Shown here: positions 1 through 64,000 of the stretch, one piece after another
Numbering within the stretch: position 1 is the first letter of the stretch
How the letters are laid out: the number at the start of each line of letters is the position of its first letter
Assembly (NCBI GenBank): GCA_948144175.1
Contig: CANXME010002134.1
Coordinates: 248,001 to 312,000, forward strand
From: Closterium sp. NIES-65
Lineage: Eukaryota > Streptophyta > Zygnematophyceae > Desmidiales > Closteriaceae
Direction of reading: 5' to 3'
DNA: 64,000 bases
Translations under genes and position numbers: made by a program
The notes under the pieces: generated by a model
The model's database searches: none
The model's input: only the letters and a program-made list of their open reading frames with translations
What the model was told of the DNA's origin: nothing

Positions 1-1
1 G

Positions 2-3000
2 CTGCTCGATAGTGGGTGCTCCCACCACCTGATTGGGACGAAGGCGGTCTTCGTTAACATGGCGCCGAGCGACGGAGTGAAGCACGTATGTGGATTTAAC
101 GGGGCGCTGCAGCCTGTCGAGGGTCGCGGAACCGTCGCTCTACAAGGGCAGGCCGGGAAGCATGTCCGCATCCCCGACGTGCTCTAGGTTACGGGCGTAC
201 AGACGAACCTTTTGTCAGCTGGCCAACTGAAGGAGAGCGAAGTGCAGCTGCAGGGTGATGGTGACGAGATGCTGTTTGTCGCCGCGAGCGGGGAGGTGCT
301 CGATCGAGCAAGCTACACCAGACGAGTCCTCTGCACCGACCTTCACCCTAGCTCGACGCGGTCGCCGTCGACCGAGGTGGTGGCTCTGCGGACGATCGTC
401 TTGGCGACCAAGTCGACCCCTAACAAGTGCATGCGAGGCTCGCGCACGTCGGCGTCAACACGATCAAGATCTCGGCGAAGCATGAGGTTGTTGTTGGGAT
501 CGACATCACGCCGTCGACCGGAGTAGACCCGCCATGTGTCTCGTACATTGGAGGAAAGCTGGCACGGCACACCTTCCCCGACAAGGGCTCGGACGCCCAG
601 GAGGCACTTGCTATCGTGCACATTGACTTGTGCGGGCCATTTCGGGTGGCTGCCAAGGATGGCAGCTTGTACTTCCTGGTGCTGAAGGACTGACATACTT
701 GGTTCGTGTGGGCAATGCCGGTTGCTAAGAAGAGCGACGTGCTGTAGGAGTTCCAAAAGTGGTTGGTGCTAATGGAATGGCAGACGAAGAAGTCGGAGCG
801 GTCGCTTCGCTCAGGCCGGGGAGGGGAGTTCCTCGGAAAGGATTTCACCAACTTCGTCGACGGGAAGGGCATCGTCCACGACCACACGTCGGTCGAGGTG
901 ATCTTCTACGAGACGCTGTCGCTGGAGGTGTGGAAGGCGAAGTATGAGCCGAAGTATGCAGGCACACCCGCCAACGGACACCTCGACGGCGACAGCGTCT
1001 CGTGCCCTACAATACGCAACAGAACGGCATGGCTGAGCGGGAGATGCGTACGGTCGTCGAGTCCGTGCGGACGATGCTGCTGCACATGGGCGTGCAGCAC
1101 CACTAGTGGCACCTCCCTCTTCGATAAGCTGTCTGGGTGCGCAACTGCTTGGAGCGGTTGACGACGCCGCCGGGGAAGACACCGTACCAGCTGCTGACCG
1201 GGAAGAAGCCCGACCTTACGCTGGCGCGGGTGTGGGGCTACATGGTGTAGTTCATGGTTCCCGAGCAACAGCGTGGTGGGAAGCTGGTGCTGAAGGCTCG
1301 CTGGGAGCTTCACCTGGGTGTGTCGCCGGAGAGCAAGGGCTGGGAGGTGCTCAACCTGACCGACAACAAGGGAGTCACATTGGTCGAGGTGATCTTCTAC
1401 AAGACGCTGTCGCTGGAGGTGTGGAAGGCGAAGTATGGGCCGAAGCATGCAGGCACACCCGCCAACGGACACCTCGACGGCGACGGTTCCACTTCTCGCC
1501 GAAGTCGACGAGCCTGCTGATGAGGATGTTGTGGAGGTTCTTCCACCTCCCCCTGTTCTTGCTCCTCCCTCCACCGTCGCAGATCGGCCTGCGTCGACAT
1601 TTGAGTCGGCCACCGGCAATAAGGGGAGCCTTGAGGCGTCGCCTGTGGCGCCGGCCAGTGGCATCGCCGACGGTCGACAAGGCGCCAAGCTTGTCGATCA
1701 GGATGGGAAGTCGTCGTCGACAGGGGAGCACCAGATAGGGGAGCCGGTCAAATAGGAGGCATCAGCAGGGGTACACTTGACAGGGGAGCAGCAGCTGGGG
1801 CGGCCGACGAGGAGCTGTCGAAGTCAGCAGCAGGCGAGCAGCTGGTCGAAGGGTTGAAGCAGCTGGTCGAGGACGATGATGTCGACGAGGAAGGGGAGCA
1901 GTCGGCGGGTGAGGAGTCCACCGACATCGACGTGGTGGAAGTGCCGATCACGAAGCCTGAGCTGTGACGCACAGGTCGAGCTCGACGGCCGCCTGAGCGG
2001 CTGAGCTTCCACGCCTGCCTACCGCTAGCTGCCTTCACCACGGTGTACGACGAGGTCAACGATGACCTGTTGTACGACGACGCCGAGGAGGATGAAGACC
2101 TGCTGGAGCTCGACCCCGGCGTGCATGCCGACCCCAAACACCGCTAGGACATCGCCCCGATGACGGTGAAGGAGGCGCTGTCGAGCTGGAAGGGCGAGGC
2201 GGTGAAGGTCGCCATGGAAGAAGAGATCCGCAGGCTCATTGGTATGGGGACTTGGGAGCTGGTCGAACGCCCACGCGGGGTGAACATTATGAAGAACCGG
2301 TGGGTGCTGACGACCAAGTACCGCATCGATGACACCGTCGAGCGCGAGAAGGCAAGGGTGGTCGTGAAGGGCTTCACGTAGGAGTACGGTGCCGACTATG
2401 ACTAGACGTACTCGCCGGTGAGCAGCTACGTCACACTGAGGATCTTCCTTAGCATCGTCGCCGTCCTCGACCTCAACCTGATGCAGCTCGACATGAAGAA
2501 CGCCTTCCTGCAGAGCAAGCTCGACAGAGTGCTCTACATGTACCAGCTGGACTACTTGGACGATGGGACCGGCCGGGTGTGTAAGCTGCTGAAGAGCCTC
2601 TACGGGCTCAAGCAGTCGCCGCTGCTGTGGTACAGGGCTCTCGACATTGTGTTGCTGGGCGCTGGCTGGAAGAAGAGCCAGATCGACGAGGCGCTCTACT
2701 TCAAAGTTGGCGACGACGGAGTGATCTGCTGGGTGTTGGTCTACGTCGACGACCTGCTTGCCGCCAGCAGCAGCACCGCGATGCTGAAGGAGCTACTGGA
2801 GGCCGCCTTCGAGCTGCGTGAGATCTCGCCGGTGGTGAAGTACCTCGGCCTAGAGATCCTGCGCGACAAGTCGGCCAGGAAGCTGTGGCTACACTAGCAA
2901 GGTTACGCCGAAAAGCTGAGCAAGCGCTTCATCGACGAGGAGCAGGGCGGTCGAGTCCCGAAGGCGCTGGTCTCAATCGACGCCTACGCTGAGCTGACGT

Positions 3001-3190
3001 TTGACAACGAGGAGGCCCAGGAGCGCGAGGAGGAGGAGTACCGGCAGAAGGTCGGCTCTCTGCAGTTCGCGGCGACGACGACGAGGCCGGACATCGCGTT
3101 CGCCTGCAGCAAGCTGGGGAGCAGCCTCACAGTGAGGAGCGACCAGCATTGGCGCGAGGTCGATCGCTGCCTTGCCTACCTCGCCAGGGA
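2..3190 (+). pseudogene. Decayed Ty1/copia polyprotein (element J), 3' truncated
   Basis: Remnant of a copia Gag-Pol polyprotein. Seen in order: an aspartic protease core (Asp-Ser-Gly at about 8-16), a GAG-pre-integrase segment (HARLAHVG near 430), an integrase core with a QQNGMAERE box near 1010-1040, reverse transcriptase from about 2160 with a YVDD box near 2740-2757, and the connection to RNase H near 3060-3180 (TRPDIAFA). It stops abruptly at LAYLARD, so RNase H and the 3' LTR are missing; the 5' end lies outside the window. In-frame stops occur near 185, 525, 691, 745, 1107, 1249, 1753, 1965, 2145, 2380, 2403 and 2896. Most are TAG, often where relatives carry Gln. Frameshifts occur near 420 and around a 103-bp internal duplication. 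It cannot encode a working polyprotein. Confidence 0.9.
891..993 (+). repeat. 103-bp direct duplication inside element J (copy 1)
   Basis: This 103-bp stretch matches 1382-1484 with about three substitutions. It sits inside the integrase core, just before the QQNGMAERE box, where it breaks the frame. Copy 2 lies in its expected place, at the integrase C-terminal end after the NKGVTLVEVIFYK segment. Copy 1 is therefore the displaced one. Confidence 0.85.
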
Positions 3191-3912
3191 TATGTTTTTT
3201 TCTGAGGAAGCAGTGATTGGACCGAATCACTGATCCCCTGCATGGTGAGGGACCTCGGGGTCGCATGGTGCAGCGTATCAGAAAATGGGCTCTTTGCTAG
3301 GGAAAATGGGGTTGTTATATCGAGCCTTGATAACCTTTCACGCGCTTATCAAAGAAGGTTCCAGGGTGGTCAGTTCACTGTAGCCCATCCCCCTCGCCCT
3401 TTTTTTTTATGCCTGCCAAACTGGGCTCTTGTATTCTTCTCAGGGTATGTAGAAAGCGGCATTTTATTGGACAGCCAAGAGGTCTTTCAATGCACGGAGA
3501 ATGACTGTAATGGACATTAGAAGCTTAGGTAAACAGTAGAAAACTATCCTGGCATGCATTCATAAAAACTGGATTCACTTTGAAAACAATGTTCTAGATC
3601 AAATGCATGCAAGCTGGTCACCATGAACCAATAAGATGATATCGGCCATGGAGTGGGAGAGCAGAAATAAGGGAGAGCAGCAATACGGGATATTATGCAC
3701 CGCTGTAAGAGCACGACTAGAGAGTGCAGTTCACTCCTCTAAGTATTGAGATGGGGGGTGTCTAGGTGGGCGTTGGATGCGGCAGCATGGGGACACAAAT
3801 ATTTGACTTGCCATTTCTACGGGGGCTTGCCGGGAGGATGACCAGTCATTTTCTTCATATCTCATTGGATCCTCGAAGGCTATGACTGGTGAGGCATTGC
3901 AGCGTACTTAGG
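3191..3912. other. Low-copy sequence, no gene recognised
   Basis: About 720 bases of more AT-balanced sequence between the truncated copia J and element I. The longest open frame (3242-3520 on +) has no recognisable domain and an ordinary length for chance. I see no repeat, RNA gene or terminal structure. It probably represents pre-insertion host DNA. Confidence 0.5.
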
Positions 3913-4135
3913 TGTTAAATGTTGCAGCCTGTAGTGAGGCTTGTGTTGTCTGCTTGCTTTGTTTGTACTCTTTAATATACCTCTGTGAACTCTTGGACTG
4001 GTCTTGTGGCCCCTTGCTTGTACTCGGACTGTGTGGTAACGTTGTGATCCACCCTGAGCTTTGTCTCGTTGTGACTGGTCTTGTGACCATACGGTTTGGT
4101 TGTTGCATGACACCCCAAACTTAGATTATGGGGTG
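3913..4135 (+). repeat. Deleted first unit of the element I tandem: LTR start fused to 3' internal end
   Basis: 3913-3944 matches the first 32 bases of the element I LTR. 3945-4135 matches 16860-17055, the 3' untranslated region and polypurine tract that precede the right LTR. Nearly all of one internal region and most of one LTR have been lost between them. Confidence 0.75.
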
Positions 4136-4244
4136 TGTCAAATGTTGTAGCCTGTAGTGAGACTTGTCATGTGGGGTACAGTTGTTTGGGGTAGGTATAT
4201 GTACCCCAACTCACAGTTATACACACATCATTCTGTTTCTGACA
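4136..4244 (+). repeat. LTR of element I (internal copy of the tandem)
   Basis: A 109-bp LTR beginning TGTCAAATG and ending TTTCTGACA, matching 17056-17165 with scattered differences. It is preceded by a purine-rich ATTATGGGGTG and followed by TGGTATCA, the start of an initiator-Met tRNA primer site. It therefore serves as both the 3' LTR of the left unit and the 5' LTR of the right unit. Confidence 0.85.
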
Positions 4245-4277
4245 TGGTATCACCTAGGTTAGGATCCTGTTGGATCC
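4245..4277 (+). promoter_or_regulatory. Primer binding site and adjacent stem-loop of element I
   Basis: TGGTATCA directly follows the LTR, as in initiator-Met tRNA primer sites. It is followed by GGATCC-TGTT-GGATCC (4262-4277), a six-base stem with a four-base loop. The same arrangement with different stem sequences occurs in elements A, B, E, G and H. Confidence 0.65.
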
Positions 4278-4698
4278 CGTTCCTCCCTCTTGAGCTTCTC
4301 TCTCGTGCCCGTTGCGGCGAGCATACCACGCCCGTAGCGCTCGTCCCGTCCCCTAGCACCCGTTGCGCCCGTCCCGTCCCATCCCCTCGCGTCCATAGCG
4401 CCCGTCCCGCCCCCTCGCGTCCATAGCGCCCGTTACCTCCTGTCCCTCACGCCCGTCGCACCTCCCTGCCCGTCGCGTCGTGCCCTGCCTGTCCCCTCAC
4501 GTCGCGCCCGTCCCGTCCAGTCCGCTTGCGCCCGTCTCGCCTCCTTGCCCTCCGCGTCACGCCTTGCCCATCCTGTTGCGTCGCGCCCTGCCCATCCCGT
4601 CCCCTCGCGCCCGTCGCACCTCCCTGTCCATTGCGTCGCGCCCTGCTCGTCATATTACATCGCGTCTGTCATGTCTCGTCCCCTTGCGCCCAACACGC
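4278..4698 (+). repeat. GC-rich leader repeats of element I (left part)
   Basis: Imperfect short repeats built from CCCGTC, GTCGCG and GCGCCC words fill the untranslated leader. They resume at 10361 after element A. Open frames here are compositional by-products (Arg/Pro/Ser/Ala only) and I do not call them genes. Confidence 0.7.
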
Positions 4699-4830
4699 TG
4701 TTGAAATGAATGAACAGGAATGATTGAACTAACAGTGAAATCAGTACAAGTACCTAACCCTATAATTGTGTACCCCCTATAGGCTAACCCACTGTAGCCT
4801 AAACAAGCACAACATATATAATGTTTGACA
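4699..4830 (-). repeat. 3' LTR of element A
   Basis: A 132-bp LTR with TG...CA ends. It equals 10229-10360 except for one T/G difference. A TATATAT stretch near its minus-strand start could serve as the TATA element. Confidence 0.95.
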
Positions 4831-5042
4831 CACCCCCATAGGCGAAGTGGGGGAGAACTAGGGGTCACAAGACCAGTCAAGTAAAGCAAAGCAAAGCAAG
4901 CTCAGGGTGGATCACAAAGTCACCACACATTCCGAGCACAAGTTCAAGGCCACAAGGCCAGTTCATATGCATGAGTAAATATACATATAAGGCTAGACAA
5001 GCAAGAGCAGGTATATATATATATGTAACAGTACAAGCAAGG
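4831..5042 (-). promoter_or_regulatory. 3' untranslated region of element A with polypurine tract and conserved box
   Basis: 4831-4850 reads, on the minus strand, as a G-rich polypurine tract abutting the LTR. Further in, about 4898-4950, lies a box of about 50 bases (core GTGATCCACCCTGAGCTT on the minus strand). It recurs in B (28749-28800), G (46245-46298), H (54528-54580) and both ends of I. Confidence 0.65.
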
Positions 5043-8000
5043 TCAAGAGGTGAGCAAGTGAGGCAAGACAGGTACAAGACCCAGCTGGGTGCGGAAGCGC
5101 TGATGATCACAAGGCGCAAGTGCCTTGGTGAAGACATCAGCAGTGTTGGCCTCAGAGGCCACGTACGCAAGCCGCAACTGACCATGCTGCTGTAGCTCAC
5201 GAGCAAGGAAGTAGCGGAGAGCAATGTGTTTTGTTCTGTGCTCCAGTCTCTGCTCTCGACACAAGGCCAGCATGGCCTTGTTGTCTACGTACAGGACTGG
5301 AGGAGAACGAGGCGGCTCTCCAGGGTCGGTCAGCAGGTAGGTGAGCCAGCAAAGCTCCTGAACAGCCATGGCCCCTGCGTAGATCTCAGCCTCACAACTG
5401 GAGCCGAGAACAGAAGACGAGCAAGTAGCCCGCCACGAAACAAAGCCGGAACCAAGGCTGAAGGTGTAACCCTGTGACGACCGCTGCGTAGCCTGATCGT
5501 CAGCCCAAGAAGCGTCTGCGTGACCAGTGAGGACCACTGGACTCTGCCCTCCAAGCACTAGCCCCATGCCCGACGTATTGCACAATTAGCGCAACACCAT
5601 GTGCTCTGGTTGGTGTCTCCCAAGAGCAACATAGTGCGCGAGAATGCTAAGAGGGTATGCAAGGTCAGGTCCTGTGCAGGTCATCAGGTACATGAGGCAG
5701 CCAACAAGCTCATGGTACGGGCCACTCGACTCAACGGACTCATCCGAAGGCAGAGCTGAGAGCGAGTGGCGAGTAGGCAGAGGAGTGGCCTGAGGCGAGG
5801 AGTACGTGAAGCCGAAGCGCTGAAGGACCTGCTGCACCATGTGTGACTGAGTCAGGGTGATGGTGCGGCGTGCTCTGTCCCGGGTGATCTGCAAGCCAAG
5901 GTAGCTACGCAGTTCACCCAGGTCTGTGCACGTGTGTCTCTTCTGCAGCTCGGACTTCACGTAGGCGATTCCAGCAGTGTCAGCTGTGGCAAAGACCAAG
6001 TCGTCGACGTACACAAGGATGTAGAACGACGTCAAAGAAGTGTCGGTGCGTAGAAACAGCGACGGGTCGACAGTAGAGGGAGCAAACCCAAGAGCCGCAA
6101 GCGTAGTCCTCAGTGTGTCGTGCCACTCACGCGGTGCCTGGCGGAGACCGTAGACTGGCCGCCGGAGACTCCACTGGGTGCCAGGAGGAAAAGACCCAGT
6201 GAAACCAGGTGGGCGACGCAGCCAGATCTCCTCGTGTAGGCTGCCCTGCAAGAAAGCAGTGCTGAAGTCAAGAGAGTGTAGCTCGTAGTCACGGTGAGCA
6301 GCTATGTGCAGCAGTACCCGAAGAGTGGTCATCTTCAGGGTGGGAGAGAAGGTCTGAAAGTAGTCAACTCCCTGCCGCTGACTGAAGCCACGAGCCACGT
6401 AACGCGCCTTGAAGACAGGCGGAGAACCCGGCGGCCGCTTCACCCTGAAAATCCACATGCCACTGACGATGTTCGCCCCAGGAGTGGGGACAGCGTCAAC
6501 GTAGGTGCCTGTGGACTTCAAGGAAGCCATCTCTGCATCCATAGCTGCCTGCCACTGAGAAGAGTAGGGACCCTCTATCGCCTCCGCGTAAGAGCGCGGA
6601 GTCGGGATGTCAAGTGCATCCGGGTCTCCCTCAGGGGTAAGCAGTACGGACACGAGATGAGGTGAAGCAGCGGCCAAGCACTGGAACTCCTCCTGCCTGT
6701 CCTCAAGGACGTACGTGCCAAGGGCACACTCACCCCCGACGGACGGAAGACAGACAGACTCAGACTCAGCGACAAGACTAGCAGCGTAGTCTAGACGACA
6801 CCGAGCAGCAAAGTCGACGAGCTCAGCAACTAGGGTAGACGCAGCAGTGGACTCAAAAGAAGGGTCAATGACGACAGTAGCAAGGAGACGCGTGACAGTA
6901 GGACTGGTAGCACGAGGAGAGTCCGACTCCGGGTCGGGAAGAGCAGGAAGAGAGGACTCAGGAGGAGAAGGCAAAGGGGCACGCAGAGGAGCAGTGGACG
7001 GACGCAGAGACATCCGGTGCGTGCCAGGGACAGGAGGAGGACGCTGACGCGAACCGCAACCTCTAGTGCGCGCAGTACGGACAGGTGACGCAGGGCGAGA
7101 TGCTGGCTCACGACGCTCAGCAAGACCTCTAGTAGGACCAGTGTAGGGAGAAGGAGCAGGCAGTGGGGAGGCGGGCTGTGCGAATCCAAGGGATCAAGAC
7201 ATCCGGGACCTCACCCTTGGTGCGCAAGGGGAAGACCGTGGTGTAGCGCGAGTAGTCGTCAACAACTATCAGGAAGTACCTCTCCTGACCCCGACCACGG
7301 ACGCGGGCTGGGCCCCACACGTCCATGTGGAGCGTTTGCAAGGGAGCAGTTGTCGGAGGAAACGAGGAGGAGTGAGGAGCGGCGCGCTGCCGCCCCTCGA
7401 CACAGGGAAGACAGGGAGGAGCAGGCAAGGGTGGGAGGGGAGGGAGGACTCTGGGAAGACCGGAGACAAGGTACCGGGAGTGCATGGCACGAAGGCGCTG
7501 CACAGACGGGTGGCCAAGTCGGTGGTGCCAGAGGACAGTCTCGTGCGCTAGAGAGCGACACGAGCAGGGGGCAGACAGCTGACCTGACGCGGACGCAGAC
7601 GCAGACGCAGCGACCTGAGGGGACTCAATGGTCAGTGTGTACAGGTCGGACCCCGGCTGCCGAGTGAAGGTAGCCAAGTGGCGGCCTGTACGAGCACACG
7701 TGCAGTGTGTCACGCGCTCGTAGGCAGGGGTGAACTGGTGAACACCCCCGTCCTGGAGTGCACTACCTGCCACCAAGTTCGTAGAGAACGAGGGGAGGTG
7801 GAGACCTGACAGTGTGCCCGACGGGACCGCAGGACAGGGAAGGACAGTGGAGGAGGTCGCAATGACCGGACCTCCAGAGGGGTCAGTGAGGGAGACAACA
7901 TCTGGCCGAGCAAGCGGCTCAAGGGCAGTGCGATCACGAAAGAAGCAGCGAGAAGCACCTGAGTCCAGTGTGAATGTGTGCAGTGCTGTCGTCGACTCAG

Positions 8001-9473
8001 TACCAGGGGGGGCAGACGCACAAGCACCTAGAGCAACTGCCTCACCAGCACCTGGGGTAGCAGACACGCGAGTACCTGGAGCGGCTGACGCATTAGTCCT
8101 AATGCCCGGGTCGGGCGGCACACACAGGAACTCAGCACCCTCTCCACTAGTAGACATCACATACATAGCAGTGAGAATAGCATCAAAGTCTAGAGCATAG
8201 ATATCAATCCCCTTCTTCAAGAGATCAACCCAGCGGGGCAGCTCACTGGCCTGAGGGAACTGAACACGCCAAGCGTCGTTGAGACGAGCGAAGCAGCGCT
8301 GTGTGGCGTGCGGTCCCCCATACAGCTGACCAGTGCGGTCACCAGTGCGAATGACGTACGTGCAGCTAAAGCCACCCCCCCCCCCCCCCCCCCCCCGTGC
8401 TGAGAGTACCACTCACGGACCTCCTGGGGCGACGGAGTGTGCTGCTGGCTCTGGCCACCGCCAGCGCCTCCACGACCACCACCACCGCCGCCACCTCCTC
8501 GACCACCCCAACCCCTACCGGCGCCGCGTCCACCGCCAACCCCACCACCGCCTCCGCCCCTGCCACCTCCCCCGCCGCTGCCGCCACCACCCCCACCGCT
8601 GCCACTAGCCCCTCCAGACGCGCCACCACCCCCACCGCCGCCACCGCCCCCACCACCGCCTCCCCCGCTGTCACCGCCACTGCCCTTGCCCCCTTTGCCC
8701 TTGCCACTCCGGCGCCCGCTCGAAGCAGACGCAGTACCGACCTTCTCAGCACCAAGGAGGTCGACAGCAGCAGCAGAGGCGACAGAGGGAAGAAGGGGGG
8801 AAGGAGAACACCCCTCAAAGAACGGGGTACGGGGGTCGCCACGAGAGGCACCTACAGCGACTATGCTAGCCTCAGCTACAAGGAGTTCCTTCTCGAGGAG
8901 GGCGATGGTGAGCTCAGTGGGGCAGCGAGCTAGGAAGTGGTCCCTGACTGAGCGCAGAGTGTCAGGGAGGCGGGTGACTAGGTGGTAGAGAGTGAGCCAG
9001 AGTGGGGGTGGGTTCTTGGCAAGGAACTCATCAGGCATGGCGGCGCGGAAGCGAGCCTCACTAGTGCGGAGGTGCGTAATGAGGTCAGCGACTGTGTGGA
9101 AAGAGGCTAAGTCGGGGAACAGGTAGGGAAGAGAGAGACGGCCTAGTGCAGCAGAGGCCGGTGAGGAGTAGCGGGCAACGACAGCAGTGTACAGTGCCTG
9201 TGCAGTCTTGTGCTGCCCAAAGTGCTCGCGCTCATCTATCGGCAGGGAGTTGCGAATAGCGAAGCGAGCGTGGGCGTCACGAGTCTGCCACTGTGAGCGG
9301 GCAGTGCTGTCAGCAGTAGCAGCAGGAGCAAGAGCATGGCCTAGGGCGTGATCGTACAGTGAGATGTCCTCCTTGGCAGTGGGCTGTAGGAAGAGGTGTA
9401 GATCATCTAGCCAGGTTTCGAACTTCACTGGGCGGCCCTCAGCATCGAAAGCCAGTACAGGAGGGCTAGCCAT
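5043..9473 (-). pseudogene. Gag-Pol of copia element A (frameshifted, integrase deleted)
   Basis: Minus strand. Gag starts at 9473 (MASPPVLAF) with a UBN2-type capsid region, then a Gly-rich linker around the 22-base C run at 8375-8396, where the frame breaks. In the next frame come an unusual CCHC-like knuckle in which the second Cys is Tyr, a protease with LDSGAS near 7950, a GAG-pre-integrase HHRLGHPS...CVEGR (about 7530-7390) and the integrase start HMDVWGP. The second half of integrase and the linker are deleted near 7180. Reverse transcriptase (YVDD near 6010) and the connection region occupy 7013-5586. A stop follows (a TAC Tyr codon read as TAA near 5586, by comparison with copies B and G), then RNase H down to 5043. 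It lacks the second and third integrase catalytic acids, so it is not autonomous. Confidence 0.9.
8375..8396. repeat. 22-base C homopolymer in gag of element A
   Basis: An unbroken run of 22 C (G on the coding strand) within a Gly-rich gag linker. The reading frame changes across it, so it is a likely slippage site. Confidence 0.9.
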
Positions 9474-10200
9474 AGCAGTAGTAGGAGTAATAGCAGTAGG
9501 GGCACCCCAAAAACAGTAGGCAGTGCGACTCAGGTAGGGCGGCTCGGTCCAGTACGGGCGGCGTGGCTCGGTTCAGGTAGGGCGGCGCGGCTCGGGAAGG
9601 GCGGCGCGGCTAGGTTCGGGCAGCGCGGCTCGGTTTGGGCTGGGCGGCTCGGTTTGGGCGGCTCGGTTCGGGCGGCTCGGTTCGGGCTGGGCGGCTTGGT
9701 TCGGGCGGCTCGGTTCGGGCAGGGTGGCTCGGTTCGGGCTGCTCGGGTCGGGCGGCTCGTTCTTGGGGGGGGGGCGTTCGGGGCCTCTAGGGGCGAGCGC
9801 GGGGCCGTAAGGGGCCGCTAAGGGCGAGCGCGGGGCCGATCGGGGCCTCTAGAGGCGAGCCCGGGGCCGTAAGGGGCCGCTAGGGGCGAGCGCGGGGCCG
9901 TAAGGGGCCGCTAAGAGCGAGCGCGGGGCCGTTCGGGGCCTCTAGGGGCGAGCGCGGGGCCGTAAGGGGCCGCTAAGGGCGAGCGCGGGGCCGATTGGGG
10001 CCTCTAGGGGCGAGCGCGGGGCTGTAAGGGGGCGCTAAGGGCGAGCGCGTGGGCCGACGGGGCCTTAAGGGGCGGCGCGCGAGTCGCTAAGGGGCGGGTC
10101 GCGGGTCGCGGGGCCTTAGAGGGCCGTGAAAACCGAGGCGCCCTAGGGCGCAGGTAGGTAGGTAGGTAGGTAGGTAGGTAGTGGTGGGCCCTAAAAAATC
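9474..10200 (-). repeat. GC-rich leader of element A with tandem repeats
   Basis: Untranslated leader between primer site and gag. 9530-9760 holds repeats of CGGCTCGGTTCGGGC type. 9775-10060 holds about five imperfect ~60-base repeats built from GGGGCCTCTAGGGGCGAGCG and GGGGCCGTAAGGGGCCGCTA. 10152-10181 is a (GGTA)n microsatellite. No coding sequence is supported. Confidence 0.8.
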
Positions 10201-10228
10201 GGTCCTAGGAAGGACCTGCTCTATACCA
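10201..10228 (-). promoter_or_regulatory. Primer binding site and stem-loop of element A
   Basis: On the minus strand TGGTATAGAGC directly follows the 5' LTR. It is followed by a perfect hairpin: GGTCCT (10201-10206), a four-base loop, AGGACC (10211-10216). Confidence 0.75.
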
Positions 10229-10360
10229 TGTTGAAATGAATGAACAGGAATGATTGAACTAACAGTGAAATCAGTACAAGTACCTAACCCTAGAATTGTG
10301 TACCCCCTATAGGCTAACCCACTGTAGCCTAAACAAGCACAACATATATAATGTTTGACA
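10229..10360 (-). repeat. 5' LTR of element A
   Basis: 132-bp partner of the LTR at 4699-4830, followed by the second copy of the target duplication CACGC. Confidence 0.95.
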
Positions 10361-10673
10361 CACGCCTCTCTGCCCATCGCGTTGCGCCCTGCCCTTCCCG
10401 TCGTGTCGCGCCTGTCCCGTCCCCTCCCCTCACGCCTGTCGTGCCTCCCTGCCCGTCGCGTCGCACCCTGCCCGTCTCGTCGCGTCGCGCCCGTCCCATC
10501 CCGTCCCCTCGCTCCCCTTGTGCCTGCCTGCCCGTGGCGTCGCACCCTGCCCATCCTATCGTGTTGCGCCTTGCCCGTCCTGTCGTGTCACGCCTTGCCC
10601 GTCCCCATCAGCTAGGGTCTCCTCAGCCAAACTAAGACGTGGCAGTAGTAGCTCCCTCCCCTCCGCATTAGCT
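10361..10673 (+). repeat. GC-rich leader repeats of element I (right part)
   Basis: Continuation of the 4278-4698 leader beyond element A, with the same CCCGTC/GTCGCG word composition. It ends just before the gag start codon at 10674. Confidence 0.7.
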
Positions 10674-13600
10674 ATGGCGACGCCTAGGGTCCTGCGCTTT
10701 GATGCCGAGGGTAGACCGCTGGAGTTCTCTGTCTGGCTCCTCCATGTACAGCGCCTACTAGAGAGTCAGTGTCAGGCTGACGAGTCCCTCTGGGCGCACA
10801 CCTCTGGTGACCTTCCTGCATCCTCTGCTCCTGAACCCCTAGGCACTGATCCCAATACTGCGGACAGAGAGCGTTTTGCATTTCAGCGCGCTGCCTTGAC
10901 AGCCTAGAAGTCGCGCGATGCCGTGGCCTGCATTGCCCTCGGCAGCCTCCTCCCTGTGTCTGAGGAGACCCACTTCACTCAGGTTCGCACTGCTAGCAGT
11001 AAAGGCTCGCTAGTCCACTCCCACCAGTGTCTCTCTTGGTCCCCTGTTCCTCCCGTTCCTGTTTCTTGACCTCGCCTTGTTTGAGCACTCTGCTGACCTG
11101 ATCGCTCACCTGAGCTCGCTGAATTCTAGCTACCTCGATGCCTGCACTGATACATAGCTTGCATTGCTCCCCCCCCTATGGCGATCACTATTTATTTTAT
11201 CGTCACTAGCCTCCCTGACCGCCTTGCCACATTTCGTGATACGCTTCTTTTGAAGCACCCTAGCGAGCTCACTATCGAGGTCCTTGAGTCTGCACACAAG
11301 GACGTCGAGAGCAACCCCCGCTCCATAGCCTAAGCCTCTAGCACTATGCCCCCTCCACTATTCCACGGATGCACTGTCCCACAGCTGCCCACCTTCACTG
11401 CCTCCCTCGCCACTACTGCTACTGACAAGACCGCAGCTGCTATCACGACTTCTACGCGGTTTTGAGCTAGGAGTGGCAGGAGGGGCGGCCAGGGTGTAGC
11501 CAGCAGCGGAGGCGGTGGAGGTGGCATGGCGAGTGGTGGTGGCGGGAGTGTAGGCATTGGTGGAGCGCCTCATGCAACTCCTAGTGGCTCCCCTGCTTCA
11601 GCTGGTGGAGGTGACGCTCGGGTTCGCGGGGGACCTGCGGGGCTGCCAGCTGCAGGTGCTGGGGTGGCGGCTTGAAACTTGGCTCAGCAGCAGCAGCAGG
11701 TTCAGTGGCATGGTTCAGGACCGCATCAGCTATCGCATGGTCATGCCCTCCCACCCTGCCCCTACCTCATCCAGACAGGTACTCGTAGTGGCCTCCGCTG
11801 CGACTGCTGTCACCGACCGGGTTAGTGCTTTGCTTCGCTCACTGACAGACTTCGCGCGGCCTACGGTGCAGACGGCCCTGCCCCTGACTGGCTTCCCCTT
11901 GTTCTCTCGCACGGTCCCGCACTATAAGACATGTCTGCTTCTTAATTACTTGAACGCTTAGTAACTGCCAATGCTATGTACGCTGTTGTCGACTCTAGTG
12001 CTTTTGACTCTGTTTGCTCGCGTGTTTTTAGCTAAGGTGCTAGTGTTGATCTTGTGCCAGTTGCTAGCGTAGGTGTTTGTGTAGGCGCTAGTCTAGGTGC
12101 CACTTCGACGGACGCGTCACTGTTTCTCACGCTGGACTCTTGTGCGTCGCACTATTTCTTCCGCGACCACACGACTCTTACTCCGCTTCCTGCACCGGTC
12201 TCTGTCGCACCGGCTGATCCCACTTCGGGACCAGTCATTGCTCGCCACTCTACTACGCTTCTGTGCCCGGCTATTCCTTCGGGTTCACTGACAAGACTCC
12301 ACATCCCCTCATTTTCTAGGAACCTGGTGGGTGTGCGGCCGCTCAAGAGTCATCACGTTGGTGTTTCGCTAGAGCCTTCTATGGACTCTGCGACCTGTGT
12401 GGATGGTGACACGTACGCCCCCCTGGCCATCTTTTGCCAGGAGCTAGGTTCTGGTCTCTACACGCTTCACACTGCCCCTCAAGAGAGGTAGCAGCAGCAG
12501 GAGCCACTGCCTCCGACCCCTGTCACTGCCCCCCGTCAGGTCCCAGCGTCCCACCAGGTAGCCGTTTGTGGTCAAGTTACGGCGTCTGGTCTGGTCGCTA
12601 CTTCTTGCTCGTGTCAGTCGCTTGCCCACCCCACCATTCTGTGGCACCACTGTCTTGGTCACCCGTCCCTTCCTCGCATTCGCACTATGTCTAGTCAGCG
12701 TTTTGTCTTAGGCCTCCCCTGAGTCTTGCCGTCGCTGCCGCCTTCGCGTGCACCACCTTGCGGCCCTTGTGTCGAGGATCGGCTGCGCGCCACCCCTTGC
12801 TCCTCCTCCCTTCGTAAGGCCACCGAGGCCTTCGAGACTCTCCACTTAGACGTCTGGGGTCCCGCCTCTCGCCCCGGTCCTGAGCAAGAGTGTTTCTTTC
12901 TGGTGGTCGTTGACGACTACTCTCGCTACACCACTGTTTTCCATTTGACCAAGAAGTCTGACATGACTTGTACGCTGATCAGATGGTTGCTCACCACAGA
13001 AGGTACTCGTCACCGTCGTATTAGTTGTCTTCATTCCAACCGTGGGGGTGAGTTTCGCTTTGGCGTCCTTGTCAAATTCTGTCGTGATTAGGGCATCCTC
13101 CAGTCTTGGACGCTTCCAGAGTTCCCACAGCAGAATGGGGTTGCTAAGCGCTGCATAGGCTTGGTCACGGAGATTGCACGCACATCCATGATCCACGCCC
13201 ATGCGCCCCATTTTTTGTGGCCCTACGCGGTTCGGTACGCCGCTCACCAGCTGAAATTTTGGCCACGTGTCTCCCGGCCAGGGGTTTCACCGACCAGTCT
13301 TTGGACCAAGTCCCCTGGTATTGCGTCGTGTTTTCGTGTCTAGGGCTGCTTGGCGCGTCTTCGCGACACCTCTGAAGACAAGATCTTACCTCGCGCCATT
13401 CCCTATATCTTTTTTGGTTTCCCAGAGGACTCCTCTGACTTCACCTTCTACCACCCTCCCCTTCACCGGTTCCTTGACTCCTGTGACGCCAGCATTGAAG
13501 AGTCAGTCCCCTATTACACCCGGTACCCCTGACGAGGTCTCCCTGTTCCTCCTCCCCCTCTCTTCTTGACTCCCACTCCCCCTCCTGCTCCTCTGGTACA

Positions 13601-16600
13601 ACCCCCCCCCCCCCCCCCCCCTGGTCCAGGTGTTACACGCTACCCCCCCCCTCCCCCCCAAGCAGCAGCTCTGGTCCCGTCCCCTTCTCCGCAGTCCTCC
13701 TCACAGTCACCGCAGCAGCTGACAGCACTTCCTCAATAGGCTGTTGTAGACCCTGACGGTGCTGGTGTTCGCAGTACGGACCCTGGAGGTGCTGCCTCTG
13801 GAGGTGTTGGAGTTGGAGCTGAGAGTGTGCCAACACGAGATTCTGGTGTTGGGGGTGCTGGAGCTGGAGCTGAGCCCGTGTCTGTAGGAGGTTCTAGTCT
13901 TTGAGGAGCTGGTGTTCGTCGAGCTGTCACTGGGGGTGCTACAACTGGGGGTGCGGGTACGTCCTCTGCTGGACCTGGAGAGCTCGGGACTGGCCGCGTT
14001 GCTGCTGGCGGTGCTGGCTCTAGGGGTGGTGCGACTGGTGCTTTGGAGAGCGGTCCTGGGGCTACCATTTCCCTAGACACTACTCCTCCCCCCCACCCCT
14101 ACCCGGCCCGGCACTAGGCCCTTCTTCACCATGCACGTGAGGAGCAGCTGGAGTTGGAGCGAGAGAGGCTAGCGTTGGAGCGGCAGCAGCTGGAGCGGCA
14201 GCAGCTGGAGCTACAGCAGCAGCAGCCGCCGCAGCAGGAGCAGCAGCCGCAGCAGCAGCAGTGGCCGCCTCCGCCTCCTGTCTCTGGCCTTCGGACCCTT
14301 CGTCTCCCCTCCCCTTCTCCTCCCTCCTCCCCCTCTCCTCCTGTCTACGGTCCCATGTTTCCTCCTCCTGACCCCACCCCGGTTGTTTTCCCCCGTTCTC
14401 AGCCTACGTTGTCCCCTCCTCTTTCTCACACTTGGGCTTTTCGCTCTCCTCGTGCTCCTCCCTCATCCCCTGCTCCCGTCACTGACCTTCGTACTATACT
14501 ATTTCATTCTAGCTCCCCTTGTTTGTCTCCCTCTCTGTTTCCTTCTCCCCCTGAGTCGGCCCTTACTGCTTCACTCTCTTTTCCTGTCACTAACTACTAC
14601 TGCACGTACCGTCCCGTTCTCTCTCGTGTTCTCGTCTCTCTTGTTACGGACCCTCGTGCCTCTCTGTCCTCTGTCTCCGCCCTTACTGCCACTGTCACTG
14701 AGTTCGCCGCATCTCGCCACCTTGACAACGCTACTCGTGTTGTGGCTGCTCCTCCTACTAGTCCTATGGCTGTCGGGGGTAGGTCTGCCCTTGGCTATGA
14801 CGCCCTGAGGACAGGTAGTTTGAGCTAGAGCTTTGGGCAGCCGATTTGCCTTATCTCTGTCCCATGCTGCTCACTCCCGAGGGAGACCCCGGTGCCCTTG
14901 ATATACCGACTCCTCGCACTTACGCTGAGGCAGTGTCAGGGCCTTGGGCCTCTTAGTAGAGAGCTGCCATGGTTGCAAAGATGGCCTCCTACACATCCAC
15001 AAGCACCTACGTCGACGAGGTTCCCCTTCCGGGGGCGAACGTAGTCGATGGTATGTGGATCTTCAAGGTAAAGTGGCCACCGAGATCTCCTCCAGTCTTC
15101 AAGGCGCGTTATGTGGCTAGAGGTTTGAGTCAGCGCGAGGGAGTTGACTTTTTTCAGACCTTCGCGCCTACCCCAAAGACGACCACTCTTCGGGTGTTAC
15201 TTCACGTGGCAGCACAGAGAAACTACGAGTTACACTCTCTCGACTTCTCCAACGTCTTCTTTCAGGGTAGCCTACACGAGGAGGTCTGGCTGCGTCGTCC
15301 CTCTGTCTTTACTGGCACTTTCCCTCCTGGGATCTAGTGGAGGCTCAGACGACCGGTCTACAGTCTCCGTTACGCGCCTCATGAGTGGCACGATACTCTT
15401 CGCTCTACCCTATCTGACCTCAGTTTTTGGCCGTCCTCTCCCGACGTTGCTGTTTGTTCGTCGTGGCTCCACACCTTTCTTTGTACTGGTCTACGTCGAC
15501 AACCAGGTATTCGCCACTACTGACACGGTTGATTTGGTGGACGTGAAGTCCGAACTGCAGAAGAGACACGCGTGCACTGACCTTGGTGAGCTGCGCCACT
15601 ACCTTGGCCTGCAAATCACCAGTGACAGAGCATCTCGCACCATCACTTTGACCCAGTCACACATGGTGCAGCAGGTCCTTCAGCGGTTCGGGTTTCAGTT
15701 CTCCACTACACAGCCTACTCCTCTTGCTGTTGACCACAGACTCGCTGGACCCTTCCCTCACAAGTCGTTTGAGCCTAGTGGTCGTTACTCAGAGCTTGTG
15801 GGCTTCCTTATGTACCTGATGGCTTGTACTCGCTCGAACCTCACTGTGAGGATCTAGGATTGAGTTCAGAAAAGAGAATGAGAATTGAGTCGAATTGAAT
15901 TGAATTGAATGTCCACCTGGGTACAGCACGAGGCTATATATAGGCTCGACACAAGGCCCCGTAACCAGGTGTTACGCGAAGGTTCCGCGGGTCGCGAAGC
16001 GTCCCGAACAGATCCTTACCGAATTCGGTAGAAGGCAATTCGGTGGCAACCGAAAAGCCAGAATTCGGTGCACGCAACCTAGCCCGGTGCTATAACTATA
16101 ATAAAATATAGGAAAGCACCTAGCCTAGGAAATCAAGCAATTCATGCATGCATATGATTATCCTATGCTAGAAATAGCATGATAAAGTAGAGGCAAGCAA
16201 GCATAGCTGGCATAAGCCGTCGTACTCTCACACTCACCTTCCCTCTCAGCATCCTTGCCCGCTTTGTTGCACCAGGGAGACACCGTCCTATTCACAGGAC
16301 AACTGCTGTGAGGGTGGCGAAGTACCTAGCGACGACATTAGGCGTGGGGCTGGTGCTTGGAGGGAGATAGCGTGTCGTGCTCACTGGCCAGTGTGACTCC
16401 TCTTACGCCGACAACGCCGAGACTCACAGGTCCATGCAGGGGTACTGTTTCAGTCTAGGCTCTTAAGCTGTGTCGCGGAGGTCTACTCGTTCCTCCTCTG
16501 TCTCGACCTCTACTGCTGAGGCCGAGATTTACGCTGGAGCCTGCACAGGAGCTGCGTTGGTTGACCTTCTGGCTCACTGACCTTGGTGAGCGGCCGAGCT

Positions 16601-16815
16601 CTGCACCGACCTTGTTTACAGACAACAAGGCGTTGATTCTCCTGTGTCGAGAGCCTTGACTGGAGAGCAGAATGAAGCACATCAGCGTCAGGTACTTTCT
16701 TTCTCGAGAGTTGCAGAGGCGTGGACAGGCTCGTTTGGACTTTGTGGGCTCCGAGGCCAACACTGTAGACATCTTCACCAAGGCCCTTCCGCCTTGTGAC
16801 CACCACAGATTTTGA
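10674..16815 (+). pseudogene. Gag-Pol of copia element I (heavily decayed)
   Basis: Starts with MATPRVLRFDAEGRP, homologous to the gag start of element A. Further on: a protease-like segment LDSCASHYFF near 12135 (Asp-Ser-Cys rather than Asp-Ser-Gly), GAG-pre-integrase near 12640-12780, integrase core 12840-13250 (LHLDVWGP; the QQNGVAKR box has Lys in place of the catalytic Glu), a Gln/Pro-rich linker, reverse transcriptase 14969-15840 (FVLVYVDN near 15480-15510 in place of YVDD) and RNase H pieces to about 16810. Stops near 10904, 11153, 12489, 13090, 13341, 13738, 14826, 14953, 14956 and 15337 are TAG. A solo LTR (15845-16232) splits the RNase H region, and a 20-base C run lies at 13602-13621. 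Non-functional. Confidence 0.85.
15845..16232. mobile_element. Solo LTR (388 bp) inserted in element I
   Basis: Begins TGTGAG and ends CTCACA. It is flanked by an exact 5-bp duplication CTCAC (15840-15844 and 16233-16237) and contains a TATATATAGG box near 15932. The copia frame resumes directly after it. It resembles no other LTR in the window, so it belongs to a separate family reduced to a solo LTR by recombination. Confidence 0.85.
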
Positions 16816-17055
16816 GTGCAGTTAGGTCTCGTTGACACATGTTCTCGACTTGTGTAGACTTATGTTGTCTGCTTGTTTCGTTTGTACTCTGTAATATACC
16901 TCCGTGAACTCTTGGACTGCCCTTGTGGCCTCTTGCTTGTGTTCGAACTATGTGGTGACGTTGTGATCCACCCTGGGCTTTGTCTCTTTGTGACTGGTCT
17001 TGAGACCGTACAGTTTGGTTGTTGCATGACACCCCTCACTTAGACTATAGGGGTC
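16816..17055 (+). promoter_or_regulatory. 3' untranslated region and polypurine tract of element I
   Basis: Contains the GTGATCCACCCTG box (about 16960-16985) shared with A, B, G and H, and the purine-rich CTATAGGGGTC directly before the 3' LTR. Its near-copy lies at 3945-4135. Confidence 0.65.
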
Positions 17056-17165
17056 TGTCAAATGTTGTAGCCTGTAGTGAGGCTTGTCATGTGGGGTAGA
17101 GATGTTAGGGTTAGGTATATGTACCCCAACTTAAAGTAATACACACATCATTTCCGTTTCTGACA
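17056..17165 (+). repeat. 3' LTR of element I
   Basis: A 110-bp LTR with TGTCAAATG and CTGACA ends, paired with 4136-4244. Confidence 0.85.
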
Positions 17166-17493
17166 TCAGGCTTAGGTTATCCTGCTTCGCGCTGCGTCGT
17201 CTGTGGGAGGAGATGAAATTGACCTGGTGAATAGGGAGAGGGAGGACACTGAGGAAGTGGGGAAGCCCTGTGGGTGGAGGCTCAGTATTTGGTGTCTCCT
17301 ATGGTTTGAGGGGCGCTTGAGGGTTATTTTCAGAGAGATTTTATGGGACGTGTCGGGGGGTATCATTTTTTACAAGGCTACTCTTTGGGTTGGTTTTGTT
17401 CATTTTATCGGGTGGCGATTGAGTATATGATTAGTTAAAAAAATGATAATATGCTGATGTCAGCTACAATTTGGTGTTTCTCTTCACTGTTTA
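17166..17493. other. Low-copy sequence between element I and the gypsy element
   Basis: About 330 bases with no recognisable gene. The first 25 bases loosely resemble a primer site and leader (TCAGGCTTAGGTTATCCTG), so they may be a trace of another tandem unit of element I. The final five bases, GTTTA, are the left target duplication of the gypsy element. Confidence 0.5.
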
Positions 17494-17652
17494 TGTAAGG
17501 ATTTTTTTTTTTGGATTCCTTACTGGGTCACACTGTACGCGTACAACCTCGGTTTTTGGAAAACCAGTCTCGGTCCGCCGGCCTCGCCTTCCGAACCACC
17601 ACCGCGTCGCCTTCGGGTTTTCCAACCCCAAACCTGCACCCAGCCATCTCGC
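17494..17652 (+). repeat. 5' LTR of the gypsy element, left part
   Basis: Begins TGTAAGG and matches the start of the 3' LTR at 56236. It is cut at 17652 by element E. Confidence 0.9.
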
Positions 17653-17796
17653 TGTCAGAAACAAGAAGTGAGAAACAGCAATGAGCAAAGGAGGGTTTGC
17701 ACTAGCAGCAGTTGGCATACATATAGGAAACCCTAATTGGGTTGTACTCGCTGTAGAGTACCCCACTGTAGGCTAGACAATAATAACATTCTGACA
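17653..17796 (-). repeat. 3' LTR of element E
   Basis: 144-bp LTR, partner of 18930-19073, next to the polypurine tract. Confidence 0.9.
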
Positions 17797-18410
17797 CACC
17801 CCCATAGCCAAAGTGGGGTGTAATCAGCACAATGAGCAGGCATAGCAATAGTTCACAATTATAAGCAAAGCTAGAGGCGATCACAGAGGGCAAGTGAGGA
17901 GGAGGAGGAATTGTGAGGGGAGAGAAGATGGGAGACGACGGCTGAAGCTGCGGTCACACGGGCAACAGGAGCGCGCACACAGTGGCTACTGAGCTCACGA
18001 AGGCACCGGACTACAGGAGTAACAGGCTCGGCGGCTACGAGGAGCGGCAAGAGCAACGGACCCACGGGCGACAGGCACAGCAGGCTCTCTGGGCTACCGA
18101 GAGCACGACGGCTCCGGACTACTGGCGCTGCAGGCGACACGACGGCAGCCTCCACGCAACCTCCCCTGACCGTCCCACGCCCCTCTCACACACCCCCTGC
18201 AAAAACCCTAACTCCACTCCCACGTCACCCCCCTGGCTCCACTCCCCTCGGCTCCCACACCTCCACCCCCCTGAGCAGCAGCTGTAGCAGTGGGAGACGA
18301 ACAAGGAGGGGAGAGGGAAGGGGAGCACCCACACCGCACACCCCCATGCTCGCCACCCCACACCCCCTACCACCGTGGAACGCACGGCGGCACGGGAGGA
18401 ACGGGCAGCA

Positions 18411-18411
<1 letters not shown>

Positions 18412-18444
<33 letters not shown>
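18412..18444. repeat. 33-base G homopolymer in element E
   Basis: Unbroken G run in the internal region, at the place corresponding to the G run of element H near 55157-55184. Confidence 0.9.
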
Positions 18445-18446
<2 letters not shown>

Positions 18447-18896
18447 GGGACAGAAGGGGGGCCGCGCGCTCCTTCTCAGGGGTCGCCGAAACGGACGGGC
18501 GAGGGGGCGCGCGCGGTTCCCCAGGGCGCCGTGACGGACGAGCACGGGGCGCGCGCGGCTCCCCAGGCCGCCGCAACGGACGGGCGGAGGCCGCGCGCGA
18601 CTCCTTAGGGCGCCGCGACGGACGGGCGGGGGGCGCACGCAGCTCCCCAGGGCGCCGCGACGGACGGAAGGGGGGGCGCGTGCGGCCTGCAGGGCGACGC
18701 GACGAGACGGGCGGGGGCTGTGCGCGGGTCCCCACAGCAGAAAACCGCCGCGCGCCCCGAGCGCACGGCGGGATGAAGAAACCCTAAAAATTTTCGCCCC
18801 GAGCGCACGGCGGCAGGAAGAAGATGTCGCGCGCCCGAGGCGCGCGAGAAGTAGAACAGCAGCGGAAGCAGTTAGGTGGCGGGCCCACCCACAGGA

Positions 18897-18929
18897 TCGA
18901 CCCAAGGGGGTCGACCTGCTCTGATAGCA
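18897..18929 (-). promoter_or_regulatory. Primer binding site and stem-loop of element E
   Basis: Minus strand TGCTATCAGAGC follows the 5' LTR. A seven-base stem (18897-18903 with 18908-18914) and a four-base loop follow. Confidence 0.7.
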
Positions 18930-19073
18930 TGTCAAAAACAAGAAGTGAGAAACAACAATGAGCAAAGGAGGGTTTGCACTAGCAGCGGTTGGCATACATA
19001 TAGGAAACCCTAATTGGGTTGTACTCGTTATAGAGTACCCCACTGCAGGCTAGAGAATAATAACATTCTGACA
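18930..19073 (-). repeat. 5' LTR of element E
   Basis: 144-bp LTR, partner of 17653-17796. Confidence 0.9.
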
Positions 19074-19235
19074 GTACCGTACCAGCTTCGAAGGAGTAGA
19101 AAGAATCAGGCGACCCCGCGACCTCGGCCTAGCTAGCATTTCTATATTAGTTCTAGGCCTCGTTGTTCCCTCAGACATTGTAATCACTTCCGCGTTATTG
19201 AATTCTGCGCACTCTTCCTTTCACAACTCAGAACA
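19074..19235 (+). repeat. 5' LTR of the gypsy element, right part
   Basis: From about 19123 this matches 56392-56515 of the 3' LTR. The first ~48 bases (19074-19121) are largely absent from the 3' LTR, so that copy lost them or this one gained them. It ends AACA and is followed by the primer site. Confidence 0.85.
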
Positions 19236-19237
19236 AT

Positions 19238-19250
19238 TGGTATCAGAGCC
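19238..19250 (+). promoter_or_regulatory. Primer binding site of the gypsy element
   Basis: TGGTATCAGAGCC, the classical complement of the 3' end of plant initiator-Met tRNA, two bases beyond the 5' LTR. Confidence 0.9.
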
Positions 19251-19441
19251 TACTTTCCTAGGTTACCCTCGCGTTTCCGGGTAGTTTGTATAAGGGGAGC
19301 GATAGACTTGCTGGGCTGTAAAGCGGTTGGCCCGTGAAGTAGATACGATTATTTCACCCCGACTACGATAGCGTTTACGCCTTCACCGAAGTCAGAAAAA
19401 TCGCTAGGCACCCCCTGCCCGTTAGACGAAGCCTGCAACAC

Positions 19442-19890
19442 ATGGACCACGCGGAGGGCAACGAGTTCATGCAACAGTTCCGGATGATGCAGGCCAACAT
19501 GCAAACTATGTCTGCAGAGATGGAGCGTCTCCAGAAGGAAAACGCCGAACTACACCAGGCGCGTGGTGAAGCGCGCTAGGAGTCGCATGTCGTCGACGTC
19601 GCAAGTTGTAGCACTGCACCAGATGAGCGAGTGTGGAGTGAGCTGGAAGGCGAGATGGATGCGGACAAAGCGAGGCAGGCATAGCAGCAACAGTCACCGC
19701 AACAGTCGCGTGCAGCAATGACACGTGCAGCAGCGACAACGACGGCGACGTCAGCAGCAATGCCAACAATTCAAGCAACAACGACGGCTTTGACAACTGT
19801 TAAAATCAAGCCGACAAACCCGCCCCCGTTTAACTCAAGTGACAAGTTCGTCACTGTTTCTGCTTGGTTGTTCGGTGTGGAGGTGTTTTT
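19442..19890 (+). pseudogene. Gypsy gag, N-terminal part
   Basis: Starts at ATG 19442 (MDHAEGNEFMQQF) with a Gln/Met-rich, probably coiled-coil start, followed by a Thr/Ala-rich stretch and PPPFNSSDKF, a typical opening of the gypsy capsid region. Two in-frame TAG codons (near 19576 and 19681) stand where Gln is likely. The frame is cut in ...VEVFF by element F and resumes at 26658. Confidence 0.8.
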
Positions 19891-20754
19891 TGTTGTGTGA
19901 TGCAACCATATGCATTCACGTCTGTCTGCCTCCCATCATGTGTTTGTGCGTTGCATGCGTGGTGTGAGCGTGTGCAAGAAATTTGTGTCTTGTGTGGTTT
20001 GGATTTTCTGTGTGTGTATGTTATTTGGCTTGAGCAGATATCTGAAGTGATTCCTCTACTCAAGAGCTTTCCGACGAACCATGAATCGTCGCGATCGGAG
20101 CACAATCAAGAAAGTTACGAACATCGGAGTTCGTATGCTTATATATTCTGGTTGCAGCTACTTTGGGAAGTTGTGGCATTGACTCAATATGGGGTACAGA
20201 CTTGTGGGGGTTGGGAAATTCGAACCCATCACTGTAGATGCTGCCAAGAGGTTGGGTGAAGCCAAACCAGGTTGGTAAGTGTGGCCAAGTTGTGGTGAGG
20301 TGGATGGCATGGGTTGGAAAGTGACAAAGGTCAAAGTTTGTTGCCTATGGGGAAGGGAATTGTGTGGCATGGGGTTTCGTTGGTTGGGGACTCTCTCTTG
20401 GGACCTCCCCTCTCGTCCTCCTCTTCCCCTCCTACCAGGTTTAGTGCTACTCTAATGTTCTTTTGTGGGACTTGTGAGTTAATTGTGATTGAGTTAAATT
20501 TCCGTGGCAGCATACCCCCTAGTGCGCCGAAAAGTATAACTCGAGATATGCTTCATATTTGGATACGATTCAAATTGAGAAATGTAGCCACAGTCTAGGG
20601 CTACAACATATTCAAATTTTTTGGGATTCTAAGAGTGCACCTTTTGTCGACAACGTTTCTTGTGAATTCGACGTTTCTGTCCAGAAATTGAGACCAACGA
20701 TTTTGAGAAATTTGGGCACCTAATCTTCATAGACTCCGTCATTAGTTTTTAACA
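19891..20754 (+). repeat. 5' LTR of element F
   Basis: 864-bp LTR from TGTTGTGTG to TTTTTAACA, very similar to 25499-26657 once the insertions in the latter are removed. Confidence 0.95.
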
Positions 20755-20756
20755 AG

Positions 20757-20771
20757 TGGTATCAGAGCTGG
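20757..20771 (+). promoter_or_regulatory. Primer binding site of element F
   Basis: TGGTATCAGAGCTGG, two bases after the 5' LTR, complementary to initiator-Met tRNA. Confidence 0.9.
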
Positions 20772-20976
20772 TTAAGGACTTTGTGGAGAGTCTACTGAAG
20801 TGTGAAGACCCTCCTAGACCCACCATGACCTGTGGGCGTGCCTAAGTGGAGTTCTAGAGGTTGCACGTGACTTCCGCTAAGGGGAAACTCTGCCGAAATT
20901 TCGTTGGCGCCGACACTTGTGAAGATTGTGTGGATCTACATTGTGACCAGCAAAGGGGGGTAGCTGAAACCTCTGA

Positions 20977-23900
20977 TTGGGAGCAGAGGAGATGAGTCAA
21001 GGGAGTGGAGAAGGAGCTGAGAAGAAGAGTGAGCCGCCACCATCCAAGATTGAGGCATTGGATGGCTCCAACTATGAAGAATGGAGTGGGCGGATGAGGA
21101 GCGCCTTCAAGCGCTACAAGCTGCTGAAATTGGCTATGGGAGAGGAGAAGATGCCCGGGGAAGGAGATCCCCGCGATCGGTGGATTGACCGGAGCGCGGT
21201 GCTGTACGACTTGATTCTACAGTCGGTCAACAACGACATGTTCCAGCACATCAAGGATTTGGTGGAGCTCGATGACTCGGGACCGAAGGCGTGGAAGCTG
21301 CTACGCGACGTGGTTCAACCCAACACGCTGCCGATGGTGATCGTATTGGAGAAGGAGCTGGCTGCCCTCTCCATGCGGCCGGGAGATGATGTGAAGCCGG
21401 CCCTTGACAAGATCAAGGACACCTATGCGAGGATGGCAGCGGCGGGCAGCAAGGTGTCGGAAATGGAGCAGTGCACCAAAATCATCTCGGTGCTCGACAA
21501 CTCGTGGGACAACCTTATCCCCACCCTCAACGCTCAGCAGGACAAGTGGACGCCTGAGTGGCTACGGCAGCAGATCCTGCAGGAGGACTTCCGCAGGCGC
21601 CACACGGGAGGTGGTGCTGCCAACAAAACTGCTGAGGGGTATGGAGCTGCAGGAGGCAGCAGGGGGAGAGGGGGAGGGAGAGGCCGAGGCCGTGGGAGAG
21701 GCTTTGGCAGAGGAAGAGGCCGAGGTGACTACAACGAGGGGCATGAGAGCTCTGGTGGCAGGGGGAGCACCCGAATGGAGGGTGCGTGCTGGTACTGCAA
21801 GAAGGCTGGACACCCGTGGTTCAAGTGTTTCAGCCGGCCTGAAGGATGGGCACCTCCAGGCATGAAGACGCCAAGTGGTGAACGTGCACGAGGTGGTGCT
21901 GTGCAAGGTTCAGGTGCACAAGGTGATGGTGCACAAGGTAAAGCCGACCCTGGGATGTTCCTCATGGTTGAGGATGTGCAAGGGAGTGGGGGTGATGTGG
22001 GTTCAGTTGGGAAGGTTGTGATGCACCCCCTCACTCATTGGGTGATCGATTCAGGTTGCACGAGTCACATGACTCCACGGGCAGATTTGCTTGATGAGGT
22101 GAAGCCCCCTGGGAAGATAAAGTTTGTGGCTGCCGCTTCAGGTGCCTTGCTCCATGTAATTGGTGTTGGGAATGCCAAGGTTATGGGAGCTAATGGGGGG
22201 CTTGTGGGGCTGGGAAATGTGCTGTTGGTTGAAGGTTTATCCGCTTACCTCCTCTATGTGCGCCGGCTGCAGAAAAGCAAGGCCAAAGTCACGTTCGGCC
22301 CAACCAGCTGCCGTGCAAAGCTTGGGAAGTTGCTGCTGTGGGATTTGGAGGAGAAGAGCAGCTGCATCAAGGACCTGTGGCAGCTGCCCATCATCCCTTG
22401 GAATGGGAAACCTCCAGCAACGGCAAAGGCAGCGGCAGCGGCTAAGGCAACTGCGGGAGGAGAGGAGACTGCACCAACTGCTGGGGCCCTAGATGCAGTC
22501 AAGAAGGTGCAGCAGCCACATCAATCACATGGTGAGGTGCTTGCTGGTGTGGATGCAACGGCTGCATGGGCAAAGGCTTCGTCTGGGAGTGGTGAGGCCG
22601 ATTGGGAGACGTGGCATGAGAGGCTGTGCCAAATCAACATTCCTATGCTGCAGAAGTTGGTGAAGGATGGGAGCTTGAAGGGATTGGAGGTGAAGGGGGC
22701 AGCGAAGGAGATTGGGAGCTGCCCTACATGCCTTGAGACAAAGTTCACCAAGTTCCCTTTCAGCAGCAGCACGGGACCAGCCAAGGTTCCACTCGCGCTT
22801 GTGCACATGGATGTGGTGGGCCCCACAAGGGCCCTTTCTCTCTCGGGCAGCCGCTACTTCTTGACCATTGTGGACGACCACACACGTGCGGTGTGGGTCT
22901 ACCCTCTCAAGACTAAAGGGGAGGTGGCAGCGGCTGTTCTTAAGGAGTGGATGCCGAGAGCACAAAGGGAGAGCAGACACAAGGTCGAGGTGATCCGCAC
23001 CGACAATGGGGGAGAGTTTATTGGCGCTGATTTTGAGGCGGTGCTGAAGAAGAAGGGGATCCAGCATCAGCTCACGGTGCCCTACAACCCTCAGCAGAAC
23101 GGCGTGGCTGAGCGGTTCAACCAGACCCTGCAGGAAGGTGCTCGCAGTCTCCTTGGGCGTGCAGGGCTGCCGGATCCGTTTTGGGTGACAGCATTGCGGC
23201 AGGTCGCTGTTGTGAAGAGCCGGGTGCTGGCAACAGTGGGGGACAAGCAATGGGTCCCCTACACCAAGTGGTATGGGAGTGCACCAGCAGTCAACATGCT
23301 GAGAGCCTACGGCTGCATGGTGATGTTTCATGTGCCTAAGGAGAAGAGGGGAAAACTGGAAGCTTCTGGGAGATGGGGTGTGCACTTGGGGCTTGCTAAG
23401 GATCACAAGGGCTGGCTGATTTGGGACTTGACCAGCCAGCAGCTGACTGTGTCGAGGGATGTGAAGTTCCTTGAGTCCTTGTACTACAAGGAGTGGAAGC
23501 AGCAGCAGCAGAAGCTTCCCACTACACCGCTGATCATTGAGGCTGATGAGGTGCAGCGGCCTTTGAGGCAAGTGCAGGTCACTGTCTCAGAGGAGGAGAT
23601 TTCTGGGGTGACTGAGGATGGGGGAGAACCTGAGGTGGAGGAGCAGCAGCAGCAGCAGCAGCAGCAGCCGCAGCAGCAGCAGCAGCAAGATGCTCCACAA
23701 GGTGCCGTACGTCCGGCTGACCGTCCAAGGAGGGATGTGCGCCCTCCTAACCGGCTGACCTTTCCGAGCTTTGGGAAGCCAAGTGTGGTAAGGGCTGGGA
23801 GTGTGGCTGAGCAGTGTGATGAGGAGGAGATAGCGCACTGTTACTGGGCAGCCGTCCCTGAGCCCAAGACACTTACCGAGGCCTTGAGTGGGCCCGATGC

Positions 23901-25441
23901 TGAGAAGTGGAAGCAGAGTGTGAAGGAGGAGTATGACTCTCTGCTGGAGAACGAGACGTGGGAGCTGTGTGAGCTGCCTCCAGGGAAGAAGGCCATTTCT
24001 TCCAAGCTGATTTTCAGGCACAAGTACGGACCTGATGGGGAGCTGACCCGCTACAAGTCAAGGCTTGTGGCTAAGGGGTTCCAACAGACAAAGGGGAAGG
24101 ATTTTGATGATATCTTTGCTCCTGTGGGGAAAGGCACTACACTGAGGACGATGTTGGCAATGGCTGCAAACCGTGGCTGGAAGATCAAGCAGATGGACAT
24201 AATCACTGCCTTCCTCAATAGAATCATTCTGGAGGAGCTGTACATGTTGCAGCCTGAGGGGTTGGATGATGGGAGCGGCAGGGTGTGCAGGCTCAAGAAG
24301 GCCATCTATGGCCTGAAGCAGGCTCCTTGCGCATGGTACCACAAGCTGGAGGAGACACTGCTGGCCGGGGGGTTCAAGAAGAGCGAGTGTGATCACAACC
24401 TGTTCCTGCTGCAAGAGAAGGAGCAGTTCCTCATGCTCCTGGTGTACGTGGACGACATCCTGCTCTTCTCTGAGTCGTCTGCGATGATTGAACGTGTGGA
24501 GGAGATGCTGGAAATGCAGTTCAAGTGCTCCAAGATGGGAGATGAAGTACTACCTTGGGATGCACGTGGAGAGGGACCTTGACAAGGGAGTGTTGAGGTT
24601 GCACCAGAGGAAGTATTGTGAGGGGCTGGCTGAGAAGTATGGGCTGCAAGATGCAGGAAAGCCAGCCACCCCGCTGCCTTCGGGGTTCACTGTGGAGCCC
24701 TGTGCTGATGAGGAGGTGGTGGGGGAGAGTGACAGGAAGTTGTTTCACTCCATGGTGGGGGCACTCAACTATGCGGCTAACCACACGCGGCCTGACATTG
24801 CCTTTGCTACATCCAGGCTTGCGAGTGTGGTTTCATGCCCAAGTCATGAGCAGCTGGAAGCGGCCAAGAGGTTGGTCCGCTATGTGAACGCTACAGCATC
24901 AGTGGGCTTGGAGTACAGTGCTGTGCGACAGAGGCTACAGAGGGGTGCAGCTGATTTGAGCAAGGGGGAGATGCGCTTGACTTGCTACACCGACGCTAGC
25001 TTCAACTCAGTGAAGACGGATGGCACAAGCATTGGAGGCTATGTGTGCCTCTTTGGAGGTGGTGCAGTGAGCTGGCGCAGCAAGAAGCAGAACGAGGTGG
25101 GGTTGTCCTCGTGTGAGACAGAGTACATGGCCCTTCATCATGGGGCAAAGGAGGTGGTGTGGCTGAGGCGTTTGTTGGAGGCAATCGGAGTGTGTCAGAG
25201 GGAGCCGACTGTGATTTTCTGTGACAATGAGTCGGCGGTGAAGCTTGCGAAGAATGCCTGTCTTCATGGCTTGACAAAGCACATCAGGCCAAAGTGGCAT
25301 TGGACAAGGAGGCTCCTGGACAAGGAGGTACGGCTGGAGATTGTGAAGACCCAGCAGCAGGCGGCTGACATTCTCACCAAGCGCCTGGCAGAACCTGAGC
25401 ATTGGAAGGGCATGAAGCTTGCGGGAATGAGTGTGCATTGA
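20977..25441 (+). pseudogene. Gag-Pol polyprotein of copia F (single frameshift)
   Basis: Encodes all copia functions in one frame to 24582, then shifted to 24488-25441. Seen: a UBN2-type gag start with DGSNYEEW near residue 29, Arg/Gly-rich repeats, zinc knuckle CWYCKKAGHPWFKC, protease VIDSGCTSHM, a GAG-pre-integrase with WHERL and CPTC, integrase core with HMDVVGP, RTDNGGEF and NPQQNGVAER (all three acids present), a CAG-encoded polyGln linker, reverse transcriptase with LVYVDDILLF, and RNase H with CYTDAS, CETEYMA and FCDNESA. The shift falls near 24545, in the reverse-transcriptase segment just before YYLGMHVERD, and looks like a two-base loss. Start chosen at 20977; a second Met at 20992 is possible. 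Confidence 0.95.
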
Positions 25442-25498
25442 GGGTGCATGCTTGAGTTATGGCATGTGGGATGATGGTTGGCAACCAGAGGGGGAGTT

Positions 25499-25612
25499 TG
25501 TTGTGTGATGCAACCATATGCATTCACGTCTGTCTGCCTCCCATCATGTGTTTGTGCGTTGCATGCGTGGTGTGAGCGTGTGCAAGAAATTTGTGTCTTG
25601 TGTGGTTTGGAT

Positions 25613-25661
<49 letters not shown>

Positions 25662-26657
25662 TTGGCTTGAGCAGATATCTGAAGTGATTCCTCTACTCAA
25701 GAGCTTTCCGAGGAACCATGACTCGTCGCGATCGGAGCACAACCAAGAAAGTTACGAACATTGGAGTTCTTATGCTTATATATTTTGGTTGCAGCTACTT
25801 CGGGAAGTTGTGGCATTGACTCAATATGGGGTACAGACTTGTGGAGGTTGGGAAATTCGAACCCATCACTGTAGATGCTGCCAAGAGGTTGGGTGAAGCC
25901 AAACCAGGTTGGTAAGTGTGGCCAAGTTGTGGTGAGGTGGATGGCATGGGTTGGAAAGTGACAAAGGTCAAAGTTTGTTGCCTATGGGGAAGGGAATTGT
26001 GTGGCATGGGGTTTCGTTGGTTGGGGACTCTCTCTTGGGACCTCCCCTCTCGTCCTCCTCTTCCCCTCCTACCAGGTTTAGTGCTACTCTAATGTTCTTT
26101 TGTGGGACTTGTGAGTTAATTGTGATTGAGTTAAATTTCTGTGGCAGCATACCCCCTAGTGCGCCGAAACGTATAACTCAAGATATTCTTCATATTTTGA
26201 TACGATTCAAATTGGAAAATGTAGCCACGGTCTAGGGCTACAACATATTCGAATTTCGTGGGATTCTAATGTCGAGAGTAATAGAAATGAAGAGTTAAAA
26301 GGTGGGGCCTAGGCTTAGTAGCCTAGGCCCGAACTTAGGTATCGAGCGGTGTTTTCCTTAGGAGCGATGTCGAGTGAGTTGAGAGAGAAATTGGTGAAAA
26401 GGTGGTTTCACTATAGGTTCAGGGGTACACATAGCATAGAAACAAAATAAGGTGCACCACCAACAAAAGTTTACATAACTACACTAACTACAACTACAAG
26501 CAATTATAAAACATGACAAAATATTTCGACATCTAACAGTGCACCTTTCGTCGACAACGTTTCTTGTGAAGTCGACGTTTCTGTCCAGAAATTGAGACCA
26601 ACGATTTGAGAAATTTGGGCACCTAATCTTCATAGACTCCGTCCTTAGTTTTTAACA
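25499..26657 (+). repeat. 3' LTR of element F, carrying a solo LTR
   Basis: Same sequence as 19891-20754 with two additions: a (TG)n tract of about 40 bases near 25617-25658 and the 262-bp insertion at 26270-26531. Confidence 0.95.
26270..26531. mobile_element. Solo LTR (262 bp) inside the 3' LTR of element F
   Basis: Starts TGTCGAG and ends TTTCGACA, flanked by an exact TCTAA duplication (26265-26269 and 26532-26536). The uninterrupted sequence is visible in the 5' LTR of F near 20625-20640. It contains no coding sequence. Confidence 0.9.
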
Positions 26658-27350
26658 TTTTTCAATGCTGCTATGATTCATGACGATGCCACCCGCATTA
26701 ATTTCGCAGTTTCAGTATTGAGAGGACCTGCGCTGGAGTGGTGGCGACGAACGCTGCAAGATGAAGGGACTTTGGCAGGAATAGCACGTGCGAACGACGG
26801 GTCTTCGACACCTGTCACGCAACGAGCAGCTTCGATTTTTGGGACGGCCACGATACGCACATGGAGTGAGTGGAGCGCCGCGTTGCGAACCAGGTTCGAG
26901 CACATATCCGCCTCGAACTCTGCTCACATGAAGTTGCGTGCCTGGAAGCAGCTGACTTTGGTCCAAGACTATACCAGCACATTCTGCAACTTGGCGGACC
27001 AAGTGGACGACATGAGCGATGCGGAGCGGTTGGATCGCTACTTGGCGGGCCTGAAATACGAGATACAGTACGAGGTCCGATGAACGCGGCCACACAGCTT
27101 CAACGACGTCGTCCGAGAAGCCGAGTCAACGGATGCGCTGATACAGTGGGCGAGATCGAGCTTCCGGGAGGGCCCTCTATTTCGTGGATCGACTCAGCAG
27201 CCCACGATCAACGGCGTGGATGCGCCAAGCCGAGCCCTCGAGAAGTGCTTCATATGCAACCAGCTAAGCCACCTGAAAAAAGACTGCCCGAGGCTTAAGG
27301 AGGGGAAGAAGAATGACGGAGAAGGGTCCGGAAAAGATGCGAGTCAGTAG
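26658..27350 (+). pseudogene. Gypsy gag, C-terminal part with zinc knuckle
   Basis: Resumes the capsid after element F (AAMIHDDATRINFAVSVL, then WWRRTL and TWSEWSAALRTRF), typical of gypsy retrotransposon gag. The knuckle CFICNQLSHLKKDC (CX2CX4HX4C) lies at about 27250-27291. The frame shifts near 27082, so the knuckle is in another frame from the capsid. Confidence 0.85.
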
Positions 27351-27399
27351 CAGACGGGCGCCCTACTGACGAGACCCTGTCGCCCGACAATCACCATTC

Positions 27400-28562
27400 A
27401 CACCGGGTCGTGGTACCGATCAGAGCTATCAAGCAGAACCGGATGAATAACGTAGGTGAACACGTGGACTACCCTGTGCTAGTGGTGGGGAGGGTTAACG
27501 GTTATAGAATAAAATATACGTTGACGGTGGGGCGAGTCACAACCTCGTCAACCTGGCAACAACCAAAAAAATAGGGGTGAAGCTGAACAGATGTCTACCG
27601 GAGATTGATGCATGGTTGGTGGATGGGACGCCATTGGCTATCCGAGATGAGGCGCGAAAAAATCGGATCAAGTGTGGCGACAATTTCGGGTTCGGCATGA
27701 AGATGATAGCGACGACTTTGGACGGCTGCGATGTGCTGCTGGGGCAAGATTGGCTGCAGAAGTTCAATCAGAAGATCGACAGGACGACGGGAGCGTGTGT
27801 TATGCGAGGAAACGCAGGGCTAATGATGCTTCCGAAGTGGACGGACCCGGAGCCGGTGACGACACGTGTCAACACCATCAACATGGTGCGGGCGATCAAC
27901 AGTGGAGCTCAAGCCTATGCGGTGCACCTGTACGAGGTGGCAACTTCCGAAAAAATCGTGGACATCGACATGCTCTGCGTGGCAGTCCATGAGGAGTTGG
28001 CGAGCATTATTCGGAGGTATCCCGAATTTTTCGCGGATGACATCCTGGATGGCCTGCCCCCTCAGCATCCAGAAGACCATCGGATCCAGATGGAACCCGG
28101 CGCGCAACCTACTATGCAGACACAGTGGCGCCTCAGCCAACCAGAGCTCGTCGAGTTGCGGAGCCAGCTGGACTACCTACTAGCCAAGGGGTTCATACGG
28201 CCAAGCACGTCACCGTTTGCAGCACCGATACTGTTCATGCCGAAGAAGGACGGGGGCCTACGCATGTGCATTGATTATCGGGCGCTGAACCGGGTCACGA
28301 TAAAATCGTGTTACCCGATCCCGCGAACTGACGATCTGCTGGATCAACTTCGCTGAGCTCGCGACTTTTCGAAGATCGACATGCGAGGCGGCTACCACCA
28401 AATTCGCGTGTTCGCCGACGACTGCCCGAAGACAGCTTTTCGCACATGCTATGGCAATTACGAATATACAATGATGCCCTTCAGACTGACAAACGCGCCC
28501 TCGACGTTCCAGCTGACGATGAACGGGATTTTCCGTGACATGCTGGACAAAAAGGTCATCAT
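27400..28562 (+). pseudogene. Gypsy protease and reverse transcriptase, N-terminal part
   Basis: A protease-like [10 protein letters not shown] near 27520-27550 (Asp-Gly-Gly where Asp-Ser-Gly or Asp-Thr-Gly is usual) is followed by GQDWLQKF. Reverse-transcriptase motifs are present: [47 protein letters not shown] and MPFRLTNAPSTFQ. A TGA stop lies at about 28354. The frame is cut at 28562 by element B, directly before the catalytic YLDD box, which resumes at 32824. Confidence 0.9.
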
Positions 28563-28687
28563 TGTGAAGAAATGAGGAATGAAATGACTAAGGAGAATGT
28601 GGGTACAAGTAGGAAACCTAGAAATGTTGTACCCTATAGTGTCTACCCCACTACAGCCTAGATAGACCATAGCATATAAGTTTGAGA
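28563..28687 (-). repeat. 3' LTR of element B
   Basis: 125-bp LTR. Its last base pair is altered (GA instead of CA) relative to the partner. Confidence 0.9.
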
Positions 28688-28826
28688 CACCCCCATAGGC
28701 GAAGTAGGGGAGAACAAGTGGTCACAAGACCAGTCAAGCAAAGCAAAGCAAGCTAAGGGTGGATCACAACGTCACCACACATTCCGAGCACAAGATCAAG
28801 GCCACAAGGCCAGTTCACATGCAAGA

Positions 28827-31800
28827 TCATATATAAAAAGGTAAACAAGCAAGTGCAGGTATAGAAAGATCACAGTACAAGCAAGGTCTAGAAGTGAGCA
28901 AGTGAGGCCAAGTAGGCACAAGACCTAGCATCGTATAGAAGCGCTGATGATCACAAGGCGGAAGTGCCTTAGTAAAGATATCAGCATTGTTGGCCTTAGA
29001 AGCCACGTAAGCAAGGCGCACTTGACCACGCTGCTGCAGCTCATGAGCAAGGAAGTAACGAAGAGCAATGTGCTTCGTTCTGTGCTCCAATCTGTGCTCC
29101 CAACACAAGGCCAGCATGGCCTTGTTGTCTACGTACAGAACTGGAGGAGAACGAGGTGGCTTTCCTAGGTCAGTCAACAGGTAGGTGAGCCAGCGTAGCT
29201 CCTGTGCAGCCATGGCCCCCGCGTAGATCTCAGCCTCACAGCTGGAGCCGAGAACAGAAGACGAGCGGGTAGACCGCCACGAAACAGAGCCGGAACCAAG
29301 GCTGAAGGTGTAACCCTGTGACGACCGCTGCGTAGCCTGGTCGTCAGCCCAAGAAGCGTCTGCGTGACCAGTGAGGACCACTGGACGTCGCCCTCCAAGC
29401 ACTAGCCCCATGCCTGACGTACTCCACAAGTAGCGCAACACCCTCTTCATTGCAGCCATGTGCTCTGGTCGGTGTCTCCTAGGAGCAACATAGCGTGCCA
29501 AGATGCTAAGAGGGTATGCAAGGACAGGTCGTGTGCAGGTCATTAGGTACATAAGGCAGCCAACAAGCTCTGGGTACGGGCCACTCGGCTCTACGGACTC
29601 ATCCGAAGGCAGAGCTGAGAGCGAGTGGCGAGTAGACAAAGGAGTGGCCTGAGGCAAGGAGTACGTGAAGTCGAAGCGCTGAAGGACCTGCTGCACCATG
29701 TGTGACTGAGTCAGGGTAATGGTGCGCTGTGCTCTGTCCTGGGTGATCTGCAAGCCAAGGTAGCTGCGCAGTTCACCCAGGTCTGTGCACGTGTGTCTCT
29801 TCTGCAGCTCGGACTTCACGTGGGCGAGTGCCACAGTGTCAGCAGTAGCAAAGACCAAGTCGTCGACGTACACGAGGATGTAGAACGGCGGCAAAGAGGT
29901 GTCGGTGCGAAGAAACAGCGACGGGTCGACAATAGAAGGAGCAAACCCAAGAGCCGCAAGTGTAGTCCTCAGTGTGTCGTGCCACTCGCGGGGCGCCTGG
30001 CAGAGACCGTAGACTGGCCGCCGGAGGCTCCATTGGGTACCAGGGGGAAACGACCCAGTGAAGCCAGGTGGGCGGCGCAGCCAGATCTCCTCGTGCAGGC
30101 TACCCGGCAAGAAAGTTGTGCTGAAGTCAAGAGAGTGAAGCTCGTAGTCGTGCTGAGCGGCTATGTGCAGCAGTACCCAAAGAGTGGTCATCTTCGGGGT
30201 GGGAGAGAAGGTCTGAAAGTAGTCAACTCCCTGCCGCTGACTGAAGCCTCGAGCCACATAACACATCTTGAAGACAGGCGGAGAACCCGGCGGCCGCTTC
30301 ACCATGAAAATCCACATGCCACTGACGATGTTCACCCCAGGTGGGGGAACCTCGTCGACGTAGGTGCCTGTGGACTTCCAGGAAGCCATCTCTGCGTCCA
30401 TGGCTAACTGCCACTGTGAGGAGTTGCGACCCGTGATCGCCTCAGCGTAAGATCGAGGAGTCGGGATGTCTGGTGCATCCGGGTCTACCTCAGGGGCAAT
30501 CAGCGTGGACACGAGATGAGGCAAAGCAGGAGCAAAACACTGGAACTCCTCCTGCCTATCCTCAAGGACGTCCGTGCTAAGAGCACACTCACCCCTGACG
30601 GACGGAGGACAGACAGACTCAGACTCAGCAACAAGACTTGCAGCGTAGTCTAGACGACAGCGAGCAGCAAAGTCGACAAGCTCAGCAACTAAGGCAGACG
30701 CAGCAGTGGACTCAAAGGAAGGGTCAGTGACAACAGTAGCAAGGAGACGCGTGACAGTAGGACTGGCAGCACGACGAGAGTCAGACTCCGGGTCAGCAAG
30801 GACAGGAAGAGAGGACTCTGGAGGAGATGGCAACGGGACACGCAGAGGAGCAGTGGAAGGACGCAGAGACATCCGGTGTGTGCCAGGGACCGCAGGAGGA
30901 CGCGGACGCGGAGCACAACTACTAGTGCGAGCAGCACGAACAGGCAACGCAGGACGAGACGCAGGCTCACGACGCTCAGCAAGACCTCCAGTAGGACCAG
31001 TGTAGGGAGAAGGAGCAGGTAGTGGGGAGGCGGGCTGTAACTGTGGCCACGACTGGACAGGCTGTGGACACTCTAAGGGAGGAGTAGGACGAGTAGAGGG
31101 CGGGAGACCAAGAACCTGCTCAAGGAGCGGAAGGAAGTACGGCCGCGGCCGCGCAGCGCCTCCAGAACCAGCGGGAACAGCACCAGTACCCCCTAGCAGC
31201 AGCACCAGCGCCAGCAGCACCTTAAGCTCCAATACGGCCAACTCCAGCACCCTCAGACGCACCAGCGCCAGCAGCACCTCCAGCGCCAACACCCCCAGCA
31301 GCTCCAGCTCCAGCTCCAGCAGCACCCCCAGGCCCAGTAGTTCCAGTAACTCCAGTGCCGACTCGAGGGCCAGCAGTAACAGCAGCACCTCCAGCTCCTG
31401 CAGCACGGCTCCAGCACCGGGCAAACCACTCGCGCAGCTGCTGTGGAGAGGGTAGCTCCCGCCTTGACGAAGCGCCCAAAGGGGCCCCAAACCCAGCACC
31501 GCGAGAGGCCACACGAGCAGACCTTGCACCCCCAGGCTCCGCACCTCCAGGCTCAGCACCCCCAGGCTCTGTACCCCCAGGCTCCGTACCCCCAGGCTCA
31601 GTACCCCCAGGCTCCGCACCCCCAGGCCCAGCACCCCCAGACTCAGCACCCCCAGGCTCAGCACCCCCAGACTCAGCACCCCCAGGCTCAGCACCCCTAG
31701 CAGTACGAGAGTCAACAGCTACCTCGACAGGCTCGTCTGTGTCTACCTGGGACACACCTGACGGGGCAAGACCCTGAGGGGGGAGGGGGTGTACCGAGGG

Positions 31801-32430
31801 GGGACTTGGCGCAAGGAAGAGTAGTGGGGGGGGGGGAGGGGTGCAGTGCGGTAGGGGAAGAGACGGTAGTAAGGATCCGACTCATCAAACGTTACATCCT
31901 AGGAGGACAGAACACGGCGCGAGGTGGAGTGGTAAAACTGCCAACCAGGCGCGTCAAGGGGGAAGCCAAGAAAGACGCAGGGAACCGCACGGGGGGACAG
32001 CTTGTCCGCAGACAAGTCGCAGACAAACGCCTGAGATCCCCAGACACGAAACGCAGACGCATCGCCAACCTTCCCCGTCCACCGTAAGGTGGGGGAGATC
32101 TCCGGTAAGGAGATCCGGGGCTGAAGGTTGATCTGATGCGCCGCGTACCGAACCGCAAACGGCCACAGAAAATGGGGAGCAGCCGCATGGATCATGGACG
32201 TACGAGCGACGTCCATGACCATGCCAATGCGGCGCTCAGCAATCCCATTTTGCTGTGGAGAGGCCGGAAGCGTGAAGGTCTGGCGGATGCCGTGTGCACG
32301 ACAGAAGGCTCCCAGAAGGCCATAGGAAAACTCCTCGCCTCTGTCAGAGTGAAGCCGCAGAACAGGAAAGTCGGAGCCGAAACTCTCTCTGGGCCGGAGA
32401 CGAGCCGCGCGGATCCAGTCGGGCTGTGGA
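28827..32430 (-). pseudogene. Pol of copia element B (5' deleted, frameshifted)
   Basis: Minus strand. Integrase begins in mid-core (SDFPVLRLHS, near 32390), runs through SPQQNGIAER (Glu kept) and the GKVGDASAFRVWG region to about 31860. A Gly/Ala/Pro linker contains a 15-base minisatellite (31520-31700), which in its proper frame encodes GAEPG-type pentapeptides. The frame shifts around the linker. Reverse transcriptase with LVYVDDLVFA (near 29870) and RNase H with DASWADDQATQRSSQGY and DNKAMLAL follow down to about 28920. No gag or protease is present, so mobility would need helper proteins, or the deletion came after insertion. Confidence 0.9.
31520..31700 (-). repeat. 15-base coding minisatellite in the copia B linker
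   Basis: About 12 imperfect copies of a CCCAGGCTCAGCACC-like unit. The same unit array occurs in element G at about 49070-49290. Confidence 0.85.
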
Positions 32431-32439
32431 GGTGGGGCC

Positions 32440-32660
32440 GCAAGGGGCTGCTGAGGGCGGCGCGACGGGCCGCTCAGGGCGGCGCGACGGGCCGCTAGGG
32501 GGCGGCAACAGGGTCGCGAGGGGCCGTGAGAGGGTGGGGGGCCGCTAAGGGCAGCACGACGGGTTGCTAAGGGGAGGGCGGTACACAGGGCGCGCCTCGG
32601 TCAGGGGCGACTTGATCTCAGGGTAGGAAAAAAAATCGATTTTCAGTGGTGGGCCCTAGG
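32440..32660 (-). repeat. GC-rich leader of element B
   Basis: Imperfect repeats of GGCCGCTAAGGGCGGCGCGAC type between the deletion joint and the primer-site hairpin. No coding sequence is supported. Confidence 0.7.
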
Positions 32661-32664
32661 AAAA

Positions 32665-32693
32665 GTTCCCACTAGGGAACCTGCTCTATACCA
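32665..32693 (-). promoter_or_regulatory. Primer binding site and stem-loop of element B
   Basis: Minus-strand TGGTATAGAGCAG, then a perfect hairpin GTTCCC (32665-32670), four-base loop, GGGAAC (32675-32680). Confidence 0.75.
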
Positions 32694-32818
32694 TGTGAAG
32701 AAATGAGGAATGAAATGACTAAGGAGAATGTGGGTACGAGTAGGAAACCTAGAAATGTTGTATCCTATAGTGTCTACCCCACTATAGCCTAGATAGACCA
32801 TAGCATATAAGTTTGACA
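32694..32818 (-). repeat. 5' LTR of element B
   Basis: 125-bp LTR, partner of 28563-28687. Confidence 0.9.
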
Positions 32819-34811
32819 ACCATGTATCTGGACGATATCATGGTGTACAACAAGACGAAAGAAGAACATTTACGGATTTGGAGGAGGTGTTCCGGCGTCT
32901 ACAGGAGAATCGGCTAATTATGAAGGGGTCTAAGTGCGAGTTCCTAAAGCCGGAGTTGGAGTTTTTGGGGCACGTAGTTTTCGACGAAGGCATCAAAATC
33001 GACCCGCGTAAGGTGGACGCCATCGTTAAGTGGAAGCCGCCGACTAATATCCCCGAATTGCAGAGTTTTTTGGGATTTGTTAATTACGTTCGTCGTTTTG
33101 TTCCGCCTTAAACGCACTCAAGAACATTCTGAGTTCACCCCCGGTACTCCGCCTCGCCGACCCATCTCGACCGTTCAAAGTCATCACGGACGCCAGCGAT
33201 TTCGCCGTCGGCGCCGTCCTGCTACAGGACTGCAACCCATCGCCTACGAATCACGCAAGATGCAGCCACCCGAGCGCAACTACCCGGTCCACGACAAAGA
33301 AATGCTGGCCATCGTCCACGCATTTCGTACCTGGCGCTGCTGCCTCATGGGAGCCGACGTGACGATTCGAACCGACCACAAATCGCTACAGTACGAGCGC
33401 ACGCAACCGACACTCAACCCGCGACAAATCTGGTGGCTGGACTTCCTCGAGTCCAATTTTCGGTACACCATCACGTACAAGAAAGGCGCCAACAACATTG
33501 CTGACGCCCTCACCCGACCATCCATACAGAACGCAACGGTACTAATCGCCCACACCAACCCAATGTTGACGGGACTATTCACCCACAGCTACAAGATTGA
33601 CAGTTTTTTCAAAAACTGGCACCAACAGGCTACTATGCAACACGGCAATTACCACCTAAAAGCCGGTACAAACCGGTTTTGGGTACCCACCTACCAGCCT
33701 TTACGGGAGTTGCTGATGCAGGAGGTACACGACTCCAACCTTTCCGGGCATTTCGGCATCGATAAAACACTGAAGCTGCTGCAGGTGAATTATTACTGGC
33801 CGGACATGCTCACCGAAGTGCAGCGCTACGTGTCAACTTGCCCGACCTGCCAAGCGATGAAGTCGTCGCGACAAAGGCCAGCCGGACTGCTGCAGCCCCT
33901 CGCGCCACCCGAACGACCGTGGCAACAGGTGACGATGGATTTTGTCACGAGGCTTCCAGCTCGCGCGAGTGGCAACGACTCGCTTATGGTCATCGTCGAT
34001 CGACTGACAAAGATGGCGCATTTGGCACCATGCCGCACGACGATCACAGCCGAAGATACTGCAAAACTCTTCATCTCCACCGTCGTACGCTTACATGGGT
34101 TACCTTCGGCGATCATCAGCGATCGGGATCCGAAATATACGTCGAAGTTCTGGCAGGAGACGTGGGCACAGTATGGCACCCGCCTGCAGTTTTCAACGTC
34201 ATACCACCCGCAGACCGACGGACATACATAACGTACAAATCAAACTATGGAGCAGCTGATTCGCACCAACTGCCCGGACTTTCGCAAGTGGGAGGACTCG
34301 CTGCCGATGTTGGAATTCGCGTACAACAACGCCCCTTCGGCCACAACTAAACAATCGCCCTTCTATTTGAATTACGGGATAGACCCAGTGGTACCCTTAT
34401 CAACGACTCTGGACAATCTGGTACCACGATCGCAGCAGTTTGTCACGGAACTACAGACGGCCCGCAAAAAGGTGGTTGACTTTATTTGTAAAGCCAATAC
34501 AACGGCCAGCCGCCAAGCAGACAAGCACCGACGGGATTTACCCTTCTGAACAGGGCAGGTCATCCTTCTGGACACCAAGAACCTCCGCCTGCCACAGCTG
34601 GCAAAATTACGGCCCAGATACGTGGGACCATTTCACATCATCCAGATGGTGGCACCTGTCACCGCGAAGCTGCTGCTGCCCGACGACTGGAAGATACATG
34701 ATGCATTCCACGTCAGCCTGCTGCGCCACTATGAACAGCCGCAGTCGCCAACTGTTGCTCGGCCAACCATCGCGCCGACCACACCCCCCGTGGTGGAACC
34801 CACGCTCGACC
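32819..34811 (+). pseudogene. Gypsy reverse transcriptase (catalytic end), RNase H and integrase
   Basis: MYLDDIMVYN resumes the polymerase right after element B. A one-base loss near 32874 shifts the frame, then KCEFLKPELEFLGHVV and IPELQSFLGFVNYVRRFVP follow. A deletion near 33108 removes some residues before RNase H (ITDASDFAVGAVL, YPVHDKEMLAIV, TDHKSLQ). Integrase has the H/H/C/C finger (SGHFGIDKTL, CPTCQAMK) and the core DFVTRLP and ISDRDPKYTSKFW. The third catalytic acid, the Glu after QTDGHT, is a TAA stop at 34229. A TGA stop lies near 34547. The C-terminal barrel (RPRYVGPFHI, HDAFHVSLLR) follows up to the insertion of element C. Confidence 0.9.
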
Positions 34812-35237
34812 TGCTGATATAACCAAGGATTCAGTGGATAGGATAGAATCTGTTAAGTCTGAGAGGAGACAATAAAGTCTCTGTAATGACCTTGTTGAAT
34901 AATGATTGAAAGTGAACAAGATGATTGAAAGATAGGAGAACAAAAGGTTTAAGTAGGAATCTAGCTAGCCATGTACTCTGAGGGGTACATTCCCTTATTA
35001 ACTGTATTGCATAGCTACAGTAACCGTGACTATTGCTATCCTCGACTGTTACCATGTTGCAGCGAATTAACTGTCGCGCGGTTACTGGATTGTCAAGGGT
35101 CACGACCGTTGACTTCCTCAAACGGTTGACCTTCGTGTGACCCTCGACATTCCGCATGCTCTATATGAGCTATTGCGGTACTGGTACAGTGGAGCAGCTT
35201 CGGGAATGCTTTATATAACCTTTCGGTTATTCCAACA
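34812..35237 (-). repeat. 3' LTR of element C
   Basis: 426-bp LTR with TG...CA ends on the + strand, partner of 41028-41453. Confidence 0.9.
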
Positions 35238-35244
35238 CTCCCCT

Positions 35245-37983
35245 TCATTCCTGAAGGTGGGCCACGTGGGATTTCTTGGTGATCCCGCAGAGGTCGGCGC
35301 AGCATTGGTACTGCTGACGTGGTAGCTTCTTCGTTAAGAAGTCAGCTGCCATGTCACCGGTCGGGCAGTACGTCAGCTTGACTTTCCCTTTGTCGATTTC
35401 ATCCTTCACAAAGAAGTAGCGAAGGGCGATGTGCTTGGTGCGGTTAACGAAGCCGGGCTTGTTCGCGATCTTTATCGCGCTCTGAATGTCGCAGAGTAAC
35501 GAGAAGTACCCGTTCATCGTCACTTTCGCCTCTTGCAGGAGCTCCATCAGGTACAGTCCTTCGCGAACAGCTGCACTAGCTGCGATGAATTCTGCTTCTG
35601 CTGACAAAAGAGCGATGAGTTCCTGCTTCTGAGAGTTCCAGGAGATGAGTTCCGCTGGTTGGAGTTGAAAAATGAATCCTGTGCGGGAGCGTCGGTTGTC
35701 AACATCTCCAGCGTGGTCGGCATCTACGTAGCCATGGAGCTGCAGAGTAGCGGTGAGGTTAGCTTCGTAAGTGAGGCCGACGTCGGGAGTGGAGATGAAG
35801 TACTGTAGTGCTCGGCGTAGATCCAGTATATTCTCCCCTTCAGGTCGCTTCAGAAACTGTGCGAGCTGGCTTGCGACGTAGGAGAGATCGGGCCGGCACG
35901 TGACGGTGGCGAACAGTAGACATCCCAGCTGCTGCTGATAGAGATGATGGTTGTCAAGAGAGAGCGGTGTGGTGTCTGGCTTGTGGTTAGGAGGAGGAGT
36001 GTGATAGGGGGTAGTGAGGTTGATTGGTGCGATGGAGAAGCGCTTCGCGAGTGTTTCAGCGTACTTGGAGGCGGAGAGGTCAATGGAGGAGGCGGACTGA
36101 GTTATATTGAGGCCGAGAAAGTGAGTGACGTTGTGGTTGATTGTCACCTCCAGCTTCTCTTTGATGTCGGCCTCAAACTGGTCCAGAAGCTCCGTGTCGT
36201 CACCGGTGTAGAGAAGGTCGTCGACGTAGGTGATGAGGAGTATGAATTTCTCGTGCGATTCTCGCCTGTACATTCCAAGGTCGTGCGGCAGCTGAGTGAA
36301 GCCGAGCTCAAGGAGGACGGAATGGAGATACTGCTGCCATAGATGAGGCGCCTGCTTGATTCCGTAGAGGGATTTTTGGAGGAGGCACACGGCGCCATCA
36401 TTTTCTTCGAATGCGTGCGGCTGCTCGACGAAAATGATGGCATCGACAGGAGCGTAGAGGAAGGCGCTTCCGACGTCGATTTGCCGGAGGGGTCGCTGTT
36501 TGACGGCGGCGATGCAGATGAGAATGCGTACCGAGGTGTGGCGGCCGACTGGAGCGTAGGTGAGAGTGAAATCCACCAGGTGTGTTTGCTCAAATCCCCG
36601 CACTACCCAACGCGCCTTGTACTTGTCGACCGAGCCATCTGCGAGAGTTTTTATACGAAAAACCCATTTGCCGCTGAGGATTTTTCTCCCCTTTGCCGAT
36701 GACCGAGGGACCAACTTCCATATGCCACGATTCTTCAGTGATGCGATTTCGGCGGCCATGGCTGCTTTCCATTTTACACTGTCGAGGCCAGATAGGGCTT
36801 GGCGGACGGTGGTTGGTTCCTTGGGCGAAGTGTAGCGAACAGCGACGGCGAGGCCGAGGACGCGGAGACCGGTTTCGTCAGTCTTTTCGTAGTGAAGTTG
36901 GTCATAGTCGTGGAAGCTAGTAACTTCGACCACGTCGTCATCGCTGTCGTTGCTGAGGCGGAGGGTATCTTCCGACATGTTGGGTTGTGGTAACTCGGCA
37001 TCAGGTGATCGGCACGCTTCACTGTTGTAGTTATGAGTCGCGCGAGTTGTATCGTTAGGATTGGGTTGGTGTAGAGGTACGAATATCGGAGTCCCGAATT
37101 GGCTTGTGAGGGGGATGCTCGGAGCGGAGTCCATTGGGGTGACATCAGGTGCGTCTGCATCCTCGGCCAGGTCAGCTTCGTCGTGTGACGTGGCGAAGCT
37201 GCGGTGGCCCTCAAAGAGCCTCTCGGGAAGTTTGTCGGCTTCCTGGTGCTCCTTAAAAAGGGGCAGAGTCAACTTCTCGTAGAAGATGCAGTCATGTGAT
37301 TTCGTCACCTCGTGTATCGCGTAGTCCAGCACGATCCACGCCTTAAATTCCTTCTCGATGCCGAGGTGGATGCCCCATCGTGCCCGGTCAGCAAATTTTC
37401 CGGTTCTTGCAGTGTGGGGTATGTACTGTACCATGCAGCCAAACACCCGAAGCAGGCGTGTATCTGCTTTTCTGCCCGTCCATGCCCGGTAGGGAGAGTT
37501 GTTGTTCTCGAGGCTTCGCGAGGACAGCAAGTTGTGTAGCCGAGCAGCGTGATTCATCGCAAACGGCCAATATTTTGTTGGGATGGCCGACTGCTTCATC
37601 AGGGCCCTCATCCGGGTGGCGAGGCTTCTGTTTGTCCGTTCTGCTACTCCTTGTTGTTGGTGAGCGTAGGGGAGGGACACTAGGTGCTCAATTCCCTTCT
37701 GCTTGAGGAGCTCCTTGAATTCGTCTGAGAAGAAATCCAGGGCTCCGTCCGTCTGCCAGGTTTTGAGTTTGAGACCGGACTGTCGCTCAGCCCGCTTCAT
37801 CCACGCAATGAAGCACTCAAAGGCCAGAGACCTGCTGTCGGTGTTGACGGCCCAGACGTAGCGAGTAGATGCGTCAATGAAGGTAAGCGTGTACTGCTCC
37901 CCGTCGAGCCCCTCCTGGCTGAGCACAATAAAGTTGCTGTAGTTTTTGTCCAGCGACTTGTAGCGTTCATACCCTGGGGGCAA
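35245..37983 (-). CDS. Integrase-reverse transcriptase-RNase H of copia C (912-codon open frame)
   Basis: Long uninterrupted minus-strand frame. Integrase core: FIDASTRYVW (first Asp), WQTDGALDFF (second Asp, where TDNGGEF is usual) and HQQQGVAERTNRS (Glu). Reverse transcriptase: KWVFRIKTLADGSVDKYKAR, RQIDVGSAFLYAPV, KSLYGIKQAPHLW and LITYVDDLLYTG. RNase H: GYVDADHAGDVDNRRSRTGF, SAEAEFIAASAA and CDIQSAIKIANKPG. It ends a few bases before the 3' LTR. Upstream, one TAG at about 38008 and one TGA at about 38100 separate it from the GAG-pre-integrase, so the whole Gag-Pol is not open. The catalytic YVDD and RNase H acids appear intact. Confidence 0.85.
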   Translation of the reverse strand: MPPGYERYKSLDKNYSNFIVLSQEGLDGEQYTLTFIDASTRYVWAVNTDSRSLAFECFIAWMKRAERQSGLKLKTWQTDGALDFFSDEFKELLKQKGIEHLVSLPYAHQQQGVAERTNRSLATRMRALMKQSAIPTKYWPFAMNHAARLHNLLSSRSLENNNSPYRAWTGRKADTRLLRVFGCMVQYIPHTARTGKFADRARWGIHLGIEKEFKAWIVLDYAIHEVTKSHDCIFYEKLTLPLFKEHQEADKLPERLFEGHRSFATSHDEADLAEDADAPDVTPMDSAPSIPLTSQFGTPIFVPLHQPNPNDTTRATHNYNSEACRSPDAELPQPNMSEDTLRLSNDSDDDVVEVTSFHDYDQLHYEKTDETGLRVLGLAVAVRYTSPKEPTTVRQALSGLDSVKWKAAMAAEIASLKNRGIWKLVPRSSAKGRKILSGKWVFRIKTLADGSVDKYKARWVVRGFEQTHLVDFTLTYAPVGRHTSVRILICIAAVKQRPLRQIDVGSAFLYAPVDAIIFVEQPHAFEENDGAVCLLQKSLYGIKQAPHLWQQYLHSVLLELGFTQLPHDLGMYRRESHEKFILLITYVDDLLYTGDDTELLDQFEADIKEKLEVTINHNVTHFLGLNITQSASSIDLSASKYAETLAKRFSIAPINLTTPYHTPPPNHKPDTTPLSLDNHHLYQQQLGCLLFATVTCRPDLSYVASQLAQFLKRPEGENILDLRRALQYFISTPDVGLTYEANLTATLQLHGYVDADHAGDVDNRRSRTGFIFQLQPAELISWNSQKQELIALLSAEAEFIAASAAVREGLYLMELLQEAKVTMNGYFSLLCDIQSAIKIANKPGFVNRTKHIALRYFFVKDEIDKGKVKLTYCPTGDMAADFLTKKLPRQQYQCCADLCGITKKSHVAHLQE

Positions 37984-40937
37984 GTCGGGGAACGGCTGGT
38001 GATTGAGCTACGCGGTTGGGCAGACGGTGCACGGTGGGTTAGGTGAGTCCGCGGTAAGCGAACCGTTTCGAGGGAGAAGAAGCGCGTCGTTGTCGAAGAC
38101 TCAGGCTTTGAGCGAGTTTTTGAACGTGGCGTGGGAGGGATGGCCGAGCCGTTGGTGCCATGTTTCTGGGTCCGCACGGTAACCGACTGTCTTTTGATAG
38201 TACTTTTGTCGCGCTGCTTCGTCGTTTGCCTCCCCTTCAGGTCGTGCGTCGGTGGCGGAGTCGATGTCGACGGCGAGCGCGCGAAATGCTTTTCGCTCCA
38301 GAAGCATGCGGGGAATACCGATGATGTCATCGGTGTCGCCGGCTTCGACTTGGTCTCCGATAACGGGCACGCATCGGTTGGGCCATTTCCGAACTGAGAG
38401 TCCCTTCACGGGGATTCTGAAGTAACTGTATTCAGCGCCGATGACCTCAATTTCTTGTGGTCCTTAAACTGGCGACTCCGGCTCCTCGGTAGGTTTGGGT
38501 AACTCTGTTGGCTCTCCCATAAATTCGTAGGCTTCTTCTTCTTCTGACCCTTTTTCCCTTTGCTCGGGTGTGTCAGGGGCGTATTGATCTGGGAGAGGTG
38601 GACCTCCCCAGCAGGTGCCACGGGTTGCCCAGTATGGGTCGACGACGGCAACTTCCGCAGGAGGAAAACCAGCTGCTTCCGCGTGCCTTTGTTCTGCTTC
38701 GGCCGTGGTGCCCCATCCTCCTCTGGCGCCAGCTTCCTCTGCTGGAACTGCTCCCCTCCAACTTGCGGCTGCTTATTCTGGAGTTAGTACTTCTCCCCAG
38801 GGTCCGAGCGCGTGCTCGGAAGTGTTCCAGCCCGGCCAGTGTGTCTCCGCTGTCTTGTTTTCCTCGGTTGGTTGAGTTGCAGGTCTTGACGTGCCGCTGT
38901 CTTCTTCCATTGTGGCAGGTCCGGTTTCTGCAGGGTTGGAGGTCGAGGCAGTCGGGACAGTGCGCAAGCGTAGAAGGCCGTCGGAGGCTGGTCGTTCGAG
39001 GTCCATCTCGTCAGGATGTGACCATGTCGGCGGCTGCGTGGGAGTGTTTTCAGTAGCAGTGTGCGGTGGGAGTCGCCGGTGGTGCCCTGAGCCGAAAATT
39101 GCAGCACGAAGACTCCATCGTTATCGATCGCCTTTTCGATGTAAGTTTCATTGTGGAAGAGCTCGAAGGTCTTTTCCTTCCGATTGCTGCGAATGTCGAT
39201 TCCGCACCGCATGAGTTGAGCTGATGAGAGTAAGTTGTATTGTAGATCAGGGGCGACGAGAACGTCCCCGATGTGAATGGTGAACCTCGTGTCATCGGCC
39301 TCGAGGTAGATTTCGCCAATCTCATATGCCTTCATTTTTCCGTTGTTGGCGGCAGTGATTTCGCAGAGTCGTCGCATGCGTCGGGAGTTGCTGATGAACC
39401 TTGGCAATCCCACCATGTGTTGTCCGCAGCAACTGGCGAGGTACCATGTGTCCAGATCCTCGTAGCGCTGGCGGGCGAGGTTGGCGATCTTGGGTGTGAC
39501 GATGCGATCGGGGTCGCCGGTGTACGGTGAAAGGGCAAAATATCTGTTTGCGGAAATGCTCGGCGGCGATTCCGGAGTAGGGGGAGGGAGCTCGAAGTCG
39601 GGAGGAATGTCTGAGGGGCGAGAGGGCCAGGTAAAAGCTGTTGGGTCATTGTCTGGAATGGGCGCAACGGGTTTGATGGGATCGTCGCAAGTGAATGTTG
39701 TTCGATCCCAGTAACGGGACCCTCTGTTGCGTCGAGCCATGCAGCTTATGATTGTCCCTTTTCCTTTGTCCTTCGCCGTGATGAGTGCAGGGGATTGGGA
39801 AGTGCTGGCAACGGAAGGAGGCGACACAGTGGCGGAGGGCTTTGTCTGCGTCGATGGATGTTGGCTGGAGGCGTTGCGCCGCTCGTCAGCGGCCTGACGC
39901 TTGTAGCACTGGTCGATAGAGTGGCCAGACTTCTTGCAGTATTTGCAGAAAGCTCCCTTCTTTCCGCGTTGTTCCCCTTGTGATGCTCCTGTGTAGAAGA
40001 CTAATTCCTCCCGTTTAACATTCTTCTCGTTGTACAGGTCGATTTCCTTCTGCTCCGAAAGAAGCGTGGCGCACAGAGCTGACTCTGATATGGTTGCTCA
40101 GGCGCGAAGGAGTGATTGGCATTGTCGCCAGTCGGGGCCGAGGCCAGAGATGATCATCGAGATGAACATGTCGTCGGGGACAGTCCCACCGCATTTCTTG
40201 ACTTGGTCACGCAGATTGCGGCACCAGTTGACATACGGTCCCACTTTCTCCCCTTGCTTCATTTTGACTGAAGTCAGTTGGCTAAGTAGACGGCTTACCG
40301 TAACTGGATCTGTTGCCATGTATGAGTTGCGCAGGTGTTCCAAGGAGGCTTGCGCGGGAGCCCAATCCGTCTTGTAAGGGCGAATGCCGAGCTGCTCTTT
40401 AGGTGAGAGATTGCGAAGGAGAGCGGTGTACACGAGGAGGGATTCGTGGTACTATTGATGCTTCTCCCGGATGGTACCTTCCGAGGGAAAAGGTAGGCTT
40501 CCGTCGTAGTACATCCAGATTTGAGCGGTTGTCGCGAGAAGCTCGAATTCGAAACTCCACGTGTAGAAATCCTTTCTGTCGAAAGGAGATGAGGTCTTCA
40601 ATTTTGAAGTCAGTACAAATTTGGTTTGCATTGAAGCAATGTCTCACTGTGAGCGTTGTGGGTTGTCTTGTGCAGGGGCTGACCCTTAACGATTGTCAAA
40701 GGTGAAAGATCTCTCGGAGTTGACGCGGCGGTCTTCTCCAGGGAGAAGAAGTCCAGCAACGCCACGTGCAAAGCTTGAGCCGTCAACGCTCATTGCTTGA
40801 TGGCTCTCAAGGGCGTTGATGCGTGCGACTAGTTCCTCAACGACAGCGGCGCTGACGGAGGTCACTGCTGATGGCGTGTTAGTCGTTGCTGGTGGTGGGC
40901 CCAGTGAGTCTGCAGTAGCTTTTCCTTCAAGAGCCAT
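37984..40937 (-). pseudogene. Gag, protease and GAG-pre-integrase of copia C
   Basis: Minus strand, from ATG 40937 (MALEGKATADS). The gag capsid (LLSQLTSVKMKQGEKVGPYVNW, LRDQVKKCGG) lies near 40100-40430. Zinc knuckle CKYCKKSGHSIDQC is near 39900-39950. The protease-like DTWYLASCCGQHM near 39420-39460 has Ala-Ser-Cys where Asp-Ser-Gly is expected, so it is probably dead. GAG-pre-integrase TWHQRLGHPSHATF lies near 38130-38170 and CTVCPTA near 38010. Several frameshifts (near 40690, 40430 and 38780) break the frame. Confidence 0.8.
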
Positions 40938-41027
40938 AGTATTGCAGACTTTGGGGTGTGATGAATAACTTTATAAAGGGGTTGTTCTGAGAAGAACGAG
41001 GACTTGACAGATCGTATAATCCACTCT

Positions 41028-41453
41028 AGCTCATATAACCAAGGATTCAGTGGATAGGATAGAATCTTTTAAGTCTGAGAGGAGACAATAAAGTCTCTGT
41101 AGTGACCTTGTTGAATAATGATTGAAAGTGAACAAGATGATTGAAAGATAGGAGTACAAGAGGTATAAGTAGGAATCTAGCCAGCCATGTACTCTGAGGG
41201 GTACATTCCCTTATTAACTGTATTGCATAGCTACAGTAACCGTGACTATTGCTAACCTCGACAGTTACCATGTTGCAGCGAATTAACTGTCGCGCGGTTA
41301 CTGGATTGTCAAGGGTTACGACCGTTGACTTCCTCAAACGGTTGGCCTTCGGGTGACCCTCGACATTCCGCATGCTCTATATGAGCTATTGCGGTACTGG
41401 TACAGTGGAGCAGCTTCGGGAATGCTTTATATAACCTTTCGGTTATTCTAACA
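41028..41453 (-). repeat. 5' LTR of element C
   Basis: 426-bp partner of 34812-35237. The inner terminal dinucleotide is altered compared with its partner. Confidence 0.9.
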
Positions 41454-41489
41454 CGACCCTTGGAAGATTCTTGATCATCGTGTGGACAT
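41454..41489 (+). pseudogene. Gypsy chromodomain fragment between elements C and D
   Basis: Only 36 bases, but they continue the gypsy frame from 34811: PWKILDHRVD, the usual opening of a chromovirus chromodomain. The five bases at each edge are the target duplications of C (CGACC) and D (GACAT). The domain continues at 56068. Confidence 0.8.
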
Positions 41490-41934
41490 TGTTGGGCTTA
41501 AAAGGGCCCTTAGGATCTTTGCAGGGGTGAACTTTGGGTAAAGTTGATGTAGTAGCGGAAGCGTTAATAAAGAGTTGTGAACCACCTTGCCCTAGTATGT
41601 GAGGGCAGAGTAAGTTGATTAAAACAAAGAGATACAAGATTATATAAGAGTACAAGGAATATGAAAGGATACGGTTATAACTGTTTTACTTGTTGCTGTT
41701 GCGGTTCGATACAGTGACGACTCGGGCAACTGCTCTGTAACGAGTCAGCTGTGTGTCCTTGCTGTCGCGCTGTATTTGTCAGGTCAAAGGTCGCTAACCT
41801 TTGACTTTCGCGTAACCTCCAGCGGTTACTTCAACCTCCGAGGGTTGACTCGCTGGTGTTTCGATATGCTTTGCTTCGCTTGTGCCTTAGTGTTTCGACA
41901 CGACAGAGGCGCTTAGGACCGATTGTTTCCGACA
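41490..41934 (-). repeat. 3' LTR of element D
   Basis: 445-bp LTR from TGTTGGGC to TTTCCGACA on the + strand, partner of the split copy at 54132-56067. Confidence 0.9.
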
Positions 41935-44900
41935 CTCCCCTTCACTTCTCGAGTGTCGCTGACGTGGCTCTGTCCAGTCAGCAGCATGCAGTATTCGAAC
42001 TTCTGCTTTCTGAGCTTCTTGGTCAGGTAGTCAGCTGCCATCTCGGACGTGGGGCAGTATGACAACTCGAGCCTTCCCTTCTCGATCTCGTCCTTCACGA
42101 AGAAATATCGCGAGGCGATGTGTTTTGTCCTGTTCGCAAAGCCGTTCTTGTTGGCGATGCGAATTGCCGACCGGTTGTCGCAGAACAGGGTAAAGTTGGG
42201 TAACTCGGCTAACTTCGCTTCTTCCAGCAGCTCGCGAAGATAGAGTCCTTCCTTGGTGGCTGAGCTGAGTGCAATATATTCTGGTTCAGCTGACGAGAGA
42301 GCGATTAGTTCCTGCTTGCTCGATTACCAAGAGATAGTTCCGATAGGTTCGAGGCGGTAGATGTAGCCGGTGCGGGAGCGCCTATTGTCTGAGTCGCCAG
42401 CGTGATCAGCGTCGACGTAGCCGATTAACTTAGTCGGTGTGGTTGCCTTCTTGTAGTAAGTTAAGCCGATCGTTGGGGTGCTGACAAAGTAGTGTAGAGC
42501 ACGGTCGAGCTCCGCCAGATGTTCTACTTCAGGCTTCTTGAGGTAGGTGGCAAGCTGGCTTGCGGAGTATGAAAGATCAGGGCGACAGGTGACGGCTGCG
42601 AAGAGAAGACATCCCAACTTCTTCTGGTAGTCTCGTATGTCGGCGGGCTTAAGTAGGGCGGAGTTTCCTTTGTCGTTCCCTGCCGTGTATCGGTATGGCG
42701 TGGAGATGGCTGTCGATGTGAGCGTGAAGCGTTTGGCGATAGTGTCAGCATATTTCTCGGCGCTGAGGTAGATCGCGTCCTCCTCTTCCCGGATGTTGAG
42801 GCCGAGGTACTGAGTGACGGTAGATGAAACTGTGATCGTGAGATCCTGTTGCAGCTCCCCTTCGAACCATGTAGTGATGCCGTCAGTCGAGCCAATGTAA
42901 AGGAGATCGTCCACGGAGACGATTAGTAGAATGTAGTCGTCGTTTTTAGCGAGCAAGTACATGCCTTGATCGTGCGGTAGTTGCTTGAAGCCGATGCGGA
43001 TCAGGCGAGCGTGCAGGTACTATTGCCACAGTCGCGGAGCCTGCTTGATGCCGTAAAGTGACTTGAGTAGCTGGCAGACTTGGTTGGGTTCAGTGTGGGA
43101 GCCGTGCGGTAGCTCGACGAAGATTTCTGCGTCAACAGGTGCGTAGAGAAACGCGTTCGCGATGTCGATTTGTCGCAGCTTCTTCTTCTTCATGGCGGCG
43201 ATTGCGGGGAGAATGTGTAGTGAGGTGTGGCGGCTAACCGGAGCGAAGGTTTCGGTGAAGTCTCGTCCGTGTTCTTGGTCGAAGCCGCGTACAACCTTGC
43301 GAGCTTTGAATTTGTCAATGGTGCCGTCGACCTTTGTCTTCACACGGAAGACCCACTTCCCGGTGAGCACTGTCTTGTTCCGTGCCACGCCGATAGGAAC
43401 CACTTTCCACGTGTTGCGTTCCTCCAGTGCCTTCAGCTCCTTGTCCATGGCTTCGCGCCATTTTTCCTTATGTTCCCCCCCCAGAGCCTGTTGAACCGTC
43501 GCAGGCTCTTTAGGAGTGGCGGTGCCGTGGACTGCGGTGACGACTCCGAGAATCTGCTGTCCACTCTGTGAGTAGCGGGGAAGATTTACGTCCTCGGGAT
43601 AAGCTGCTTCATCTCCCGCTTCTGGATCGGGTATGAAGTTCGGTCCTACTCCTTCTGCTTCGTTGGTGTTGACTGCCGCAAATGTTACGTAACCGTTGTC
43701 GGCAAAATGATAGAAGGTTTTGGCGTTGGCACTTTCGCGAGGGTTGTCTTTGTCCATGGGAACGTCGACGGAGCAGAACGGAAGAGGTCCGGCTTCTTCT
43801 GATGCGTTGTCCACATTCTGCTTGTCCCAGTCAGCTTCGTCCGCTGCTGAGGCGAAGGCTCGGTCACCACGAAAACCACCTGTGGGATCCTGGTCTTTGT
43901 GTAGGTTGGCAAGGTATGTCTGGAGCGTGAGTCGTTCGTAGAAAATTACATCACGTGCTGCTACTGTTTCCTTGGAGTGGACGTCGAAGATTTTCCACGC
44001 GTTGTAGTTCTTTTCGATTCCCAGGTGTAGTCCCCATTGTGCTTGTTGAGAAAATCGGCCCGCTCGTGCTGCTGGGGGTCGGTATTGTACCATGCATCCG
44101 AATACTCGTAACATTTTTGTGCTGCCCTGTTTCCCTGTCCATAGCAGATGCGGTGATGCGTTGTTCGGAAGCGATGATGACGACAGCAAGTTGTGCAGCA
44201 TGACGGCGTGGTCCATTGCCGCAGGCCACTAGTGGTTAGGTAGCCGCATGCCACATAACAGTTTGCGCATGCTGTTCTGCAAGGTCCTGTTCATTCTTTC
44301 TGCTACACCTTGCTGCTGATGGGCGTAGGGAAGGGAGATGAGCCGCTTGATTCGCTAAGAGGTGTATTCTCCTCCTCCGTCTGACTGGAAGCTTTTCGGC
44401 TTCACGCTTGATTCTCTCTTTGCTACTCGTAGCCAGGCAACGAAGGCTGTGAATGCCATGTTGCGGCTAGGGAGGTTTAGGTGCCAGACGTAACGGGTGG
44501 CGGCGTTGATGAAGGTGATTGTATAGTTGTATGTTACTTGTCCTGGTTCCCGATTGAACAGGATGTCGCTATACACCTTCTCGAGTGGTGCGTATGTGGG
44601 AGCGCTTGGGTTGTGATGAGACGCAAACGGTCGATGTGGTAAGTCACCTTCAGGGCAGGTGAGGCACGTTCCGCGTACTCGTTGAAGTTCTCGTCCGTCG
44701 ATCAGTAGGAGTGAGTCCTTGTCGAGTACTCCTGCTTTTATCGTATTGTTTAATACTGTGTTGCTTGGGTGTCCCATCCTTTGCGTGCCAGGTGAATACC
44801 AGAAGCCTTCTGGACTGAAGTCTGGATCAAGGTCTGGAGGGTGTGTCCAGTCGGTGAAGTTAACGATGGCGTCGTTGTCGGCGGTGCCAAGGTCAGGAGC

Positions 44901-45410
44901 GAAGTCAAGAACGAAGACGTTGTTCTTGAGGACCGCCTTGCCGATGTAAAGACCTCCTCTCCCGTGATACAGCTTGAATTCTTGGGTGGTGCTATCTGCT
45001 TCGAGGTGAATCCCCTTTGCCATTAGCTGACTGACGCTCAGTAAAATGTAGCCGAGTCCCTCCGCGATTAGTACTTTTGACATCTGCAGTATAACGTTTG
45101 TTTCCCTTGACTGAAGTTGAACTACGCCTTGTCGTCGTGTTCGCAGGTTCTGATTGTTGGCGACTGTAATGACAACTTCGCGTTGAAGTTGGTGTTCTCG
45201 TTGAACGAAGCGTCCCGAGGAGCACATGTGCTGTCCGCAGCAACTGTCCAAGAACCATGTGTCCCTTCCGGATGGTTCGCTTTGGGCGATGGCGGCGTAT
45301 GTCGGGTTTGGCTGAAGTGACTCGCGGCGGGGTGTGGTTTCGTCAAGTTGTTCTTCCGGTGAGTAGTGTGGTGGTGACTCGGTGATGCAGGAGTCACTCA
45401 GCTTTGCCAT
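41935..45410 (-). pseudogene. Protease, integrase, reverse transcriptase and RNase H of copia D
   Basis: Minus strand. Protease-like DTWFLDSCCGQHM near 45220-45260 has Asp-Ser-Cys. GAG-pre-integrase GHPSNTVLNN and CLTCPEG follow near 44670-44790. Integrase core: FINAATRYVW, FQSDGGGEYTS, then a TAG near 44355 and HQQQGVAERMNR. A second TAG lies near 44230. Reverse transcriptase 43500-42324 has KWVFRVKTKVDGTIDKFKAR and KSLYGIKQAPRLW. The catalytic box reads SVDD instead of YVDD (near 42915), and there is a stop near 43020. A TAA near 42325 precedes RNase H (DNRSAIRIANKNG, YFFVKDEIEKG). Not functional. Confidence 0.9.
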
Positions 45411-46054
45411 GCAGCTGACGATGTTTCTTACTCCTTGTGCAGGTTGTCCTGTTGAGGTCGTTGAAGCTTGAATCTGAGTCGTGGGATTTGCTTGCGTTGA
45501 GGCGATTTGGCTGCTTGAAGGTCGAAGTTGCCGCTGTGGGGTTGTTGACTGTTGACGATTCGGGCAGTGTGCACGCGGGTGTCCTGAAGTTTTGCAGATG
45601 TGGCAGAACGAAGGTACTGGCTTCGGTTGTTGCTGCCGGTTGTTGTTGTTGTTGTAGCATCGCTGAGTGTGGAACGCGAATTCCGATGCTGATGTCTTCT
45701 TTTTGTGTCATTCTTCTTGCAGGTCCATGTTTTGCTGCTCGGCGTAGATTTCGGCGCAGAGCGCTGCTTCGAAGATTCTTCTGTGAGCTCGGAGGATGGC
45801 CTTTGTGGCGCGCCATTGAGGACCGAGGCTGCCAATGATGACTGTCACGAATGCGTCTTCAGAAATCGACCCTCCGCATCGAAGAAGCTTGTCGCGCAAC
45901 TCGCGACATCGACTAATATACACCATTCCTTTCTCCCCTGGTTTCATTTCAACCGTTGTCAGTTGCGCCATTACCCGACTTTGACTTACGCTGTCTGTTG
46001 CTTGATACAGGCTCTTCAGGTGGTTGTACGCGAGCTACGCGGAGTTGCTGTAAT
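45411..46054 (-). pseudogene. Gag of copia D, C-terminal part with zinc knuckle
   Basis: Continues the gag frame after element G: SRVMAQLTTVEMKPGEKGMVY, CRELRDKLLRCGGSIS. A TGA near 45708, a CAA/Asn-rich stretch and the knuckle CHICKTSGHPRAHC (CX2CX4HX4C) near 45560-45610 follow. Confidence 0.8.
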
Positions 46055-46179
46055 TGAGAAAATGAACGAGAATGTTTTGACTAAGGGAAAGTTTGGTACA
46101 AGTACAAACCCTAGAAAGCTGTACCCCATATGTGCTACCCCACTATAGCCTACAGTAGCTATGTCATATAAATCTGACA
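46055..46179 (-). repeat. 3' LTR of element G
   Basis: 125-bp LTR, partner of 53289-53413. Confidence 0.95.
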
Positions 46180-46348
46180 CACCCCCATAGGCAAAGTGGG
46201 GAGAACAAGGGGTCACAAGACCAGTCAAGCAAAGCAAAGCAAGCTCAGGGTGGATCACAAACTCACCACACATTCCGAGCACAAGTTCAAGGCCAGTTCA
46301 CATGCAAGATTACATATATATATAAGGCTAGACAAGCAAGAGCAGGTG

Positions 46349-46372
46349 TATATATATATATATATATATATA
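46349..46372. repeat. (TA)n microsatellite
   Basis: About 12 TA units in the 3' untranslated region of element G. Elements A and B have shorter TA runs at the matching place. Confidence 0.85.
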
Positions 46373-46391
46373 TGCAACAGTACAAACAAGG

Positions 46392-48527
46392 TCAAGGGGT
46401 GAGCAAGTGAGGCAAGGTAGGCACAAGACCCAGCTGAGTACAGAAGCGCTGATGATCACAAGGCGCAAGTGCCTTGGTGAAGATATCAGCAGTGTTGGCC
46501 TCAGAGGCCACGTACGCAAGTCGCAGCTGACCACGCTGCTGTAGCTCACGAGCAAGGAAGTAGCGGAGAGCAATGTGCTTCGTTCTGTGCTCCAGTCTCT
46601 GTTCTCGACACAAGGCCAGCATGGCCTTGTTGTCTACGTACAGCACTAGAGGAGAACGAGGCGGCTCTCCGAGGTCAGTCAGCAGGTAGGTGAGCCAGCG
46701 AAGCTCCTGTGCAGCCATGGCCCCGGCGTAGATCTCAGCCTCAGAACTGGAGCCGAGAACAGAAGACGAGCGGGTAGCCCGCCACGAAACAGAGCCGCAA
46801 CCAAAGCTGAAGGTGTAACCCTGTGACGACCGCTGTGTAGCCTGGTCGTCAGCCCCAGAAGCGTCTGCGTGCCCAGTGAGGACCACTGGACTCTGCCCTC
46901 CAAGCACAAGCCCCATGCCCGACGTACTGCACAAGTAGCGCAACACCCTCTTCGCTGCAGCCATGTGCTCCGGTCGGTGTCTCCCAGGAGCAACATAGCG
47001 TGCAAGAATGCTAAGAGGGTATGCAAGGTCAGGTCGTGTGCATGTCATCAGGTACATGAGGCAGCCAACAAGCTCTGGGTACGGGCCACTCGACTCTACG
47101 CACTCATCCGAAGGCAGAGCTGAGAGCGAGTGGCGAGTAGGCAGAGGAGTGGCTTGAGGCGAGGAGTACGTGAAGCCGAAGCGCTGAAGGACCTGCTGCA
47201 CCATGTGTGACTGAGTCAGGGTAATGGTGCGGTGTGCTCTGTCCCGGGTGATCTGCAAGCCAAGGTAGTTGCGCAGTTCACCCAGGTCTGTGCACGTATA
47301 TCTCTTCTGCAGCTCGGACTTCACGTGGGCGAGTCCAGCAGTGTCAGCTGTGGCAAAGACCAAGTCGTCGACGTACACGAGGATGTAAAACGGCGGCAAA
47401 GAAGTGTCGGTGCGAAGAAACAACGACGGGTTGGTAGTAGAGGGAGCAAACCCAAGAGCCGTAAGTGTAGTCCTCAGTCTCTCGTGCCACTCACGCGGTG
47501 CCTGGCGGAGACCGTAGACTGGCCGCCGGAGGCTCCACTGGGTGCCAGGAGGAAAAGACACAGTGAAGCCAGGTGGGCGACGCAGCCAGATCTCCTCGTG
47601 CAGGCTGCCCTGCAAGAAAGCAGTGCTGAAGTCAAGAGAGTGCAGCTCGTAGTCGCGGTGAGCAGCTATGTGCAGCAGTACCCGAAGAGTGGTCATCTTC
47701 AGGGTGGGAGAGAAGGTCTGAAAGTAGTCAACTCCCTGCCGCTGACTGAAGCCACGAACCACATAACGCGCCTTGAAGACAGGCGGAGAACCCGGCGGCC
47801 GCTTCACCCTGAAAATCCACATGCCACTGACGATGTTCGCCCCGGGCGGGGGAACCTCCTCAACGTAGGTGCCTGTGGACTTCCAGGAAGCCATCTCTGT
47901 ATCCATAGCTGGCTGCCACTGAGAGGAGTAGGGACCCTCTATCGCCTCCGCGTAAGAGCGCGGAGTCAGGATGTCAAGTGCATCCGGGTCTCCCTCAAGG
48001 GTAAGCAGTACGGACACGAGATGAGGTGAAGCAGCAGCCAAACACTGGAACTCCTCCTGCCTGTCCTCAAGGACGTCCGTGCGAATGGAACACTCACCCC
48101 CGAAAGACGGAGGACAGACAGACTCAGACTCAGCGACAAGACTAGCAGCGTAGTCTAGACGACAGCGAGCAGCAAAGTCGGCGAGCTCAGCAACGAGGGC
48201 AGACGCAGTAGTGGACTCAAAGGAAGGGTCAGTGACGACAGTAGCAAGGAGACGCGTGACAGTAGGACTGGCAGCACGAAGAGAGTCCAACTCAGGGTCA
48301 GCAAGAGCAGGAAGAGAGGACTCAGGAGGAGAAGGCAAAGGGGCACGCAGAGGAGCAATGGACAAACGCAGAGACATCCGGTGCGTGCCAAGGACAGGAG
48401 GAGGACGCTGACGCGAACCACAACCACTAGTGCGAGCAGGACGGATAGGCGACGCAGGGCGAGACGCAGGCTCACGACGCTCAGCAAGACCTCTAGTAGG
48501 ACCAGTGTAGGGAGAAGGAGCAGGCAA
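46392..48527 (-). CDS. Reverse transcriptase-RNase H segment of copia G (711-codon open frame)
   Basis: Open minus-strand frame. It starts in the Pro-rich linker, passes SYAEAIEGPYSSQW, then reverse transcriptase with GMWIFRVKRPPGSPPVFKAR, FSTAFLQGSLHEEIW, RRPVYGLRQAPREW and LVYVDDLVFATAD (near 47360), then RNase H with LTGHADASGADDQATQ, SSSEAEIYAGAM, YVDNKAMLALCRE and LRYFLARELQQ, ending PHLLTP. Key catalytic residues of both enzymes look intact. It is only the C-terminal part of the polyprotein: integrase, linker and gag upstream are frameshifted, so it is unlikely to be expressed as an active Gag-Pol. Confidence 0.85.
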   Translation of the reverse strand: MPAPSPYTGPTRGLAERREPASRPASPIRPARTSGCGSRQRPPPVLGTHRMSLRLSIAPLRAPLPSPPESSLPALADPELDSLRAASPTVTRLLATVVTDPSFESTTASALVAELADFAARCRLDYAASLVAESESVCPPSFGGECSIRTDVLEDRQEEFQCLAAASPHLVSVLLTLEGDPDALDILTPRSYAEAIEGPYSSQWQPAMDTEMASWKSTGTYVEEVPPPGANIVSGMWIFRVKRPPGSPPVFKARYVVRGFSQRQGVDYFQTFSPTLKMTTLRVLLHIAAHRDYELHSLDFSTAFLQGSLHEEIWLRRPPGFTVSFPPGTQWSLRRPVYGLRQAPREWHERLRTTLTALGFAPSTTNPSLFLRTDTSLPPFYILVYVDDLVFATADTAGLAHVKSELQKRYTCTDLGELRNYLGLQITRDRAHRTITLTQSHMVQQVLQRFGFTYSSPQATPLPTRHSLSALPSDECVESSGPYPELVGCLMYLMTCTRPDLAYPLSILARYVAPGRHRPEHMAAAKRVLRYLCSTSGMGLVLGGQSPVVLTGHADASGADDQATQRSSQGYTFSFGCGSVSWRATRSSSVLGSSSEAEIYAGAMAAQELRWLTYLLTDLGEPPRSPLVLYVDNKAMLALCREQRLEHRTKHIALRYFLARELQQRGQLRLAYVASEANTADIFTKALAPCDHQRFCTQLGLVPTLPHLLTP

Positions 48528-48559
48528 TGGGGAGGCCGGCTGTAACGGTAACTATGACG

Positions 48560-51020
48560 TGACAGGCTGTGGACACTCTAAGGGAGGAGGAGGACCAGTA
48601 GAAGGCGGGAGACCAAGAACCTGCTGAAGGAGCGGAACGAAGTACGGTCGAGGCCGCGCGGCGACTCCAGACACAGCAGGGACAGCACCAATACCCCCAG
48701 CGGCAGCACGAGCGCCAGCAGCACCTCCAGCTCCAGTACCTCCAGCAGCACCAGTAGCACCCCCAGCAAGACCGCCTCCAGGACCAACAGCAGTAGCCTC
48801 AGCGCCAACACCCTCAGCAGCTCCAACTCCAGTCGTACCCGCAGGCCCAGCAGCTCCAGTACTCCCAGTACGAGCACCTCCGGGACCCGCGGTAGCAGCA
48901 CCCTCAGTAGCCTAAGAACCTCCAGCTCCAGCAGCACGCCTCCAGCGCCGGGCAAACCACTCTCGCAGCTCTTGCGGAGAGAGTGGCTCCCGCCGAGACG
49001 AAGGACCCGGAGAACCTTTAGGCCTAGCACCGCCAGACGCCACACGAGCAGGCCCAGCTCCCTCGGGCTCTGCACCCCCAGGCTCAGCACCTCCATGCGT
49101 AGCACCCCCAGGCTCAGCACCCCCAGGCGTAGCACCCCCAGGCTCAGCACCCCCAGGCTCATCACCCCCAGTGGTAGCACCCCCAGGCTCAGCACCCCCA
49201 GGCTCAGCACCCCCAGTAGTAGCACCTCAAGCTCAGCACCCCCAGAGTCAGCACCCCCAGGCTCAGCACCCTCAGCAGCACTAGAGTCACCAATAACCTC
49301 GACAGGCTCAACTGCGTCTACCTGGGACACACCTGAAGGGGCAGGACCCTGAGGGGGGAGGGGGTCTACCGGGGGGGGACCTGGCACAAAGAAGAGCGGT
49401 GGCGGGGGGAGGGACGAAGTGCGGTAGGGGAAGAGGCGGTAGTAGGGGACCGACTCGTCAAACGTGACGTCCTGGGAGGACAGAACACGGCGCGAGGTGG
49501 GGTGGTAGAACTGCCACCCTGGCGCGTCAGGGGGGAAGCCAAGGAAGACGCAAGGAGCAGTACGAGGGGACAGCTTGTCCGCATACAAGTCGCGGACAAA
49601 CGCCTGAGATCCCGAGACATGGAACGCAGACGCATCGCCAACCTTCCCCGTCCACAGCAAAGCTGGGGAGGTCTCCGGCATGGAGACCCTTGGGTGAAGG
49701 TTGATCTGATGCGCCACGTACCGAACCGCTAACGACAACAGAAAATGGGGGGCAGCCGCATGCATCATGGACGTACGGGCGACGTCCATGACCATGCCAA
49801 TGCGGCGCTAAGCAATCCCATTTTGCTGTGGAGAGTCCGGAAGCGTGAAGGTCTGGCGGATGCCTCGTGCACGACAGTAGGCTCGCAGAAGGCCAGAGGA
49901 GAACTCTCCGCCTCTGTTAGAGTGCAGACGCAGAACAGGAAAGTCCGAGCCGAAGCTATGCCTGAGCTGGAGACGAGCTGCGCGGATCCAGTCGATCAGC
50001 ACCTCAGTGACATCACCCTTGCTGCGCAAAGGGAAGACTGTAGTGTAACGCGAGTAGTCGTCAACCACCAGCAGGAAGTAGCGCTCGTGACCCTGTCCAC
50101 GGACGCGGGCCGGGCCCCACACGTCCATGTGAAGCGTCTGCAGCGGGGCCTCTGTCGGAGGAAACTAGGAGGAGGGAGGGGCAGCCCGCTACCGCCCCTC
50201 GACACAGGGGACGTAGGTAGGGCTAGGCTCCGGACGAAGGGGAGGGAGGGACCGGGGAAGACCAGAGACAAGGACACGGGAGGCCATGCCTCGGAGACGA
50301 AGCAGGGAGGGGTGACCAAGGCGGTGGTGCCAGAGGAGGGTCTCGTGAGACAGGAGGCGACACGAGCAGGGGGCACACTCAGGACCAAACCTGGACGCTG
50401 CAGCAAACACCTGACCCGACGCAGCTACCTGACCAGACGCAGTGACTGGAGGAGACGCAGTGCTCAGTGTGTACAGGCTCAACCCCGGCCGACGTGTAAA
50501 CGTGGCCAGGTGTCGGCCTGTCCGAGCGTCCGTGCAGTGGGTCACCCGCTGACTCGCAGGAGTGAAGTGGTGAACCCCCGCATCCTGTAGGTCAGCGCCA
50601 CTCACCAAGTTCGTAGAGAACGAGGGGAGGTAAAGGCCATACAGGGTGCCAGAGGGGGCCGCCGGACACGGGAGGACAGTGGAGAAGTGAGCAAGGACAG
50701 GACCCCCAGAGGGGTCCGCCAGAGAGACTGCAACTAGCCGGCCAAGCGGCGTGAGTGTGGTGCGGTCTCGAAAGAAGGAGCGAGAAGCCCCCGAGTCAAG
50801 GGTGAAGGTGTGGGAGGCCGAAGCCGGCGCAGTACCTAAGAGAGCAGACTCACCAGCACCTGAGGGAGCAGACGCACGAGCACCTAGAGCAGTAGCCTCG
50901 CTAGCACCTAGAGCAGCAGCCTCACCAGTACCTAGAGCAGCAGTCTCAAGGCCCGGGTCGGGCGGAAAACACCGGTAACAGTCACCCTCATCACTAATAG
51001 TCACAGCATACATGGCAGCA
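48560..51020 (-). pseudogene. Protease and integrase of copia G
   Basis: Minus strand. The protease (TLDSGASRSFF, near 50790) and GAG-pre-integrase (WHHRLGHPSLLRL, CVEGR) are open from 51013 to 50189. Integrase core 50128-49400 has MDVWGP, DDYSRYTTVF, RLHSNRGGEF and SPQQNGIA. There the codon of the third catalytic acid (GAG in relatives) is TAG at about 49808. TGKVGDASAFHV and YADKLSPRT continue to about 49440. The linker at 49070-49290 is the 15-base minisatellite, around which the frame is lost. Confidence 0.9.
49070..49290 (-). repeat. 15-base coding minisatellite in the copia G linker
   Basis: About 14 imperfect CCCAGGCTCAGCACC-like units, the same array type as in element B at 31520-31700. 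Confidence 0.85.
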
Positions 51021-52583
51021 AGAATAGCATTTAAGTCAAGGTCAAAGACAGCTACTCCCGCCCTAGACAGCTCGCCCCAGCGGGGGATCTCAGTGGCCTC
51101 CGGGAACTGGTGACGCCAAGCGTCCGTCAGGCGGCCAAAGCAGCGCTGGGTGGAGTGCGCACCCCCGCACTGCTCACCCGCGCGGTCGCCGGTGCGTAGG
51201 ACGTAGGTGCACGGACCAGTACCCCCACCCCGCTGGCGTGCAGCGTGCCACTCACGGAGCTGTTGAGGGGGGGGGATGTCACGAGTGCGCTGCTGCTACT
51301 GCTGCTGCTGACGCTGACCACCACCGGAGCCGACCCTCTGCGCAGCGCCACCCCGACCAGCTCCACCGCCTCCGCCACCGCCTCCTCCACCGCCGCCACC
51401 TCCGCCACCTCCGCTCCCACCGCCACCGCCGCCGCCGCCTCCGCCTCCACTGCCGCCACCGACACCTCCACCCCCGCCACCACCCCCACCGCCACCCCCA
51501 CCCCCTCCGCCGCCTCCACCGCCGCCTCCACCGCCCCCGCTAGCTCTTCCAGCGCCCCTGTCCCCCTTGCCCTTGCCAGGGCGGCGTCTCCCGCTAGGGG
51601 TAGACGCCGCACCGACCGACTCAAGACCAACGAGGTCGGCCGCAGCAGCAGAGGCAACAGAGGGCAAAAGGGGGGAGGGGGAACAACCCTCAAAGATGGG
51701 GGTGCGAAGCAGGGCTGACGATTCAAGGGCAAATGCCCTTAATGCCCTGAACATTAAGGGTTGGGTTCGGCCCAGCTTCTGAAGTTTAAGGGTTGGGTTT
51801 GAGGGCAGCCCGTCCCCGCAAAGTGCTGGTTGTGGGCCTAACTCGGATTTCAAGTGCCGATCCCCCGGCTAGCCCTTATCGTCCCACACTAATACCTCCC
51901 TCCCTCCCATTCCCTCACCAGTCCCCCCGCCTCTCCCAGCTACTCCACTACTTCCTTTTCCCATCCCCGTCAAATCCATCGACATGGTTCGTACCTCAAC
52001 CTATTGCCTAGCTGGCTCTTAGTAGTTTGCCTAGGATAACGGACCCGAATAGATGTAGGTTTTTCTTAGCGAAAGTGCAAAAAACTTGGTAGCCCCGATT
52101 TCAAGTGCCAGGTTTGCTCTCAGCCCGTAAATTTCAGGGCAACTTTTGGGGCACCTCAGCCTCTCAAGATCTAGCTCCAAACCAATCGACAGCCCTGGGG
52201 CAAAGGTCACCACGAGAGGCTCCTACAGCTACTATGCTCTTCTCTGCTGCTAGGAGGGCCTTCTCGAGGAGGTCAACGGTGAGAGTGGTGGGGCAAACTG
52301 AGAGGAAGTGGTCCCTGACTACTTGAAGGGGGTCAGGGAGCCGGGTGACTATGTAGTAGAGGGTGATGTACATGGGGGGGGGGATCTTGGCGCAGAACTC
52401 AGTAGGAAGCGCAGCGCGGTAGCGAGTGTCACTAGTGCGGAGGTGCGTAATGAGGTCAGCGACTGTGGGAAAGTCAGCAAGGTCAGGGAAGAGGTACGGT
52501 AGCATGAGGCGGCTCAGTGCAGCAGTAACTGCGGCTCGGCGGCTCGGCGGTACGGCGGCTCGGCAGCAACTGCGGCTCGGCAA
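51021..52583 (-). pseudogene. Gag of copia G, split by a MITE
   Basis: Minus strand. The capsid-like UBN2 part (LSRLMLPYLFPDL, FPTVADLITHLRTSD, YIVTRLPDPLQVVRDHFL) lies at 52530-52206. The MITE follows, then TPIFEGCSPSPLLPSVAS, a long Gly-rich linker (51340-51560), a Gln run and an unusual knuckle with spacing C-X13-C-X3-H-X4-C (51130-51215). Removing the MITE and one target copy restores the gag frame at the join. The N-terminus seen in element A is replaced or scrambled into the GC-rich leader here. Confidence 0.85.
51710..52197. mobile_element. hAT-like MITE (488 bp) in gag of element G
   Basis: Ends CAGGGCTGACGATT and, inverted, CAGGGCTGTCGATT: a terminal inverted repeat of 14 bases with one mismatch. 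The flanks GTGCGAAG (51702-51709) and GGGCAAAG (52198-52205) form an 8-bp duplication with two mismatches. 8-bp duplications and CAGGG-type ends fit hAT elements. There is no coding capacity. The same gag position in element A is uninterrupted. Confidence 0.8.
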
Positions 52584-53250
52584 CTCGGCGGCTCGGGCGA
52601 CTCGGGCGGCTTGGCGGTACGGCGGCTCGGAGACCCGGCGGCTCGGGCGGCTCAGGTGGCGAGGCGGCTCAGGCGGCTCGGGTGGATCGGGCGGCTCGGC
52701 AGGAGCTCGGCAGCGCCGGCGGCTCGGTGGTGACGGCGGAGCCGCGTGGGGACGGCGGCGGGGCCGGGTGGAGCGGCGGCGGGGCCGGGTGGAGCGGCGT
52801 CGGGGCCGGGTGGAGCGGCGGCGGGGCCGGGTGGAGCGGCGTCGGGGCCGGGTGGAGCGGCGTCGGGGCCGGTCGGAGCGGCGTCGGGGCCAGTAGAGGC
52901 GGCGCCAGGGCCGGGAAGGGCAGCTCCGGGGCCGCAGGGGTAGGCGACGGGGCCAGTAGAGGCGGCGCCGAGGCAGGGGTAGGCGACGGGGCCGCTAGGG
53001 CGGCTAGGAGGGGGGGGTTCGCGACGGCGGCTTGAAGAGGCCGCGAGGGCGGCACGAAGGGGCCGCGAGGGCGGCGCGACGCGGCCGCTAGGGGCCGCGA
53101 GGCCGACGCGACGGGGCCGCAAGCGCGACGCGACGGGGCCGCTAAGGCGGCTCGACAGGGTCGAAAGGGCGGCGCGATGGGGCCGTGAGAGGGGAGCGCG
53201 ACTCGGGCAGTGTAGAGCGCGGTCCGGGCAGGAAAAAAATGTGGTGGGCC
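52520..53250 (-). repeat. GC-rich leader of element G with 24-base repeats
   Basis: 52520-52720: CGGCTCGG-type repeats. 52765-52890: about six tandem 24-base units of GGTGGAGCGGCGTCGGGGCCG type. 52930-53215: GGCGGCACGAAGGGGCCGCGA types. All six frames are largely open because of base composition, and I do not call genes here. Confidence 0.8.
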
Positions 53251-53259
53251 CTAGGAACA

Positions 53260-53288
53260 GTTCCCACAAGGGAACCTGCTCGATACCA
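53260..53288 (-). promoter_or_regulatory. Primer binding site and stem-loop of element G
   Basis: Minus-strand TGGTATCGAGCAG, then the hairpin GTTCCC (53260-53265), four-base loop, GGGAAC (53270-53275). Confidence 0.75.
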
Positions 53289-53413
53289 TGAGAAAATGAA
53301 CGAGAATGTTTTGACTAAGGGAAAGTTTGGTACAAGTACAAACCCTAAAAAGCTGCACCCCATATGTTCTACCCCACTATAGCCTACAGTAGCTATGTCA
53401 TATAAATCTGACA
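53289..53413 (-). repeat. 5' LTR of element G
   Basis: 125-bp LTR, partner of 46055-46179. Confidence 0.95.
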
Positions 53414-54076
53414 GTAACCTCGGTAAGTCCTTATGTTTTGCTGTTGAGTCGGGGTGATGTTCCTCAGTAGGATCGTGTACGCCATCATTGACTAATAGGT
53501 GTACTGCTGCTTCTCGTACTGTGTGCCGTTTGTTGAGTATGGCAGAGACCCGTCGAAGAACCCAAGTATCTGCGCACCTTCCATCATCAGCTCGAACTCG
53601 AACGACCAGGTGAAGAAGTCCTTTCCATGAAAGGGTCTTGACGTCTGCATCTTCAGAACATGTGCAAACTGCGTCTGAACTTGTAATGCGTCCAGTGATT
53701 TTTCTTGTCCATGTGAGGGCTGTGGCATAAAGCTGATGGACCCGCGCTCGTACGGAGCAAAGGTAGGCTGCTGTTGCTGATTTCCTCGTGCATATGATGA
53801 GCCGTCGAGACTCATGGGTGTTGCTCCGTTGTTGTTGCTGTTGTGTGACTGCGCAGGTGCCGATTGCTGGTGTTGCTCGTAGAAGGACATGAAGGAGAAG
53901 AATTTCTCCATCATGCTCTGGTCGAAGTCTGCAGGTTGATTTGCGGGAGTCTCGGTACATGTTGCTCTGGGTCTTGTTGCCGTGCCCTCCTCTGTCTGTA
54001 GGCCAGAGGCAGGAGGTGGAGTAGGAGTAGTGCCCTAGGAGCCGTTGGAGTTGCTCCTTTCCTTTTGTGTAGCCAT
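53414..54076 (-). pseudogene. Gag of copia D, N-terminal part
   Basis: Minus strand from ATG 54076. A TAG follows near 54038, then a Gln/Asn-rich segment (SYARGNQQQQPTFAPYERG) and the capsid start (FHGKDFFTWSFEFELMMEG). Another stop lies near 53491, and the frame is cut by element G at 53414 and resumes at 46054. Confidence 0.8.
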
Positions 54077-54119
54077 GCTGATTGATGTTGTCGGTATAGT
54101 AGTTGAATTCCCCCTGATT

Positions 54120-54131
54120 GCTCTCATACCA
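54120..54131 (-). promoter_or_regulatory. Primer binding site of element D
   Basis: Minus-strand TGGTATGAGAGC directly after the 5' LTR, one base different from the usual initiator-Met site. Confidence 0.8.
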
Positions 54132-54347
54132 TGTTGGGCTTAAAAGGGCCCTTAGGATCTTTGCAGGGGTGAACTCTGGGTAAAGTTGATGTAGTAGCGG
54201 AAGCGTTAATAAAGAGTTGTGAACCACCTTGCGCTAGTCTGTGAGGGCAAAGTAAGTTGATTAAAACAAAGAGATACAAGATTATATAAGAGTACAAGGA
54301 ATATGAAAGGATACGGTTATAATTGTTTTACTTGTTGCTGTTGCGGT
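54132..54347 (-). repeat. 5' LTR of element D, first part
   Basis: Matches 41490-41705 and is interrupted by element H at 54348. The rest is 55834-56067. Confidence 0.9.
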
Positions 54348-55833
54348 TGACAAAATTAGAAGAAAGAAAGAGAGGGTTGAACTAGCAGGAATGAGGATAC
54401 AAATAGCAAAACCCTAGAAGGGTTGTACTCGCTATAGAGCACCCCACTACAGGCTAGAGCATAAGATAATATTCTGACACACCCCCATAGCCAAAGTGGG
54501 GTGTAATCAGCAGAGCAGGCAAAGCAGTACAAGCTCAGGGTGGATCACAATGTCACCACACAATCTGAGCACAAGTTCAAGAAGAAATAGTTTAGAGTTC
54601 ACATTTATGAGCAAAGCTAGTGGTAGTCACAATGGGCAAGTGAGGAGGAGGAGAGAGAGTGAGGGGAGAGGAGATAGGAGGCGACGGCTGAAGCTGCAGA
54701 CACACGGGCAACAGGAGGCAGACTGGCACAGCGGCTACCGGACAGCGCCCGGACTACAGGAGTAACAGGCCCCGCGGCTCAAGTAGCGGCAGACGGGCAA
54801 CGGACCCACGGGCGGCTGGCGTAGAAGTCTAGCTCACTGGGCTACCGGGACAGCGCCCCGGACTACAGGTGCTGCGGACAACAGTACGGCAACCTCCATG
54901 CAGCTTCCCCAAACAGTCCTACTCCCCGACACACACCCTCTGCTACACCGCTAGCTCCACTCCCACGCACTCCCCTTAAACCCTAAACCCCAGTCTCCCA
55001 CACAACCACCCCCCTCAGCGACAGCTGCAGCAGTGGGAGACGAAGGAGGAGGAGGAGCAAAGGGAGGAATGCACACCGACCACCCCCATACCTGCCACCC
55101 CACAGCTGCGGCCCCCGAAGGAGCCGCGACGGGCGACGGGAAATGGGGGGGGGAGGAGGGGGGGGGGGGGGGGGGGGGGGGGGGCGAAGTGGGGCGGCGG
55201 GGCCGCGACGGGTCGGTGGCGGGGCCGCGACCGGAGTTGGCGGGGCCGCGACCGGAGGCGGCTGGGCCGCGACGTGAGGCAGCAGGGCCGCGACCGGAGG
55301 TGGCGGGGCCGCGACGAGTCGGTGGCGGGGCCGCGACGGGTCGGTGGCGGGGCCGCGACCGAAGGTGACGGGGCCGCGACGAGTCGGTGGCGGGGCCGCG
55401 AGAGTGGGGCGGCGGGGCCGCGACGGGTCCCCATCGCCCGTCGCGACGCGTCCAAAGCGGGACGCGGCGAACGCCGGGGCAGAAGCCCGCCGCGCGCCTC
55501 GGGGCGCACAGCGGGCAGAGAACTGCCGCTCGCCTCGGGGCGCACGGTGGGCAGAAAACCGCCGCGCGCCTCGGGGCGCACGGCGGGCAAAAAACCGCCG
55601 CGCGCCTCGGGGCGCACGGCGGGAGGAAAAAGTAGCAGCGGAAGCGAGGTGGTAACCCACCCACAGGATCGATCCAAGGGGATCGACCTGCTCTGATAGC
55701 ATGACAAAATTAGAAGAAAGAAAGAGAGGGTTGAACTAGCAGGAATGAGGATACAAATAGCAAAACCCTAGAAGGGTTGTACTCGCTATAGAGCACCCCA
55801 CTACAGGCTAGAGCATAAGATAATATTCTGACA
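54348..55833 (-). mobile_element. Non-autonomous short-LTR element H, very recent
   Basis: Two identical 132-bp LTRs (54348-54479 and 55702-55833) and an exact target duplication GCGGT (54343-54347 and 55834-55838). The internal region (1.22 kb) has no recognisable protein. It keeps a primer site (minus-strand TGCTATCAGAGC), a hairpin (55669-55686), a polypurine tract next to 54479, the 3' box at 54528-54580, and GC-rich repeats around a long G run (55157-55184). Overall like element E. The absence of coding sequence together with identical LTRs implies recent movement by proteins supplied from elsewhere. Confidence 0.95.
55669..55701 (-). promoter_or_regulatory. Primer binding site and stem-loop of element H
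   Basis: Stem TCGATCC (55669-55675), loop, GGATCGA (55680-55686), directly before minus-strand TGCTATCAGAGC. Compared with element E, one stem pair has changed on both sides (C-G to T-A). Confidence 0.75.
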
Positions 55834-56067
55834 GCGGTTCGATACAGTGACGACTCGGGCAACTGCTCTGTAACGAGTCAGTTGTGTGTCCTTGCTGTCG
55901 CGCTATATTTGTCAGGTCTAAGGTCGCTAACCTTTGACTTTCGCATAACCTCCAGCAGTTACTTCAACCTCCGAGGGCTGACTCGCTGGTGCCTCAATAT
56001 GCTTTGCTTCGCTTGAGCCTTAGTGTTTCGACACGTCAGAGGCGCTTAGGACCGATTGTTTCCAACA
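55834..56067 (-). repeat. 5' LTR of element D, second part
   Basis: Continues the LTR of D after element H and matches 41701-41934. The GACAT target copy follows. Confidence 0.9.
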
Positions 56068-56235
56068 GACATGAATGCCGCCGGCCGCTCGGTGAAATTC
56101 CTGCTTCGCTGGAAAGATCGCACGAGCGGGGACGACACGTATGTTGCAGCTTACTCCGGTTGTGGATGCTTACTTGGCCCGCCGAGGTGTCTCAGATATC
56201 CACCACCTTTCTTAAAGAGGGGGGGGGGGGTTTAG
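56068..56235 (+). pseudogene. Gypsy chromodomain, C-terminal part, and polypurine tract
   Basis: Continues the frame of 41454-41489: NAAGRSVKFLLRWKDRTSGDDT, the central strand and RWK motif of a chromodomain. The frame runs on without the usual Trp. AAAGAGGGGGGGGGG at 56213-56230 serves as the polypurine tract before the 3' LTR. Confidence 0.8.
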
Positions 56236-56515
56236 TGTAAGGATTTTTTCCAGATTCCTTACTGGGTCACACTGTACTCGTACAACTCCGGTTTTCGGAA
56301 AACCAGGCTCGGTCCGCCGACCTCGCCTTTCGAACCACCACCGTGTCGCCTTCGGGTTTTCCAACCCCGAACCTGCACCCAACCATCTTGCGACCCCGCG
56401 ACCTCGGCCTAGCTAGCATTGCTATATTAGTTCTGGGCCTCGTTGTTCCCTCAGACGTTGTAATCACTTCCGCGTTATCGAAGTCTGCGCACTCTTCCTT
56501 TCACAACTCATAACA
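56236..56515 (+). repeat. 3' LTR of the gypsy element
   Basis: 280-bp LTR from TGTAAGG to CATAACA. It lacks most of the ~48 bases present in the 5' LTR at 19074-19121. The second GTTTA target copy follows. Confidence 0.9.
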
Positions 56516-56520
56516 GTTTA

Positions 56521-56591
56521 AGCATTATATTGTTACCTCAGCCTCAAGCTCGCAACCTAACGTCAGCTGCTGTGCAGTTCGAATATTTGAA
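56521..56591. other. Host sequence between gypsy and MULE
   Basis: 71 bases; the last nine (ATATTTGAA) are the left MULE target duplication. No feature is seen. Confidence 0.6.
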
Positions 56592-56814
56592 GGGCATTTA
56601 TCTTAGCGGTAACACTCATTGGGGTCGATCGCACGCGAGGTAAGCCACGTGTCCAAATCGTAACTAAAGTATCTTCCGATTGTCTCCATGGTAACCAACG
56701 TGCCAGTTTGGTCAACATTATTTCCAGAATGGTAATGAACAGTGCATTCCGAAATCCCAACTGGTAACTCGTCAGAACATCCACGATGTACACCATACGT
56801 ACCCTGTATGACTC
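56592..56814 (+). repeat. Left terminal inverted repeat of the MULE
   Basis: Begins GGGCATTTATC. It is the inverted copy of 62482-62704, colinear over 223 bases without gaps. Confidence 0.95.
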
Positions 56815-57258
56815 GGCAAAACTGAAAATGAGATGGATATAGGCTTCGCATTGTAACATATTTGTTATAATTTCACGTTTATAACTTGAACATGTGTAGA
56901 TGATAGTAAAACAATAAATGCTATTATGTTTGTCAAATTGTTGTCTTGACTAGGGATTACGAAATTAAAATAGATCCTGAATACGGTGTCTACAGAAGTT
57001 ATGTGCTAGTCTCTTATAAATATAACCAACATATATGCAAATCCAACCTGTTACCTTATGTAGTATCGTTTTTGACCTACGTCATGAAATGGGTCGTGTT
57101 GTCCGCGGCGTGAAACATTGCATAAATTTCTAACAGGCACCTGTGCTGCATGCACCAGAGATGGACCCCCCTATAATCACTACAACAAGCCCAAATTGCT
57201 TGAGATCATGGCAATATGTTGTCCACGACGAATGTATAAGCTTAGCTCAACAGCGGGG
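56815..57258. other. MULE 3' non-coding region
   Basis: AT-rich DNA between the left inverted repeat and the transposase stop codon. Nothing else is recognised. It presumably holds the 3' untranslated region and polyadenylation signal on the minus strand. Confidence 0.5.
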
Positions 57259-60200
57259 CTACTCATGTTCTTGAACCTGTTCTTTGGAGAATTCAGTTAC
57301 ACCTTGTCCACCCGCAACACCCATCGCAGAATCACCACCGTCCGCAGGTTGTATGGTGTGGGTTGGCGCTCCATACGATGGCCATTGCTGATTCATGTAT
57401 GACTGCATGGGCACAGTCCATGGGTACTGCCAGTACAGCCCTTCTCGAGGTGTGCCAACCCCTCTATGCATGCCATGGTCATTATTAGATGTGGCAATCC
57501 CTGGCTCCGGCATAGGGACTCTAACTCCCTGCCAATGCAAACCCATCTGCTGCAGCCAACCGCGCTGCTGAACCGCTCGATGTTGGTCTGCCTGCTGCGC
57601 CATGCTCTGCTGCGCCATGCCCTGCTGCGCCATGCCCTGCTGCCGCCCTGCATGTAGCTGCCGGGCATGCGGCTGCCCTGCCCGTTGCTGTCCCCCCTGC
57701 TGCTGCCCTGCCTGCCACATCCAATATGCCTGCTGCTGCCATGCCTGCTGCTGCCCAGCATGCTGCTCCCCCACCTCCTGCTGCCCTGCTGGCTGCTGTC
57801 CTGCCTGCTGACCTGGCTGCTGTCCTGCCTGCTGACCTGTCTGCTGTCCTGCCTGCTGACCTGTCTCCTGTCCTGCCTGTTGCCCTGCCTGCTGCCCTGC
57901 CTGCTGCCCTGTCTGTTGCCCTGCCTGCTGCCCTGTCTGCTGCCCTGTCTGTTGCTGCCCCTGCCGCTGCCCACCTATCTGTTGCTGCCGTCTCTGCCGC
58001 TGCTTTCCCTGTTTTTGCCGTCTCGGCTGCTCTCCTTCTCCTTGAGTTTCACGTCGCCGGATTCTTTGAGACGGGCCCCCAGACGTACTTCTGTCAATAA
58101 TTTCTGTTGCAGCTTCTTCCAAATCTGGCACTTGTTGTTGCAGATTCAGGCGTGACAGCTTTCGCAAACGACTCCGGACAACAGCTGCGATACTTCTTGG
58201 GCCCGCCGTATTCACGGTCCCCTGTTGATTACCCTGTTGCTGCACGCCTTGTTGGTGATCATGGCCCTGCCTGTTCGCCCGCAGCCCAACTGCATCCGCC
58301 GATGCTATGGTTTCCCCCCCTGCAACTGGCATTGCTCTAGATACAGCCGATGGCACCCCTGCTCCTTGTGAAGCTGATGTCGACACTAGGCCCTCTGATG
58401 CAGCTGCCTCCTCCCTGTGCTGCTGCTGCTGCTGCTGCCCCTGCTGCTGCTGCTGGTGCTGCCCCTGCTGCTGCTGCTGCCCCTGCTGCTGCTGCTGCTG
58501 CCCCTGCTGCTGCTGGTGCTGCTGCTGCTGTCCCCCCTGCTGCTGCTGCTGCTGCTCCCCCTGCTGCTGCTGCTGCTGCTGCTCCTCCCCCTCCTGCTGC
58601 TGCTGCTGCTGTTGCTGCTGCTCCTCCTCCTGCTGCTGCTGCTGCTGCTGTTGCTGCTGCTCTTCCTCCTCCTGCTGCTGCTGCCCCTGCCCATGCCCGT
58701 GCCCCTGCCCTGCTTTCTGCTGCCTTCCCCTTCGCTGCTGCCTCTGCCCCCGCTGCCCCTTCGGCTGCCCCTTCTGCTTCCCCTTCTGCTTCCCCTTCTG
58801 CTTCCCCTGCCGCTGCTGCTGCTGCTGCTCCCCCCCTTGCTGTTGACTTCCACTTTGCTGCTGTGGCTGCCGCCTCCCTGCTCCCTCCTCCTCCTGCCAG
58901 TCGCTTCCTTCAGAATCTGATGTGAGGGAATACTCCGTATCCTCATCGCCCGCAACTCCTTGTTCTACTCTCCCAGCGGCACCCTCTTCCTCATCTCCAT
59001 TCCGTCGTGCTCGAGCTTCCATCGTACGTACAGCTGAACAACGAATCCCTTCACGATGTAGCTCTCCACACGCGCTGCACTTTGACACGTTTACCTCACC
59101 CATCGCAATTGTGCATGTTTGCATATCAACATGAGCCTGTGGTGAGTGCCTCTCTTCCCATGCTGCCCGTTGTGCCGCCCGCAACTCACATGTGCGCACA
59201 TTATGACCTTTCTCACCACACTTCCCACACTTGCGCATCTTATCACCATCCACCTCACCAGAACTTCTGATACGTGTCTCACGTGGACGCCCTGGCCTCT
59301 TTGGGTACGAAGGTGGCTTGGTGGTGTTGTCTCGAAACGCCTCGGTAGGGTCGAGCGGGACAACAGGGGTACTGTATACATTTTTAAGAGCCTCCACTTT
59401 GTAGTAGCGGTCCACTACTTGATGAGCCTTCTCCGGTGTGGACCTGTAGACAGAATAAAGGTGTACACATGGGAGGCCGTACTCCCTACACAAAGGCGGG
59501 TTGTACAAGGGGACACACGGTAGAAGGGAGGATCATTTGAGAATGTTTCCAAGAAGTACTTTCACATAACATATGTTTGAACAAATGTTTAGTCACTGAC
59601 GCATGACCTACCTTGGATACCCGCAGCTGCATGTGCTGGCCTCAAGGTGACTAGCGTATGTCGTGACGCGCCGTGTCTCCCGTCCAGTCGTGCGGGTCAC
59701 CTTGAAGGTCTGCTCCACAACCCGTTCTCCAAACTTCTCTACCGCCGTCTCTCCTGTCTGGTCAGCCGTATACGACATTCCATATTTGGCGTTTTCGCGA
59801 ATGATGTTCACAATTTTCTGTGGCAGCTGATCGTTAGCCATGGTCTCGAATGCTTCATGCCGCTTGAATGTTGACACCCCCTTCCTCCCAATCACTGCTA
59901 ACAAAACCTGCGCCGGACTCTTTCTCCTCAAGCCCTTCAACATGGCATGACTGGACTCTACAGGGTTCGAGCTGTAGCAACCATAACGAGCAGCCCCAAA
60001 TCTGGTGGTGGCCCATTTTCTAGACAGCTCATCTTTTGTCAAGTAGACAACCCCCCCGGGACACTCTTTCTCGATCTTCATTAGGTACTGTGCAAACACC
60101 TCTGCAGTCAAGGCACTAGCACCATGCTCAATCTTGCCATCAAGGGTTGACCGGAACTTAGCATTGAAGTTCCGAACTATGTGAGTGACGCAAAAGGATT

Positions 60201-61116
60201 CCCTTGCGTTTGGAAAAACCTCACGCGTCGCAGCTGCCCATCCTCTCCCCCGATCATGCATGATAATAAAACCCTCAGTGTTAACTTCTGGCACGGCCTC
60301 CTGTAAGAGCTGGAAAATGAAACTGCATGCTTCTTTCGTCTCACCCTCAACCCATGCAATCCCAAGATGCACAAGCTTGTGCTCACAATCAAGAGCACAA
60401 AGGTTAAGTGTTTGTCCGCCCCACCTTGTCTTGATATGACAGCCATCCGCAAACACTATTGGGAAACAGTTCAACAATGCAGTGCGAGCTCCGTGGAACA
60501 CTAACCCAGCACGAAAAAACTTGTCCCCATCCTTCACCATGGACACTCGCGACGTAGGGTTCAGCCCCTTAAACATGGACAATAGCATCTCAAAATACTC
60601 AAATCCCTCGTCCCCCGACAAAACATCTTCCTTTTCAAGCTGAAGAAGTGCACGACGTGCTGTGTTGTATGAACATGAGACGCCATAAACCTCCTTCACC
60701 TTATCTCTCAAACCACTAGGACTCATCGTGCCATGCGCGACAAACTCACGGGCGATCTCCTTGACCTCTTCCACATTAATCCGAGCAGGACATACAGCAC
60801 ACATATCGGCATGCTCTAAGTGAAGCTCCCTGATCTCAATCTTCCCCTCCCTAGGCCCTCGCGCATAAATACGGAATGGACAGAAACCGTCCGGAGCAGG
60901 CACACCCGCAGCGGGCCACGCAACCCCCTTCATACACAGACAGCGCACATCAACACAATCAGCTCTGTTATAGTGAAAGTGAGGTTCGAACCTTTCCTGA
61001 CGAGCATACTTGCGAATATGCCTACGCGCCTCATCGACGTTCGCAAACACATGGCCCATTGACAAGTTGAGCTCACCCCGGTTCTGCACCAACACACTAC
61101 GGAGAAAATGGAACAC
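57259..61116 (-). CDS. MULE transposase (two exons, DDE, SWIM and polyglutamine)
   Basis: Catalyses cut-and-paste transposition of the MULE. Exon 1 (61116-59612) has a MuDR-type N-terminal module (GHVFANVDEARRHIRKY, residues 21-37) with a Cys-rich segment, then the MULE DDE domain: Asp224 (FADGCHIK), Asp288 (MHDRGRG) and Glu387 (NPVESSH). It ends in the first half of a SWIM zinc finger (CSCGYP, 496-501). A 126-base intron (59486-59611) begins GTAGGT and ends TGTAG; splicing gives EYGLPCVH, completing CxC...CxH. Exon 2 (59485-57259) adds a zinc knuckle CGKCGEKGHNVRTC, a second Cys-rich CSACGELHREGIRC, and a Gln-dominated tail of about 600 residues. Predicted 1,243 residues. The start is uncertain: Met at 61059, just before the domain, or an upstream exon ending in an acceptor near 61105 are alternatives. 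Confidence 0.9.
57640..58870 (-). repeat. CAG/CTG-rich repeat tract encoding polyglutamine in the MULE transposase
   Basis: Two blocks: about 57770-57960 encodes QQAGQQTG-type repeats, and 58410-58690 encodes long Gln runs broken by Gly and Glu, with a Lys/Gly/Gln stretch at 58700-58830. The frame stays open over more than 1.2 kb. Confidence 0.9.
59486..59611 (-). other. Intron in the MULE transposase gene
   Basis: Donor AG|GTAGGT at 59611 and acceptor TGTGTAG|GG at 59486. Phase 2; removal joins the two halves of a SWIM zinc finger in frame. Without removal, exon 1 runs into a TAG at 59608-59610. Confidence 0.8.
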
Positions 61117-61249
61117 GGCAGATTAGAAATAGATGGTAAACAAATACATATAATCATGGAAGTACACACAGAGATGGAAGACGGTAAACAAACGAGACAT
61201 GAAAATGTTGCAACCAAAGCTACATAATGCGTAAACGATGCATGCTTTG

Positions 61250-62245
61250 GCATGGCGCATTTGCGGGCTGCGCCATGCCTTGGCTGCATGGCGCAGCGCC
61301 GATTGCGGCGCCATGCCTTGGCATGGCGCATTTGCGGGCTGCGCCATGCCTTGGCTGCATGGCGCAGCGCCGATTGCGGCGCCATGCCAAGGCTGCATGG
61401 CGCAGCGCCGATTGCGGCGCCATGCCTTGGCATGGCGCATTTGCGGGCTGCGCCATGCCTTGGCTGCATGGCGCAGCGCCGATTGCGGCGCCATGCCAAG
61501 GCATGGCGCATTTGCGGGCTGCGCCATGCCTTGGCTGCATGGCGCAGCGCCGATTGCGGCGCCATGCCAAGGCTGCATGGCGCAGCGCCGATTGCGGCGC
61601 CATGCCTTGGCATGGCGCATTTGCGGGCTGCGCCATGCCTTGGCTGCATGGCGCAGCGCCGATTGCGGCGCCATGCCTTGGCATGGCGCATTTGCGGGCT
61701 GCGCCATGCCTTGGCTGCATGGCGCAGCGCCGATTGCGGCGCCTTGCCAAGGCATGGCGCATTTGCGGGCTGCGCCATGCCTTGGCTGCATGGCGCAGCG
61801 CCGATTGCGGCGCCATGCCTTGGCATGGCGCATTTGCGGGCTGCGCCATGCCTTGGCTGCATGGCGCAGCGCCGATTGCGGCGCCATGCCAAGGCATGGC
61901 GCATTTGCGGGCTGCGCCATGCCTTGGCTGCATGGCGCAGCGCCGATTGCGGCGCCATGCCAAGGCATGGCGCATTTGCGGGCTGCGCCATGCCTTGGCT
62001 GCATGGCGCAGCGCCGATTGCGGCGCCATGCCTTGGCATGGCGCATTTGCGGGCTGCGCCATGCCTTGGCTGCATGGCGCAGCGCCGATTGCGGCGCCAT
62101 GCCAAGGCATGGCGCATTTGCGGGCTGCGCCATGCCTTGGCTGCATGGCGCAGCGCCGATTGCGGCGCCATGCCTTGGCATGGCGCATTTGCGGGCTGCG
62201 CCATGCCTTGGCTGCATGGCGCAGCGCCGATTGCGGCGCCATGCT
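61250..62245. repeat. 71-bp palindrome-rich minisatellite inside the MULE
   Basis: Thirteen head-to-tail units begin with GCATGGCGCATTTGCGGGCT at 61250, 61321, 61430, 61501, 61610, 61681, 61752, 61823, 61894, 61965, 62036, 62107 and 62178. Spacing is 71 bases, except for two units of 109 that carry an extra 38-base sub-repeat. Every unit contains palindromes such as GCCATGCC-TT/AA-GGCATGGC and GGCGCAGCGCC...GGCGCC. No stop codon occurs in any frame, so long open frames on both strands are artefacts of the repeat. It lies upstream of the transposase start, in a promoter, leader or intron position. Confidence 0.95.
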
Positions 62246-62481
62246 CGTGTAGGGAACTATAGGCGCACACAACAATGACTACGATGTGAAGACCACGGGT
62301 CGGGGACATACCTATATGGGGCGCTGCGCACCATTGTCGACATATCAGCGTTCACCAGGGTGACTACTAACTTGGTGTTATGATCTGTTGGTGTGATTAG
62401 GGTTAGGAGGTAGCGGGACGATTTGGGTAAGGGAATTGGGTTGGGAACTACAGAAATTGGTTGTGTTGTACGTTCAAATCT
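62246..62481. other. MULE sequence between the minisatellite and the right inverted repeat
   Basis: About 236 bases without a gene. It is a plausible place for the transposase promoter or first exon on the minus strand, but I cannot identify either. Confidence 0.4.
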
Positions 62482-62704
62482 GAGTCATACAGGGTACGTA
62501 CGGTGTACATCGCGGATGTTCTGACGAGTTACCAGTTGGGATTTCGGAATGCACTGTTGATCACCATTCTGGAAATAATGTTGACCAAACTGGCACGTTG
62601 ATTACCATGGAGGCAATCGGAAGATACTTTAGTTACGATTTGGACACGTGGCTTACCTTGCGTGCGATCGACCCCAATGAGTGTTACCGCTAAGATAAAT
62701 GCCC
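62482..62704 (-). repeat. Right terminal inverted repeat of the MULE
   Basis: Inverted copy of 56592-56814, followed by the exact 9-bp target duplication ATATTTGAA. Confidence 0.95.
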
Positions 62705-63140
62705 ATATTTGAACAAGCAGAGGATTCTTCGAGATCCAAGGCGTTGTATATTTCCGTTCTACACGCTGATCCGTCGATAGTGACGATCCCTATTCCAAGC
62801 ATTTCCCAATCATCAGGTCTTTTTCTCGAGCCCTCCTCGATTGTTCCTTCGTTCTCCACCACCCTACTTGCTTGTGCGCCCCGAGCCCAGCAAGCACTTC
62901 GTGATTACCGTACCAAACGAAGGGAGTTGTTTGCGTTCCCAGCTTCTGTTGAAGGCATAACTACGCGTGGTCACGGGACGGGACGGGATCGTTAACGGGA
63001 GCGTGGCTTCGTCAGCACGAAGCAGCCATAGCGAAGTCCACATCGCAAGTCCTGTCGAACATTAGGATTTTCTGTGGTGTAGTGAGTTGAACCACCACCG
63101 CTAATTTCGTATTGGTGCTAATACCTACAGTCTAGTCGCA
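62705..63140 (+). other. Upstream region of the host gene
   Basis: Single-copy-looking sequence between the MULE and the start codon at 63141. An open frame at 62699-62995 begins inside the MULE inverted repeat and shows no domain, so I do not call it a gene. The region probably holds the promoter and 5' leader, but I see no certain core element. Confidence 0.4.
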
Positions 63141-64000
63141 ATGGACAACAGCACTGTAGGTATTTCCGAACCCCCATCAGTTGCGGAAAGCCCGCTTGTG
63201 AACGCATCGACGCAGCAGCAAAACGCTTCCACGTTTGCGCCTGTTCCTGAAGCAGTTCCCTCTGTCACTGATGCTCCTCCTGAAGCCACGACTGCAGCAG
63301 CTGCTGCAGCAATAACTGTAGCAGGGACGGACGCTACAACTGTTCCCGCGAAAATGGCTGAGCCAGACGCTAAAACCGAATCTGAAGTTGCAGTTGGCGG
63401 CGAAACTAACTCTGGTGCTGGCAATGAAACTAAGTGTGGCGGTGATGCTAAGGTCGATGCTAGTACTCTAGCTGGCCTAGTAGAGCAAGACGCGGTTAGT
63501 ACTGGAGAGAAGACCGATGCCGGAAATAACACCGATACGGCTGCTGTTAAAGCGGATGCTCCGCCAAAGACCGATGCGGCTGCTGTTGCGGATAAAGCTG
63601 ACGACAACTTAAACCCCGATAAGGCGGGTGATATTGAGCCTCAGGCTGAGGTTGACGCTGCAGTCGCTGACGATCCATGGGCTGTAGACATTGAACCATC
63701 CGCTGCAACCGTCGAACCGCCCGCTACATCTGTCCCACCAGCCGCTACACAGGGCGTGGATGACGGGGAGGGCGAAAAGGATGGGGAAGAAGGGGACGTG
63801 GATATCATGGATGTAGATGGCAGTGCGCCGGTTGCTGGAGGTGGTGCGTCGCTTGCCGGAGGTGGTGCTTCGATGATACAAGGGAATAAGGATGCTCCTC
63901 CTCCTGCTGGTGCTGTGTTATTGGGCCGTCTCGTTCGGAAGAGCTTCGGCGGCGTGCCGTACCTTGGGAGAGTGTTTCATTACGACCGCGACGAGAATTG
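63141..64000 (+). CDS. Partial host gene: acidic Ala/Asp-rich protein with a possible C-terminal Tudor-like start
   Basis: An open frame of 286 codons from ATG 63141 runs off the window edge with no stop. The start codon has G at -3 and G at +4, a good eukaryotic context. Residues 1-255 are low-complexity and probably disordered, rich in Ala, Asp, Glu, Pro and Thr, with repeated KTDAA-like phrases and an acidic patch near residues 211-228. From about residue 259, LLGRLVRKSFGGVPYLGRVF and HYDRDEN resemble the opening of plant chromatin-protein modules of the form GRxVxKxFGxxxYxGxVxxYD, which would suit a nuclear chromatin reader. That resemblance is from memory and weak. Codon use is unlike the neighbouring transposons, with many GCT and GAT. 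No intron is evident in the visible part. Confidence 0.6.
   Translation, partial: MDNSTVGISEPPSVAESPLVNASTQQQNASTFAPVPEAVPSVTDAPPEATTAAAAAAITVAGTDATTVPAKMAEPDAKTESEVAVGGETNSGAGNETKCGGDAKVDASTLAGLVEQDAVSTGEKTDAGNNTDTAAVKADAPPKTDAAAVADKADDNLNPDKAGDIEPQAEVDAAVADDPWAVDIEPSAATVEPPATSVPPAATQGVDDGEGEKDGEEGDVDIMDVDGSAPVAGGGASLAGGGASMIQGNKDAPPPAGAVLLGRLVRKSFGGVPYLGRVFHYDRDEN

Follow-up and report, generated by a model that had tools for sequence, protein, structure and literature searches.

Within a 64,000-nucleotide stretch of the Closterium sp. NIES-65 genome (contig CANXME010002134.1, positions 248,001 to 312,000 of the forward strand; hereafter the window), six retroelements, five of them with short LTRs, carry a perfect hairpin just beyond the primer binding site (PBS), with stems that differ in sequence. 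This raises the question of what the structure does and why it recurs in changing sequence. The initial annotation, made from the letters of the window, had proposed a functional RNA element, for example for dimerisation, packaging or primer placement. The positions, stems and four-base loops it gave for all six hairpins (elements A, B, E, G, H and I) were reproduced, the compensated fifth stem pair that distinguishes E from H (C-G versus T-A) is genuine, and the second motif, AGGGCCCACCAC, was found past the hairpin in A, B and G. The elements and their leader features are as follows, with complementarity referring to the initiator tRNA-Met (tRNA-iMet) of the host:

Element A, 4699-10366, LTR pair of 138 bp, 98.6% identical
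10201..10216, minus strand, hairpin GGTCCT-TCCT-AGGACC, 3' arm aligning to the T-stem/variable-region complement of tRNA-iMet
10181..10192, minus strand, AGGGCCCACCAC, complement of tRNA-iMet nt 24-34 at 11 of 12 bases
10217..10228, minus strand, acceptor-complementary part of the PBS, the LTR pair ending at 10229
Element B, 28563-32816, LTR pair of 123 bp, 97.6% identical
32665..32680, minus strand, hairpin GTTCCC-TAGT-GGGAAC, PBS at 32681-32693
32646..32657, minus strand, AGGGCCCACCAC, anticodon-stem complement
Element G, 46055-53413, LTR pair of 125 bp, 97.6% identical
53260..53275, minus strand, hairpin GTTCCC-TTGT-GGGAAC, PBS at 53276-53288
53241..53252, minus strand, AGGGCCCACCAC, anticodon-stem complement
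Element E, 17653-19073, LTR pair of 144 bp, 95.1% identical
18897..18914, minus strand, hairpin TCGACCC-CCTT-GGGTCGA, PBS at 18915-18929
18876..18896, minus strand, TCCTGTGGGT and GGGCCCGCCAC, complements of the T-stem/variable region and the anticodon arm
18859..18869, minus strand, GCTTCCGCTGC, exact D-arm complement of tRNA-iMet
Element H, 54348-55833, LTR pair of 132 bp, 100% identical
55669..55686, minus strand, hairpin TCGATCC-CCTT-GGATCGA, PBS at 55687-55701
55648..55668, minus strand, TCCTGTGGGTGGGTTACCACC, partial complement of the T-stem/variable region and the anticodon arm
55635..55645, minus strand, GCTTCCGCTGC, exact D-arm complement
Element I, LTRs of about 310 bp with 89% identity, enclosing the nested element A
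4245..4277, plus strand, divergent PBS (4245-4260) and hairpin GGATCC-TGTT-GGATCC (4262-4277)

When the leaders were shuffled, 0.45-3.75% of the trials, depending on the leader, contained a perfect hairpin of at least 6 bp in this zone; the same zone test found one in 13 of 22 real leaders. Since the LTR pairs of A, B, E, G and H stop at the PBS, priming is placed at its acceptor-complementary part. A copia-type reverse transcriptase (Pfam RVT_2) is encoded in A, B and G. E and H are short (1.4-1.5 kb each); the one long ORF of E that was run against Pfam gave no match, and a weak Pfam match to a phage tail protein, below the cut-off, was dismissed. As an observation in its own right, the 1.5 kb element H (54348-55833) has identical LTRs (100%), which together with its short length suggests that it is a recent insertion, probably mobilised by the proteins of another element.

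Read on the opposite strand, the leaders of E and H resemble initiator tRNA-Met. A pattern search of the genome located host tRNA-iMet genes at 26 places; all 12 that were fetched were assigned to tRNA-Met with anticodon CAT by ARAGORN, and they fall into two main forms one T-stem pair apart. Behind the PBS the leaders of A, B, E, G and H are collinear with the reverse complement of this tRNA. Strict local alignment to the tRNA complement beyond the 18-base PBS gave scores of 47 for H, 40 for E, 25 for A, 25 for G and 22 for B, reached by 0, 0, 0, 3 and 4 of 500 shuffles, respectively. The corresponding counts for other PBS-like sites were 246 (x1), 13 (x2), 497 (x3), 72 (x4) and 242 (x5) of 500, x2 and x4 being elements with LTR pairs of their own. 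In a gap-tolerant test no more than 5 of 1000 shuffles did as well as A, B, E, G, H or the further leaders f2 (L011:188), f4 (L025:4923) and f5 (L027:9446); weaker leaders followed with 13 (f9), 25 (f1), 51 (f8), 60 (f3) and 70 (f7), and the controls with 133 (x2), 506 (x4) and 354 (x5) of 1000. The predicted energy of the duplex with the tRNA lay under that of all 60 shuffles in 11 of 17 leaders (A, B, E, G, H, f2, f4, f5, f7, f8, f9), and shuffles did as well in 6 (I), 2 (f1), 3 (f3), 35 (x2), 56 (x4) and 22 (x5) of 60 cases in the remainder.

The complementary segments can be assigned to individual arms. AGGGCCCACCAC, whose presence in A, B and G had been annotated while its identity was missed, complements tRNA-iMet nt 24-34 in the anticodon stem and has one further A that is unmatched; GGGCCCACC complements nt 26-34, the 5' strand of that stem. 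Beyond what had been annotated, E carries GGGCCCGCCAC, which is related to AGGGCCCACCAC, and H an altered form; GCTTCCGCTGC, present in both, matches the D-arm complement at 11 of 11 bases. A D-arm complement was found in other leaders as well and a T-stem part in some, with the anticodon stem as an additional arm. Behind the PBS, A, B, E, G and H carry additional segments that complement further arms of their primer tRNA; in I no such segment was significant. An Rfam scan of the window gave nothing at gathering score and only weak matches elsewhere, and ARAGORN detected no tRNA gene in the window. These results apply to one genome, in which leaders were drawn from the matches listed, not at random, and related copies are not independent.

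We determined how widely the segments occur in the 874-Mb genome. AGGGCCCACCAC is present in 13,544 copies, versus 50 for the reversed word; 37 of 40 places fetched lie behind a PBS and 3 belong to another repeat, as judged by eye. The latter (L037, L050 and L051) have AGGGCCCACCAC with no PBS ahead. TATCAGAG followed by the D-arm complement at 26-56 bases occurs at 5,611 places, and the whole pattern reversed at none; decoys combining the PBS start with the D-arm word either reversed or in sense orientation also gave 0. A PBS with GGGCCCRCC at 8-38 bases was found at 2,772 places (control 0), a PBS with ATGGGCCCACC at 670 places including the tRNA genes (control 0) and ACATGGTATCAGAGC at 7,145 places; these sets, including that of TATCAGAG with the D-arm word, are not nested, so that no fractions can be formed among them. 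An intact complement of the anticodon loop beside an exact PBS occurs at 24 places. Of these, 22 are known tRNA-iMet genes and two are one-base T-loop variants that look like tRNA genes; the pattern search of the genome thus revealed no element that keeps the anticodon-loop complement beside an exact PBS.

The hairpin lies between the complements of the acceptor and of the anticodon stem, that is in the place of the T arm, and the alignments of A and f4 set the 3' arm of the hairpin against the T-stem/variable-region complement. For a wider view 379 leaders were collected, among the matches listed, by tRNA motifs and not by the hairpin. On a common 28-base zone they represent 218 distinct zones (a count of 270 "distinct" ones stems partly from unequal cut lengths). 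A perfect stem of at least 5 bp is present in 130 of the 218 zones (shuffled 7.0%) and one of at least 6 bp in 88 (shuffled 1.2%). Eighteen stem strings occur, about ten once nested and overlapping ones are merged, including GTTCCC, GGTCCT, TCGATCC, TCGACCC, GGCGGCA, GTAGGAA and GTTCCAA. In 125 of 130 hairpin leaders the distance from GAG to GGGCCC is 28-35 bases; in 36 of 72 leaders without a hairpin it is 23 bases.

When leaders were grouped by single-linkage clustering, which puts A, B and G together, 6 of 15 cluster representatives had a stem of at least 6 bp, with differing stems and a mean chance expectation of 1.5%. These hairpin clusters are the two largest and four others; the remaining nine representatives have no hairpin, and one such cluster comprises 46 leaders. 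The annotated claim that structure is kept while sequence changes holds between clusters, then, but not inside the GTTCCC group: among 42 distinct leaders the stem was perfect in 31, wobble-paired in 2 and broken in 9, and the compensated change that we sought in this group was absent (0 doubly compensated). Its stem changes resemble those that decaying copies would show. With the PBS as register, two compensated pairs distinguish A from the GTTCCC group, as read from the sequences. Among 61 copies of the E/H type 43 stems were perfect, 11 contained wobbles only and 7 were broken; the fifth pair was T-A in 44, C-G in 11, T-G in 6 and C-A in none, an association (Fisher 3e-8) that is inflated by the relatedness of the copies. 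Perfect stems in 8 of 9 leaders of the A group and 5 of 5 of the E/H group prove little, because the selecting patterns contain part of the stem. Many intact young copies without the hairpin had been named as counter-evidence, and one young copy of this kind was found: L011:188 has LTRs that are 99.5% identical, lacks the hairpin and keeps the tRNA complement. A blast search for LTR pairs around seven further leaders yielded a long pair in L107, shorter matching stretches (46-71 bases) in L101, L104 and L106, and no pair in L102, L103 and L105.

Element I differs from the other five. Its score in the strict alignment was 16, with 96 of 500 shuffles as good, and the gap-tolerant test beyond its PBS likewise gave no significant tRNA complement (299 of 1000 shuffles as good). 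With the T-stem part of the PBS included 127 of 5000 shuffles were as good, and beyond the PBS 1245 of 5000. The tRNA-complement tests do not support I as a carrier of the extended complement. Its family occupies 110 places in the genome, and about six in ten of 100 listed keep GGATCC-N4-GGATCC, counted by eye. The family is thus marked by a palindromic stem with varying loops behind a divergent PBS, and its tie to the tRNA is putative.

What emerges as the best reading is an extended grip on the tRNA similar to that of Ty1, which would reach to the anticodon stem and set a hairpin opposite the T arm. From the sequence comparisons we think it rather probable that in many copia elements the leader adjacent to the 5' LTR binds its primer, tRNA-iMet, as an extended module. 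The order of the segments behind the PBS follows the tRNA: T stem and variable region, the anticodon stem (GGGCCCACC) and then, in those families that have it, the D arm (11 nt). The genomic RNA would hold the tRNA by two or three helices, with the acceptor, the anticodon stem and the D arm, and at the junction the T arm of the tRNA and the hairpin of the element would both remain folded. Such a grip may secure primer choice, annealing and the start of the first strand, as the Ty1 boxes do. As to its origin, an old plus-strand read-through into the tRNA could have written the complement into an ancestor, parts of which were kept. Primer placement, one of the functions annotated for the hairpin, would thus be the most fitting, though the antisense relation to the tRNA had been overlooked.

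We assessed the predicted complex by joint folding of ten leaders and one control, each with one unmodified form of the tRNA and no proteins. For B, E, L101 and L102 the predicted fold combines the acceptor helix, the hairpin of the element and the T arm of the tRNA, still folded, with a second helix formed at the anticodon stem; E and L101 add a helix with the D arm. A, G, H, f4, f2 and f5 are predicted to form one long interrupted duplex with no junction. B (-17.1 kcal/mol) and L102 (-15.5 kcal/mol) reach roughly the same predicted net gain as x2 (-16.3 kcal/mol), a control with a PBS only; for E, H, f2, f5 and L101 the gain is larger. We regard an extended grip as likely and the junction as possible. 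More specifically we put forward, tentatively, a primer complex of new shape: a four-way junction with the T arm of the tRNA folded and the element hairpin opposite. In it GGGCCCACC would open the anticodon stem, and some families would have the D arm opened as well, the hairpin being kept as a shape in at least six clusters and the anticodon loop being spared.

The leader could instead be a relic, an ancestral tRNA-iMet complement copied by plus-strand read-through past A58 and decaying without function, with the hairpin as a by-product, since the complement of a T arm likewise folds into a hairpin. Several observations would suit such decay: families retain different parts of the complement, in f5 almost the whole of it remains (39 of 43 aligned bases), the anticodon-loop complement persists beside an exact PBS only at tRNA genes or their lookalikes, and stem changes in the GTTCCC group are uncompensated. 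It is harder to see why GGGCCCACC and the D-arm word should then be exact in thousands of copies from several families while the spacers differ, and why perfect stems of differing sequence should be far more frequent than by chance; we regard a mere relic as rather unlikely. That the hairpin is an independent RNA signal for dimerisation or packaging, unrelated to the adjoining tRNA complement, would agree with stems retained in differing sequence in 6 of 15 clusters. A kissing-loop dimer initiation hairpin, though, would be expected to have a self-complementary loop, and none of the 119 loops closed by a stem of at least 6 bp contained a palindromic 4-mer, which speaks against the annotated dimerisation through such a contact; moreover some families lack the hairpin, and its position coincides with that of the T-arm complement. 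An independent signal is accordingly improbable in our estimate.

Two readings concern GGGCCCACC itself. It resembles GGNCCCAC, which we take to be the consensus of plant TCP transcription factors, and might on that likeness be a promoter element; as this leaves the collinear D-arm and T-stem complements as well as the set distances from the PBS unexplained, we give it hardly any credence, the least of all readings. Scarcely more credible is the reading that GGGCCCACC serves as an additional site of priming, by half of a tRNA cleaved in the anticodon loop. Half-tRNA-Met priming does occur in the plant lineages Osser, Bryco and part of Gymco-II, according to passages of a plant-element survey (PMC6317226), but the LTRs of A, B, E, G and H stop at the acceptor PBS, tens of bases ahead of the box, and the complement of the anticodon loop is absent. 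The half-tRNA-Met sites described for Ty5, Drosophila copia, Osser and Bryco share with our leaders the use of the anticodon region of tRNA-iMet; there, in the descriptions available, the priming site lies at the LTR, whereas here the box stands 28-35 or 23 bases past GAG, behind the acceptor PBS where the LTR ends, and we did not assign it to this class.

In the passages on Ty1 in PMC5454406 and PMC4974528, Box 0, Box 1 and Box 2.1 are complementary to the T or D hairpins of the primer tRNA and act in primer packaging and initiation. The leaders resemble Ty1 as so described in being copia-type, in using the same initiator tRNA and in having additional complements to tRNA arms behind the PBS. 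They differ in that the Ty1 boxes lie in gag and pair with the T and D hairpins, while in the present leaders the second contact falls most often on the anticodon stem, and a hairpin occupies the T-arm place. The primer over-extension sequence of lentiviruses and spumaviruses, located behind the PBS in the passages of PMC13191261, is likewise complementary to the tRNA past the 18-nt primer part. There it abuts the PBS and serves plus-strand transfer; here the complement continues the PBS almost directly in f2 and f5, but in A, B, E, G and H the hairpin intervenes and breaks the complement, which in the hairpin families resumes at the anticodon and D arms. The A-rich loop and primer activation signal of HIV-1, as treated in the same passages, also provide a second contact of template and tRNA off the PBS, with the anticodon or T arm, but with a different tRNA, on the opposite side of the PBS and with no antisense-tRNA leader. 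Helenus and TRIMp3, in the part of PMC10886601 concerned, have a tRNA-like sequence within the LTR; the sequence described here is antisense and internal to the LTR, and does not belong with them. The passages of PMC6317226 give PBS types including half-tRNA sites and name no extended module, and a search of open-licence literature found no description of one for plant copia elements. The match of the PBS to tRNA-iMet is often one or two bases short. The persistence of such imperfect sites fits the conclusion, in the passage of PMC5371799 concerned, that the Ty3 PBS is not perpetuated by copying of the tRNA, a point made for Ty1 by a title cited there.

This genome offers thousands of natural variants of the second contact, with and without a partner hairpin. 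To our knowledge second contacts between template and primer tRNA are known mainly from a few model elements (Ty1, Ty3, HIV-1). With these variants one can examine which arms of the tRNA the leaders grip, which contact gives way to a hairpin and why the anticodon loop is left out, and coding elements (A, B, G) can be compared with short ones (E, H) in holding the same tRNA.

Some further repeats were noticed during mapping. At L009:1589 (minus strand), L009:4100 (minus strand) and L026:386 (plus strand) a repeat of about 140 bp ends in a box A-like TGGTCTAGTGG, followed by the iMet PBS, and two of the three have a box B-like GGTTCGAATCC. By motif likeness a Pol III promoter spanning the LTR/PBS junction is possible; Rfam and ARAGORN gave no match for these elements. 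Just past the box, A-type elements contain a CTAC-repeat run of varying length (window about 10150-10182 in A; L029, L057, L058). Tandem arrays lie in or near elements at 9708-10126 (unit 31), 52711-53004 (unit 21) and 58366-58893 (mostly 9-15 bases), and near-identical copies of a 71-bp tandem repeat occupy 61125-62352 of the window.
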